From: Arenicola marina
Lineage: Eukaryota > Annelida > Polychaeta > Arenicolidae
DNA: 64,000 nt
Reading direction: 5' to 3'
Assembly: GCA_964019135.1 (NCBI GenBank)
Contig: OZ025255.1
Span: forward strand, 3,472,001-3,536,000
The notes under the pieces were generated by a model. That model searched no databases. It was not told where the DNA came from and worked only from the letters and a program-made list of their open reading frames with translations. Below are positions 1 to 64,000 of the stretch, in pieces (position 1 is the first letter of the stretch; each line of letters starts with the position of its first letter). Made by a program: the position numbers and the translations under genes.

Positions 1-575
1 GACAGTATGACAGGGTAGTAAGGACATGGGGACCGTATGACAGGGTAGTAAGGACATGGGGGCAGTATGACAGGGTAGTAAGGACATGGGGACAGTATGA
101 CAGGGTAGTAAGTAAGGACATGGGGACAGTATGGCTGGGTAGTAAGGACATGGGGACAGTATGGCTGGGTAGTAAGGACATGGGGACAGTATGGCTGGGT
201 AGTAAGGACATGGGGACAGTATGGCTGGGTAGTAAGGACATGGGGACAGTATGACAGGGTAGTAAGGACATGGGGACAGTATGACAGGGTAGCAAGGACA
301 TGGGGACAGTATGACAGGGTAGCAAGGACATGGGGACAGTATGACAGGGTAGTAAGGACATGGGGACCGTATGACAGGGTAGTAAGGACATGGGGACAGT
401 ATGGCTGGGTAGTAAGGACATGGGGACAGTATGGCTGGGTAGTAAGGACATGGGGGCAGTATGCCTGGGTAGCAAGGACATGGGGACAGTATGGCTGGGC
501 AGTAAGGACATGGGGACAGTGTGGCTGGGTGGTAAGGACATGGGGACAGTATGACAGGGTGGTAAGGACATGGCG
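1..575. repeat. 30-bp minisatellite, about 19 copies, runs off left end
   Basis: The plus-strand unit is gacagtatga cagggtagta aggacatggg (30 bp), with a common variant carrying atggctgggt. One unit has a 4-bp insertion (agtaagtaagg, around 111-118). It lies in the intron after exon 12, and I see no UNC80 coding similarity in any unit. Confidence 0.95.
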
Positions 576-880
576 GCTAGAGGGCGCACGGTGAAAGCGA
601 CACCACGGACCACACACAGGAGCAGAGGGCAGCGCCAACCTTAAGGACCGACTTATCCTGACAGTACAAACAGTCGAAATGCAGCGAATGTCATCAAGAA
701 AGAATAAGACATAAGAAATAGACAGTGGTCGTATAGGGGTCAACAGGTACGGTTGGCATTCGGAAAACAACAAAATCAGTACTTCCTTAAGGGTCACATG
801 CTTAGAATAGAGGACTGTACAGAGGAACGAGACTGAGTTAATGCTTAGAACGTTATACACTGACTGGATGTGGACCAGTC
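576..880. other. Unique intron sequence, no recognised feature
   Basis: About 300 bp of non-repetitive sequence between two arrays. I searched both strands by eye for the C-terminal UNC80 exon (the segment following HNKV in vertebrates) and found none. Confidence 0.6.
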
Positions 881-1140
881 TGGACCCGAATACCCCATTA
901 CCCAAATACACAAATACCCCATTACCCTAATACACCATTACCCGAATACACCATTACCATAATACACCATTACTCCATTACCATAATAACCAGTATTTCA
1001 TTACCGTAATACACCATTACTATATTACCATAATAACCCATTACCCTAATACACCATTACGCTACTACCCTATTAACATAATACTGGAATACCGTACCCT
1101 AATACCCTATTATGTTAGGGCATTCCTGCTAGAATACACC
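881..1140. repeat. Degenerate AT-rich repeat, about 15-17 bp
   Basis: Irregular copies of accctaatacaccatt and shorter derivatives, with variable spacing. It lies in the intron after exon 12, next to the GC-rich donor array. Confidence 0.8.
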
Positions 1141-1194
1141 CTACTCGGACACACCCTGGCTGGGGACTGAGGGAGTGGCTGAGGACGAGTTCCC

Positions 1195-2458
1195 GTATCC
1201 CCCCCCCCCTGGCCCCCGCCCCCGGTGACTGACCACTTTGAAGTGAGAGAGGAGCTGCAGGATGCCGGGGGTGACGCGGGCCCAGGGTGTGGCTGGGGCC
1301 TGGTTGGGGTCCCCACGCCCCCCCCCCCCTGGCCCCCGCCCCCGGTGACTAACCACTTTGGAGTGTGAAAGGAGCTGCAGGATGCCGGGGGTGACGCGGC
1401 CCCAGGGTGTGGCTGGGGACTGGTGGGGGTCCCCCCACCCCCTGGGCCCCGCCCCCGGTGACTGACCACTTTGGAGTGAGAGAGGAGCTGCAGGATGCCG
1501 GGGGTGACGCGGCCCCAGGGTGTGGCTGGGGACTGGTGGGGGTCCCCCCCCCCTGGCCCCGCCCCCGATGACTGACCACTTTGGAGTGTGAGAGGAGCTG
1601 CAGGATGCCGGGGGTGACGCGGCCTCAGGGTGTGGCTGGGGACCGGTGGGGGTCCCCACGCCCCCCCCCCCTGGCCCCCGCCCCCGGTGACTGACCACTT
1701 TGGAGTGTGATAGGAGCTGCAGGATGCCGGGGGTGACGCGGCCCCAGGGTGTGGCTGGGGACTGGTGGGGGTCCCCCCCCCCTGGCCCCCGAGCCGGGTG
1801 ACTGACCACTTTGGAGTGAGAGAGGAGCTGCAGGATGCCGGGGGTGACGCGCCCCAGGGTGTGGCTGGGGACTGGTGGGGGTCCCCACGCCCCCCCCCCC
1901 CCTGGCCCCCGCCCCCGGTGACTGACCACTTTGGAGTGTGATAGGAGCTGCAGGATGCCGGGGGTGACGCGGCCCCAGGGTGTGGCTGGGGACTGGTGGG
2001 GGTCCCCCCACCCCCTGGCCCCCGCCCCCGGTGACTGACCACTTTGGAGTGAGAGAGGAGCTGCAGGATGCCGGGGGTGACGCGGGCCCAGGGTGTGGTT
2101 GGGGACTGGTGGGGGTCTCCCCTGCCCCCCTCCCTGGCCCCCGCCCCCGGTGACTGACCACTTTGGAGTGTGAGAGGAGCTGCAGGATGCCGGGGGTGAC
2201 GCGGCCCCAGGGTGTGGCTGGGGACTGGTGGGGGTCTCCCCTGCCCCCCTCCCTGGCCCCCGCCCCAGGGTGTGGCTGGGGACTGGTGGGGGTCCCCCCT
2301 GGCCCCCTCCCTGGCCCTCGCCCCCGGTGACTGACCACTTTGGAGTGAGAGAGGAGCTGCAGGATGCCGGGGGTGACGCGGCCCCAGGGTGTGGCTGGGG
2401 ACTGGTGGGGGTCCCCCCTGCACCCCCCCCCCACTGGCCCTCGCCCCCGGTGACTGAC
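1195..2458 (-). repeat. 113-120-bp GC-rich array copying the exon 12 end and donor
   Basis: Ten further copies of the block ctgcaggatgccgggggtga (near 1256, 1376, 1489, 1602, 1718, 1831, 1948, 2060, 2179 and 2355) repeat the last 50 or so bases of exon 12 and its donor GTCAGT. Each is followed in the RNA sense by G-rich sequence (runs of 5 to 11 G) and a linker ending CCACACCCTGGG. A truncated unit lacking the exon part lies near 2263-2300. All units keep the peptide RVTPGILQLLSHSK nearly intact, which fits array homogenisation rather than selection. Confidence 0.93.
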
Positions 2459-2599
2459 CACTTTGGAGTGTGAGAGGAGCTGCAGGATGCCGGGGGTGAC
2501 GCGGCCCCAGAAGTCCAGGATGGTGGTCTGGGCCAGCGCGCAGCTCTCACTGTGCGGCGGGCTCAGCGTGGCGAACGACTCGCAGTACATGGTCCACAG
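2459..2599 (-). CDS. UNC80: UNC80 exon 12 of window (141 bp, 47 codons)
   Basis: Reads LWTMYCESFATLSPPHSESC, ALAQTTILDFWGRVTPGILQ, then LLSHSKV. The vertebrate counterpart is LWTVYCEQ... to LEFWSRVTPSILQLMAHNKV. The acceptor TTCCTTCCAG lies before 2599, and the donor GTCAGT lies at 2458-2453. Both borders are phase 0. The terminal 50 or so bases (WGRVTPGILQLLSHSKV) with the donor are copied 10 more times in the array downstream. Read-through past the donor stays open in this frame to about 1625, giving a Gly/Pro/Arg-rich repetitive sequence that I regard as intronic. The remaining C-terminal coding sequence must lie beyond the left edge. Confidence 0.94.
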
Positions 2600-2605
2600 C
2601 TGGAA

Positions 2606-3036
2606 GGAACAGGTCAAGGGCATGAGACACAGGTCAAGGGCATGGCACACAGGTCAAGGGCATGAGACACAGGTCAAGAGCATGGCATACAGGTCAAGGG
2701 CATGGGACACAGGTCAAGGGCATCGGTCACAGGCCAAGGGCGTGGGACACAGGTCAAGGACATCGGACACAGGCCAAGGGTATGGAACACAAGACAAGGG
2801 CGTGGGACACAGGTCAAGGGCATCGGACACAGGTCAAGGGCATGAGACACAGGTCAAGGGCATGGCACACATGTCAAGGGCGTGGGACACAGGTCAAGGG
2901 CATGGAACGCAGGTCAAGGGCATGGAACACAGGTCAAGGGCATAGCACACATGTCAAGGCGTGGGACACAGGTCAAGGGCATGAAACACAGGTCAAGGGC
3001 ATAGGACACAAGTCAAGAGCATAGGACACTGGTCAT
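2606..3036. repeat. 20-bp minisatellite next to exon 12 acceptor
   Basis: About 21 copies of aggtcaagggcatgagacac (20 bp, plus strand), starting about 7 nt upstream of the exon 12 acceptor. It contributes part of the sequence in front of the pyrimidine tract but does not copy the AG or any exon base. One unit has a 1-bp deletion near 2959. Confidence 0.92.
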
Positions 3037-3039
3037 GGA

Positions 3040-3436
3040 TTAACCATACGGCCATTGCTGTAACCATGGCATTACCACAGGGCCACAGCTGTAACCATGG
3101 CATTACCACAGGGCCACAGCTGTAACCATGGCATTACCACAGGGCAATAGCTGTAACCATGGCATTAACTCGCGGCAACAGCTGTAACCATGGCATTACC
3201 ACACGGCAACAGCTGTAACCATGGCATTACCACAGGGCCACAGCTGTAACCATGGCATTACCACAGGGCCACAGCTGTAATCATGGCATTACCATACGGC
3301 AACAGCTGTAACCATGGCATTACCACACGGAAACAGCTGTAACCATGGCATTCCCACACGGCAACAGCTGTAACCATGGCATTCCCACACGGCAACAGCT
3401 GTAACCATGGCATTACAACATGGCCACAGCTGTAAC
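3040..3436. repeat. 31-bp minisatellite in the exon 11-12 intron
   Basis: About 13 copies of a 31-bp unit beginning taaccatggcattaccacag and ending ggccacagctg, with variants cggcaacagctg and cggaaacagctg. It is separated from exon 11 by about 150 bp of unique sequence (3437-3590). Confidence 0.92.
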
Positions 3437-3590
3437 TACGGCGCATCCACCTAGCAACATGAACGGTTGAGATGAAGAGAAACATTTTCGCCTCATAAAA
3501 CCTTGACTATAACTAAGAATTAAAGGATTTATATGTATGTTTATTCATTAGGTCGCCCAATACGACGAAAAGTGAGACACAAGACCTTAC

Positions 3591-3641
3591 CTGGCATAAG
3601 ATGAAGGCGTGAAACAGGGAGGACATGTGCAAGACAGAAGC
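3591..3641 (-). CDS. UNC80: UNC80 exon 11 of window (51 bp, 17 codons)
   Basis: A small exon reading ASVLHMSSLFHAFILCQ; vertebrate UNC80 has TSVLHMCSLFHAFIFAQ. The acceptor is strong (TTTTTGTTTCAG before 3641), and the donor GTAAGG lies at 3590-3585. Both borders are phase 0, so skipping it would remove 17 residues in frame. It is too short for a simple open-frame scan and was found from family order. The 41-bp array begins about 20 nt upstream of the acceptor without copying the exon. Confidence 0.94.
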
Positions 3642-3659
3642 CTGAAACAAAAACAGAAC

Positions 3660-5180
3660 GTTGACAGTGTGGCTCATGTCGCCATGTCACAACACGTTAG
3701 GGTGACAGTGTGGCTCATGTCGTCATGTCACAACACGTTAGGGTCACAGTGTGGCTCATGTCGTTATGTCACAACACGTTAGGGTGACAGTGTGGCTCAT
3801 GTCGTCATGTCACAACACGTTAGGGTGACAGTGTGGCTCATGTCGTCATGTCACAACACGTTAGGGTGACGGTGTGGCTCATGTCGTCATGTCACAACAC
3901 GTTAGAGTGACAGTGTGGCTCATGTCGTCATGCCACAACACGTTAGAGTGACAGTGTGGCTCATGTCGTCATGCCACAACACGTTAGAGTGACAGTGTGG
4001 CTCATGTCGTCATGTCACAACACGTTAGGGTGACGGTGTGGCTCATGTCGTCATGTCACAACACGTTAGGGTGACAGTGTGGCTCATGTCGTCATGCCAC
4101 AACACGTTAGAGTGACAGTGTGGCTCATGTCGTCATGTCACAACACGTTAGAGTGACAGTGTGGCTCATGTCGTCATGTCACAACACGTTAGGGTGACGG
4201 TGTGGCTCATGTCGTCATGTCACAACACGTTAGGGTGACAGTGTGGCTCATGTCGTCATGTCACAACACGTTAGGGTGACGGTGTGACTCATGTCGTCAT
4301 GTCACAACACGTTAGAGTGACAGTGTGGCTCATGTCGTCATGTCACAACACGTTAGGGTGACGGTGTGGCTCATGTCGTCATGTCACAACACGTTAGGGT
4401 GACAGTGTGGCTCATGTCGTCATGTCACAACACGTTAGGGTGACGGTGTGGCTCATGTCGTCATGCCACAACACGTTAGAGTGACAGTGTGGCTCATGTC
4501 GTTATGTCACAACACGTTAGGGTGACAGTGTGGCTCATGTCGTCATGTCACAACACGTTAGGGTGACAGTGTGGCTCATGTCGTCATGTCACAACACGTT
4601 AGAGTGACAGTGTGGCTCATGTCGTCATGTCACAACACGTTAGGGTGACAGTGTGGCTCATGTCGTCATGTCACAACACGTTAGAGTGACAGTGTGGCTC
4701 ATGTCGTCATGTCACAACACGTTAGAGTGACAGTGTGGCTCATGTCGTCATGTCACAACACGTTAGGGTGACAGTGTGGCTCATGTCGTCATGCCACAAC
4801 ACGTTAGGGTGACAGTGTGGCTCATGTCGTCATGTCACAACACGTTAGAGTGACAGTGTGGCTCATGTCGTCATGTCACAACACGTTAGAGTGACAGTGT
4901 GGCTCATGTCGTCATGTCACAACACGTTAGGGTGACGGTGTGGCTCATGTCGTCATGTCACAACACGTTAGGGTGACAGTGTGGCTCATGTCGTCATGCC
5001 ACAACACGTTAGAGTGACAGTGTGGCTCATGTCGTTATGTCACAACACGTTAGAGTGACAGTGTGGCTCATGTCGTCATGTCACAACACGTTAGGGTGAC
5101 AGTGTGGCTCATGTCGTCATGTCACAACACGTTAGAGTGACAGTGTGGCTCATGTCGTCATGTCACAACACGTTAGGGTG
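3660..5180. repeat. 41-bp minisatellite upstream of exon 11
   Basis: About 37 copies of a 41-bp unit (gtgacagtgtggctcatgtc, then gtcatgtcacaacacgttag, then g). It begins roughly 20 nt upstream of the exon 11 acceptor, just outside the pyrimidine tract. Units are highly uniform, with recurring single-base variants (gtgacggtg, cgttagag, catgccac) in patterns that suggest multi-unit duplication. Confidence 0.95.
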
Positions 5181-5214
5181 AGACTTAGATGTGTTATCAG
5201 GTATACGCTGTTTC

Positions 5215-5440
5215 ACCACGTCATCATCACGTCACGTCATCATCACGGAACGTCATCACGTCACGTCATCATCACGTCACGTCATCTCGTCAAGTCATCA
5301 CGTCCAGTCATCACGTCATCACGTCACGTCATCACGTTATTCATAACATACTAAGTACCGCCAGGATATCTACATTCCAAGAAATACGCTTTATGAAAAT
5401 AATTGCTTGGAATCTTTTAACTCCTTGCGAGATATACGGC
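5215..5440. repeat. Short tcacgtcatca repeat, then unique sequence
   Basis: From 5215 to about 5345 there is an irregular 11-14-bp repeat of cgtcatcatcacgtcacgt. From 5350 to 5440 the sequence is unique, and I recognise no gene or site in it. Confidence 0.75.
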
Positions 5441-8229
5441 GTTAGGAGGGGCTACACTACAGCAACATCGGCCCACTCCCCCACCCCACCCCCTACCTTG
5501 GAATAGGCCCACTCCCCCACCCACCCCCTACCTTGGAATAGGGGGTAAACTACAGCAACATCGGCCCACTCCCCCACCCCAACCCCTACCTTGGAATAGG
5601 GGCTACACTACAGCAACATCGGCCCACTCCCCCACCCCACCCCCTACCTTGGAATAGGGGCTACACTACAGCAACATCGGCCCACTCCCCCACCCCACCC
5701 CCTACCTTGGAATAGGGGCTACACTACAGCAACATCGGCCCACTCCCCAACCCCACCCCCTACCTTGGAATAGGCCCACTCCCCCACCCGACCCCCTACC
5801 TTGGAATAGGGGCTACACTACAGCAACATAGGCCCACTCCCCCACCCCACCCCCTACCTTGGAATAGGCCCACTCCCCAACCCCACCCCCTACCTTGGAA
5901 TAGGGGATACACTACAGCAACATCGGCCCACTCCCCCACCCCGCCCCCTACCTTGGAATAGGGGCTACACTACAGCAACATCGGCAAACTCCCCCACCCA
6001 CCCCCTACCTTGGAATAGGGGCTACACAACAGCAACATCGGCCCACTCCCCCACCCCACCCTCTACCTTGGAATAGGGGGTACACTACAGCAACATCGGC
6101 CCACTCCCCCACCCCACCCCCTACCTTGGAATAGGCCCACTCCCCCACCCACCCCCTACCTTGGAATAGGGGGTAAACTACAGCAACATCGGCCCACTCC
6201 CCCACCCCAACCCCTACCTTGGAATAGGGGCTACACTACAGCAACATCGGCCCACTCCCCCACCCCACCCCCTACCTTGGAATAGGGGCTACACTACAGC
6301 AACATCGGCCCACTCCCCCACCCCACCCCCTACCTTGGAATAGGGGCTACACTACAGCAACATCGGCCCACTCCCCAACCCCACCCCCTACCTTGGAATA
6401 GGCCCACTCCCCCACCCGACCCCCTACCTTGGAATAGGGGCTACACTACAGCAACATAGGCCCACTCCCCCACCCCACCCCCTACCTTGGAATAGGCCCA
6501 CTCCCCAACCCCACCCCCTACCTTGGAATAGGGGATACACTACAGCAACATCGGCCCACTCCCCCACCCCGCCCCCTACCTTGGAATAGGGGCTACACTA
6601 CAGCAACATCGGCAAACTCCCCCACCCACCCCCTACCTTGGAATAGGGGCTACACAACAGCAACATCGGCCCACTCCCCCACCCCACCCTCTACCTTGGA
6701 ATAGGGGGTACACTACAGCAACATAGGCCCACTCCCCCACCCCACCCCCTACCTTGGAATAGGCCCACTCCCCCACCCACCCCCTACCTTGGAATAGGGG
6801 GTAAACTACAGCAACATCGGCCCACTCCCCCACCCCAACCCCTACCTTGGAATAGGGGGTACACTACAGCAACATCGGCCCACTCCCCCACCCCACCCCC
6901 TACCTTGGAATAGGGGGTACACTACAGCAACATCGGCCCACTCCCCCACCCCACCCCCTGCCTTGGAATAGGGGGTACACTACAGCAACATCGGCCCACT
7001 CCCCCACCCCACCCCCTACCTTGGAATAGGCCCACTCCCCACCCACCCCCTACCTTGGAATAGGGGCTACACTACAGCAACATCGGCCCACTCCCCTACC
7101 CCACCCCCTACCTTGGAATAGGCCCACTCCCCACCCACCCCCGACCTTGGAATAGAGGGTACACTACAGCAACATCGGCCCACTCCCCCACCCCACCCCC
7201 TACCTTGGAATAGGGGCTACACTACAGCAACATCGGCCCACTCCCCCACCCCACCCCCTACCTTGGAATAGGCCCACTCCCCCACCCACCCCCTACCTTG
7301 GAATAGGGGGTACACTACAGCAACATCGGCCCACTCCCCAACCCCACCCCCTACCTTGGAAGAGGCCCACTCCCCCACCCCACCCCCTACCTTGGAATAG
7401 GGGCTACTCTACAGCAACATTGGCCCACTCCCCCACCCCACACCCTACCTTGGAATAGGGGCTACACTACAGCAACATCGGCCCACTCCCCCACCCCACC
7501 CCCTACCTTGGAATAGGCCCACTCCCCCACCCACCCCCTACCTTGGAATAGGCCCACTCCCCCACCCCACCCCCTACCTTGGAATAGGCCCACTCCCCAA
7601 CCCCACCCCCTACCTTGGAATAGGGGCTACACTACAGCAACATAGGCCCACTCCCCCACCCACCCCCTACCTTGGAATAGCGGCTACACTACAGCAACAT
7701 CGGCCCACTCCCCCACCCCACCCCCTACCTTGGAATAGGGGCTACACTACAGCAACATCGGCCCACTCCCCCACTCCACCCCCTACCTTGGAATAGGCCC
7801 ACTCCCCCACTCACCCCCTACCTTGGAATAGGGGGTACACTACAGCAACATCGGCCCACTCCCCCACCCCACCCCCTTCCTTGGAATAGGGGGTACACTA
7901 CAGCAACATCGGCCCACTCCCCCACCCCACCCCCTACCTTGGAATAGGGGGTACACTACAGCAACATCGGCCCACTCCCCCACCCCCTACCTTGGAATAG
8001 GCCCACTCCCCCACCCACCCCCTACCTTGGAATAGGGGGTACACTACAGCAACATCGGCCCACTCCCCCACCCCACCCCCTACCTTGGAATAGGGGGTAC
8101 ACTACAGCAACATCGGCCCACTCCCCCACCCCCTACCTTGGAATAGGCCCACTCCCCCACCCACCCCCTACCTTGGAATAGGGGGTACACTACAGCAACA
8201 TCGGCCCACTCCCCCACCCCACCCCCTAC
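5441..8229 (-). repeat. 58/35-bp G-rich array copying the exon 10 donor
   Basis: Two interleaved unit lengths occur: a 58-bp form (with ctacactacagcaacatcgg) and a short form of about 35 bp lacking that part. Each contains ctaccttggaatag, which in RNA sense is TTCCAAG followed by the donor GTAGGGGGTGGGG. I count about 54 copies besides the authentic one at 8230. The sequence after each donor is G-run rich. A few copies are mutated at the donor (gccttgg near 6959, ttccttgg near 7879). The array ends exactly at exon 10. Confidence 0.93.
5495..6750. repeat. 628-bp tandem duplication inside the 58/35-bp array
   Basis: The order of long, short and variant units at about 5495-6122 recurs at about 6123-6750 with an offset of 628 bp, including rare variants (cccgacccc, cataggcccac, cggcaaactc, cctctacc). 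The two blocks differ at only a few bases, so the second arose by duplication of many units at once. Confidence 0.8.
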
Positions 8230-8419
8230 CTTGGACTGCTCCGCGAAGCCCGTCATGATGACCATCACGTGATCAGCTATGTAGGACATGGCCTCCAGGG
8301 GGAGCGGCTGGCAGATCAGAGACGCCGCTGCCTTGGTGACGGCCGTGTGGGTCAGCGACCCCAGCAGTAGCCATGACAACAGGCGAATGTGGCTCACACA
8401 CTCCGTGAATTCCCTCGGT
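8230..8419 (-). CDS. UNC80: UNC80 exon 10 of window (190 bp)
   Basis: Reads PREFTECVSHIRLLSWLLLG, SLTHTAVTKAAASLICQPLP, LEAMSYIADHVMVIMTGFAE, then QSK. The segment CVSHIRLLSWLLLGSLTH is identical to my memory of vertebrate UNC80. The hydrophobic run is part of the helical scaffold rather than a proven membrane span. The acceptor is TTGTGTTTTCAG before 8419; the first base completes the Gly codon from exon 9. The donor is GTAGGG at 8229-8224, and the exon ends in phase 0. The exon's last six or so bases (TCCAAG) with the donor recur about 54 times downstream. The upstream intron is 19.4 kb. Confidence 0.95.
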
Positions 8420-8560
8420 CTGAAAACACAACACTAAATTATAATCTAAGTATGAAGTGTTTTATGAATTATGTGTAATTAAGAATTATGTGTAATTAAG
8501 AATTATGTGAATTATGTGAATTATGTTTAAAGAGGTAAATTTTCGGTGAATACACCAAAA
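8420..8560. other. AT-rich intron segment next to exon 10 acceptor
   Basis: Contains the exon 10 acceptor tract (RNA sense TTGTGTTTTCAG) and a small repeat of aattatgtgtaattaag near 8465-8525. I see no coding sequence. It is the only unique part of the 19.4-kb exon 9-10 intron. Confidence 0.7.
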
Positions 8561-11500
8561 GCATGTCTGTCTCACCCTTGTTGAAGGACGGGGTGGTAGA
8601 GCCAGGGCAGGTAGCGGCCTATGGCCCGCTGGTCCCGGCCCTAGGCCAACAGGGGACAGCACTCACCCTTGTTGAAGGAGAGGGTGGTAGAGCCAGGGCA
8701 GGTAGCGGCCTATGGCCCGCTGGTCCCGGCCCTAGGCCAACAGGGGACAGCACTCACCCTTGTTGCAAGACAGGGTGGTAGAGCCAGGGCAGGTAGCGGC
8801 CTATGGCCCGCTGGTCCCGGCCCTAGGCCAACAGGGGACATCACTCACCCTTGTTGAAGAACGGGGTGGTAGAGCCAGGGCAGGTAGCGGCCTATGGCCC
8901 GCTGGTCCCGGCCCTAGGCCAACAGGGGACAACACTCAACCTTGTTGAAGGACAGGGTGGTAGAGCCAGGGCAGGTAGCGGCCTATGGCCCGCTGGTCCC
9001 GGCCCTAGGCCAACAGGGGACAACACTCACCCTTGTTGAAGGACAGGGTGGTAGAGCCAGGGCAGGTAGCGGCCTATGGCCCGCTGGTCCCGGCCCTAGG
9101 CCAACAGGGGACAGCACTCACCCTTGTTGAAAGACGGGGTGGTAGAGTCAGGGCAGGTAGCGGCCTATGGCCCGCTGGTCCCGGCCCTAGGCCAACAGGG
9201 GACAACACTCACCCTTGTTGAAGGACAGGGTGGTAGAGCCAGGGCAGATAGCGGCCTATGGCCCGCTGGTCCCGGCACTAGGCCAACAGGGGACATCACT
9301 CACCCTTGTTGAAAGACGGGGTGGTAGAGCCAGGGCAGGTAGCGGCCTATGGCCCGCTGGTCCCGGCCCTAGGCCAACAGGGGACAGCACTCACCCTTGC
9401 TGAAGGACGGGGTGGTAGAGCCAGGGCAGGTAGCGGCCTATGGCCCGCTGGTCCCGGCCCTAGGCCAACAGGGGACAGCACTCACCCTTGCTGAAGGACA
9501 GGGTGGTAGAGCCAGGGCAGGTAGCAGGCTATGGCCCGCTGGTCCCGGCCCCCAGGCCAACAGGAGACAGCACTCACCCTTGTTGAAGGAGAGGGTGGTA
9601 GAGCCAGGGCAGGTAGCGGCCTATGGCCCGCTGGTCCCGGCCCTAGGCCAACAGGGGACAGCACTCATCCTTGTTGAAGGAGAGGGTGGTAGAGCCAGGG
9701 CAGGTAGCGGCCTATGGCCCGCTGGTCCCGGCCCTAGGCCAACAGAGGACAGCACTCACCCTTGCTGAAGGACAGGGTGGTAGAGCCAGGGCAGGTAGCG
9801 GCCTATGGCCCGCTGGTCCCGGCCCTAGGCCAACAGGGGACAACACTCACCCTTGTTGAAGGACGGGTTGTTAGAGCCAGGGCAGGTAGCGGCCTATGGC
9901 CCGCTGGTCCCGGCCCAAGGCCAACAGGGGACAGCACTCACCCTTGTTGAAGGACGGCGTGGTAGAGTCAGGGCAGGTAGCGGCCTATGGCCCGCTGGTC
10001 CTGGCCCTAGGCCAACAGGGGACAGCACTCACCCTTGTTGAAAGACGGGGTGGTAGAGCCAGGGCAGGTAGCGGCCTATGGCCCGCTGGTTCCGGCCCTA
10101 GGCCAACAGAGGACAGCACTCACCCTTGTTGAAGGACGAGGTGGTAGAGTCAGGGCAGGTAGCAGCCTATGGCCCGCTGGTCCCGGCCCCAGGCCAACAG
10201 GGGACAGCACTCACCCTTGTTGAAGGAGAGGGTGGTAGAGCCAGGGCAGGTAGCGGCCTATGGCCCGCTGGTCCCGGCCCTAGGCCAACAGGGGACATCA
10301 CTCACCCTTGTTGAAGAACGGGGTGGTAGAGCCAGGGCAGGTAGCGGCCTATGGCCCGCTGGTCCCGGCCCTAGGCCAACAGGGGACAGCACTCACCCTT
10401 GTTGAAGGACGGGGTGGTAGAGCCAGGGCAGGTAGCGGCCTATGGCCCGCTGGTCCCGGCCCTAGGCCAACAGGGGACAACACTCACCCTTGTTGAAGGA
10501 CGGGGTGGTAGAGTCAGGGCAGGTAGCGGCCTATGGCCCGCTGGTCCCGGCCCTAGGCCAACAGGGGACAACACTCAACCTTGTTGAAGGACAGGGTGGT
10601 AGAGCCAGGGCAGGTAGCGGCCTATGGCCCGCTGGTCCCGGCCCTAGGCCAACAGGGGACAACACTCATCCTTGTTGAAGGACGGGGTGGTAGAGCCAGG
10701 GCAGGTAGCGCCCTATGGCCCGCTGGTTCCGGCCCTAGGCCAACAGGGGACAGCACTCACCCTTGTTGAAGGACGGGGTGGTAGAGCCAGGGCAGGTAGC
10801 GGCCTATGGCCCGCTGGTCCCGGCCCTAGGCCAACAGGGGACAGCACTCACCCTTGCTGAAGGACGGGGTGGTAGAGCCAGGGCAGGTAGCGGCCTATGG
10901 CCCGCTGGTCCCGGCCCTAGGCCAACAGGGGACAGCACTCACCCTTGCTGAAGGACAGGGTGGTAGAGCCAGGGCAGGTAGCAGGCTATGGCCCGCTGGT
11001 CCCGGCCCCCAGGCCAACAGGAGACAGCACTCACCCTTGTTGAAGGAGAGGGTGGTAGAGCCAGGGCAGGTAGCGGCCTATGGCCCGCTGGTCCCGGCCC
11101 TAGGCCAACAGGGGACAGCACTCACCCTTGTTGAAGGAGAGGGTGGTAGAGCCAGGGCAGGTAGCGGCCTATGGCCCGCTGGTCGCGGCCCTAGGCCAAC
11201 AGGGGACAGCCCTCACCCTTGTTGAAGGACAGGGTGGTAGAGCCAGGGCAGGTAGCGGCCTATGGCCCGCTAGTCCCGGCCCTAGGCCAACAGGGGACAG
11301 CACTCACCCTTGTTGAAGGACGGGGTGGTAGAGCCAGGGCAGGTAGCGGCCTATGGCCCGCTGGTCCCGGCCCTAGGCCAACAGGGGACAGCACTCACCC
11401 TTGTTGAAGGACGGCGTGGTAGAGTCAGGGCAGGTAGCGGCCTATGGCCCGCTGGTCCTGGCCCTAGGCCAACAGGGGACAGCACTCACCCTTGTTGAAA

Positions 11501-14500
11501 GACGGGGTGGTAGAGCCAGGGCAGGTAGCGGCCTATGGCCCGCTGGTTCCGGCCCTAGGCCAACAGGGGACAACACTCACCCTTGTTGAAGGAGAGGGTG
11601 GTAGAGCCAGGGCAGGTAGCGGCCTATGGCCCGCTGGTCCCGGCCCTAGGCCAACAGGGGACATCACTCACCCTTGTTGAAGAACGGGGTGGTAGAGCCA
11701 GGGCAGGTAGCGGCCTATGGCCCGCTGGTCCCGGCCCTAGGCCAACAGGGGAAAACACTCAACCTTGTTGAAGGACAGGGTGGTAGAGCCAGGGCAGGTA
11801 GCGGCCTATGGCCCGCTGGTCCCGGCCCTAGGCCAACAGGGGACAACACTCATCCTTGTTGAAGGACGGGGTGGTAGAGCCAGGGCAGGTAGCGCCCTAT
11901 GGCCCGCTGGTTCCGGCCCTAGGCCAACAGGGGACAGCACTCACCCTTGTTGAAGGACGGGGTGGTAGAGCCAGGGCAGGTAGCGGCCTTTGGCCCGCTG
12001 GTCCCGGCCCTAAGCCAACAGGGGACAACGCTCACCCTTGTTGAAGGACGGGGTGGTAGAGCCAGGGCAGGTAGCGGCCTATGGCCCGCTAGTCCCGGCC
12101 CTAGGCCAACAGGGGACAGCACTAACCCTTGTTGAAGGACGGGGTGGTAGAGCCAGGGCAGGTAGCGGCCTATGGCCCGCTAGTCCCGGCCCTAGGCCAA
12201 CAGGGGACAGCACTCATCCTTGCTGAAGGACGGGGTGGTAGAGCCAGGGCAGGTAGCGGCCTATGGCCCGCTGGTCGCGGCCCTAGGCCAACAGGGGACA
12301 GCACTCACCCTTGTTGAAGGACAGGGTGGTAGAGCCAGGGCAGGTAGCGGCCTATGGCCCGCTAGTCCCGGCCCTAGGCCAACAGGGGACAGCACTCACC
12401 CTTGTTGAAGGACGGGGTGGTAGAGCCAGGGCAGGTAGCGGCCTATGGCCCGCTAGTCCCGGCCCTAGGCCAACAGGGGACAGCACTCACCCTTGTTGAA
12501 GGACGGGGTGGTAGAGCCAGGGCAGGTAGCGGCCTATGGCCCGCTGGTCGCGGCCCTAGGCCAACAGGGGACAGCACTCACCCTTGTTGAAGGACGGGGT
12601 GGTAGAGCCAGGGCAGGTAGCAGCATATGACCCGCTGGTCCCGGCCCTAGGCCAACAGGGGACAGGACTCACCCTTGCTGAAGGACAGGGTGGTAGAGCC
12701 AGGGCAGGTAGCGGCCTATGGCCCGCTGGTCCCGGCCCTAGGCCAACAGGGGACAGGACTCACCCTTGCTGAAGGACAGGGTGGTAGAGCCAGGGCAGGT
12801 AGCAGCATATGACCCGCTGGTCCCGGCCCTAGGCCAACAGGGGACAGGACTCACCCTTGCTGAAGGACAGGGTGGTAGAGCCAGGGCAGGTAGCGGCCTA
12901 TGGCCCGCTAGTCCCGGCCCTAGGCCAACAGGGGACATCACTCACCCTTGTTGAAGAACGGGGTGGTAGAGCCAGGGCAGGTAGCGGCCTATGGCCCGCT
13001 GGTCCCGGCCTTAGGCCAACAGGGGACAACACTCAACCTTGTTGAAGGACAGGGTGGTAGAGCCAGGGCAGGTAGCGGCCTATGGCCCGCTGGTCCCGGC
13101 CCTAGGCCAACAGGGGACAACACTCATCCTTGTTGAAGGACGGGGTGGTAGAGCCAGGGCAGGTAGCGCCCTATGGCCCGCTGGTTCCGGCCCTAGGCCA
13201 ACAGGGGACAGCACTCACCCTTGTTGAAGGACGGGGTGGTAGAGCCAGGGCAGGTAGCGGCCTTTGGCCCGCTGGTCCCGGCCCTAAGCGAACAGGGGAC
13301 AACGCTCACCCTTGTTGAAGGACGGGGTGGTAGAGCCAGGGCAGGTAGCGGCCTATGGCCCGCTAGTCCTGGCCCTAGGCCAACAGGGGACAGCACTCAC
13401 CCTTGTTGAAGGACGGGGTGGTAGAGCCAGGGCAGGTAGCGGCCTATGGCCCGCTAGTCCCGGCCCTAGGCCAACAGGGGACAGCACTCATCCTTGCTGA
13501 AGGACGGGGTGGTAGAGCCAGGGCAGGTAGCGGCCTATGGCCCGCTGGTCCCGGCCCTAGGCCAACAGAGGACAGCACTCACCCTTGCTGAAGGACAGGG
13601 TGGTAGAGCCAGGGCAGGTAGCGGCCTATGGCCCGCTGGTCCCGGCCCTAGGCCAACAGGGGACAACACTCACCCTTGTTGAAGGACGGGTTGTTAGAGC
13701 CAGGGCAGGTAGCGGCCTATGGCCCGCTGGTCCCGGCCCAAGGCCAACAGGGGACAGCACTCACCCTTGTTGAAGGACGGCGTGGTAGAGTCAGGGCAGG
13801 TAGCGGCCTATGGCCCGCTGGTCCTGGCCCTAGGCCAACAGGGGACAGCACTCACCCTTGTTGAAAGACGGGGTGGTAGAGCCAGGGCAGGTAGCGGCCT
13901 ATGGCCCGCTGGTTCCGGCCCTAGGCCAACAGGGGACAACACTCACCCTTGTTGAAGGAGAGGGTGGTAGAGCCAGGGCAGGTAGCGGCCTATGGCCCGC
14001 TGGTCCCGGCCCTAGGCCAACAGGGGACATCACTCACCCTTGTTGAAGAACGGGGTGGTAGAGCCAGGGCAGGTAGCGGCCTATGGCCCGCTGGTCCCGG
14101 CCCTAGGCCAACAGGGGACAACACTCAACCTTGTTGAAGGACAGGGTGGTAGAGCCAGGGCAGGTAGCGGCCTATGGCCCGCTGGTCGCGGCCCTAGGCC
14201 AACAGGGGACAGCACTCACCCTTGTTGAAGGACAGGGTGGTAGAGCCAGGGCAGGTAGCGGCCTATGGCCCGCTAGTCCCGGCCCTAGGCCAACAGGGGA
14301 CAGCACTCACCCTTGTTGAAGGACGGGGTGGTAGAGCCAGGGCAGGTAGCGGCCTATGGCCCGCTAGTCCCGGCCCTAGGCCAACAGGGGACAGCACTCA
14401 CCCTTGTTGAAGGACGGGGTGGTAGAGCCAGGGCAGGTAGCGGCCTATGGCCCGCTGGTCGCGGCCCTAGGCCAACAGGGGACAGCACTCACCCTTGTTG

Positions 14501-17500
14501 AAGGACGGGGTGGTAGAGCCAGGGCAGGTAGCAGCATATGACCCGCTGGTCCCGGCCCTAGGCCAACAGGGGACAGGACTCACCCTTGCTGAAGGACAGG
14601 GTGGTAGAGCCAGGGCAGGTAGCGGCCTATGGCCCGCTGGTCCCGGCCCTAGGCCAACAGGGGACAGGACTCACCCTTGCTGAAGGACAGGGTGGTAGAG
14701 CCAGGGCAGGTAGCAGCATATGACCCGCTGGTCCCGGCCCTAGGCCAACAGGGGACAGGACTCACCCTTGCTGAAGGACAGGGTGGTAGAGCCAGGGCAG
14801 GTAGCGGCCTATGGCCCGCTAGTCCCGGCCCTAGGCCAACAGGGGACATCACTCACCCTTGTTGAAGAACGGGGTGGTAGAGCCAGGGCAGGTAGCGGCC
14901 TATGGCCCGCTAGTCCCGGCCCTAGGCCAACAGGGGACATCACTCACCCTTGTTGAAGAACGGGGTGGTAGAGCCAGGGCAGGTAGCGGCCTATGGCCCG
15001 CTGGTCCCGGCCTTAGGCCAACAGGGGACAACACTCATCCTTGTTGAAGGACGGGGTGGTAGAGCCAGGGCAGGTAGCGCCCTATGGCCCGCTGGTTCCG
15101 GCCCTAGGCCAACAGGGGACAGCACTCACCCTTGTTGAAGGACGGGGTGGTAGAGCCAGGGCAGGTAGCGGCCTTTGGCCCGCTGGTCCCGGCCCTAAGC
15201 CAACAGGGGACAACGCTCACCCTTGTTGAAGGACGGGGTGGTAGAGCCAGGGCAGGTAGCGGCCTATGGCCCGCCAGTCCCGGCCCTAGGCCAACAGGGG
15301 ACAGCACTCACCCTTGTTGAAGGACGGGGTGGTAGAGCCAGGGCAGGTAGCGGCCTATGGCCCGCTAGTCCCGGCCCTAGGCCAACAGGGGACAGCACTC
15401 ATCCTTGCTGAAGGACGGGGTGGTAGAGCCAGGGCAGGTAGCGGCCTATGGCCCGCTGGTCGCGGCCCTAGGCCAACAGGGGACAGCCCTCACCCTTGTT
15501 GAAGGACAGGGTGGTAGAGCCAGGGCAGGTAGCGGCCTATGGCCCGCTAGTCCCGGCCCTAGGCCAACAGGGGACAGCACTCACCCTTGTTGAAGGACGG
15601 GGTGGTAGAGCCAGGGCAGGTAGCGGCCTATGGCCCGCTAGTCCCGGCCCTAGGCCAACAGGGGACAGCACTCACCCTTGTTGAAGGACGGGGTGGTAGA
15701 GCCAGGGCAGGTAGCGGCCTATGGCCCGCTGGTCGCGGCCCTAGGCCAACAGGGGACAGCACTCACCCTTGTTGAAGGACGGGGTGGTAGAGCCAGGGCA
15801 GGTAGCAGCATATGACCCGCAGGTCCCGGCCCTAGGCCAACAGGGGACAGGACTCACCCTTGCTGAAGGACAGGGTGGTAGAGCCAGGGCAGGTAGCGGC
15901 CTATGGCCCGCTGGTCCCGGCCCTAGGCCAACAGGGGACAGGACTCACCCTTGCTGAAGGACAGGGTGGTAGAGCCAGGGCAGGTAGCAGCATATGACCC
16001 GCTGGTCCCGGCCCTAGGCCAACAGGGGACAGGAGTCACCCTTGCTGAAGGACAGGGTGGTAGAGCCAGGGCAGGTAGCGGCCTATGGCCCGCTGGTCCC
16101 GGCCCTAGGCCAACAGGGGACAACACTCACCCTTGCTGAAGGACAGGGTGGTAGAGTCAGGGCAGGTAGCGGCCTATGGCCCGCTAGTCCCGGCCCTAGG
16201 CCAACAGGGGACAGCACTCACCCTTGTTGAAGGACGGGGTGGTAGAGCCAGGGCAGGTAGCGGCCTATGGCCCGCTAGTCCCGGCCCTAGGCCAACAGGG
16301 GACAGCACTCATCCTTGCTGAAGGACGGGGTGGTAGAGCCAGGGCAGGTAGCAGCCAATGGCCCGCTGGTCCCGGCCCTAGGCCAACAGGGGACAGGACT
16401 CACCCTTGTTGAAGAACAGGGTGGTAGAGCCAGGGCAGGTAGCAGCCTATGGCCCGCTGGTCCCGGCCCTAGGCCAACAGGGGACAGCACTCACCCTTGT
16501 TGAAGGACAGGGTGGTAGAGCCAGGGCAGGTAGCGGCCTATGGCCCGCTGGTCCCGGCCCTAGGCCAACAGGGGACAACACTCACCCTTGTTGAAGGACG
16601 GGGTGGTAGAGTCAGGGCAGGTAGCGGCCTATGGCCCGCTGGTCCCGGCCCTAGGCCAACAGGGGACAACACTCAACCTTGTTGAAGGACAGGGTGGTAG
16701 AGCCAGGGCAGGTAGCGGCCTATGGCCCGCTGGTCCCGGCCCTAGGCCAACAGGGGACAACACTCATCCTTGTTGAAGGACGGGGTGGTAGAGCCAGGGC
16801 AGGTAGCGCCCTATGGCCCGCTGGTTCCGGCCCTAGGCCAACAGGGGACAGCACTCACCCTTGTTGAAGGACGGGGTGGTAGAGCCAGGGCAGGTAGCGG
16901 CCTATGGCCCGCTGGTCCCGGCCCTAGGCCAACAGGGGACAGCACTCACCCTTGCTGAAGGACGGGGTGGTAGAGCCAGGGCAGGTAGCGGCCTATGGCC
17001 CGCTGGTCCCGGCCCTAGGCCAACAGGGGACAGCACTCACCCTTGCTGAAGGACAGGGTGGTAGAGCCAGGGCAGGTAGCAGGCTATGGCCCGCTGGTCC
17101 CGGCCCCCAGGCCAACAGGAGACAGCACTCACCCTTGTTGAAGGAGAGGGTGGTAGAGCCAGGGCAGGTAGCGGCCTATGGCCCGCTGGTCCCGGCCCTA
17201 GGCCAACAGGGGACAGCACTCACCCTTGTTGAAGGAGAGGGTGGTAGAGCCAGGGCAGGTAGCGGCCTATGGCCCGCTGGTCGCGGCCCTAGGCCAACAG
17301 GGGACAGCCCTCACCCTTGTTGAAGGACAGGGTGGTAGAGCCAGGGCAGGTAGCGGCCTATGGCCCGCTAGTCCCGGCCCTAGGCCAACAGGGGACAGCA
17401 CTCACCCTTGTTGAAGGACGGGGTGGTAGAGCCAGGGCAGGTAGCGGCCTATGGCCCGCTGGTCCCGGCCCTAGGCCAACAGGGGACAGCACTCACCCTT

Positions 17501-20500
17501 GTTGAAGGACGGCGTGGTAGAGTCAGGGCAGGTAGCGGCCTATGGCCCGCTGGTCCTGGCCCTAGGCCAACAGGGGACAGCACTCACCCTTGTTGAAAGA
17601 CGGGGTGGTAGAGCCAGGGCAGGTAGCGGCCTATGGCCCGCTGGTTCCGGCCCTAGGCCAACAGGGGACAACACTCACCCTTGTTGAAGGAGAGGGTGGT
17701 AGAGCCAGGGCAGGTAGCGGCCTATGGCCCGCTGGTCCCGGCCCTAGGCCAACAGGGGACATCACTCACCCTTGTTGAAGAACGGGGTGGTAGAGCCAGG
17801 GCAGGTAGCGGCCTATGGCCCGCTGGTCCCGGCCCTAGGCCAACAGGGGACAACACTCAACCTTGTTGAAGGACAGGGTGGTAGAGCCAGGGCAGGTAGC
17901 GGCCTATGGCCCGCTGGTCCCGGCCCTAGGCCAACAGGGGACAACACTCATCCTTGTTGAAGGACGGGGTGGTAGAGCCAGGGCAGGTAGCGCCCTATGG
18001 CCCGCTGGTTCCGGCCCTAGGCCAACAGGGGACAGCACTCACCCTTGTTGAAGGACGGGGTGGTAGAGCCAGGGCAGGTAGCGGCCTTTGGCCCGCTGGT
18101 CCCGGCCCTAAGCCAACAGGGGACAACGCTCACCCTTGTTGAAGGACGGGGTGGTAGAGCCAGGGCAGGTAGCGGCCTATGGCCCGCTAGTCCCGGCCCT
18201 AGGCCAACAGGGGACAGCACTAACCCTTGTTGAAGGACGGGGTGGTAGAGCCAGGGCAGGTAGCGGCCTATGGCCCGCTAGTCCCGGCCCTAGGCCAACA
18301 GGGGACAGCACTCATCCTTGCTGAAGGACGGGGTGGTAGAGCCAGGGCAGGTAGCGGCCTATGGCCCGCTGGTCGCGGCCCTAGGCCAACAGGGGACAGC
18401 ACTCACCCTTGTTGAAGGACAGGGTGGTAGAGCCAGGGCAGGTAGCGGCCTATGGCCCGCTAGTCCCGGCCCTAGGCCAACAGGGGACAGCACTCACCCT
18501 TGTTGAAGGACGGGGTGGTAGAGCCAGGGCAGGTAGCGGCCTATGGCCCGCTAGTCCCGGCCCTAGGCCAACAGGGGACAGCACTCACCCTTGTTGAAGG
18601 ACGGGGTGGTAGAGCCAGGGCAGGTAGCGGCCTATGGCCCGCTGGTCGCGGCCCTAGGCCAACAGGGGACAGCACTCACCCTTGTTGAAGGACGGGGTGG
18701 TAGAGCCAGGGCAGGTAGCAGCATATGACCCGCTGGTCCCGGCCCTAGGCCAACAGGGGACAGGACTCACCCTTGCTGAAGGACAGGGTGGTAGAGCCAG
18801 GGCAGGTAGCGGCCTATGGCCCGCTGGTCCCGGCCCTAGGCCAACAGGGGACAGGACTCACCCTTGCTGAAGGACAGGGTGGTAGAGCCAGGGCAGGTAG
18901 CAGCATATGACCCGCTGGTCCCGGCCCTAGGCCAACAGGGGACAGGACTCACCCTTGCTGAAGGACAGGGTGGTAGAGCCAGGGCAGGTAGCGGCCTATG
19001 GCCCGCTAGTCCCGGCCCTAGGCCAACAGGGGACATCACTCACCCTTGTTGAAGAACGGGGTGGTAGAGCCAGGGCAGGTAGCGGCCTATGGCCCGCTGG
19101 TCCCGGCCTTAGGCCAACAGGGGACAACACTCAACCTTGTTGAAGGACAGGGTGGTAGAGCCAGGGCAGGTAGCGGCCTATGGCCCGCTGGTCCCGGCCC
19201 TAGGCCAACAGGGGACAACACTCATCCTTGTTGAAGGACGGGGTGGTAGAGCCAGGGCAGGTAGCGCCCTATGGCCCGCTGGTTCCGGCCCTAGGCCAAC
19301 AGGGGACAGCACTCACCCTTGTTGAAGGACGGGGTGGTAGAGCCAGGGCAGGTAGCGGCCTTTGGCCCGCTGGTCCCGGCCCTAAGCGAACAGGGGACAA
19401 CGCTCACCCTTGTTGAAGGACGGGGTGGTAGAGCCAGGGCAGGTAGCGGCCTATGGCCCGCTAGTCCTGGCCCTAGGCCAACAGGGGACAGCACTCACCC
19501 TTGTTGAAGGACGGGGTGGTAGAGCCAGGGCAGGTAGCGGCCTATGGCCCGCTAGTCCCGGCCCTAGGCCAACAGGGGACAGCACTCATCCTTGCTGAAG
19601 GACGGGGTGGTAGAGCCAGGGCAGGTAGCGGCCTATGGCCCGCTGGTCCCGGCCCTAGGCCAACAGAGGACAGCACTCACCCTTGCTGAAGGACAGGGTG
19701 GTAGAGCCAGGGCAGGTAGCGGCCTATGGCCCGCTGGTCCCGGCCCTAGGCCAACAGGGGACAACACTCACCCTTGTTGAAGGACGGGTTGTTAGAGCCA
19801 GGGCAGGTAGCGGCCTATGGCCCGCTGGTCCCGGCCCAAGGCCAACAGGGGACAGCACTCACCCTTGTTGAAGGACGGCGTGGTAGAGTCAGGGCAGGTA
19901 GCGGCCTATGGCCCGCTGGTCCTGGCCCTAGGCCAACAGGGGACAGCACTCACCCTTGTTGAAAGACGGGGTGGTAGAGCCAGGGCAGGTAGCGGCCTAT
20001 GGCCCGCTGGTTCCGGCCCTAGGCCAACAGGGGACAACACTCACCCTTGTTGAAGGAGAGGGTGGTAGAGCCAGGGCAGGTAGCGGCCTATGGCCCGCTG
20101 GTCCCGGCCCTAGGCCAACAGGGGACATCACTCACCCTTGTTGAAGAACGGGGTGGTAGAGCCAGGGCAGGTAGCGGCCTATGGCCCGCTGGTCCCGGCC
20201 CTAGGCCAACAGGGGACAACACTCAACCTTGTTGAAGGACAGGGTGGTAGAGCCAGGGCAGGTAGCGGCCTATGGCCCGCTGGTCGCGGCCCTAGGCCAA
20301 CAGGGGACAGCACTCACCCTTGTTGAAGGACAGGGTGGTAGAGCCAGGGCAGGTAGCGGCCTATGGCCCGCTAGTCCCGGCCCTAGGCCAACAGGGGACA
20401 GCACTCACCCTTGTTGAAGGACGGGGTGGTAGAGCCAGGGCAGGTAGCGGCCTATGGCCCGCTAGTCCCGGCCCTAGGCCAACAGGGGACAGCACTCACC

Positions 20501-23500
20501 CTTGTTGAAGGACGGGGTGGTAGAGCCAGGGCAGGTAGCGGCCTATGGCCCGCTGGTCGCGGCCCTAGGCCAACAGGGGACAGCACTCACCCTTGTTGAA
20601 GGACGGGGTGGTAGAGCCAGGGCAGGTAGCAGCATATGACCCGCTGGTCCCGGCCCTAGGCCAACAGGGGACAGGACTCACCCTTGCTGAAGGACAGGGT
20701 GGTAGAGCCAGGGCAGGTAGCGGCCTATGGCCCGCTGGTCCCGGCCCTAGGCCAACAGGGGACAGGACTCACCCTTGCTGAAGGACAGGGTGGTAGAGCC
20801 AGGGCAGGTAGCAGCATATGACCCGCTGGTCCCGGCCCTAGGCCAACAGGGGACAGGACTCACCCTTGCTGAAGGACAGGGTGGTAGAGCCAGGGCAGGT
20901 AGCGGCCTATGGCCCGCTAGTCCCGGCCCTAGGCCAACAGGGGACATCACTCACCCTTGTTGAAGAACGGGGTGGTAGAGCCAGGGCAGGTAGCGGCCTA
21001 TGGCCCGCTAGTCCCGGCCCTAGGCCAACAGGGGACATCACTCACCCTTGTTGAAGAACGGGGTGGTAGAGCCAGGGCAGGTAGCGGCCTATGGCCCGCT
21101 GGTCCCGGCCTTAGGCCAACAGGGGACAACACTCATCCTTGTTGAAGGACGGGGTGGTAGAGCCAGGGCAGGTAGCGCCCTATGGCCCGCTGGTTCCGGC
21201 CCTAGGCCAACAGGGGACAGCACTCACCCTTGTTGAAGGACGGGGTGGTAGAGCCAGGGCAGGTAGCGGCCTTTGGCCCGCTGGTCCCGGCCCTAAGCCA
21301 ACAGGGGACAACGCTCACCCTTGTTGAAGGACGGGGTGGTAGAGCCAGGGCAGGTAGCGGCCTATGGCCCGCCAGTCCCGGCCCTAGGCCAACAGGGGAC
21401 AGCACTCACCCTTGTTGAAGGACGGGGTGGTAGAGCCAGGGCAGGTAGCGGCCTATGGCCCGCTAGTCCCGGCCCTAGGCCAACAGGGGACAGCACTCAT
21501 CCTTGCTGAAGGACGGGGTGGTAGAGCCAGGGCAGGTAGCGGCCTATGGCCCGCTGGTCGCGGCCCTAGGCCAACAGGGGACAGCCCTCACCCTTGTTGA
21601 AGGACAGGGTGGTAGAGCCAGGGCAGGTAGCGGCCTATGGCCCGCTAGTCCCGGCCCTAGGCCAACAGGGGACAGCACTCACCCTTGTTGAAGGACGGGG
21701 TGGTAGAGCCAGGGCAGGTAGCGGCCTATGGCCCGCTAGTCCCGGCCCTAGGCCAACAGGGGACAGCACTCACCCTTGTTGAAGGACGGGGTGGTAGAGC
21801 CAGGGCAGGTAGCGGCCTATGGCCCGCTGGTCGCGGCCCTAGGCCAACAGGGGACAGCACTCACCCTTGTTGAAGGACGGGGTGGTAGAGCCAGGGCAGG
21901 TAGCAGCATATGACCCGCAGGTCCCGGCCCTAGGCCAACAGGGGACAGGACTCACCCTTGCTGAAGGACAGGGTGGTAGAGCCAGGGCAGGTAGCGGCCT
22001 ATGGCCCGCTGGTCCCGGCCCTAGGCCAACAGGGGACAGGACTCACCCTTGCTGAAGGACAGGGTGGTAGAGCCAGGGCAGGTAGCAGCATATGACCCGC
22101 TGGTCCCGGCCCTAGGCCAACAGGGGACAGGACTCACCCTTGCTGAAGGACAGGGTGGTAGAGCCAGGGCAGGTAGCGGCCTATGGCCCGCTGGTCCCGG
22201 CCCTAGGCCAACAGGGGACAACACTCACCCTTGCTGAAGGACAGGGTGGTAGAGTCAGGGCAGGTAGCGGCCTATGGCCCGCTAGTCCCGGCCCTAGGCC
22301 AACAGGGGACAGCACTCACCCTTGTTGAAGGACGGGGTGGTAGAGCCAGGGCAGGTAGCGGCCTATGGCCCGCTAGTCCCGGCCCTAGGCCAACAGGGGA
22401 CAGCACTCATCCTTGCTGAAGGACGGGGTGGTAGAGCCAGGGCAGGTAGCAGCCAATGGCCCGCTGGTCCCGGCCCTAGGCCAACAGGGGACAGGACTCA
22501 CCCTTGTTGAAGGACAGGGTGGTAGAGCCAGGGCAGGTAGCAGCCTATGGCCCGCTGGTCCCGGCCCTAGGCCAACAGGGGACAGCACTCACCCTTGTTG
22601 AAGGACAGGGTGGTAGAGCCAGGGCAGGTAGCGGCCTATGGCCCGCTGGTCCCGGCCCTAGGCCAACAGGGGACAACACTCACCCTTGCTGAAGGACGGG
22701 GTGGTAGAGCCAGGGCAGGTAGCGGCCTTTGGCCCGCTGGTCCCGGCCCTAGGCCAACAGGGGACAGCACTCACCCTTGTTGAAGGACGGGGTGGTAGAG
22801 CCAGGGCAGGTAGCGGCCAATGGCCCGCTGGTCCCGGCCCTAGGCCAACAGGGGACATCACTCACCCTTGCTGAAGGACGGGGTGGTAGAGCCAGGGCAG
22901 GTAGCGGTCTATGGCCCGCTGGTCCCGGCCCTAGGCCAACAGGGGACAGCACTCACCCTTGTTGAAGGAGAGGGTGGTAGAGCCAGGGCAGGTAGCGGCC
23001 TATGGCCCGCTGGTCCCGACCCTAGGCCAACAGGGGACAACACTCACCCTTGCTGAAGGACGGGGTGGTAGAGCCAGGGCAGGTAGCGGCCTTTGGCCCG
23101 CTGGTCCCGGCCCTAGGCCAACAGGGGACAGCACTCACCCTTGTTGAAGGACGGGGTGGTAGAGCCAGGGCAGGTAGCGGCCAATGGCCCGCTGGTCCCG
23201 GCCCTAGGCCAACAGGGGACAACACTCACCCTTGTTGAAGGACGGGGTGGTAGAGCCAGGGCAGGTAGCGGCCTTTGGCCCGCTGGTCCCGGCCCTAGGC
23301 CAACAGGGGACAGCACTCACCCTTGTTGAAGGACGGGGTGGTAGAGCCAGGGCAGGTAGCGGCCAATGGCCCGCTGGTCCCGGCCCTAGGCCAACAGGGG
23401 ACATCACTCACCCTTGCTGAAGGACGGGGTGGTAGAGCCAGGGCAGGTAGCGGCCTATGGCCCGCTGGTCCCGGCCCTAGGCCAACAGGGGACAGCACTC

Positions 23501-26500
23501 ACCCTTGTTGAAGGAGAGGGTGGTAGAGCCAGGGCAGGTAGCGGCCTATGGCCCGCTGGTCCCGACCCTAGGCCAACAGGGGACAACACTCACCCTTGCT
23601 GAAGGACGGGGTGGTAGAGCCAGGGCAGGTAGCGGCCTTTGGCCCGCTGGTCCCGGCCCTAGGCCAACAGGGGACAGCACTCACCCTTGTTGAAGGACGG
23701 GGTGGTAGAGCCAGGGCAGGTAGCGGCCAATGGCCCGCTGGTCCCGGCCCTAGGCCAACAGGGGACAACACTCACCCTTGTTGAAGGACGGGGTGGTAGA
23801 GCCAGGGCAGGTAGCGGCCTATGGCCCGCTGGTCCCGGCCCTAGGCCAACAGGGGACAGCACTCACCCTTGTTGAAGGACACGGTGGTAGAGCCAGGGCA
23901 GGTAGCGGCCTATGGCCCGCTAGTCCCGGCTCTAGGCCAACAGGGGACAGCACTCACCCTTGCTGAAGAACAGGGTGGTAGAGCCAGGGCAGGTAGCAGC
24001 CTATGGCCCGCTGGTCCCGGCCCTAGGCCAACAGGGGACAGCACTCACCCTTGTTGAAGGACGGGGTGGTAGAGCCAGGGCAGGTAGCGGCCAATGGCCC
24101 GCTGGTCCCGGCCCTAGGCCAACAGGGGACAACACTCACCCTTGTTGAAGGACGGGGTGGTAGAGCCAGGGCAGGTAGCGGCCTATGGCCCGCTGGTCCC
24201 GGCCCTAAGCCAACAGGGGACAACACTCACCCTTGTTGAAGGACGGGGTGGTAGAGCCAGGGCAGGTAGCGGCCTATGGCCCGCTGGTCCCGGCCCTAGG
24301 CCAACAGGGGACAGCACTCACCCTTGTTGAAGGACAGGGTGGTAGAGCCAGGGCAGGTAGCGGCCTATGGCCCGCTAGTCCCGGCCCTAGGCCAACAGGG
24401 GACAGCACTCACCCTTGCTGAAGTACAGGGTGGTAGAGCCAGGGCAGGTAGCAGCCTATGGCCCGCTGGTCCCGGCTCTAGGCCAACAGGGGACAGCACT
24501 CACCCTTGTTGAAAGAGAGGGTGGTAGGGCCAGGGCAGGTAGCGGCCTATGGCCCGCTGGTCCCGGCCCTAGGCCAACAGGGGACAACACTCACCCTTGC
24601 TGAAGGACGGGGTGGTAGAGCCAGGGCAGGTAGCGGCCTTTGGCCCGCTGGTCCCGGCCCTAGGCCAACAGGGGACAGCACTCACCCTTGTTGAAGGACG
24701 GGGTGGTAGAGCCAGGGCAGGTAGCGGCCTATGGCCCGCTGGTCCCGGCCCTAGGCCAACAGGGGACATCACTCACCCTTGTTGAAGGACGGGGTGGTAG
24801 AGTCAGGGCAGGTAGCGGCCTATGGCCCGCTGGTCCCGGCCCTAGGCCAACAGGGGACAACACTCAACCTTGTTGAAGGACAGGGTGGTAGAGCCAGGGC
24901 AGGTAGCGGCCTATGGCCCGCTGGTCCCGGCCCTAGGCCAACAGGGGACAACACTCATCCTTGTTGAAGGACGGGGTGGTAGAGCCAGGGCAGGTAGCGC
25001 CCTATGGCCCGCTGGTTCCGGCCCTAGGCCAACAGGGAACAGCACTCACCCTTGTTGAAGGACGGGGTGGTAGAGCCAGGGCAGGTAGCGGCCTTTGGCC
25101 CGCTGGTCCCGGCCCTAGGCCAACAGGGGACAGCACTCACCCTTGTTGAAGGACGGGGTGGTAGAGCCAGGGCAGGTAGCGGCCAATGGCCCGCTGGTCC
25201 CGGCCCTAGGCCAACAGGGGACATCACTCACCCTTGCTGAAGGACGGGGTGGTAGAGCCAGGGCATGGTAGCGGCCTATGGCCCGCTGGTCCCGGCCCTA
25301 GGCCAACAGGGGACAGCACTCACCCTTGTTGAAGGAGAGGGTGGTAGAGCCAGGGCAGGTAGCGGCCTATGGCCCGCTGGTCCCGACCCTAGGCCAACAG
25401 GGGACAACACTCACCCTTGCTGAAGGACGGGGTGGTAGAGCCAGGGCAGGTAGCGGCCTTTGGCCCGCTGGTCCCGGCCCTAGGACAACAGGGGACAACA
25501 CTCACCCTTGCTGAAGGACGGGGTGGTAGAGCCAGGGCAGGTAGCGGCCTTTGGCCCGCTGGTCCCGGCCCTAGGCCAACAGGGGACAGCACTCACCCTT
25601 GTTGAAGGACGGGGTGGTAGAGCCAGGGCAGGTAGCGGCCTATGGCCCGCTGGTCCCGGCCCTAGGCCAACAGGGGACAGCACTCACCCTTGTTGAAGGA
25701 CGGGGTGGTAGAGTCAGGGCAGGTAGCGGCCTATGGCCCGCTGGTCCCGGCCCTAGGCCAACAGGGGACAACACTCAACCTTGTTGAAGGACAGGGTGGT
25801 AGAGCCAGGGCAGGTAGCGGCCTATGGCCCGCTGGTCCCGGCCCTAGGCCAACAGGGGACAACACTCATCCTTGTTGAAGGACGGGGTGGTAGAGCCAGG
25901 GCAGGTAGCGCCCTATGGCCCGCTGGTTCCGGCCCTAGGCCAACAGGGGACAGCACTCACCCTTGTTGAAGGACGGGGTGGTAGAGCCAGGGCAGGTAGC
26001 GGCCTATGGCCCGCTGGTCCCGGCCCTAGGCCAACAGGGGACATCACTCACCCTTGTTGAAGGACGGGGTGGTAGAGCCAGGGCAGGTAGCGGCCTATGG
26101 CCCGCTGGTCCCGGCCCTAGACCAACAGGGAACAGCACTCACCCTTGTTGAAGGAGAGGGTGGTAGAGCCAGGGCAGGTAGCGGCCTATGGCCCGCTGGT
26201 CCCGGCCCTAGGCCAACAGGGGACAGCACTCACCCTTGTTGAAGGACGGGGTGGTAGAGCCAGGGCAGGTAGCAGCCAATGGGCCGCTGGTCCCGGCCCT
26301 AGGCCAACAGGGGACAACACTCACCCTTGTTGAAGGACGGGGTGGTAGAGCCAGGGCAGGTAGCGGCCTATGGCCCGCTGGTCCCGGCCCTAGGCCAACA
26401 GGGGACAGCACTCACCCTTGTTGAAGGACAGGGTGGTAGAGCCAGGGCAGGTAGCGGCCTATGGCCCGCTAGTCCCGGCTCTAGGCCAACAGGGGACAGC

Positions 26501-27780
26501 ACTCACCCTTGCTGAAGGACAGGGTGGTAGAGCCAGGGCAGGTAGCGGCCTATGGCCCGCTGGTCCCGGCCCTAGGCCAACAGGGGACAGCACTCACCCT
26601 TGTTGAAGGACGGGGTGGTAGAGCCAGGGCAGGTAGCGGCCAATGGCCCGCTGGTCCCGGCCCTAGGCCAACAGGGGACAACACTCACCCTTGTTGAAGG
26701 ACGGGGTGGTAGAGCCAGGGCAGGTAGCGGCCTATGGCCCGCTGGTCCCGGCCCTAGGCCAACAGGGGACAGCACTCATCCTTGTTGAAGGACAGGGTGG
26801 TAGAGCCAGGGCAGGTAGCGGCCTATGGCCCGCTAGTCCCGGCCCTAGGCCAACAGGGGACAGCACTCACCCTTGCTGAAGTACAGGGTGGTAGAGCCAG
26901 GGCAGGTAGCAGCCTATGGCCCGCTGGTCCCGGCCCTAGGCCAACAGGGGACAGCACTCACCCTTGTTGAAGGAGAGGGTGGTAGAGCCAGGGCAGGTAG
27001 GGGCCTATGGCCCGCTGGTCCCGGCCCTAGGCCAACAGGGGACAACACTCACCCTTGCTGAAGGACGGGGTGGTAGAGCCAGGGCAGGTTGCGGCCTTTG
27101 GCCCGCTGGTCCCGGCCCTAGGCCAACAGGGGACAGCACTCACCCTTGTTGAAGGACGGGGTGGTAGAGCCAGGGCAGGTAGCGGCCAATGGCCCGCTGG
27201 TCCCGGCCCTAGGCCAACAGGGCACAACACTCACCCTTGTTGAAGGACGGGGTGGTAGAGCCAGGGCAGGTAGCGGCCTATGGCCCGCTGGTCCCGGCCC
27301 TAGGCCAACAGGGGACAGCACTCACCCTTGTTGAAGGACAGGGTGGTAGAGTCAGGGCAGGTAGCGGCCTATGGCCCGCTAGTCCCGGCCCTAGGCCAAC
27401 AGGGGACAGCACTCACCCTTGCTGAAGGACAGGGTGGTAGAGCCAGGGCAGGTAGCAGCCTATGGCCCGCTGGTCCCGGCCCTAGGCCAACAGGGGACAG
27501 CACTCACCCTTGTTGAAGGAGAGGGTGGTAGAGCCAGGGCAGGTAGCGGCCTATGGCCCGCTGGTCCCGGCCCTAGGCCAACAGGGGACAACACTCACCC
27601 TTGCTGAAGGACGGGGTGGTAGAGCCAGGGCAGGTAGCGGCCTTTGGCCCGCTGGTCCCGGCCCTAGGCCAACAGGGGACAGCACTCACCCTTGTTGAAG
27701 GACGGGGTGGTAGAGCCACGGCAGGTAGCGGCCTATGGCCCGCTGGTCGCGGCCCTAGGCCAACAGGGGACAACACTCAC
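8561..27780 (-). repeat. 91-bp array, about 211 copies of the exon 9 end and donor
   Basis: In RNA sense each unit holds about 62 nt of exon 9 (encoding RDQRAIGRYLPWLYHPVLQQ), the donor GTGAGTG, then CTGTCCCCTGTTGGCCTAGG. From the lowest copy (near 8576) to the authentic donor at 27781 is 211 periods of 91 bp with only occasional 1-bp shifts. Nearly all copies keep GGTGAGTG. The non-exonic part is only 26 nt and itself ends in CCTAG, an acceptor-like sequence. The plus strand shows a chain of 62-codon open frames, one per unit, which are antisense by-products. Confidence 0.97.
10399..22594. repeat. 6,098-bp tandem duplication within the 91-bp array
   Basis: The sequence of variant units at 10399-16496 recurs in the same order at 16497-22594, offset 6,098 bp (67 units plus one base). 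Shared private variants include gcctttggcccgc, agcatatgacccgc, ccctaagcgaac and the 92-bp unit with ggcccccaggcc. Few differences are visible between halves. Inside each half a 1,911-bp (21-unit) block is also repeated, for example units at 12402 and 14313. A 1,457-bp repeat links 9397 and 10854. Confidence 0.88.
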
Positions 27781-27950
27781 CCTTGTTGAAGGACAGGGTG
27801 GTAGAGCCAGGGCAGGTAGCGGCCTATGGCCCGCTGGTCGCGGCCGGTGGCCTTGGTGAGCTCGAGGGCCACGAACTGTGCGACCCCCGCCTTGAGCAGA
27901 CTGCCCAGCGTGTCCTCGTTGAGGTTGTGACTGGCGCCCTTCATGTTGGT
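27781..27950 (-). CDS. UNC80: UNC80 exon 9 of window (170 bp)
   Basis: Reads TNMKGASHNLNEDTLGSLLK, AGVAQFVALELTKATGRDQR, then AIGRYLPWLYHPVLQQ plus two bases of Gly. The RYLPWLYHP motif followed by QQG is a UNC80 signature. The acceptor is a NAGNAG pair (TTGCAGCAG), so the exon may begin at 27953 with one extra Gln; family alignment by length favours 27950. The donor GTGAGT lies at 27780-27775. The last 62 or so bases and the donor are copied about 211 times downstream. In the exon frame the donor reads GGG TGA, so any failure to splice at the first donor stops translation at once. Confidence 0.94.
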
Positions 27951-28429
27951 CTGCTGCAAGCACAACAACCCGACAACACGTTACATACATTCCTCAATAT
28001 CATATAACCAAACTCAGCGAAATAAACAAGCATATATTACACATGCCACAGATCCACAGTCATTAATATCATCGATTGGAAACAAATAAACTTATATTCG
28101 GTATCATGGCATGAAATTGCCACGTTTTTTTTTTTCACAAGGCAAATTGTACCAGAAAAGTCGAAAAAAATAGTGCTGCCAATTGTTTACCTATATAAAT
28201 AAACCTATATTCTATATATCCATATTGCCTATTTGCGTAAGTTACTTCGGACTCTTACTGTAGTGTAAGATTAATAACTTTCATTATTGACTGGATAAGT
28301 TACGCAAAACCTCGTACTTGGTTTACAACCAAATAAGTAAATATTTCCTTGCACCAGATGAGGGTAGTTTCATAATAGATTTACAACATGCCACCATAAC
28401 AACAGTATGTCTTATTGACCTTGACCTAC
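27951..28429. other. Ordinary intron between exons 8 and 9
   Basis: 479 bp of AT-rich unique sequence with no tandem array, bounded by donor GTAGGT (28429) and the NAGNAG acceptor (27951-27953). Contains a 10-T run near 28125. Together with the 100-bp exon 1-2 intron it is one of only two introns here without a minisatellite. Confidence 0.85.
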
Positions 28430-28612
28430 CTTGACCTTGTTGATGGTGTGGAGGTCAGACACGAAGTCCATGCACTCGGCCACGTGCTGCTTCATGCACT
28501 CGGCGGCGTTGGTGGAGACGAGGCTCTGGCTGTAGGGGTTGTAGGTGTAGGCGCTCAGCTCCGCCACGATGTTGGTCGGCCCGATGGTACCCCCAGAGTC
28601 CACACACACCAG
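28430..28612 (-). CDS. UNC80: UNC80 exon 8 of window (183 bp, 61 codons)
   Basis: Reads LVCVDSGGTIGPTNIVAELS, AYTYNPYSQSLVSTNAAECM, then KQHVAECMDFVSDLHTINKVK. The vertebrate counterpart runs FICADAGT... to AAMECVRQYINEVLDFMADMHTL, which supports the frame and both ends. The acceptor TGTGTGTCAG lies before 28612, and the donor GTAGGT lies at 28429-28424. Both borders are phase 0. The first 50 or so bases of this exon (through TNIVA) plus the acceptor are repeated about 95-100 times upstream. The exon is placed at the copy that runs on into AELSAYTYN. Confidence 0.94.
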
Positions 28613-31600
28613 CTGACACACAGACAGACAGACAGGGGTGAGACACGGCAGACAAGGCATGGCCACGATGTTGGTCAGCCCGATGGTACCCCCGGAGTCC
28701 ACACACACCAGGTGACAGACAGACAGACAGGGGTGAGACACGGCAGACAAGGCAGGGCCACGATGTTGGTCGGCCCGATGGTACCCCCGGAGTCCACACA
28801 CACCAGCTGACAGACACACAGACAGACAGACAGGGGTGAGACACGGCAGATAAGGCATGGCCACGATGTTGGTCGGCCCGATGGTACCCCCAGAGTCCAC
28901 ACACACCAGCTGACACACAGACAGACAGACAGGGGTGAGACACGGCAGACAAGGCATGGCCACGATGTTGGTCGGCCCGATGGTACCCCCTGAGTCCACA
29001 CACACCAGCTGACAGACACACAGACAGACAGACAGGGGTGAGACACGGCAGATAAGGCATGGCCACGATGTTGGTCGGCCCGATGGTACCCCCGGAGTCC
29101 ACACACACCAGCTGACACACACACAGACAGACAGGGGTGAGACACGGCAGACAAGGCATGGCCACGATGTTGGTCGGCCCGATGGTACCCCCAGAGTCCA
29201 CACACACCAGCTGACAGACAGACAGACAGGGGTGAGACACGGCAGACAAGGCATGGCCACGATGTTGGTCGGCCCGATGGTACCCCCGGAGTCCACACAC
29301 ACCAGCTGACAGACACACAGACAGACAGACAGGGGTGAGACACGGCAGATAAGGCATGGCCACGATGTTGGTCGGCCCGATGGTACCCTCGGAGTCCACA
29401 CACACCAGCTGACACACAGACAGACAGACAGGGGTGAGACACGGTAGACAAGGCATGGCCACGATGTTGGTCGGCCCGATGGTACCCCCGGAGTCCACAC
29501 ACACCAGCTGACAGACACACAGACAGACAGACAGGGGTGAGACACGGCAGATAAGGCATGGCCACGATGTTGGTCGGCCCGATGGTACCCTCGGAGTCCA
29601 CACACACCAGCTGACACACAGACAGACAGACAGGGGTGATACACGGCAGACAAGGCAGGGCCACGATGTTGGTCGGCCCGATGGTACCCCCGGAGTCCAC
29701 ACACACCAGCTGACAGACACACAGACAGACAGACAGGGGTGAGACACGGCAGATAAGGCATGGCCACGATGTTGGTCGGCCCGATGGTACCCCCAGAGTC
29801 CACACACACCAGCTGACACACACACAGACAGACAGGGGTGAGACACGGCAGATAAGGCATGGCCACGATGTTGGTCGGCCCGATGGTACCCCCAGAGTCC
29901 ACACACACCAGCTGACACACACACAGACAGACAGGGGTGAGACACGGCAGACAAGGCATGGCCACGATGTTGGTCGGCCCGATGGTACCCCCGGAGTCCA
30001 CACACACCAGCTGACAGACACACAGACAGACAGACAGGGGTGAGACACGGCAGATAAGGCATGGCCACGATATTGGTCGGCCCGATGGTACCCTCGGAGT
30101 CCACACACACCAGCTGACACACAGACAGACAGACAGGGGTGAGACACGGCAGACAAGGCATGGCCACGATGTTGGTCGGCCCGATGGTACCCTCGGAGTC
30201 CACACACACCAGCTGACACACACACAGACAGACAGGGGTGAGACACGGCAGACAAGGCATGGCCACGATGTTGGTCGGCCCGATGGTACCCCCGGAGTCC
30301 ACACACACCAGCTGACAGACACACAGACAGACAGACAGGGGTGAGACACGGCAGATAAGGCATGGCCACGATGTTGGTCGGCCCGATGGTACCCCCAGAG
30401 TCCACACACACCAGCTGACAGACACACAGACAGACAGACAGGGGTGAGACACGGCAGACAAGGCATGGCCACGATGTTGGTCGGCCCGATGGTACCCCCG
30501 GAGTCCACACACACCAGCTGACACACACACAGACAGACAGGGGTGAGACACGGCAGACAAGGCATGGCCACGATGTTGGTCGGCCCGATGGTACCCCCGG
30601 AGTCCACACACACCAGCTGACAGACACACAGACAGACAGACAGGGGTGAGACACGGCAGATAAGGCATGGCCACGATGTTGGTCGGCCCGATGGTACCCC
30701 CAGAGTCCACACACACCAGCTGACACACACACAGACAGACAGGGGTGAGACACGGCAGACAAGGCATGGCCACGATGTTGGTCGGCCCGATGGTACCCCC
30801 GGAGTCCACACACACCAGCTGACAGACACACAGACAGACAGACAGGGGTGAGACACGGCAGATAAGGCATGGCCACGATGTTGGTCGGCCCGATGGTACC
30901 CTCGGAGTCCACACACACCAGCTGACACACAGACAGACAGACAGGGCTGATACACGGCAGACAAGGCAGGGCCACGATGTTGGTCGGCCCGATGGTACCC
31001 CCGGAGTCCACACACACCAGCTGACAGACACACAGACAGACAGACAGGGGTGAGACACGGCAGATAAGGCATGGCCACGATGTTGGTCGGCCCGATGGTA
31101 CCCCCAGAGTCCACACACACCAGCTGACACACACACAGACAGACAGGGGTGAGACACGGCAGATAAGGCATGGCCACGATGTTGGTCGGCCCGATGGTAC
31201 CCCCAGAGTCCACACACACCAGCTGACACACACACAGACAGACAGGGGTGAGACACGGCAGATAAGGCATGGCCACGATGTTGGTCGGCCCGATGGTACC
31301 CCCAGAGTCCACACACACCAGCTGACACACACACAGACAGACAGGGGTGAGACACGGCAGATAAGGCATGGCCACGATGTTGGTCGGCCCGATGGTACCC
31401 CCAGAGTCCACACACACCAGCTGACACACACACAGACAGACAGACAGGGGTGAGACACGGCAGATAAGGCATGGCCACGATGTTGGTCGGCCCGATGGTA
31501 CCCCCAGAGTCCACACACACCAGCTGACACACACACAGACAGACAGGGGTGAGACACGGCAGATAAGGCATGGCCACGATGTTGGTCGGCCCGATGGTAC

Positions 31601-34600
31601 CCCCAGAGTCCACACACACCAGCTGACACACACACAGACAGACAGGGGTGAGACACGGCAGACAAGGCATGGCCACGATGTTGGTCGGCCCGATGGTACC
31701 CCCGGAGTCCACACACACCAGCTGACAGACACACAGACAGACAGACAGGGGTGAGACACGGCAGATAAGGCATGGCCACGATGTTGGTCGGCCCGATGGT
31801 ACCCTCGGAGTCCACACACACCAGCTGACACACAGACAGACAGACAGGGGTGAGACACGGCAGACAAGGCATGGCCACGATGTTGGTCGGCCCGATGGTA
31901 CCCCCGGAGTCCACACACACCAGCTGACAGACACACAGACAGACAGACAGGGGTGAGACACGGCAGATAAGGCATGGCCACGATGTTGGTCGGCCCGATG
32001 GTACCCCCGGAGTCCACACACACCAGCTGACACGCAGACAGACAGACAGACAGGGGTGAGACACGGCAGATAAGGCATGGCCACGATGTTGGTCAGCCCG
32101 ATGGTACCCCCAGAGTCCACACACACCAGCTGACACACAGACAGACAGGGGTGAGACACGGCAGACAAGGCATGGCCACGATGTTGGTCAGCCCGATGGT
32201 ACCCCCAGAGTCCACACACACCAGCTGACACACACACAGACAGACAGGGGTGAGACACGGCAGATAAGGCATAGCCACGATGTTGGTCGGCCCGATGGTA
32301 CCCCCGGAGTCCACACACACCAGCTGACACACAGACAGACAGACAGGGGTGAGACACGGCAGACAGGGCAGGGCCACGATGTTGGTCGGCCCGATGGTAC
32401 CCCCGGAGTCCACACACACCAGCTGACAGACCCACAGACAGACAGACAGGGGTGAGACACGGCAGATAAGGCATAGCCACGATGTTGGTCGGCCCGATGG
32501 TACCCCCGGAGTCCACACACACCAGCTGACACACACACAGACAGACAGGGGTGAGACACGGCAGACAAGGCATGGCCACGATGTTGGTCAGCCCGATGGT
32601 ACCCCCGGAGTCCACACACACCAGCTGACAGACAGACAGACAGACAGGGGTGAGACACGGCAGATAAGGCATAGCCACGATGTTGGTCGGCCCGATGGTA
32701 CCCCCGGAGTACACACACACCAGCTGACACACACACAGACAGACAGACAGGGGTGAGACACGGCAGATAAGGCATGGCCACGATGTTGGTCGGCCCGATG
32801 GTACCCCCAGAGTCCACACACACCAGCTGACAGACACACAGACAGACAGACAGGGGTGAGACACGGCAGATAAGGCATGGCCACGATGTTGGTCGGCCCG
32901 ATGGTACCCCCGGAGTCCACACACACCAGCTGACACACACACAGACAGACAGGGGTGAGACACGGCAGACAAGGCAGGGCCACGATGTTGGTCGGCCCGA
33001 TGGTACCCCCAGAGTCCACACACACCAGCTGACACACAGACAGACAGACAGGGGTGATACACGGCAGACAAGGCATGGCCACGATGTTGGTCGGCCCGAT
33101 GGTACCCCCGGAGTCCACACACACCAGCTGACACACAGACAGACAGGGGTGAGACACGGCAGACAAGGCATGGCCACGATGTTGGTCGGCCCGATGGTAC
33201 CCCCGGAGTCCACACACACCAGCTGACACACACACAGACAGACAGGGGTGAGACACGGCAGACAAGGCATGGCCACGATGTTGGTCGGCCCGATGGTACC
33301 CCCGGAGTCCACACACACCAGCTGACAGACACACAGACAGACAGACAGGGGTGAGACACGGCAGATAAGGCATGGCCACGATGTTGGTCGGCCCGATGGT
33401 ACCCTCGGAGTCCACACACACCAGCTGACACACAGACAGACAGACAGGGGTGAGACACGGCAGACAAGGCATGGCCACGATGTTGGTCGGCCCGATGGTA
33501 CCCCCGGAGTCCACACACACCAGCTGACAGACACACAGACAGACAGACAGGGGTGAGACACGGCAGATAAGGCATGGCCACGATGTTGGTCGGCCCGATG
33601 GTACCCCCGGAGTCCACACACACCAGCTGACACGCAGACAGACAGACAGACAGGGGTGAGACACGGCAGATAAGGCATGGCCACGATGTTGGTCAGCCCG
33701 ATGGTACCCCCAGAGTCCACACACACCAGCTGACACACAGACAGACAGGGGTGAGACACGGCAGACAAGGCATGGCCACGATGTTGGTCAGCCCGATGGT
33801 ACCCCCGGAGTCCACACACACCAGCTGACACACACACAGACAGACAGGGGTGAGACACGGCAGATAAGGCATAGCCACGATGTTGGTCGGCCCGATGGTA
33901 CCCCCGGAGTCCACACACACCAGCTGACACACAGACAGACAGACAGGGGTGAGACACGGCAGACAGGGCAGGGCCACGATGTTGGTCGGCCCGATGGTAC
34001 CCCCGGAGTCCACACACACCAGCTGACAGACACACAGACAGACAGACAGGGGTGAGACACGGCAGACAAGGCATGGCCACGATGTTGGTCGGCCCGATGG
34101 TACCCCCGGAGTCCACACACACCAGCTGACACACACACAGACAGACAGACAGGGGTGAGACACGGCAGATAAGGCATGGCCACGATGTTGGTCGGCCCGA
34201 TGGTACCCCCGGAGTCCACACACACCAGCTGACACACACACAGACAGACAGGGGTGAGACACGGCAGACAAGGCAGGGCCACGATGTTGGTCGGCCCGAT
34301 GGTACCCCCAGAGTCCACACACACCAGCTGACACACAGACAGACAGACAGGGGTGATACACGGCAGACAAGGCATGGCCACGATGTTGGTCGGCCCGATG
34401 GTACCCCCGGAGTCCACACACACCAGCTGACACACAGACAGACAGGGGTGAGACACGGCAGACAAGGCATGGCCACGATGTTGGTCGGCCCGATGGTACC
34501 CCCGGAGTCCACACACACCAGCTGACACACACACAGACAGACAGGGGTGAGACACGGCAGACAAGGCATGGCCACGATGTTGGTCGGCCCGATGGTACCC

Positions 34601-37600
34601 CCGGAGTCCACACACACCAGCTGACACACAGACAGACAGGGGTGAGACACGGCAGACAAGGCATGGCCACGATGTTGGTCGGCCCGATGGTACCCCCGGA
34701 GTCCACACACACCAGCTGACACACACACAGACAGACAGGGGTGAGACACGGCAGACAAGGCATGGCCACGATGTTGGTCGGCCCGATGGTACCCCCGGAG
34801 TCCACACACACCAGCTGACACACAGACAGACAGACAGGGGTGAGACACGGCAGACAAGGCATGGCCACGATGTTGGTCGGCCCGATGGTACCCCCGGAGT
34901 CCACACACACCAGCTGACACACAGACAGACAGACAGGGGTGAGACACGGCAGACAAGGCATGGCCACGATGTTGGTCAGCCCGATGGTACCCCCGGAGTC
35001 CACACACACCAGCTGACACACACACAGACAGACAGGGGTGAGACACGGCAGACAAGGCAGGGCCACGATGTTGGTCGGCCCGATGGTTCCCCCAGAGTCC
35101 ACACACACCAGCTGACACACAGACAGACAGACAGGGGTGAGACACGGCAGACAAGGCATGGCCACGATGTTGGTCGGCCCAATGGTACCCCCAGAGTCCA
35201 CACACCCGAGCTGACAGACAGACAGGGGTGAGACACGGCAGACAAGGCAGGGCCACGATGTTGGTCGGCCCGATGGTTCCCCCAGAGTCCACACACACCA
35301 GCTGACACACAGACAGACAGGGGTGAGACACGGCAGACAAGGCATGGCCACGATGTTGGTCAGCCCGATGGTACCCCCAGAGTCCACACACACCAGCTGA
35401 CAGACAGACAGACAGGGGTGAGACACGGCAGATAAGGCATGGCCACGATGTTGGTCGGCCCGATGGTACCCCCAGAGTCCACACACACCAGCTGACACAC
35501 ACACAGACAGACAGGGGTGAGACACGGCAGACAAGGCAGGGCCACGATGTTGGTCGGCCCGATGGTACCCCCGGAGTCCACACACACCAGCTGACACACA
35601 CACAGACAGACAGGGGTGAGACACGGCAGACAAGACATGGCCACGATGTTGGTCGGCCCGATGGTACCCCCGGAGTCCACACACACCAGCTGACACACAG
35701 ACAGACAGACAGGGGTGAGACACGGCAGACAAGGCAGGGCCACGATTTTGGTCAGCCCGATGGTACCCTCGGAGTCCACACACACCAGCTGACACACACA
35801 CAGACAGACAGGGGTGAGACACGGCAGACAAGACATGGCCACGATGTTGGTCGGCCCGATGGTACCCCCGGAGTCCACACACACCAGCTGACACACAGAC
35901 AGACAGACAGGGGTGAGACACGGCAGACAAGGCATGGCCACGATGTTGGTCGGACCGATGGTTCCCCCAGAGTCCACACACACCAGCTGACACACAGACA
36001 GACAGACAGGGGTGAGACACGGCAGATAAGGCATGGCCACGATGTTGGTCGGCCCGATGGTACCCCCAGAGTCCACACACACCAGCTGACACACACACAG
36101 GCAGACAGGGGTGAGACACGGCAGACAAGGCAGGGCCACGATGTTGGTCGGCCCGATGGTACCCCCGGAGTCCACACACACCAGCTGACACACACACAGA
36201 CAGACAGGGGTGAGACACGGCAGACAAGACATGGCCACGATGTTGGTCGGCCCGATGGTACCCCCGGAGTCCACACACACCAGCTGACACACAGACAGAC
36301 AGACAGGGGTGAGACACGGCAGACAAGGCAGGGCCACGATTTTGGTCAGCCCGATGGTACCCTCGGAGTCCACACACACCAGCTGACACACACACAGACA
36401 GACAGGGGTGAGACACGGCAGACAAGACATGGCCACGATGTTGGTCGGCCCGATGGTACCCCCGGAGTCCACACACACCAGCTGACACACAGACAGACAG
36501 ACAGGGGCGAGACACGGCAGACAAGGCATGGCCACGATGTTGGTCGGACCGATGGTTCCCCCAGAGTCCACACACACCAGCTGACAGACAGACAGACAGG
36601 GGTGAGACACGGCAGACAAGGCAGGGCCACGATGTTGGTCAGCTCGATGGTACCCTCGGAGTCCACACACACCAGCTGACACACAGACAGACAGGCGTGA
36701 GACACGCCAGACAAGGCATGGCCACGATGTTGGTCGGCCCGATGGTACCCCCGGAGTCCACACACACCAGCTGACACACAGACAGACAGACAGGGGTGAG
36801 ACACGGCAGACAAGGCAGGGCCACGATGTTGGTCGGCCCGATGGTACCCCCGGAGTCCACACACACCAGCTGACACACAGACAGACAGGGGTGAGACACG
36901 GCAGACAAGGCATGGCCACGATGTTGGTCGGCCCGATGGTACCCCCAGAGTCCACACACACCAGCTGACACACACACAGACAGACAGACAGGGGTGAGAC
37001 ACGGCAGACAAGGCATGGCCACGATGTTGGTCAGCCCGATGGTACCCCCGGAGTCCACACACACCAGCTGACACACACACAGACAGACAGGGGTGAGACA
37101 CGGCAGACAAGGCAGGGCCACGATTTTGGTCAGCCCGATGGTACCCTCGGAGTCCACACACACCAGCTGACACACAGACAGACAGACAGGGGTGAGACAC
37201 GGCAGACAAGGCATGGCCACGATGTTGGTCGGCCCGATGGTACCCCCGGAGTCCACACACACCAGCTGACACACAGACAGACAGGGGTGAGACACGGCAG
37301 ACAAGGCAGGGCCACGATTTTGGTCAGCCCGATGGTACCCCCGGAGTCCACACACACCAGCTGACACACAGACAGACAGACAGGGGTGAGACACGGCAGA
37401 CAAGGCAGGGCCACGATTTTGGTCAGCCCGATGGTACCCTCGGAGTCCACACACACCAGCTGACACACAGACAGACAGACAGGGGTGAGACACAGCAGAC
37501 AAGGCATGGCCACGATGTTGGTCGGCCCGATGGTACCCCCGGAGTCCACACACACCAGCTGACAGACAGACAGACAGGGGTGAGACACGGCAGACAAGGC

Positions 37601-38194
37601 ATGGCCACGATGTTGGTCGGCCCGATGGTAACCCCGGAGTCCACACACACCAGCTGACACACAGACAGACAGACAGACAGGGGTGAGACACGGCAGACAA
37701 GGCATGGCCACGATGTTGGTCAGCCCGATGGTACCCCCGGAGTCCACACACACCAGCTGACACACAGACAGACAGACAGGGGTGATACACGGCAGACAAG
37801 GCATGGCCACGATGTTGGTCGGCCCGATGGTACCCCCGGTGTCCACACACACCAGCTGACACACAGACAGACAGACAGACAGGGGTGAGACACGGCAGAC
37901 AAGGCAGGGCCACGATTTTGGTCAGCCCGATGGTACCCTCGGAGTCCACACACACCAGCTGACACACAGACAGACAGACAGGGGTGAGACACGGCAGACA
38001 AGGCATGGCCACGATGTTGGTCGGCCCGATGGTACCCCCGGAGTCCACACACACCAGCTGACACACAGACAGACAGACAGGGGTGATACACGGCAGACAA
38101 GGCGTGGCCACGATGTTGGTCGGCCCGATGGTACCCCCGGAGTCCACACACACCAGCTGACACACAGACAGACAGACAGGGGTGAGACACGGCA
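28613..38194 (-). repeat. About 98-bp array, 95-100 copies of exon 8 acceptor and start
   Basis: In RNA sense each unit has a pyrimidine/TCTG tract (CTGTCTGTCTGTGTGTCAG), the first 50 or so bases of exon 8 (LVCVDSGGTIGPTNIVA), then CATGCCTTGTCTGCCGTGTC and TCACCCCTGTC. Length varies between about 92 and 103 bp, mainly through the number of CTGT steps and CACA steps. Most units contain no TAA, TAG or TGA in any sense frame, so three long sense frames overlap (all open from 28675 to 32023; longest 1,722 codons). Units with gtcagcccg instead of gtcggcccg gain a TGA in one frame. One copy near 28709 has a broken acceptor (ccaggtgac). Confidence 0.95.
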
Positions 38195-38475
38195 GAGGTC
38201 CCAGAGTGTGACGCACTGGGCCTGGGCGACCAGAGAGGTCCCAGAGTGTGACGCACTGGGCCTGGGTGACCAGGGAGGTCCCAGAGTGTGACGCACTGGG
38301 CCTGGGTGACCAGGGAGGTCCCAGAGTGTGACGCACTGGGCCTGGGTGACCAGAGAGGTCCCAGAGTGTGACGCACGGGGCCTGGGTGACCAGGGAGGTC
38401 CCAGAGTGTGACGCACTGGCCTGAGTGACCAGGGAGGTCCCAGAGTGTGACGCACTGGCCTGAGTGACCAGGGAG
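38195..38475. repeat. 40-bp minisatellite after exon 7 donor
   Basis: Seven copies of a 40-bp unit (aggtcccagagtgtgacgca, then ctgggcctgggtgaccaggg), the last two shortened by one or two bases. It begins about 15 nt downstream of the exon 7 donor and does not include it. It abuts the 98-bp acceptor array directly at 38194, so the exon 7-8 intron is repeat from end to end. Confidence 0.93.
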
Positions 38476-38489
38476 AGGTGGTTCCTTAC

Positions 38490-38594
38490 CTGCACCAGCA
38501 GTACCAGGTTCTCGTCAGGGAGAGTCGTCTTGAACTTGAGGGCCTGCATCAACTCAAACACGATGCTGCGAGACAGGAAGAGCCGGTCTCTCTC
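38490..38594 (-). CDS. UNC80: UNC80 exon 7 of window (105 bp, 35 codons)
   Basis: Reads ERDRLFLSRSIVFELMQALK, then FKTTLPDENLVLLVQ. Vertebrate UNC80 has ERDKFYLSRSVVLELLQALK at this point (from memory), a near residue-for-residue match. The acceptor is GTACTTTAG before 38594, with a modest pyrimidine tract. The donor is GTAAGG at 38489-38484. Both borders are phase 0. The exon is isolated: 17.7 kb of intron lies upstream and 9.9 kb downstream, both nearly pure repeat. Confidence 0.95.
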
Positions 38595-38599
38595 CTAAA

Positions 38600-41350
38600 G
38601 TACGAACAAACAGTGTTAGACTGGTACAACACACAGTGTGAGAGGTCAGACTGGTACAACACACAGTGGGAGAGGTCAGACTGGTACAACACACAGTGGG
38701 AGAGGTCAGACTGGTACAACACACAGTGGGAGAAGTCAGACTGGTACAACACACAGTGGGAGAGGTCAGACTGGTACAACACACAGTGTGAGAGGTCAGA
38801 CTGGTACAACACACAGTGTGAGAGGTCAGACTGGTACAACACACAGTGGGAGAGGTCAGACTGGTACAACACACAGTGGGAGAGGTCAGACTGGTACAAC
38901 ACACAGTGGGAGAGGTCAGACTGGTACAACACACGCTGGGAGAGGTCAGAATGGTACAAACACACAGTGTGAGAGGTCAGACTGGTACAACACACAGTGG
39001 GAGAGGTCAGACTGGTACAACACACACTGGGGGAGGTCAGACTGGTACAACACACACTGGGGGAGGTCAGACCGGTACAACACACAGTGGGAGAGGTCAG
39101 ACTGGTACAACACACAGTGTGAGAGGTCAGACTGGTACAAACACACAGTGTGAGAGGTCAGACTGGTACAACACACAGTGGGAGGTCAGAATGGTACAAC
39201 ACACAGTGGGAGAGGTCAGAATGGTACAACACACAGTGGGAGAGGTCAGACTGGTGCAACACACAGTGGGAGAGGTCAGACTGGTACAACACACAGTGCG
39301 AGAGGTCAGACCGGTACAACACACAGTGTGAGAGGTCAGACTGGTACAACACACAGTGGGAGAGGTCAGACTGGTACAACACACAGTGTGAGAGGTCAGA
39401 ATGGTACAACACACAGTGGGAGAGGTCAGACTGGTACAACACACAGTGTGAGAGGTCAGACTGGTACAAACACACAGTGTGAAAGGTCAGACTGGTACAA
39501 CACACAGTGGGAGGTCAGAATGGTACAACACACAGTGGGAGAGGTCAGAATGGTACAACACACAGTGGGAGAGGTCAGACTGGTGCAACACACAGTGGGA
39601 GAGGTCAGACTGGTACAACACACAGTGCGAGAGGTCAGACCGGTACAACACACAGTGTGAGAGGTCAGACTGGTACAACACACAGTGGGAGAGGTCAGAC
39701 TGGTACAACACACAGTGTGAGAGGTCAGAATGGTACAACACACAGTGTGAGAGGTCAGACTGGTACAAACACACAGTGCGAGAGGTCAGAATGGTACAAC
39801 ACACAGTGGGAGAGGTCAGACTGGTACAACACACAGTGTGAGAGGTCAGAATGGTACAACACACAGTGGGAGAGGTCAGACTGTTACAACACACAGTGGG
39901 AGAGGTCAGACTGGTACAACACACAGTGCGAGAGGTCAGACCGGTACAACACACAGTGTGAGAGGTCAGACTGGTACAACACACAGTGGGAGAGGTCAGA
40001 CTGGTACAACACACAGTGGGAGAGGTCAGAATGGTACAACACAGTGCGAGAGGTCAGACTGGTACAACACACAGTAGGAGAGGTCAGACTGGTACAACAC
40101 ACAGTGGGAGAGGTCAGACTGGTACAACACACACTGGGAGAGGTCAGAATGGTACAACACACAGTGTGAGAGGTCAGACTGGTACAACACACAGTGTGAG
40201 AGGTCAGAATGGTACAACACACAGTGGGAGAGGTCAGACTGGTACAACACACAGTGGGGGAGATCAGACTGGTACAACACAGTGTGAGAGGTCAGAATGG
40301 TACAACACACAGTGTGAGAGGTCAGACTGGTACAACACACAGTGGGGGAGGTCAGACTGGTACAACACACAGTGGGAGAGGTCAGACTGGTACAACACAC
40401 AGTGGGAGAGGTCAGACTGGTACAACACAGTGTGAGAGGTCAGACTGGTACAACACAGTGTGAGAGGTCAGAATGGTACAACACACAGTGTGAGAGGTTA
40501 GACTGGTACAACACACAGTGTGAGAGGTCAGACAGTGGGAGAGGTCAGACTGGTACAACACACAGTGTGAGAGGTTAGACTGGTACAACACACAGTGTGA
40601 GAGGTCAGACTGGTACAACACACAGTGTGAGAGGTCAGAATGGTACAACACACAGTGGGAGAGGTCAGACTGGTACAACACACAGTGGAAGAGGCCAGAC
40701 TGGTACAACACACAGTGTGAGAGGTCAGACTGGTACAACACAGTGGGAGAGGTCAGACTGGTACAACACACAGTGGGAGAGGTCAGAATGGTACAACACA
40801 CAGTGTGAGAGGTCAGACCGGTACAACACACAGTGGGAGAGGTCAGAATGGTACAACACACAGTGGGAGAGGTCAGACTGGTACAACACACAGTGGGAGA
40901 GGCCAGCCTGGTACAACACACAGTGTGAGAGGTCAGACTGGTACAACACAGTGGGAGAGGTCAGACTGGTACAACACACAGTGGGAGAGGTCAGACTGGT
41001 ACAACACAGTGGGAGAGGTCAGACTGGTACAACACACAATGCGAGAGGTCAGACTGGTACAACACACAGTGGGAGAGGTCAGACTGGTACAACACACAGT
41101 GTGAGCGGTCAGACCGGTACAACACACAGTGTGAGAGGTCAGACTGGTACAAACACACAGTGTGAGAGGTCAGACTGGTACAATACACAGTGTGAGAGGT
41201 CAGACTGGTACAACACACAGTGTGAGAGGTCAGACTGGTACAACACACAGTGTGAGAGGTCAGACTGGTACAATACACAGTATGAGAGGTCAGACTGGTA
41301 CAATACACAGTGTGAGAGGTCAGACTGGTACAACACACAGTGTGAGAGAT
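38600..41350. repeat. 30-bp minisatellite, segment 1 of the exon 6-7 intron
   Basis: About 92 copies of agaggtcagactggtacaac acacagtggg (30 bp), with variants gtgtgag, gtgcgag, gaatgg and shortened acacag units of 28 bp. In RNA sense each unit contains TCTGACC (branch-point-like) and TTGTACCAG (acceptor-like). It starts about 10 nt upstream of the exon 7 acceptor and ends at the first transposon. Confidence 0.95.
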
Positions 41351-43999
41351 CAGGGCCCGTATTCTCGAACAAGTTGCGATCATCGCAATATTTAAGAAGA
41401 ACTATTTGCGAAAAGTCGTAGCTGCGAAAAATCGCAAGTTCCTATTCTCGAAAGTTTTGCGATTTATCGCAGCTACGAAGTTTCGCAAGTAGTTTTTCGC
41501 GGTTGTCAGGGATAATTTTCTCGTAGCAACTGGTCTAAACGAACGCGCGCTTTTTTGCAGCGGTGGATATTAACATGTATTGGGCATTAACATTTAGTAT
41601 TTGCAAATGTGAATAGATATAAAACTCCAGAAATATGACTGAGGGGGGTGGGGGGGGGGGGAACTGGCAAATATGTCTGAGGCTGAAAGCGGAGCCTCTG
41701 TGTCTATACCCCCTCCCCTCACATGTACTGCGTAGATCTACAGTGCCGAACATTGTGATGGGCGGACATCAGGCCCAAATTTAAATTAAGCTCAGGACAA
41801 TATGCGACTATTCTATACCTATGGTATGGCATGTTTAACAATATCAAGGCAAAGTAAGCTAAACGACTTACGCACATTAGCCTAACTTACATTGGCAAGC
41901 GTAAGTGACGCTGTCGTCGTCGTATGTTGCAGATTTATATAGTATCCAATATCATGAATAGATCTACGAGACACGGTCACGGGTGGGACGCTTGGTCATG
42001 GTAATCCACTAACACAGAACATGCAGACACTATCTCAGGTTATTTAAGATCTTGTAAAATTGTAATCCATTAATTAGACTTTAGCACTGAGGCACTTTGA
42101 CAACTGACGCCGTGACGGCGCGACTAAACGTGTCATGCTTCCAACCTGAACCACTCAAATGAGTGTAGGAGGCTTTTAGTAACTTAGTTTTTCGCGTGTT
42201 GATACCACTGTATACATGGTATACATGGTGTAGCAGAAACAAATCTTTACAACGTGCACTCGCTCCATTACCTGAAACAAAGTATGGGTAGTCTCTGTGA
42301 CGAAACACGTACGTGAACATGAACGAAAGCGCACATTTCCACAAAAAATTAAGTTCAAAATAAATTTTAAAATAAGAATTATTGTCTGGACTGGATAATT
42401 CAACATATGCTCCGTATCTCATATAACAGCAAACAAGCAGCATAGCAAGAAATAAGTGAGCCCAATCTTCTGAATCTTGAATCTTTAAATTTGCCGATTC
42501 AATCCTCATTAACTAAATTAATCCACCTCCGGGGGCAGGCAGGCGACACAACTCGCATGCCGGCCCCCAGGGGCGGATTAATTTAGCATATATATATGAT
42601 CAGAGATTATTCCCTATAGTATACGATCTCTGACATGCAGGCCCCAACTCGGTCAGTCGGAACCACATTTTGTAATTGTATGCTATATTTAGCCAAATAA
42701 CAGTTATGCAAGAATGACAGCGTGCTCGCTGGTCGTGACGCTCGATATGACGTCAATAAAGAAATAAACGATACAAAGTTGCAAAAATCATGAGTGCACA
42801 TCACGCTCATCACTTCGCCTTGCTAGCAGGAGCAAGGATTTTGGGAAGGGGCGGGGGCATTGTAGATGTACTGGTAAAGCCTAAAGTATGTACCATGGAT
42901 GCCCAAATTGTCGGAGTGCGTAAACATGGTAAAATATATGTCGTAAATGGTCGAATGTAGAGTTGTCACAGAATAGCAAACTTAGACATAAGCGATATCG
43001 ACTTCGCCCATTCACTTGCTGTTCAACTTAGCTTGTCACTTCACCAGGACAAATTTGGATAAAATGCTAGAAGTTTAAGAAAATCGAAGCGACACATTCA
43101 CAGCAACATTGATAGATATAGAGTCTATATTATGTTATTGCACTACATTCACGTGCAACCCGCGATTCCAGACATCAATATTATTTCAGCGATTACGCAA
43201 AAACAGTCGCTTCGATTTTACAGAAATTTCCTCACTTTAAAGGGATTGCCATGATCAAGTGACATGCCAAATATTACAGAAATCGTATGGGCAGTTATTG
43301 TTTTGTTGCATATGGAGCGTAACATATTCGAGGCACTTACGTACAGCGCCAAAACCATCGCTTCGACTAGGGTTAATTTTGAATGCACATTAACAGATAA
43401 CTTTATTGCTGCAGATGTATTAGATCTAAATTTATGATAATATAAATGTCTCGCTTCGATTTTCTCCGCTTTATCCTAAATATAATGATATAGGTTACTA
43501 AAGCAGTTGATGGTGGGGGGGGGGGTGGGTGTCGGTGTCACTTGTACGTATAGCTCGCTGCTAAGTAACATCTTTGATGCATTGCGTCACAATACCTTTG
43601 ACGTCACTTAATTAGCAACGCGCGCTTAGATTGGAACAAAGATGCTATTTTAGCTGCACTGCGGCCTGATAATGATACCACAACATATCCATATAAACAC
43701 CTTATTGTTGTTGAGATTCGTGAATAGATCTTCACGAAGCCTAACGATCCGCTGTCGGAGCCTTCGTCGAAATAAGTGACTCGCCATGAAAATTGTCACT
43801 ATGATTACTGACTAGTTGCGACTAGTTGCGAGACGTATGAACACATCGCAAATTTTGCGATGAAAGTTAGGAAGATCTTTATCTTAAGTTTTCGAGAATA
43901 CCACTTGCGATGAAACGCAACTTTTGCGATTTTTCGCAGCAATATTTGCGAGGAAGTCGAGTTGCGAAGATCGCAACTCGTTTGAGAATACGGGCCCAG
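41351..43999. mobile_element. Non-autonomous TIR DNA transposon, copy 1 (PIF/Harbinger-like?)
   Basis: An element of 2,643 bp (41354-43996) with terminal inverted repeats. The left end reads GGCCCGTATTCTCGAAC and the right end, inverted, GGCCCGTATTCTCAAAC; both continue with clusters of TTGCGA/TCGCAA. It is flanked by CAG on each side (41351-41353, 43997-43999), which fits a 3-bp target duplication of the CWG type reported for some PIF/Harbinger elements. Because the ends are palindromic, a 1-bp duplication with GGGCCC ends cannot be excluded. It interrupts a 30-bp repeat unit. The longest open frame is 142 codons and resembles no transposase I know, so it is probably non-autonomous. Confidence 0.82.
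42513..42586. repeat. Inverted-repeat (hairpin) insert inside transposon copy 1
   Basis: A 74-bp imperfect palindrome: left arm ctaaattaatccacctccgg, right arm inverted ctaaattaatccgcccctgg, around a short cggcatgc-containing loop. It could be a tiny nested MITE or a structural part of the host element. The same palindrome occurs in copy 2 near 50332-50405. Confidence 0.7.
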
Positions 44000-46900
44000 A
44001 CTGGTACAACACACAGTGGGAGAGGTCAGACTGGTACAACACACAGTGCGAGAGGTCAGACCGGTACAACACACAGTGGGAGAGGTCAGACTGGTACAAC
44101 ACACAGTGTGAGAGGTCAGACTGGTACAACACACAGTGGGAGAGGCCAGACTGGTACAATACACAGTGTGAGAGGTCAGACTGGTACAACACACAGTGGG
44201 AGAGGCCAGACTGGTACAAACACACAGTGTGAGAGGTCAGACTGGTACAACACACAGTGGGAGAGGTCAGACTGGTACAACACACACTGGGGGAGGTCAG
44301 ACTGGTACAACACACACTGGGGGAGGTCAGACCGGTACAACACACAGTGGGAGAGGTCAGACTGGTACAACACACAGTGTGAGAGGTCAGACTGGTACAA
44401 ACACACAGTGTGAGAGGTCAGACTGGTACAACACACAGTGGGAGGTCAGAATGGTACAACACACAGTGGGAGAGGTCAGAATGGTACAACACACAGTGGG
44501 AGAGGTCAGACTGGTGCAACACACAGTGGGAGAGGTCAGACTGGTACAACACACAGTGCGAGAGGTCAGACCGGTACAACACACAGTGTGAGAGGTCAGA
44601 CTGGTACAACACACAGTGGGAGAGGTCAGACTGGTACAACACACAGTGTGAGAGGTCAGAATGGTACAACACACAGTGGGAGAGGTCAGACTGGTACAAC
44701 ACACAGTGTGAGAGGTCAGACTGGTACAAACACACAGTGTGAGAGGTCAGACTGGTACAACACACAGTGGGAGGTCAGAATGGTACAACACACAGTGGGA
44801 GAGGTCAGAATGGTACAACACACAGTGGGAGAGGTCAGACTGGTGCAACACACAGTGGGAGAGGTCAGACTGGTACAACACACAGTGCGAGAGGTCAGAC
44901 CGGTACAACACACAGTGTGAGAGGTCAGACTGGTACAACACACAGTGGGAGAGGTCAGACTGGTACAACACACAGTGTGAGAGGTCAGAATGGTACAACA
45001 CACAGTGTGAGAGGTCAGACTGGTACAAACACACAGTGCGAGAGGTCAGAATGGTACAACACACAGTGGGAGAGGTCAGACTGGTACAACACACAGTGTG
45101 AGAGGTCAGAATGGTACAACACACAGTGGGAGAGGTCAGACTGTTACAACACACAGTGGGAGAGGTCAGACTGGTACAACACACAGTGCGAGAGGTCAGA
45201 CCGGTACAACACACAGTGTGAGAGGTCAGACTGGTACAACACACAGTGGGAGAGGTCAGACTGGTACAACACACAGTGGGAGAGGTCAGAATGGTACAAC
45301 ACAGTGCGAGAGGTCAGACTGGTACAACACACAGTAGGAGAGGTCAGACTGGTACAACACACAGTGGGAGAGGTCAGACTGGTACAACACACACTGGGAG
45401 AGGTCAGAATGGTACAACACACAGTGTGAGAGGTCAGACTGGTACAACACACAGTGTGAGAGGTCAGAATGGTACAACACACAGTGGGAGAGGTCAGACT
45501 GGTACAACACACAGTGGGGGAGATCAGACTGGTACAACACAGTGTGAGAGGTCAGAATGGTACAACACACAGTGTGAGAGGTCAGACTGGTACAACACAC
45601 AGTGGGGGAGGTCAGACTGGTACAACACACAGTGGGAGAGGTCAGACTGGTACAACACACAGTGGGAGAGGTCAGACTGGTACAACACAGTGTGAGAGGT
45701 CAGACTGGTACAACACAGTGTGAGAGGTCAGAATGGTACAACACACAGTGTGAGAGGTTAGACTGGTACAACACACAGTGTGAGAGGTCAGACAGTGGGA
45801 GAGGTCAGACTGGTACAACACACAGTGTGAGAGGTCAGAATGGTACAACACACAGTGGGAGAGGTCAGACTGTTACAACACACAGTGGGAGAGGTCAGAC
45901 TGGTACAACACACAGTGCGAGAGGTCAGACCGGTACAACACACAGTGTGAGAGGTCAGACTGGTACAACACACAGTGGGAGAGGTCAGACTGGTACAACA
46001 CACAGTGGGAGAGGTCAGAATGGTACAACACAGTGCGAGAGGTCAGACTGGTACAACACACAGTAGGAGAGGTCAGACTGGTACAACACACAGTGGGAGA
46101 GGTCAGACTGGTACAACACACACTGGGAGAGGTCAGAATGGTACAACACACAGTGTGAGAGGTCAGACTGGTACAACACACAGTGTGAGAGGTCAGAATG
46201 GTACAACACACAGTGGGAGAGGTCAGACTGGTACAACACACAGTGGGGGAGATCAGACTGGTACAACACAGTGTGAGAGGTCAGAATGGTACAACACACA
46301 GTGTGAGAGGTCAGACTGGTACAACACACAGTGGGGGAGGTCAGACTGGTACAACACACAGTGGGAGAGGTCAGACTGGTACAACACACAGTGGGAGAGG
46401 TCAGACTGGTACAACACAGTGTGAGAGGTCAGACTGGTACAACACAGTGTGAGAGGTCAGAATGGTACAACACACAGTGTGAGAGGTTAGACTGGTACAA
46501 CACACAGTGTGAGAGGTCAGACTGGTACAATACACAGTGTGAGAGGTCAGACTGGTACAACACACAGTGTGAGAGGTCAGACTGGTACAACACAGTGTGA
46601 GAGGTCAGACTGGTACAACACAGTGTGAGAGGTGAGACTGGTACAACACAGTGTGAGAGGTCAGAATGGTACAACACACAGTGGGAGAGGTCAGACTGGT
46701 ACAACACACAGTGCGAGAGGTCAGACCGGTACAACACACAGTGTGAGAGGTCAGACTGGTACAACACACAGTGGGAGAGGTCAGACTGGTACAACACACA
46801 GTGGGAGAGGTCAGAATGGTACAACACAGTGCGAGAGGTCAGACTGGTACAACACACAGTAGGAGAGGTCAGACTGGTACAACACACAGTGGGAGAGGTC

Positions 46901-49173
46901 AGACTGGTACAACACACACTGGGAGAGGTCAGAATGGTACAACACACAGTGTGAGAGGTCAGACTGGTACAACACACAGTGTGAGAGGTCAGAATGGTAC
47001 AACACACAGTGGGAGAGGTCAGACTGGTACAACACACAGTGGGGGAGATCAGACTGGTACAACACAGTGTGAGAGGTCAGAATGGTACAACACACAGTGT
47101 GAGAGGTCAGACTGGTACAACACACAGTGGGGGAGGTCAGACTGGTACAACACACAGTGTGAGAGGTCAGAATGGTACAACACACAGTGTGAGAGGTCAG
47201 ACTGGTACAACACACAGTGGGGGAGGTCAGACTGGTACAACACACAGTGGGAGAGGTCAGACTGGTACAACACACAGTGGGAGAGGTCAGACTGGTACAA
47301 CACAGTGTGAGAGGTCAGACTGGTACAACACAGTGTGAGAGGTCAGAATGGTACAACACACAGTGTGAGAGGTTAGACTGGTACAACACACAGTGTGAGA
47401 GGTCAGACTGGTACAATACACAGTGTGAGAGGTCAGACTGGTACAACACACAGTGTGAGAGGTCAGACTGGTACAACACAGTGTGAGAGGTCAGACTGGT
47501 ACAACACAGTGTGAGAGGTGAGACTGGTACAACACAGTGTGAGAGGTCAGAATGGTACAACACACAGTGTGAGAGGTCAGACTGGTACAACACACACTGG
47601 GGGAGGTCAGACTGGTACAACACACAGTGGGAGAGGTCAGAATGGTACAACACACAGTGGGAGAGGTCAGACTGGTACAACACACAGTGTGAGAGGTCAG
47701 ACTAGTACAACACAGTGTGAGAGGTCAGACTGGTACAACACACAGTGGGAGAGGTCAGACTGGTACAACACACAGTGGGAGAGGCCATACTGGTACAACA
47801 CACAGTGGGGGATATCAGACTGGTACAACACAGTGTGAGAGGTAAGAATGGTACAACACACAGTGTGAGAGGTCAGACTGGTACAACACACAGTGGGGGA
47901 TGTCAGACTGGTACAACACACACTGGGAGATGTCAGACTGGTACAACACACAGTGGGAGAGGTCAGACTGGTACAACACACAGTGGGAGAGGTCAGACTG
48001 GTACAACACAGTGTGAGAGGTCAGACTGGTACAACACAGTGTGAGACTCAGACTGGTACAACACACAGTGGGGGAGATCAGACTGGTACAACACAGTGTG
48101 AGAGGTCAGAATGGTACAACACACAGTGTGAGAGGTCAGACTGGTACAACACACAGTGTGAGAGGTCAGACTAGTACAATACACAGTGTGAGAGGTCAGA
48201 CTGGTACAACACACAGTGTGAGAGGTCAGACTGGTACAACACTGTGAGAGGTCAGACTGGTACAACACAGTGTGAGAGGTCAGACTGGTACAACACACAG
48301 TGGGAGAGGTCAGACTGGTACAACACACAGTGTGAGAGGTCAGACTGGTACAACACAGTGTGAGAGGTCAGACTGGTACAACACAGTGGGAGAGGTCAGA
48401 ATGGTACAACACACAGTGTGAGAGGTCAGAATGGTACAACACACAGTGGGAGAGATCAGACTGGTACAACACACAGTGGGAGAGATCAGACTGGTACAAC
48501 ACACAGTGGGAGAGATCAGACTGGTACAACACACAGTGTGAGAGGTCAGACTGGTACAACACACAGTGTGAGAGGTCAGAATGGTACAACACACAGTGGG
48601 AGAGGTCAGAATGGCACAACACAGTGCGAGAGGTCAGACTGGTACTACACACAGTGGGAGAGATCAGACTGGTACAACACACAGTGGGAGAGATCAGACT
48701 GGTACAACACACCGTGGGAGAGATCAGACTGGTACAACACACAGTGGGAGAGATCAGACTGGTACAACACACAGTGGGAGAGATCAGACTGGTACAACAC
48801 ACAGTGGGAGAGGTCAGACCGGTAGAACGCAGTGTGAGAGGTCAGAATGGTACAACACACAGTGGGACAGGTCAGACTGGTACAACACAGTGTGAGAGGT
48901 CAGACTGGTACAACACACAGTGGGAGAGATCAGACTGGTACAACACACAGTGGGAGAGATCAGACTGGTACAACACACAGTGGGAGAGATCAGACTGGTA
49001 CAACACACAGTGGGAGAGATCAGACTGGTACAACACACAGTGTGAGAGGTCAGACTGGTACAACACACAGTGTGAGAGGTCAGACTGGTACAATACACAG
49101 TATGAGAGGTCAGACTGGTACAATACACAGTGTGAGAGGTCAGACTGGTACAACACACAGTGTGAGAGATCAG
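43997..49173. repeat. 30-bp minisatellite, segment 2 of the exon 6-7 intron
   Basis: About 172 copies of the same 30-bp unit between the two transposon copies. Multi-unit blocks recur: the run near 39127-40400 reappears at 44387-45660 (offset 5,260 bp). An internal block of about 730-890 bp is repeated again around 45800-47300. Towards its right end the variant gggagagatcagactgg dominates. Confidence 0.93.
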
Positions 49174-51822
49174 GGCCCGTATTCTCGAACAAGTTGCGAT
49201 CATCGCAATATTTAAGAAGAACTATTTGCGAAAAGTCGTAGCTGCGAAAAATCGCAAGTTCCTATTCTCGAAAGTTTTGCGATTTATCGCAGCTACGAAG
49301 TTTCGCAAGTAGTTTTTCGCGGTTGTCAGGGATAATTTTCTCGTAGCAACTGGTCTAAACGAACGCGCGCTTTTTTGCAGCGGTGGATATTAACATGTAT
49401 TGGGCATTAACATTTAGTATTTGCAAATGTGAATAGATATAAAACTCCAGAAATATGACTGAGGGGGGTGGGGGGGGGGGAACTGGCAAATATGTCTGAG
49501 GCTGAAAGCGGAGCCTCTGTGTCTATACCCCCTCCCCTCACATGTACTGCGTAGATCTACAGTGCCGAACATTGTGATGGGCGGACATCAGGCCCAAATT
49601 TAAATTAAGCTCAGGACAATATGCGACTATTCTATACCTATGGTATGGCATGTTTAACAATATCAAGGCAAAGTAAGCTAAACGACTTACGCACATTAGC
49701 CTAACTTACATTGGCAAGCGTAAGTGACGCTGTCGTCGTCGTATGTTGCAGATTTATATAGTATCCAATATCATGAATAGATCTACGAGACACGGTCACG
49801 GGTGGGACGCTTGGTCATGGTAATCCACTAGCACAGAACATGCAGACACTATCTCAGGTTATTTAAGATCTTGTAAAATTGTAATCCATTAATTAGACTT
49901 TAGCACTGAGGCACTTTGACAACTGACGCCGTGACGGCGCGACTAAACGTGTCATGCTTCCAACCTGAACCACTCAAATGAGTGTAGGAGGCTTTTAGTA
50001 ACTTAGTTTTTCGCGTGTTGATACCACTGTATACATGGTATACATGGTGTAGCAGAAACAAATCTTTACAACGTGCACTCGCTCCATTACCTGAAACAAA
50101 GTATGGGTAGTCTCTGTGACGAAACACGTACGTGAACATGAACGAAAGCGCACATTTCCACAAAAAATTAAGTTCAAAATAAATTTTAAAATAAGAATTA
50201 TTGTCTGGACTGGATAATTCAACATATGCTCCGTATCTCATATAACAGCAAACAAGCAGCATAGCAAGAAATAAGTGAGCCCAATCTTCTGAATCTTGAA
50301 TCTTTAAATTTGCCGATTCAATCCTCATTAACTAAATTAATCCACCTCCGGGGGCAGGCAGGCGACACAACTCGCATGCCGGCCCCCAGGGGCGGATTAA
50401 TTTAGCATATATATATGATCAGAGATTATTCCCTATAGTATACGATCTCTGACATGCAGGCCCCAACTCGGTCAGTCGGAACCACATTTTGTAATTGTAT
50501 GCTATATTTAGCCAAATAACAGTTATGCAAGAATGACAGCGTGCTCGCTGGTCGTGACGCTCGATATGACGTCAATAAAGAAATAAACGATACAAAGTTG
50601 CAAAAATCATGAGTGCACATCACGCTCATCACTTCGCCTTGCTAGCAGGAGCAAGGATTTTGGGAAGGGGCGGGGGCATTGTAGATGTACTGGTAAAGCC
50701 TAAAGTATGTACCATGGATGCCCAAATTGTCGGAGTGCGTAAACATGGTAAAATATATGTCGTAAATGGTCGAATGTAGAGTTGTCACAGAATAGCAAAC
50801 TTAGACATAAGCGATATCGACTTCGCCCATTCACTTGCTGTTCAACTTAGCTTGTCACTTCACCAGGACAAATTTGGATAAAATGCTAGAAGTTTAAGAA
50901 AATCGAAGCGACACATTCACAGCAACATTGATAGATATAGAGTCTATATTATGTTATTGCACTACATTCACGTGCAACCCGCGATTCCAGACATCAATAT
51001 TATTTCAGCGATTACGCAAAAACAGTCGCTTCGATTTTACAGAAATTTCCTCACTTTAAAGGGATTGCCATGATCAAGTGACATGCCAAATATTACAGAA
51101 ATCGTATGGGCAGTTATTGTTTTGTTGCATATGGAGCGTAACATATTCGAGGCACTTACGTACAGCGCCAAAACCATCGCTTCGACTAGGGTTAATTTTG
51201 AATGCACATTAACAGATAACTTTATTGCTGCAGATGTATTAGATCTAAATTTATGATAATATAAATGTCTCGCTTCGATTTTCTCCGCTTTATCCTAAAT
51301 ATAATGATATAGGTTACTAAAGCAGTTGATGGTGGGGGGGGGGGGGGGTGGGTGTCGGTGTCACTTGTACGTATAGCTCGCTGCTAAGTAACATCTTTGA
51401 TGCATTGCGTCACAATACCTTTGACGTCACTTAATTAGCAACGCGCGCTTAGATTGGAACAAAGATGCTATTTTAGCTGCACTGCGGCCTGATAATGATA
51501 CCACAACATATCCATATAAACACCTTATTGTTGTTGAGATTCGTGAATAGATCTTCACGAAGCCTAACGATCCGCTGTCGGAGCCTTCGTCGAAATAAGT
51601 GACTCGCCATGAAAATTGTCACTATGATTACTGACTAGTTGCGACTAGTTGCGAGACGTATGAACACATCGCAAATTTTGCGATGAAAGTTAGGAAGATC
51701 TTTATCTTAAGTTTTCGAGAATACCACTTGCGATGAAACGCAACTTTTGCGATTTTTCGCAGCAATATTTGCGAGGAAGTCGAGTTGCGAAGATCGCAAC
51801 TCGTTTGAGAATACGGGCCCAG
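49171..51822. mobile_element. Non-autonomous TIR DNA transposon, copy 2
   Basis: An element of 2,646 bp (49174-51819), flanked by CAG on both sides. It is nearly identical to copy 1. I see two poly-G length differences (near 49470 and 51340) and one substitution (ccactagcacag for ccactaacacag near 49830). The 30-bp units on its left flank, including the rare tatgagag and acaatacac variants, match those of copy 1. This indicates that the copy arose by duplication of a long segment rather than by a second insertion. Confidence 0.85.
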
Positions 51823-54800
51823 ACTGGTACAACACACAGTGGGAGAGGTCAGACTGGTACAACACACAGTGCGAGAGGTCAGACCGGTACAACACACAGT
51901 GGGAGAGGTCAGACTGGTACAACACACAGTGCGAGAGGTCAGACTGGTACAACACACAGTGTGAGAGGTTAGACTGGTACAAACACACAGTGTGAGAGGT
52001 CAGACTGGTACAACACACAGTGGGAGAGGCCAGACTGGTACAATACACAGTGTGAGAGGTCAGACTGGTACAACACACAGTGGGAGAGGCCAGACTGGTA
52101 CAAACACACAGTGTGAGAGGTCAGACTGGTACAACACACAGTGGGAGAGGTCAGACTGGTACAACACACACTGGGGGAGGTCAGACTGGTACAACACACA
52201 CTGGGGGAGGTCAGACCGGTACAACACACAGTGGGAGAGGTCAGACTGGTACAACACACAGTGTGAGAGGTCAGACTGGTACAAACACACAGTGTGAGAG
52301 GTCATACTGGTACAACACACAGTGGGAGGTCAGAATGGTACAACACACAGTGGGAGAGGTCAGAATGGTACAACACACAGTGGGAGAGGTCAGACTGGTG
52401 CAACACACAGTGGGAGAGGTCAGACTGGTACAACACACAGTGCGAGAGGTCAGACCGGTACAACACACAGTGTGAGAGGTCAGACTGGTACAACACACAG
52501 TGGGAGAGGTCAGACTGGTACAACACACAGTGTGAGAGGTCAGAATGGTACAACACACAGTGGGAGAGGTCAGACTGGTACAACACACAGTGTGAGAGGT
52601 CAGACTGGTACAAACACACAGTGTGAGAGGTCAGACTGGTACAACACACAGTGGGAGGTCAGAATGGTACAACACACAGTGGGAGAGGTCAGAATGGTAC
52701 AACACACAGTGGGAGAGGTCAGACTGGTGCAACACACAGTGGGAGAGGTCAGACTGGTACAACACACAGTGCGAGAGGTCAGACCGGTACAACACACAGT
52801 GTGAGAGGTCAGACTGGTACAACACACAGTGGGAGAGGTCAGACTGGTACAACACACAGTGTGAGAGGTCAGAATGGTACAACACACAGTGTGAGAGGTC
52901 AGACTGGTACAAACACACAGTGCGAGAGGTCAGAATGGTACAACACACAGTGGGAGAGGTCAGACTGGTACAACACACAGTGTGAGAGGTCAGAATGGTA
53001 CAACACACAGTGGGAGAGGTCAGACTGTTACAACACACAGTGGGAGAGGTCAGACTGGTACAACACACAGTGCGAGAGGTCAGACCGGTACAACACACAG
53101 TGTGAGAGGTCAGACTGGTACAACACACAGTGGGAGAGGTCAGACTGGTACAACACACAGTGGGAGAGGTCAGAATGGTACAACACAGTGCGAGAGGTCA
53201 GACTGGTACAACACACAGTAGGAGAGGTCAGACTGGTACAACACACAGTGGGAGAGGTCAGACTGGTACAACACACACTGGGAGAGGTCAGAATGGTACA
53301 ACACACAGTGTGAGAGGTCAGACTGGTACAACACACAGTGTGAGAGGTCAGAATGGTACAACACACAGTGGGAGAGGTCAGACTGGTACAACACACAGTG
53401 GGGGAGATCAGACTGGTACAACACAGTGTGAGAGGTCAGAATGGTACAACACACAGTGTGAGAGGTCAGACTGGTACAACACACAGTGGGGGAGGTCAGA
53501 CTGGTACAACACACAGTGGGAGAGGTCAGACTGGTACAACACACAGTGGGAGAGGTCAGACTGGTACAACACAGTGTGAGAGGTCAGACTGGTACAACAC
53601 AGTGTGAGAGGTCAGAATGGTACAACACACAGTGTGAGAGGTTAGACTGGTACAACACACAGTGTGAGAGGTCAGACAGTGGGAGAGGTCAGACTGGTAC
53701 AACACACAGTGTGAGAGGTCAGAATGGTACAACACACAGTGGGAGAGGTCAGACTGTTACAACACACAGTGGGAGAGGTCAGACTGGTACAACACACAGT
53801 GCGAGAGGTCAGACCGGTACAACACACAGTGTGAGAGGTCAGACTGGTACAACACACAGTGGGAGAGGTCAGACTGGTACAACACACAGTGGGAGAGGTC
53901 AGAATGGTACAACACAGTGCGAGAGGTCAGACTGGTACAACACACAGTAGGAGAGGTCAGACTGGTACAACACACAGTGAGAGAGGTCAGACTGGTACAA
54001 CACACACTGGGAGAGGTCAGAATGGTACAACACACAGTGTGAGAGGTCAGACTGGTACAACACACAGTGTGAGAGGTCAGAATGGTACAACACACAGTGG
54101 GAGAGGTCAGACTGGTACAACACACAGTGGGGGAGATCAGACTGGTACAACACAGTGTGAGAGGTCAGAATGGTACAACACACAGTGTGAGAGGTCAGAC
54201 TGGTACAACACACAGTGGGGGAGGTCAGACTGGTACAACACACAGTGGGAGAGGTCAGACTGGTACAACACACAGTGGGAGAGGTCAGACTGGTACAACA
54301 CAGTGTGAGAGGTCAGACTGGTACAACACAGTGTGAGAGGTCAGAATGGTACAACACACAGTGTGAGAGGTTAGACTGGCACAACACACAGTGTGAGAGG
54401 TCAGACTGGTACAATACACAGTGTGAGAGGTCAGACTGGTACAACACACAGTGTGAGAGGTCAGACTGGTACAACACAGTGTGAGAGGTCAGACTGGTAC
54501 AACACAGTGTGAGAGGTGAGACTGGTACAACACAGTGTGAGAGGTCAGAATGGTACAACACACAGTGTGAGAGGTCAGACTGGTACAACACACACTGGGG
54601 GAGGTCAGACTGGTACAACACACAGTGGGAGAGGTCAGAATGGTACAACACACAGTGGGAGAGGTCAGACTGGTACAACACACAGTGTGAGAGGTCAGAC
54701 TAGTACAACACAGTGTGAGAGGTCAGACTGGTACAACACACAGTGGGAGAGGTCAGACTGGTACAACACACAGTGGGAGAGGCCATACTGGTACAACACA

Positions 54801-56265
54801 CAGTGGGGGAGATCAGACTGGTACAACACAGTGTGAGAGGTAAGAATGGTACAACACACAGTGTGAGAGGTCAGACTGGTACAACACACAGTGGGGGAGG
54901 TCAGACTGGTACAACACACACTGGGAGATGTCAGACTGGTACAACACACAGTGGGAGAGGTCAGACTGGTACAACACACAGTGGGAGAGGTCAGACTGGT
55001 ACAACACAGTGTGAGAGGTCAGACTGGTACAACACAGTGTGAGACTCAGACTGGTACAACACACAGTGGGGGAGATCAGACTGGTACAACACAGTGTGAG
55101 AGGTCAGAATGGTACAACACACAGTGTGAGAGGTCAGACTGGTACAACACACAGTGTGAGAGGTCAGACTAGTACAATACACAGTGTGAGAGGTCAGACT
55201 GGTACAACACACAGTGTGAGAGGTCAGACTGGTACAACACTGTGAGAGGTCAGACTGGTACAACACAGTGTGAGAGGTCAGACTGGTACAACACACAGTG
55301 GGAGAGGTCAGACTGGTACAACACACAGTGTGAGAGGTCAGACTGGTACAACACAGTGTGAGAGGTCAGACTGGTACAACACAGTGGGAGAGGTCAGAAT
55401 GGTACAACACACAGTGTGAGAGGTCAGAATGGTACAACACACAGTGGGAGAGATCAGACTGGTACAACACACAGTGGGAGAGATCAGACTGGTACAACAC
55501 ACAGTGGGAGAGATCAGACTGGTACAACACACAGTGTGAGAGGTCAGACTGGTACAACACACAGTGTGAGAGGTCAGAATGGTACAACACACAGTGGGAG
55601 AGGTCAGAATGGCACAACACAGTGCGAGAGGTCAGACTGGTACTACACACAGTGGGAGAGATCAGACTGGTACAACACACAGTGGGAGAGATCAGACTGG
55701 TACAACACACCGTGGGAGAGATCAGACTGGTACAACACACAGTGGGAGAGATCAGACTGGTACAACACACAGTGGGAGAGATCAGACTGGTACAACACAC
55801 AGTGGGAGAGGTCAGACCGGTAGAACGCAGTGTGAGAGGTCAGAATGGTACAACACACAGTGGGACAGGTCAGACTGGTACAACACAGTGTGAGAGGTCA
55901 GACTGGTACAACACACAGTGGGAGAGATCAGACTGGTACAACACACAGTGGGAGAGATCAGACTGGTACAACACACAGTGGGAGAGATCAGACTGGTACA
56001 ACACACAGTGGGAGAGATCAGACTGGTACAACACACAGTGGGAGAGATCAGACTGGTACAACACACAGTGGGAGAGATCAGACTGGTACAACACACAGTG
56101 GGAGAGATCAGACTGGTACAACACACAGTGGGAGAGATCAGACTGGTACAACACACAGTGGGAGAGATCAGACTGGTACAACACACAGTGGGAGAGGTCA
56201 GACTGGTACAACACACAGTATGAGAGGTCAGACTGGTACAACACACAGTATGAGAGGTCAGAGGG
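51820..56265. repeat. 30-bp minisatellite, segment 3 of the exon 6-7 intron
   Basis: About 148 copies. Blocks here match segment 2 with an offset of 7,884 bp (for example 44387 and 52271, 45873 and 53757) and, further right, 6,998 bp (48360 and 55358). The change of offset reflects an 886-bp block present once more in segment 2. It ends with a run of about 11 gggagagatcag units and stops about 10 nt from the exon 6 donor region (56274). Confidence 0.93.
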
Positions 56266-56274
56266 GTCACCCAC

Positions 56275-56385
56275 CTTGCTGAATCCCCGGCTACACAGTG
56301 AACACACGTCTAGAATCTGCTGCAGCTTGAAGGAACAGTTCTGTATCGTGAAGGTGACCAGCTTGGAGAAAGGCTCCAGGATACC
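56275..56385 (-). CDS. UNC80: UNC80 exon 6 of window (111 bp, 37 codons)
   Basis: Reads GILEPFSKLVTFTIQNCSFK, then LQQILDVCSLCSRGFSK. The vertebrate counterpart is LLEPFSKLLSFVIQN followed by a cysteine-containing helix and R.FTK, which fixes the frame. The acceptor TATTGTAG lies before 56385, and the donor GTGGGT lies at 56274-56269. Both ends are phase 0. Three further copies of the acceptor and the exon's first 24 or so bases lie upstream. The 30-bp array begins about 16 nt after the donor, so this donor faces a 17.7-kb repeat intron. Confidence 0.94.
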
Positions 56386-56545
56386 CTACAATACAGAGTC
56401 AATACAGTGATAACTTGGAGAAAGGCTCCAGGATATCGTACAATACAGTCAATACAGTGATAACTTGGAGAAAGGCTCCAGGATACCCTACAATACAGAG
56501 TCAATACAGTGATAACTTGCAGAAAGGCTCCAGGATACCTTACAA
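56386..56545 (-). repeat. 50-52-bp mini-array copying the exon 6 acceptor and start
   Basis: Three extra copies after the authentic one, at 52-, 50- and 52-bp spacing. In RNA sense each holds TATTGTAG plus GGTATCCTGGAGCCTTTCTC. One copy (near 56433) reads TGTACG in place of TGTAG and so has lost its AG. Another (near 56535) reads TGTAAGGTATCC. It is the smallest splice-site-bearing array here. The rest of the 298-bp intron (56546-56683) is unique and AT-rich. Confidence 0.92.
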
Positions 56546-56683
56546 TACAGACTTGAAGTTCAAAACGGTCAAAGCAATATCGATCTATAAGTCTATTTTT
56601 GATGTTGAGTATCCCGCTATTGTATGGTTAAATATCTTCATTAAAATCGCTTGTGGATTTAATGCCTGTAACTAATACGTTAC

Positions 56684-56923
56684 CTTCACGGAGGTAATGC
56701 CCGGTATCTTCAGCACCGCAGTCATTATCTTCAGCACGGGGCCCATGTCGCACGGGTTGGGAAGTAGTCCCGGCAACCGGCGGAAGAACATGTCGAACTG
56801 CGGAAGGATATTGCTCCAGACGGGTGACGGGGTCTCCAGGGCGATGTAGTCCAGGTAGGAGGCCAGGTTGACGGAGATGTTCACGGCCTGGTCGCTGCTC
56901 AGGGTCTTCAGCCCGTTGAGGCC
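56684..56923 (-). CDS. UNC80: UNC80 exon 5 of window (240 bp, 80 codons)
   Basis: Reads GLNGLKTLSSDQAVNISVNL, ASYLDYIALETPSPVWSNIL, PQFDMFFRRLPGLLPNPCDM, then GPVLKIMTAVLKIPGITSVK. It corresponds to the UNC80 segment that ends in a KIP motif before the EPFSKL block. The many amphipathic helices fit the helical scaffold expected for this region. The acceptor is CTCGCTAG before 56923, and the donor GTAACG lies at 56683-56678. Both borders are phase 0. A 17-bp array lies about 10 bp upstream of the acceptor, but it does not copy the splice site or exon. Confidence 0.93.
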
Positions 56924-56931
56924 CTAGCGAG

Positions 56932-57356
56932 GAGAGACGTGGTCAGGGGTGATACGAGGTCAGCGGTGACACGAGGTCAGCGGTGACACGAGTTCAGCGG
57001 TGACACGTGGTCAGCGGTGACGCGTGGTCAGCGGTGACACTTGGTCAACTGTGACACGTGGTCAACTGTGACACGTGGTCAGCGGGGACACGTGGTCAGC
57101 GGTGACACGTGGTCAACGGTGACACGTGGTCAGCGGGGACACGTGGTCAGTGGGGACACGTGGTCAGCGGTGACACTTGGTCAACTGTGACACGTGGTCA
57201 ACTGTGACACGTGGTCAGTGGGGACACGTGGTCAGCTGTGACACGTGGTCAGCGGTGACACGTGGTCAGCGGGGACACGTGGTCAGCGGGGACACGTGGT
57301 CAGCGGTGACACGTGGTCAGCGGTGACACGTGGTCAGCGGTGACACGTGGTCATCT
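56932..57356. repeat. 17-bp minisatellite upstream of exon 5
   Basis: About 25 copies of ggtcagcggtgacacgt (17 bp) with variants actgtgac and agcggggac. It begins about 10 nt upstream of the exon 5 acceptor and contains no AG acceptor or exon copy. Confidence 0.93.
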
Positions 57357-57688
57357 GTGACAAGTGGCCACGGTATGGTAGAGGGAGCGCACCATCTAAT
57401 GGGGTCTGCCCCTCAGGCTCATTACAGTATTTCAATCATCGTCAAAGCCCAGACACTATTTTCTGGATGTGACAATCAGTGCAACAGACAATGTTGCTTT
57501 CGAAAGGTGTTAATCAGTTAATCAGATAATGTTATTATCGGGAGGTGTCAATCAGCGCAGCAGACAATGTCATTTTCGAAAGGTGTCAATTAGTCAATCA
57601 GATAATGTTACGCGTTGGCGTGTTTTGACGCATTCACCAGATGGCGCCTACAACGGTACATTCTACACACTTCTGTAGGAATACTGAC
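57357..57688. other. Mostly unique intron sequence after exon 4
   Basis: Contains a short old repeat between 57475 and 57612 (two or three diverged copies around gtcaatcagataatgtta and cagacaatgt). Otherwise it is unremarkable. It ends at the exon 4 donor GTCAGT. Confidence 0.65.
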
Positions 57689-57774
57689 CTCCAGTAACAG
57701 CTGCAGGGCCGAGTAACAGTTGAGGTCGGCGAAGTCCACCAGCGAGCAGGCCATGGTCTTCAGAAAGTCAGGGT
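57689..57774 (-). CDS. UNC80: UNC80 exon 4 of window (86 bp)
   Basis: Reads DPDFLKTMACSLVDFADLNC, then YSALQLLLE. Joined to exon 3 the junction is FMTELD-DPDFLKTMACSL, the same length as the vertebrate segment, which supports both borders. The acceptor is CTGTCCCTGCAG before 57774 and the donor is GTCAGT at 57688-57683. It begins with two bases of a split codon and ends in phase 0. The acceptor plus the first 25-27 bases of the exon are repeated 36 times upstream in a 58-bp array. The copy nearest the body of the exon is chosen because only it continues into coding sequence. Confidence 0.93.
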
Positions 57775-59875
57775 CTGCAGGGACAGACACAGCATTGTTA
57801 CTGACAGGCCATGGTCTTCAGAAAGTCAGGGTCTGTAGGGACAGACACAGCATTGTTACTGACAGGCCATGGTCTTCAGGAAGTCAGGGTCTGTAGGGAC
57901 AGACACAGCATTGTTACTGACAGGCCATGGTCTTCAGAAAGTCAGGGTCTGTAGGGACAGACACAGCATTGTTACTGACAGGCCATGGTCTTCAGGAAGT
58001 CAGGGTCTGTAGGGACAGACACAGCATTGTTACTGACAGGCCATGGTCTTCAGAAAGTCAGGGTCTGCAGGGACAGACACAGCATTGTTACTGACAGGCC
58101 ATGGTCTTCAGAAAGTCAGGGTCTGTAGGGACAGACACAGCATTGTTACTGACAGGCCATGGTCTTCAGGAAGTCAAGGTCTGTAGGGACAGACACAGCA
58201 TTGTTACTGACAGGCCATGGTCTTCAGAAAGTCAGGGTCTGCAGGGACAGACACAGCATTGTTACTGACAGGCCATAGTCTTCAGGAAGTCAGGGTCTGC
58301 AGGGACAGACACAGCATTGTTACTGACAGGCCATGGTCTTCAGGAAGTCAGGGTCTGCAGGGACAGACACAGCATTGTTACTGACAGGCCATAGTCTTCA
58401 GAAAGTCAGGGTCTGCAGGGACAGACACAGCATTGTTACTGACAGGCCATGGTCTTCAGGAAGTCAGGATCTGCAGGGACAGACACAGCATTGTTACTGA
58501 CAGGCCATGGTCTTCAGAAAGTCAGGGTCTGCAGGGACAGACACAGCATTGTTACTGACAGGCCATGGTCTTCAGAAAGTCAGGGTCTGCAGGGACAGAC
58601 ACAGCATTGTTACTGACAGGCCATGGTCTTTAGGAAGTCAGGGTCTGCAGGGACAGACACAGCATTGTTACTGACAGGCCATGGTCTTCAGAAAGTCAGG
58701 GTCTGTAGGGACAGACACAGCATTGTTACTGACAGGCCATGGTCTTCAGGAAGCCAGCGTCTGTAGGGACAGACACAGCATTGTTACTGACAGGCCATGG
58801 TCTTCAGGAAGTCAGGGTCTGCAGGGACAGACACAGTATTGTTACTGACAGGCCATGATCTTCAGGAAGTCAGGGTCTGCAGGGACAGACACAGCATTGT
58901 TACTGACAGGCCATGGTCTTCAGAAATTCAGGGTCTGTAGGGACAGACACAGCATTGTTACTGACAGGCCATGGTCTTCAGAAAGTCAGGGTCTGCAGGG
59001 ACAGACACAGCATTGTTACTGACAGGCCATAGTCTTCAGGAAGTCAGGGTCTGCAGGGACAGACACAGCATTGTTACTGACAGGCCATGGTCTTCAGGAA
59101 GTCAGGGTCTGCAGGGACAGACACAGCATTGTTACTGACAGGCCATGGTCTTCAGGAAGTCAGGGTCTGCAGGGACAGACACAGCATTGTTACTGACAGG
59201 CCATGGTCTTCAGAAAGTCAGGGTCTGCAGGGACAGACACAGCATTGTTACTGACAGGCCATAGTCTTCAGGAAGTCAGGGTCTGCAGGGACAGACACAG
59301 CATTGTTACTGACAGGCCATGGTCTTCAGGAAGTCAGGGTCTGCAGGGACAGACACAGCATTGTTACTGACAGGCCATGGTCTTCAGGAAGTCAGGGTCT
59401 GCAGGGACAGACACAGCATTGTTACTGACAGGCCATGGTCTTCAGAAAGTCAGGGTCTGCAGGGACAGACACAGCATTGTTACTGACAGGCCATGGTCTT
59501 CAGGAAGTCAGGGTCTGCAGGGACAGACACAGCATTGTTACTGACAGGCCATGGTCTTCAGAAAGTCAGGGTCTGTAGGGACAGACACAGCATTGTTACT
59601 GACAGGCCATGGTCTTCAGGAAGCCAGCGTCTGTAGGGACAGACACAGCATTGCTACTGACAGGCCATGGTCTTCAGGAAGTCGGGGTCTGCAGGGACAG
59701 ACACAGTATTGTTACTGACAGGCCATGATCTTCAGGAAGTCAGGGTCTGCAGGGACAGACACAGCATTGTTACTGACAGGCCATGGTCTTCAGGAAGTCA
59801 GGGTCTGTAGGGACAGACACAGCATTGTTACTGACAGGCCATGGTCTTCAGGAAGTCAGGGTCTGTAGGGACAGA
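57775..59875 (-). repeat. 58-bp array, 36 extra copies of exon 4 acceptor and start
   Basis: In RNA sense each unit is CTGTGTCTGTCCCTGCAG (acceptor), ACCCTGACTTCCTGAAGACC ATGGCC (exon 4 start, encoding PDFLKTMA), then TGTCAGTAACAATG. The span from 57773 to 59861 is exactly 36 periods. Most copies keep the tract and AG (GCAG or ACAG). The TGTCAGTAA after the exon copy is donor-like, so each unit also looks like a 27-nt microexon. The array joins the 56-bp array with only about 30 bp between them. Confidence 0.95.
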
Positions 59876-59894
59876 CGCTGCACACATGGTAACT

Positions 59895-61318
59895 AGTCAT
59901 ACAGATCTAGCCATACACCGTCCAGTTCTGTCATAAAGAGCTGTAACAAGGTGAATACAGATCTAGCCACACACCATCCAATTCTGTCATAAAGAGCTGT
60001 GACAAGGTGAATACAGATCTAGCCACACACCGTCCAATTCTGTCATAAAGAGCTGTGGGGAAATTAATACAGAGCAAGCCACACACCGTCCAGTTCTGTC
60101 ATAAAGAGCTGTGGCAAGATGAATACAGAACTAGCCACACACCGTCCAGTTCTGTCATAAAGAGCTGTGGCAAGATGAATACAGAGCTAGCCACACACCG
60201 TCCAGTTCTGTCATAAAGAGCTGTGGCAAGATGAATACAGAGCTAGCCACACACCGTCCAGTTCTGTCATAAAGAGCTGTGGCAAGATGAATACAGAGCT
60301 AACCACACACCGTCCAGTTCTGTCATAAAGAGCTGTGGCAAGATGAATACAGAGCTAACCACACACCGTCCAGTTCTGTCATAAAGAGCTGTGGCAAGAT
60401 AAATACAGATCTAGCCACACACCGTCCAATTCTGTCATAAAGAGCTGTGGGGAAATTAATACAGAGCTAGCCACACACCGTCCAGTTCTGTCATAAAGAG
60501 CTGTGGCAAGATGAATACAGAACTAGCCACACACCGTCCAGTTCTGTCATAAAGAGCTGTGGCAAGATGAATACAGAGCTAACCACACACCGTCCAGTTC
60601 TGTCATAAAGAGCTGTGGCAAGATAAATACAGATCTAGCCACACACCGTCCAATTCTGTCATAAAGAGCTGTGGGGAAATTAATACAGAGCAAGCCACAC
60701 ACCGTCCAGTTCTGTCATAAAGAGCTGTGGCAAGATGAATACAGAGCTAGCCACACACCGTCCATTTCTGTCATAAAGAGCTGTGGCAAGATGAATACAG
60801 AGCTAACCACACACCGTCCAGTTCTGTCATAAAGAGCTGTGGCAAGATGAATACAGAGCTAGCCACACACCGTCTAGTTCTGTCATAAAGAGCTGTGGCA
60901 AGATGAATACAGAGCTAGCCACACACCGTCCAGTTCTGTCATAAAGAGCTGTGGCAAGATGAATACAGAGCTAGCCACACACCGTCCATTTCTGTCATAA
61001 AGAGCTGTGGCAAGATGAATACAGAGCTAACCACACACCGTCCAGTTCTGTCATAAAGAGCTGTGGCAAGATGAATACAGAGCTAGCCACACACCGTCTA
61101 GTTCTGTCATAAAGAGCTGTGGCAAGATGAATACAGAGCTAGCCACACACCGTCTAGTTCTGTCATAAAGAGCTGTGGCAAGATGAATACAGAGCTAGCC
61201 ACACACCGTCTAGTTCTGTCATAAAGAGCTGTGGCAAGATGAATACAGAGCTAGCCACACACCGTCCAGTTCTGTCATAAAGAGCTGTGGGAAGATGAAT
61301 ACAGAGCTAGCCACACAC
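59895..61318 (-). repeat. 56-bp array, 25 extra copies of exon 3 end and donor
   Basis: In RNA sense each unit holds CCACAGCTCTTTATGACAGA ACTGGACG (exon 3 end, QLFMTELD) followed by donor GTGTGTGG and CTAGCTCTGTATTCATCTTG. The span from 59911 to 61311 is exactly 25 periods. Variants include gaaattaatacag units and ctagttctg units. Read-through from exon 3 meets an in-frame TGA within the first repeat. Confidence 0.95.
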
Positions 61319-61437
61319 CGTCCAATTCTGTCATAAAGAGCTGTGGGAAGATTCCGTTTGGCGCCATCTGGTGGAGAGTGCAGCGCAGGAACTGTCTCGC
61401 CACGCTGACACTATTCCCCGGAATAATCAGCCCGGTT
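61319..61437 (-). CDS. UNC80: UNC80 exon 3 of window (119 bp)
   Basis: Reads TGLIIPGNSVSVARQFLRC, then TLHQMAPNGIFPQLFMTELD. Vertebrate UNC80 has the same pattern (PGN..., A.QFLRC, HQ.APNGIFPQLF), recalled from memory. The acceptor is TTCTTTCAG before 61437. The donor is GTGTGT at 61318-61313, after GGACG; the final G joins AC of exon 4 to make Asp. The last 28 or so bases of this exon, with the donor, are copied 25 more times in the adjoining 56-bp array. The authentic copy has a silent difference (TTG for the array's usual CTG in TELD). Confidence 0.93.
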
Positions 61438-61974
61438 CTGAAAGAATATAGGAAGACATGGGTCCGGTGCTATCAGAAGGTCACTTGTTGTCATACCCTT
61501 TGCCCAGCAAGTAGACACAGTTGCTCGATATAACACCTCAATTCTCAGCTTATTGATCTTCGTCTACAGCCTTTTGGCCTTGGTTACCAATCACCGCTTT
61601 CATAACTGTTTATATTCAGCACCGATGATCGGAGAACGCTGTGCAATATATCAAGATAAAAACTATGAAGTGGTTTGTGACCAGTTTGACGCAATGACTG
61701 AAGCGATCTGATGCCCCGTGACCACATGACGAGTGCAGTAGCAGGGTGACTTACACTTCGGCCTGCCATGGGTAGGGCGTGCTGGCGGCAATCCTGTCAG
61801 GGGGAAGGGGGTGGCAGGTTAGTCCACAGGCAACGTAACACAACATAGTCATCAATGTCTCATATTGCTGTAGCCAGTCCTGGATGTACAGCGCTCTGTC
61901 TATAGTGTGTACCTTACAGAACCAACTTTAATATCGCTTTGATTATTTATCCATGAATTAAGAGATTGGTGCGG
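61438..61974. other. Unique intron sequence upstream of exon 3
   Basis: About 540 bp with no tandem array and no coding similarity I can recognise. It contains the exon 3 acceptor tract (RNA sense ATATTCTTTCAG) at its low-coordinate end. Confidence 0.7.
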
Positions 61975-62503
61975 GAGGAGGGGGGGGGGGGCTGGAGGCG
62001 GGCCTATGGGCGGGGACTGGGGCGGGGCCTGGGGGCGGGCCTGTGGGCGGGGCCTGAGACTGGGGGCGGGCCTGGGGGCGGGCTTGGAGGCGGGCCTGTA
62101 GGCGGGTCTGTAGGCGGGCCTGTAGGCGGGCCTGTAGGCGGGGCCTGGGACTAGGCTTGGGCCTGGGGGCGGGACCTGGGACTGTGCTTGGGGCGGGGGG
62201 CAGGCTCGGAGGCGGGGCGGGGGGCAGGCTCGGAGGCGGGCCTGGAGGCGGGCCTGGGGGCGGGCCTGAGGGCGGACCTGAGGGCGGGCCTGGGGGCGGA
62301 ACTGGAGGCGGGACTGGGGCGGTCCTGTGGGCGGGGCCTGGGGAGGGCCGGGGGCGGGGCCTGGGGCGGGGCTTTGAGACGGGCTTGGAGGCGGGCCTGT
62401 GGGCGTGGGCCTGCAGGCGGGGCCTGGGACTGGGCCTAGGCCGGGCCCTGGGGCGGGCCCTGGGGCGGGCCCTGGGGCGGGCTTGGAGACGGGCCTGAGG
62501 GCG
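61975..62503. repeat. GC-rich degenerate repeat after exon 2 donor
   Basis: Irregular 8-17-bp repeats built from ggcgggcctg, ggcggggcctg and ggcgggcttgg. It starts within about 5 nt of the exon 2 donor. G-rich on the plus strand (the template) and C-rich in the RNA. Long Pro/Gly-rich open frames on both strands are compositional. It does not copy exon 2. Confidence 0.9.
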
Positions 62504-62511
62504 GGGCTGAC

Positions 62512-62760
62512 CTGGCCACTGTCTGGAGCATGTCCAGGAGGAGCGGAGCGGCGAGGGCGGACTCTCGGTGGATGAAGGTGGCCAGACACACGATGGCCAG
62601 GCTGATGGTGTCCTCATCATACTGCTCCAGCACGGAGTTGCAGTCCGGACAGCGGTCCACCAGGATCTGCTCCGTGGCCCTGAGGGCCGCCATGGACCGC
62701 TTGGCGGACGAGCTCCCGTGCGACGACTTGCTCGCCAACTCAGAGCGGCGCGACTTCCGA
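62512..62760 (-). CDS. UNC80: UNC80 exon 2 of window (249 bp)
   Basis: Encodes a basic/serine segment (SRKSRRSELASKSSHGSSSA) followed by the most recognisable UNC80 block here: MAALRATEQILVDRCPDCN, SVLEQYDEDTISLAIVCLAT, then FIHRESALAAPLLLDMLQTV. The two cysteines of DRCPDC and the acidic YDED are typical of the family as I remember it, where they are followed by a long helical stretch. The acceptor is TTTTTCAG before 62760. The donor is GTCAGC at 62511-62506, directly followed by the GC-rich array. The preceding intron is only 100 bp (62761-62860), the shortest in the window and free of repeats. The exon starts with the third base of a serine codon and ends after two bases of an arginine codon. 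Confidence 0.95.
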
Positions 62761-62860
62761 CTGAAAAATGGTGAACAGTGGAGCGGTGTAACGGCTGCAA
62801 GACCCAATGGGCGATTAATGTGTATATGAAAGTACGTTAAATACCAAAGGCGAGACTGAC

Positions 62861-63035
62861 CTTGAAGTGGGTGACCTTGACCGATCTGAGCCCAGGCTGA
62901 GGTCACGCAGCTCTGGGATGACCTTCTGTAGTTCGATGGTGGTAAGTCCCGTCTTCCGCTGCTTGCGCTGTCTGTACTGAGGCTTCATGCGGGGGTGCGG
63001 GCCCGGGCTGACACAGGGACTCTCGTCCAGCTCAC
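62861..63035 (-). CDS. UNC80: UNC80 exon 1 of window (175 bp)
   Basis: The exon reads ELDESPCVSPGPHPR, then MKPQYRQRKQRKTGL, then TTIELQKVIPELRDLSLG, then a serine/arginine-rich tail (SDRSRSPTS). The basic run and the TTIELQKVIPELRDLSL helix look like a linker feeding into the next conserved block. The donor GTCAGT at 62860-62855 is preferred over a weaker GTCACC 15 bp upstream; both keep frame and differ by five codons (RSPTS region). The acceptor is TGTAG before 63035. The exon starts with two bases of a split codon and ends with two. The 5' edge is uncertain, because the first 22 or so bases and the acceptor are repeated upstream every 54 bp in the same frame, so a longer exon would also be open. 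Confidence 0.82.
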
Positions 63036-64000
63036 CTACAGTACACAGTGCCATTACAGTCATACAGCAGGGACTCTCGTCCAGCTCACCTACAGCACAC
63101 AGTGTCATTACAGTCATACAGCAGAGACTCTCGTCCAGCTCACCTACAGTACACAGTGCCATTACAGTCATACAGCAGGGACTCTCGTCCAGCTCACCTA
63201 CAGTACACAGTGTCATTACAGTCATACAGCAGGGACTCTCGTCCAGCTCACCTACAGTACACAGTGTCATTACAGTCATACAGCAGGGACTCTCGTCCAG
63301 CTCACCTACAGCACACAGTGCCACTACAGTCATACAGCAGAGACTCTCGTCCAGCTCACCTACAGTACACAGTGCCATTACAGTCATACAGCAGGGACTC
63401 TCGTCCAGCTCACCTACAGTACACAGTGCCATTACAGTCATACAGCAGGGACTCTCGTCCAGCTCACCTACAGTACACAGTGTCATTACAGTCATACAGC
63501 AGGGACTCTCGTCCAGCTCACCTACAGTACACAGTGTCATTACAGTCATACAGCAGGGACTCTCGTCCAGCTCACCTACAGCACACAGTGCCACTACAGT
63601 CATACAGCAGAGACTCTCGTCCAGCTCACCTACAGTACACAGTGCCACTACAGTTATACAGCAGGGACTCTCGTCCAGCTCACCTACAGTACACAGTGCC
63701 ATTACAGTCATACAGCAGGGACTCTCGTCCAGCTCACCTACAACACACAGTGCCACTACAGTCATACAGCAGGGACTCTCGTCCAGCTCACCTACAGCAC
63801 ACAGTGCCATTACAGTCATACATCAGGGACTCTCGTCCAGCTCACCTACAGTACACAGTGCCATTACAGTCATACAGCAGGGACTCTCGTCCAGCTCACC
63901 TACAGTACACAGTGCCACTACAGTCATACAGCAGAGACTCTCGTCCAGCTCACCTACAGTACACAGTGCCATTACAGTCATACAGCAGGGACTCTCGTCC
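63036..64000 (-). repeat. 54-bp array, 17 extra copies of exon 1 acceptor and start
   Basis: In RNA sense each unit reads GAGAGTCCCTGCTGTATGAC, TGTAATGGCACTGTGTACTG, TAG, then GTGAGCTGGAC. Thus TGTAG|GTGAGCTGGACGAG (exon 1 start) recurs every 54 bp, a multiple of three. In the exon 1 frame each unit encodes VGELDESPCCMTVMALCT and remains open to about 63820, where one unit (ccctgatg) has a TGA. The array continues beyond the right edge of the window. Confidence 0.94.

Follow-up and report, generated by a model that had tools for sequence, protein, structure and literature searches.

The window, the whole 64,000-nt stretch of DNA that we analysed, contains the 3' half of UNC79, a nerve-channel gene whose product is a partner of the NALCN channel. 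The gene lies on the minus strand, as do all exons and border-spanning arrays described below, and its 13 exons join, with GT-AG at their borders, into a single frame of 613 amino acids. The PDB match for the gene product is unc-79, which the 13-exon frame also matches; UNC80, an initial guess at its identity, was dropped in view of that PDB match. The UNC79 part gave no Pfam match at E ≤ 0.001. All 13 exons are between 39 and 249 nt long. The initial annotation counted 12 because it missed the 39-nt E3 (61755..61793), which is placed by frame and unc-79 homology, and its numbers from 3 on are therefore one too low. E2 (62512..62760) is likewise defined by the UNC79 frame and homology, while E6 (56684..56923), E8 (38490..38594), and E12 (3591..3641) are defined by the 613-aa frame and GT-AG. 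Each of the other eight exons has one border inside a tandem array. Alignments to unc-79 contain no insertion at those array borders that they cover, which shows only what the normal protein should look like. Two residues are missing at the end of E10.

Tandem arrays in the UNC79 introns

The 12 complete introns hold just 1,892 nt of unique sequence in 58,736 nt. Four arrays straddle donors: A18 (59899..61352, 26 units of 56 bp) at E4 (61319..61437), A10 (8571..27845, 212 units of 91 bp) at E10 (27781..27953), A8 (5443..8236, units of 58/36 bp that hold 7 nt of exon) at E11 (8230..8419), and A3 (1199..2510, units of ~119 bp) at E13 (2459..2599). Four more straddle acceptors: A20 (63014..64000, 18 units of 54 bp, extending beyond the window end) at E1 (62882..63035, an exon placed by frame and GT-AG), A17 (57747..59876, 37 units of 58 bp) at E5 (57689..57774), A14 (56362..56551, units of 52 bp) at E7 (56275..56385), and A11 (28563..38196, 97 units of 99 bp) at E9 (28430..28612). 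A17 and A18 are separated by 22 nt, and the rest of intron 4 is entirely array. Further arrays, given without strand, were also mapped. These are the intronic A4 and A5 (2609..3436; A4, of 20 bp, lies 9 nt from the E13 acceptor, and A5 has a unit of 31 bp), A6 (3662..5181, intronic, 41 bp, 20 nt from the E12 acceptor), A12 (38195..38475, 40 bp, adjoining A11 directly and 14 nt from the E8 donor), A13 (38618..56262, 30 bp, filling intron 7 except where a 2.64-kb element, present twice, interrupts it), A15 (56937..57367, intronic, 17 bp, 13 nt from the E6 acceptor), and A19 (61982..62509, intronic, GC-rich, 12/24/36 bp, 2 nt from the E2 donor).

An all-against-all comparison of consensus units, covering 16 of the 20 arrays (all except A2, A7, A9, and A16), detected no similarity at E < 0.01. 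This agrees with the earlier proposal that the arrays are mutually unrelated and reflect a repeated process rather than one spreading repeat. The two ORFs of the 2.64-kb element had no Pfam match at E ≤ 0.001, and Rfam returned no match at gathering score. Amphioxus mirage minisatellites, discussed below, have a homogenised interior and divergent array ends. In the E10 array, the only one for which we report this comparison, the distal unit lies 0.207 from the other units, compared with a mean of 0.053, but the exon-side unit, at 0.048, is not divergent.

It is highly improbable that the assembler made these long arrays or their copy numbers. The copies of the 2.64-kb element in A13 are 99.77% identical and lie in an apparent 7.8-kb tandem duplication, a structure of the type that assemblers can create, and the same holds for a 67-unit higher-order repeat in the E10 array. 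Assemblers, however, usually collapse repeats instead of inventing them. Furthermore, the units differ among themselves (79 distinct units of 212 in the E10 array and 43 of 98 in an array in a calcium-channel gene), and border arrays are present on two contigs.

Look-alike splice sites at eight exon borders

A probe of 24 bases of each border, with a mismatch of up to 30%, recovered 452 look-alike splice sites at the eight of 26 window borders that lie within arrays. Extra donor copies number 25 at E4, 211 at E10, 54 at E11, and 10 at E13, with GT intact in 25, 180, 52, and 10, respectively; extra acceptor copies number 17 at E1, 36 at E5, 3 at E7, and 96 at E9, with AG intact in 17, 36, 1, and 95. 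The E9 figure counts 97 units including the authentic one, and the raw probe gave 120, some of them out of register. The initial annotation, which described tandem units spanning eight exon borders and about 450 decoys, is thus corroborated border by border, apart from 97 rather than 96 at E9. The core (9-mer donor or 15-mer acceptor) is identical in 320 decoys. The 24-base probe found no look-alike at the remaining 18 borders; the E13 acceptor alone had a single isolated match, located in another part of the window.

Overall, 416 of the 452 decoys keep an intact GT or AG, as might be expected if they served as a reserve of splice sites or as stepping stones for stepwise (recursive) or regulated splicing of long introns. 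The E1 repeat, whose 18 copies contain a single in-frame stop and are otherwise open, could be read in the same way. We nevertheless regard functional decoys as very unlikely. The GT/AG positions are as variable as the other positions of the unit (5 variant alleles versus 5.5 expected in seven arrays, E7 left out), so that no selection for or against decoy GT/AG is seen in these seven arrays, and the G of GT is lost in 31 of the 211 E10 decoys. At E7, AG is absent from 2 of the 3 decoys. The E1 unit also places an acceptor, CTGTAG, immediately before a donor-like sequence, GTGAGC.

Of the eight borders, that of E1 is the least secure, since it combines a poorly conserved protein region with a nearly open repeat frame. 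Its array might encode an 18-residue repeat instead of carrying decoy acceptors: the 54-bp unit is open in the E1 frame, and use of 14 of the 17 decoys would lengthen the protein in frame with no stop. We consider this somewhat unlikely, however. One copy carries the stop, the region is barely conserved in the UNC79 of Owenia or Liolophura, and by our own estimate, a random 18-codon unit would be open in a given frame about four times in ten. Across all eight borders, the reading frame stays open and in phase with 31 of the 452 decoys (14 at E1, 14 at E9, 2 at E13, and 1 at E11), and the others lead to a stop or a frameshift.

Chance placement and the possible seeding of duplications at borders

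The next question is whether exon borders attract arrays. We placed arrays at random along a sequence in which introns were collapsed by leaving one unit per array. For the window, 6 of 16 arrays straddle a border versus 7.4 expected; with 17 more UNC79 introns added (29 in total), 16 of 39 do so versus 13.7 expected (P = 0.23). The upstream part alone leans toward an excess (10 of 23 versus 7.0, P = 0.08). A looser count adds two upstream look-alike borders where the TRF array ends short or overlaps by only 4 nt, and raises the totals to 12 of 23 upstream (7.0 expected, P = 0.0075) and to 18 of 39 for the whole set (P = 0.06). Longer introns strengthen the excess: P is 0.016 at 1.5 times the collapsed length, 0.008 if ancestral introns measured 315 nt (the median of six array-free introns; 9.2 straddles expected), and near 0 at present-day lengths (2.5 expected). 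The result of random placement therefore depends on the intron length assumed and on the definition of a straddle.

A mechanism that seeds duplications at exon-intron boundaries, as the initial annotation had implied, is accordingly one candidate explanation. In such a scenario, factors such as splicing-coupled R-loops, breaks, or short AG|GT homologies would make the junctions prone to tandem duplication, and arrays would arise there more than elsewhere. We think this somewhat unlikely. The excess over chance for ancestral introns of ~300 nt or longer speaks for it, as do the looser upstream count, the 27 of 39 arrays with an end no more than one unit away from a border, and the recurrence of border arrays in a calcium-channel gene. 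Against it, with introns collapsed, neither the window nor the first count of the full set shows an excess, and arrays that straddle a border do not clearly outnumber those that abut one (16 versus 15, with 14.5 straddles expected; 18:14 by the looser count, p = 0.19). The exonic share of the unit, moreover, is compatible with a uniform distribution (KS p = 0.45, n = 8). Arrays wholly within an exon are missing (0 of 16 versus 4.7 expected, P = 0.0034). Eight comparisons for decayed, hidden repeat units of this kind at border-abutting arrays gave, at best, 6 of 500 shuffles for A13 at the E8 acceptor, which is unconvincing for eight tests.

We favor, with a probability of roughly 55%, an account in which minisatellites were born in short introns, overlapped borders by chance, and were tolerated through exon definition; its history, the choice of splice site, and exon definition are the parts that we infer. 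The introns would once have been short, and tandem duplication would repeatedly have given rise to minisatellites in them, which slippage, unequal exchange, and duplication of larger blocks would then have expanded. Many seed duplications would have overlapped a border by chance because ancestral introns (65 to 476 nt when collapsed) were barely longer than the units (17 to 99 nt). Exon-internal duplications would have been purged, while border-crossing ones would have been tolerated, since a correct mRNA is still obtained from the copy closest to the body of the exon. The decoys themselves would have no function. That the splicing system tolerates hundreds of decoys, as had been suggested, is a fair reading of the sequence, and exon definition would be the likeliest reason: with all 13 exons short, the spliceosome most likely picks the innermost copy. 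Pairing the outermost decoys in five introns would give introns of 56 to 1,855 nt versus 298 to 19,361 nt, and because these are far shorter, pairing by shortest intron would choose wrongly.

Several observations count against this favored account. In exon-derived decoy sequence, third codon positions are more variable than the others (33 of 88 versus 42 of 183; stratified permutation P of 0.004 to 0.024, in a test chosen after the data were seen), an excess that pure noncoding drift does not predict. Intron 4 contains 219 pairs in which an acceptor-like site is followed by a donor-like site (by our own thresholds), and the arrangement of decoys thus does not preclude pseudo-exons. Comparisons of donor-like and acceptor-like counts per intron with shuffles were not used as statistics, since one array amounts to one sample. 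Finally, UNC79 and part of the calcium-channel gene are rich in arrays, and another ion-channel gene of the same genome, where eight exon matches showed no border look-alikes, is not; this difference between genes suggests that something regional also matters.

Recurrence, lineage, and known systems

Elsewhere in UNC79 of the same genome, look-alikes occur at 12 of 34 further borders, with eight or more copies at 9. A single look-alike means little, given that 18 of 100 random nonarray 24-mers had one within 20 kb, and the borders with very few (2, 2, 3, and 5) are weak singly. On another contig, a donor of the calcium-channel gene has 97 extra copies. The UNC79 tree groups the gene with the annelid Capitella (100/99) and rejects a deuterostome placement (p = 0.00027), which together rule out an amphioxus origin.

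This kind of structure is already known from the mirage minisatellites of amphioxus, of which the UNC79 arrays are a further case, in a gene that groups with annelids rather than with a cephalochordate. The initial annotation was right to name amphioxus as the precedent: in the portions of the reports consulted, mirages are described in Adh3, the globins BflGb6 and BflGb9, PGBD5, and troponin C, with regular mRNA and with length instability (PMC3087553, PMC3902484). The two sets, so far as those portions describe them, share a unit that spans the border, an effect on either border, many copies that retain the splice signal, and unit lengths that differ among genes. They differ in scale, with up to 211 extra copies here versus 3 or 6 units in BflGb6 and 2 to 7 in PGBD5, and in concentration within one gene, namely, 8 of 26 window borders plus the nine upstream borders with eight or more copies. 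Among the matches listed in the open-access literature, we found no earlier report of exon-border minisatellites in annelids.

The gigantic introns of Drosophila consist of simple satellites and are not known to contain exon-border units. Like the present introns, these satellite-filled introns (PMC6508621, as excerpted) are swollen by tandem DNA. In the human UBC gene, introns lie in tandem repeats with dual-specific AGGT sites, and duplication of the unit repeats the splice signals, as it does here; in the excerpted account (PMC10809524), however, a single site plays both splicing roles and each intron spans a whole number of units, whereas in none of the 12 complete window introns are both borders straddled by one array, and none thus has its authentic donor and acceptor in a shared array. 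Tandem repeats at exon-intron boundaries have been tied to intron gain in human segmental duplications (PMC2812944) and in potato (PMC4974935), cases that, in the parts cited, resemble ours in that splice signals lie beside or within the tandemly duplicated segment; the human repeats, unlike the UNC79 arrays, average four units of 30 bp. An annelid parallel in large intronic tandem arrays is that of earthworm metallothionein genes, whose minisatellites lie within the first intron and for which the excerpted text describes no border-spanning unit (PMC12783039); duplications of the fourth exon in one clone, absent from the final transcript, may be related.

It is possible, although unlikely, that exon borders of many genes in this lineage are constantly recycled through growing arrays, with each working exon edge trading sequence with decoys that number in the tens to hundreds. 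Coding changes at exon ends could then be array driven, and splicing there would require strict exon definition. The two residues missing from E10 are cited as an example of such a possible change. More broadly, exon-border minisatellites, described before in a few genes of amphioxus, are now seen in a spiralian as well, on the other side of the deepest division among most bilaterians, and their copy numbers greatly exceed those in the cited portions of PMC3087553 and PMC3902484. If introns were short, much border overlap would be expected without special seeding. The arrays constitute a natural experiment on splice-site choice, in which identical signals are repeated tens to hundreds of times and the correct one is apparently the innermost, and they separate exon definition from intron definition and from transcription order.

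The UNC79 gene and its introns

Thirteen exons (E1 to E13) on the minus strand of the window, all with GT-AG borders, join into a single 613-aa frame of UNC79, a partner of the NALCN channel, and a 539-aa query made from them drew three PDB matches, all unc-79 (best E 2.3e-173, residues 9-539). The initial annotation had counted 12 exons, having overlooked, by its own numbering, a 39-nt exon at 61793-61755. In the genome that contains the window (762 contigs, 867,369,267 bases), all 19 scored matches of Owenia UNC79, from 769 first-look candidates, lie on the window's contig, C8, where the window occupies G000:C8:3472001-3536000; with the exon map they give the gene an extent of at least C8:3463369-3804455 (341 kb). 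Using Capitella UNC79 as a guide, we mapped 17 more introns upstream: 18 junctions were solved, one of which scored poorly and was removed, five wide gaps were passed over, and one junction was unsolved.

We compared the predicted UNC79 with 43 of the 240 proteins found. Of the named proteins, the closest in identity come from two annelids, Capitella (67.6%) and Owenia (65.6%), ahead of nemerteans (62-63%) and deuterostomes (47-55%); for two unnamed metagenome proteins the figure is 72% across some 320-340 residues. In a tree of 39 rows built by maximum likelihood, the window protein groups with Capitella and the two metagenome proteins (support 100/99), Owenia stays outside that group, and window plus Capitella alone is supported at 84/62. 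The AU test does not reject a clade made up of the window, both annelids, and both metagenome rows (p 0.41). Placing the window protein within deuterostomes costs 59 log units and is rejected (AU p 0.00027). By its position in this tree, whose rows include no amphioxus, the predicted protein is annelid, not deuterostome.

Together, the window's 12 complete introns come to 58,736 nt. Removing the arrays and both copies of an inserted element leaves 1,892 nt of unique sequence; introns 4, 7, 8, and 10 retain 22, 35, 14, and 86 unique nt, respectively, and two arrays are in contact within intron 8. With every array collapsed to one unit, the introns measure 65-476 nt. The inserted element (2.64 kb; 41354-43996 and 49174-51819, 99.77% identical) lies inside a 30-bp array and carries terminal inverted repeats as well as what looks like a CAG target duplication; its second copy seems to have arisen when some 7.8 kb of element and array were duplicated in tandem, and the two of its ORFs that were tested have no Pfam match. 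Outside the window, an array of a 34-bp unit runs for at least 110 kb (G000:C8:3606068-3716000) between matches to UNC79 exons at 3605.9 kb and 3803.2 kb.

Decoy splice sites and the choice among them

Eight of the 26 exon borders in the window lie inside an array, so that the array units carry extra copies of the border and its splice signal. A 24-base border probe bore out to within one the decoy numbers first claimed, with 452 look-alikes, 416 with an intact GT or AG and 320 with an exact core; E9 was entered as 96, the probe itself giving 120 with out-of-register matches included. At all eight borders the innermost copy was taken as the authentic site. The junctions at E4, E5, E7, E9, E10, and E11 are modelled on both sides and align to unc-79 without insertion; the array borders of E1 and E13 are model ends, based on frame and one side only.

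Use of a decoy would lead to a stop in 25/25 cases at E4, 211/211 at E10, 36/36 at E5, 3/3 at E7, 51/54 at E11, 82/96 at E9, and 4/10 at E13, where 7/10 would shift the frame. In all, 31 of the 452 would be in frame and open (14/17 at E1, 14/96 at E9, 2/10 at E13, 1/54 at E11). The 54-bp unit at window 63014-64000 forms an 18-residue repeat open in the E1 frame, with a single stop among 18 copies, and could be coding.

Three rules for site choice were compared. A shortest-intron rule would select the outermost decoys, giving introns 4, 6, 8, 10, and 11 of 56, 144, 333, 156, and 1,855 nt, rather than 3,544, 298, 9,877, 19,361, and 4,588 nt; a rule favouring the first-transcribed site gets donors right and acceptors wrong. 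Because only pairing across the exon (39-249 nt) yields the right site for donors and acceptors alike, we infer that exon definition probably selects the working sites among the decoys, although the numerous pairs of an acceptor-like followed by a donor-like site in intron 4 count against a simple form of it.

The end of E10, YLPWLYHPVLQQG (window 27781-27840), is two residues shorter than its homologs. Its anchor motif occurs in 73 of 122 proteins, 61 of which read QQG; in those 61, the stretch from after H to G is 8 or 9 residues, versus 6 in E10, and the shortening falls within the array unit. The E10 array (window 8571-27845) shows a 67-unit higher-order repeat (6.1 kb): pairs of units at that spacing average 97.1% likeness and are identical in 45.5% of cases.

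Constraint, chance, and border overlap

None of 16 arrays lies wholly within an exon, against 4.7 expected (P 0.0034). At the decoy splice dinucleotides of seven arrays we saw no sign of selection, with 5 variant alleles versus 5.5 for random neighbouring pairs. The first intron base is lost in 31/211 E10 decoys; elsewhere 2/3 are broken at E7, 2/54 at E11, 1/96 at E9, and none at E1, E4, E5, or E13. In the exon-derived parts of decoys across eight arrays, by contrast, third codon positions vary more often (33/88) than other positions (42/183), an excess that fits less well with an absence of selection at decoys (stratified permutation P 0.0044, 0.004, and 0.024, in a post hoc test); the synonymous share is 30/85, versus 26.5% expected (p 0.08). 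This third-position excess suggests a common past, subject to coding constraint, for the decoys and the working exon edge, through repeated copying from the edge or exchange with it.

The overlap of arrays with exon borders could mean that exon-intron junctions themselves promote tandem duplication (border seeding). The collapsed introns, however, are so short that a random seed unit would often cross a border: under random placement, 7.4 straddling arrays are expected in the window and 6 of 16 are seen. With the 17 upstream introns added, 16/39 straddle versus 13.7 expected (P 0.23; arrays set by script upstream and by hand in the window), and with script-only arrays in both parts, 15/40 versus 13.9. 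A test free of intron length sets arrays extending 5 nt or more past a border against those stopping less than one unit short, and gives 16 crossings to 15, where 14.5 crossings are expected. The excess grows with the assumed intron length, P falling to 0.016 when the collapsed length is multiplied by 1.5, to 0.008 at 315 nt (the median of six array-free introns), and nearly to zero at present-day lengths. By the look-alike probe, two more upstream borders, abutting or overlapping by 4 nt in the TRF calls, count as straddled; with these, 18/39 straddle versus 13.7 expected (P 0.06), the upstream part alone gives 12/23 versus 7.0 (P 0.0075), and straddling to abutting stands at about 18:14 (p 0.19). 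Given these random-placement and straddle-to-abut results, border seeding is a possible contributor and is not needed to explain most of the overlap.

Recurrence and precedents

Across 29 UNC79 introns, 18 of 58 borders have look-alikes within the intron (669 in total, 595 intact, E9's 120 included), and at 14 of these there are at least 8, five in the window and nine upstream; adding the window's E1 acceptor and E13 donor gives 20 of 60. Small counts are weak singly, since one or more look-alikes also lay within 20 kb of 18 of 100 random non-array 24-mers. A voltage-gated calcium channel alpha-1 gene (E 7e-21) on another contig, C19, has an exon ending FTIEMVLK whose donor sits in an array of 98 units of 54 bp; GT is kept in 95 of them, and the extra copies number 97. 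A further match to an exon, 9 kb from the first and probably belonging to that gene as well, has next to it, at a putative border, a 41-bp array that contains a donor-like stretch 11 times. In the sampled piece of another ion-channel gene on C8, no array lay within 150 nt of its 8 PF00520 matches (array share 5.5% over 19 kb), and contig C5 had none in 2.4 kb around two matches. Arrays at the C19 gene and none near the matches at these two loci make border arrays recurrent but uneven, on the basis of a handful of genes rather than a genome-wide count. Long minisatellites appear to be widespread in this genome: of ten 3-kb samples taken at round-number positions, two are all array, in 29-bp or 51-bp units, and the others 0-27%, for a mean of 24%, and the 264 kb around UNC79 is 91% array.

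The same structure is described under the name mirages, in passages of PMC3087553 and PMC3902484, for amphioxus genes of globins, Adh3, troponin C, and PGBD5; the globin and PGBD5 examples have 2-7 copies. Among the open-access literature matches listed, we found no annelid case of border minisatellites. We file the UNC79 border arrays, which are alike in structure, as minisatellites of the mirage kind, here on a much larger scale and in a phylum new for them.
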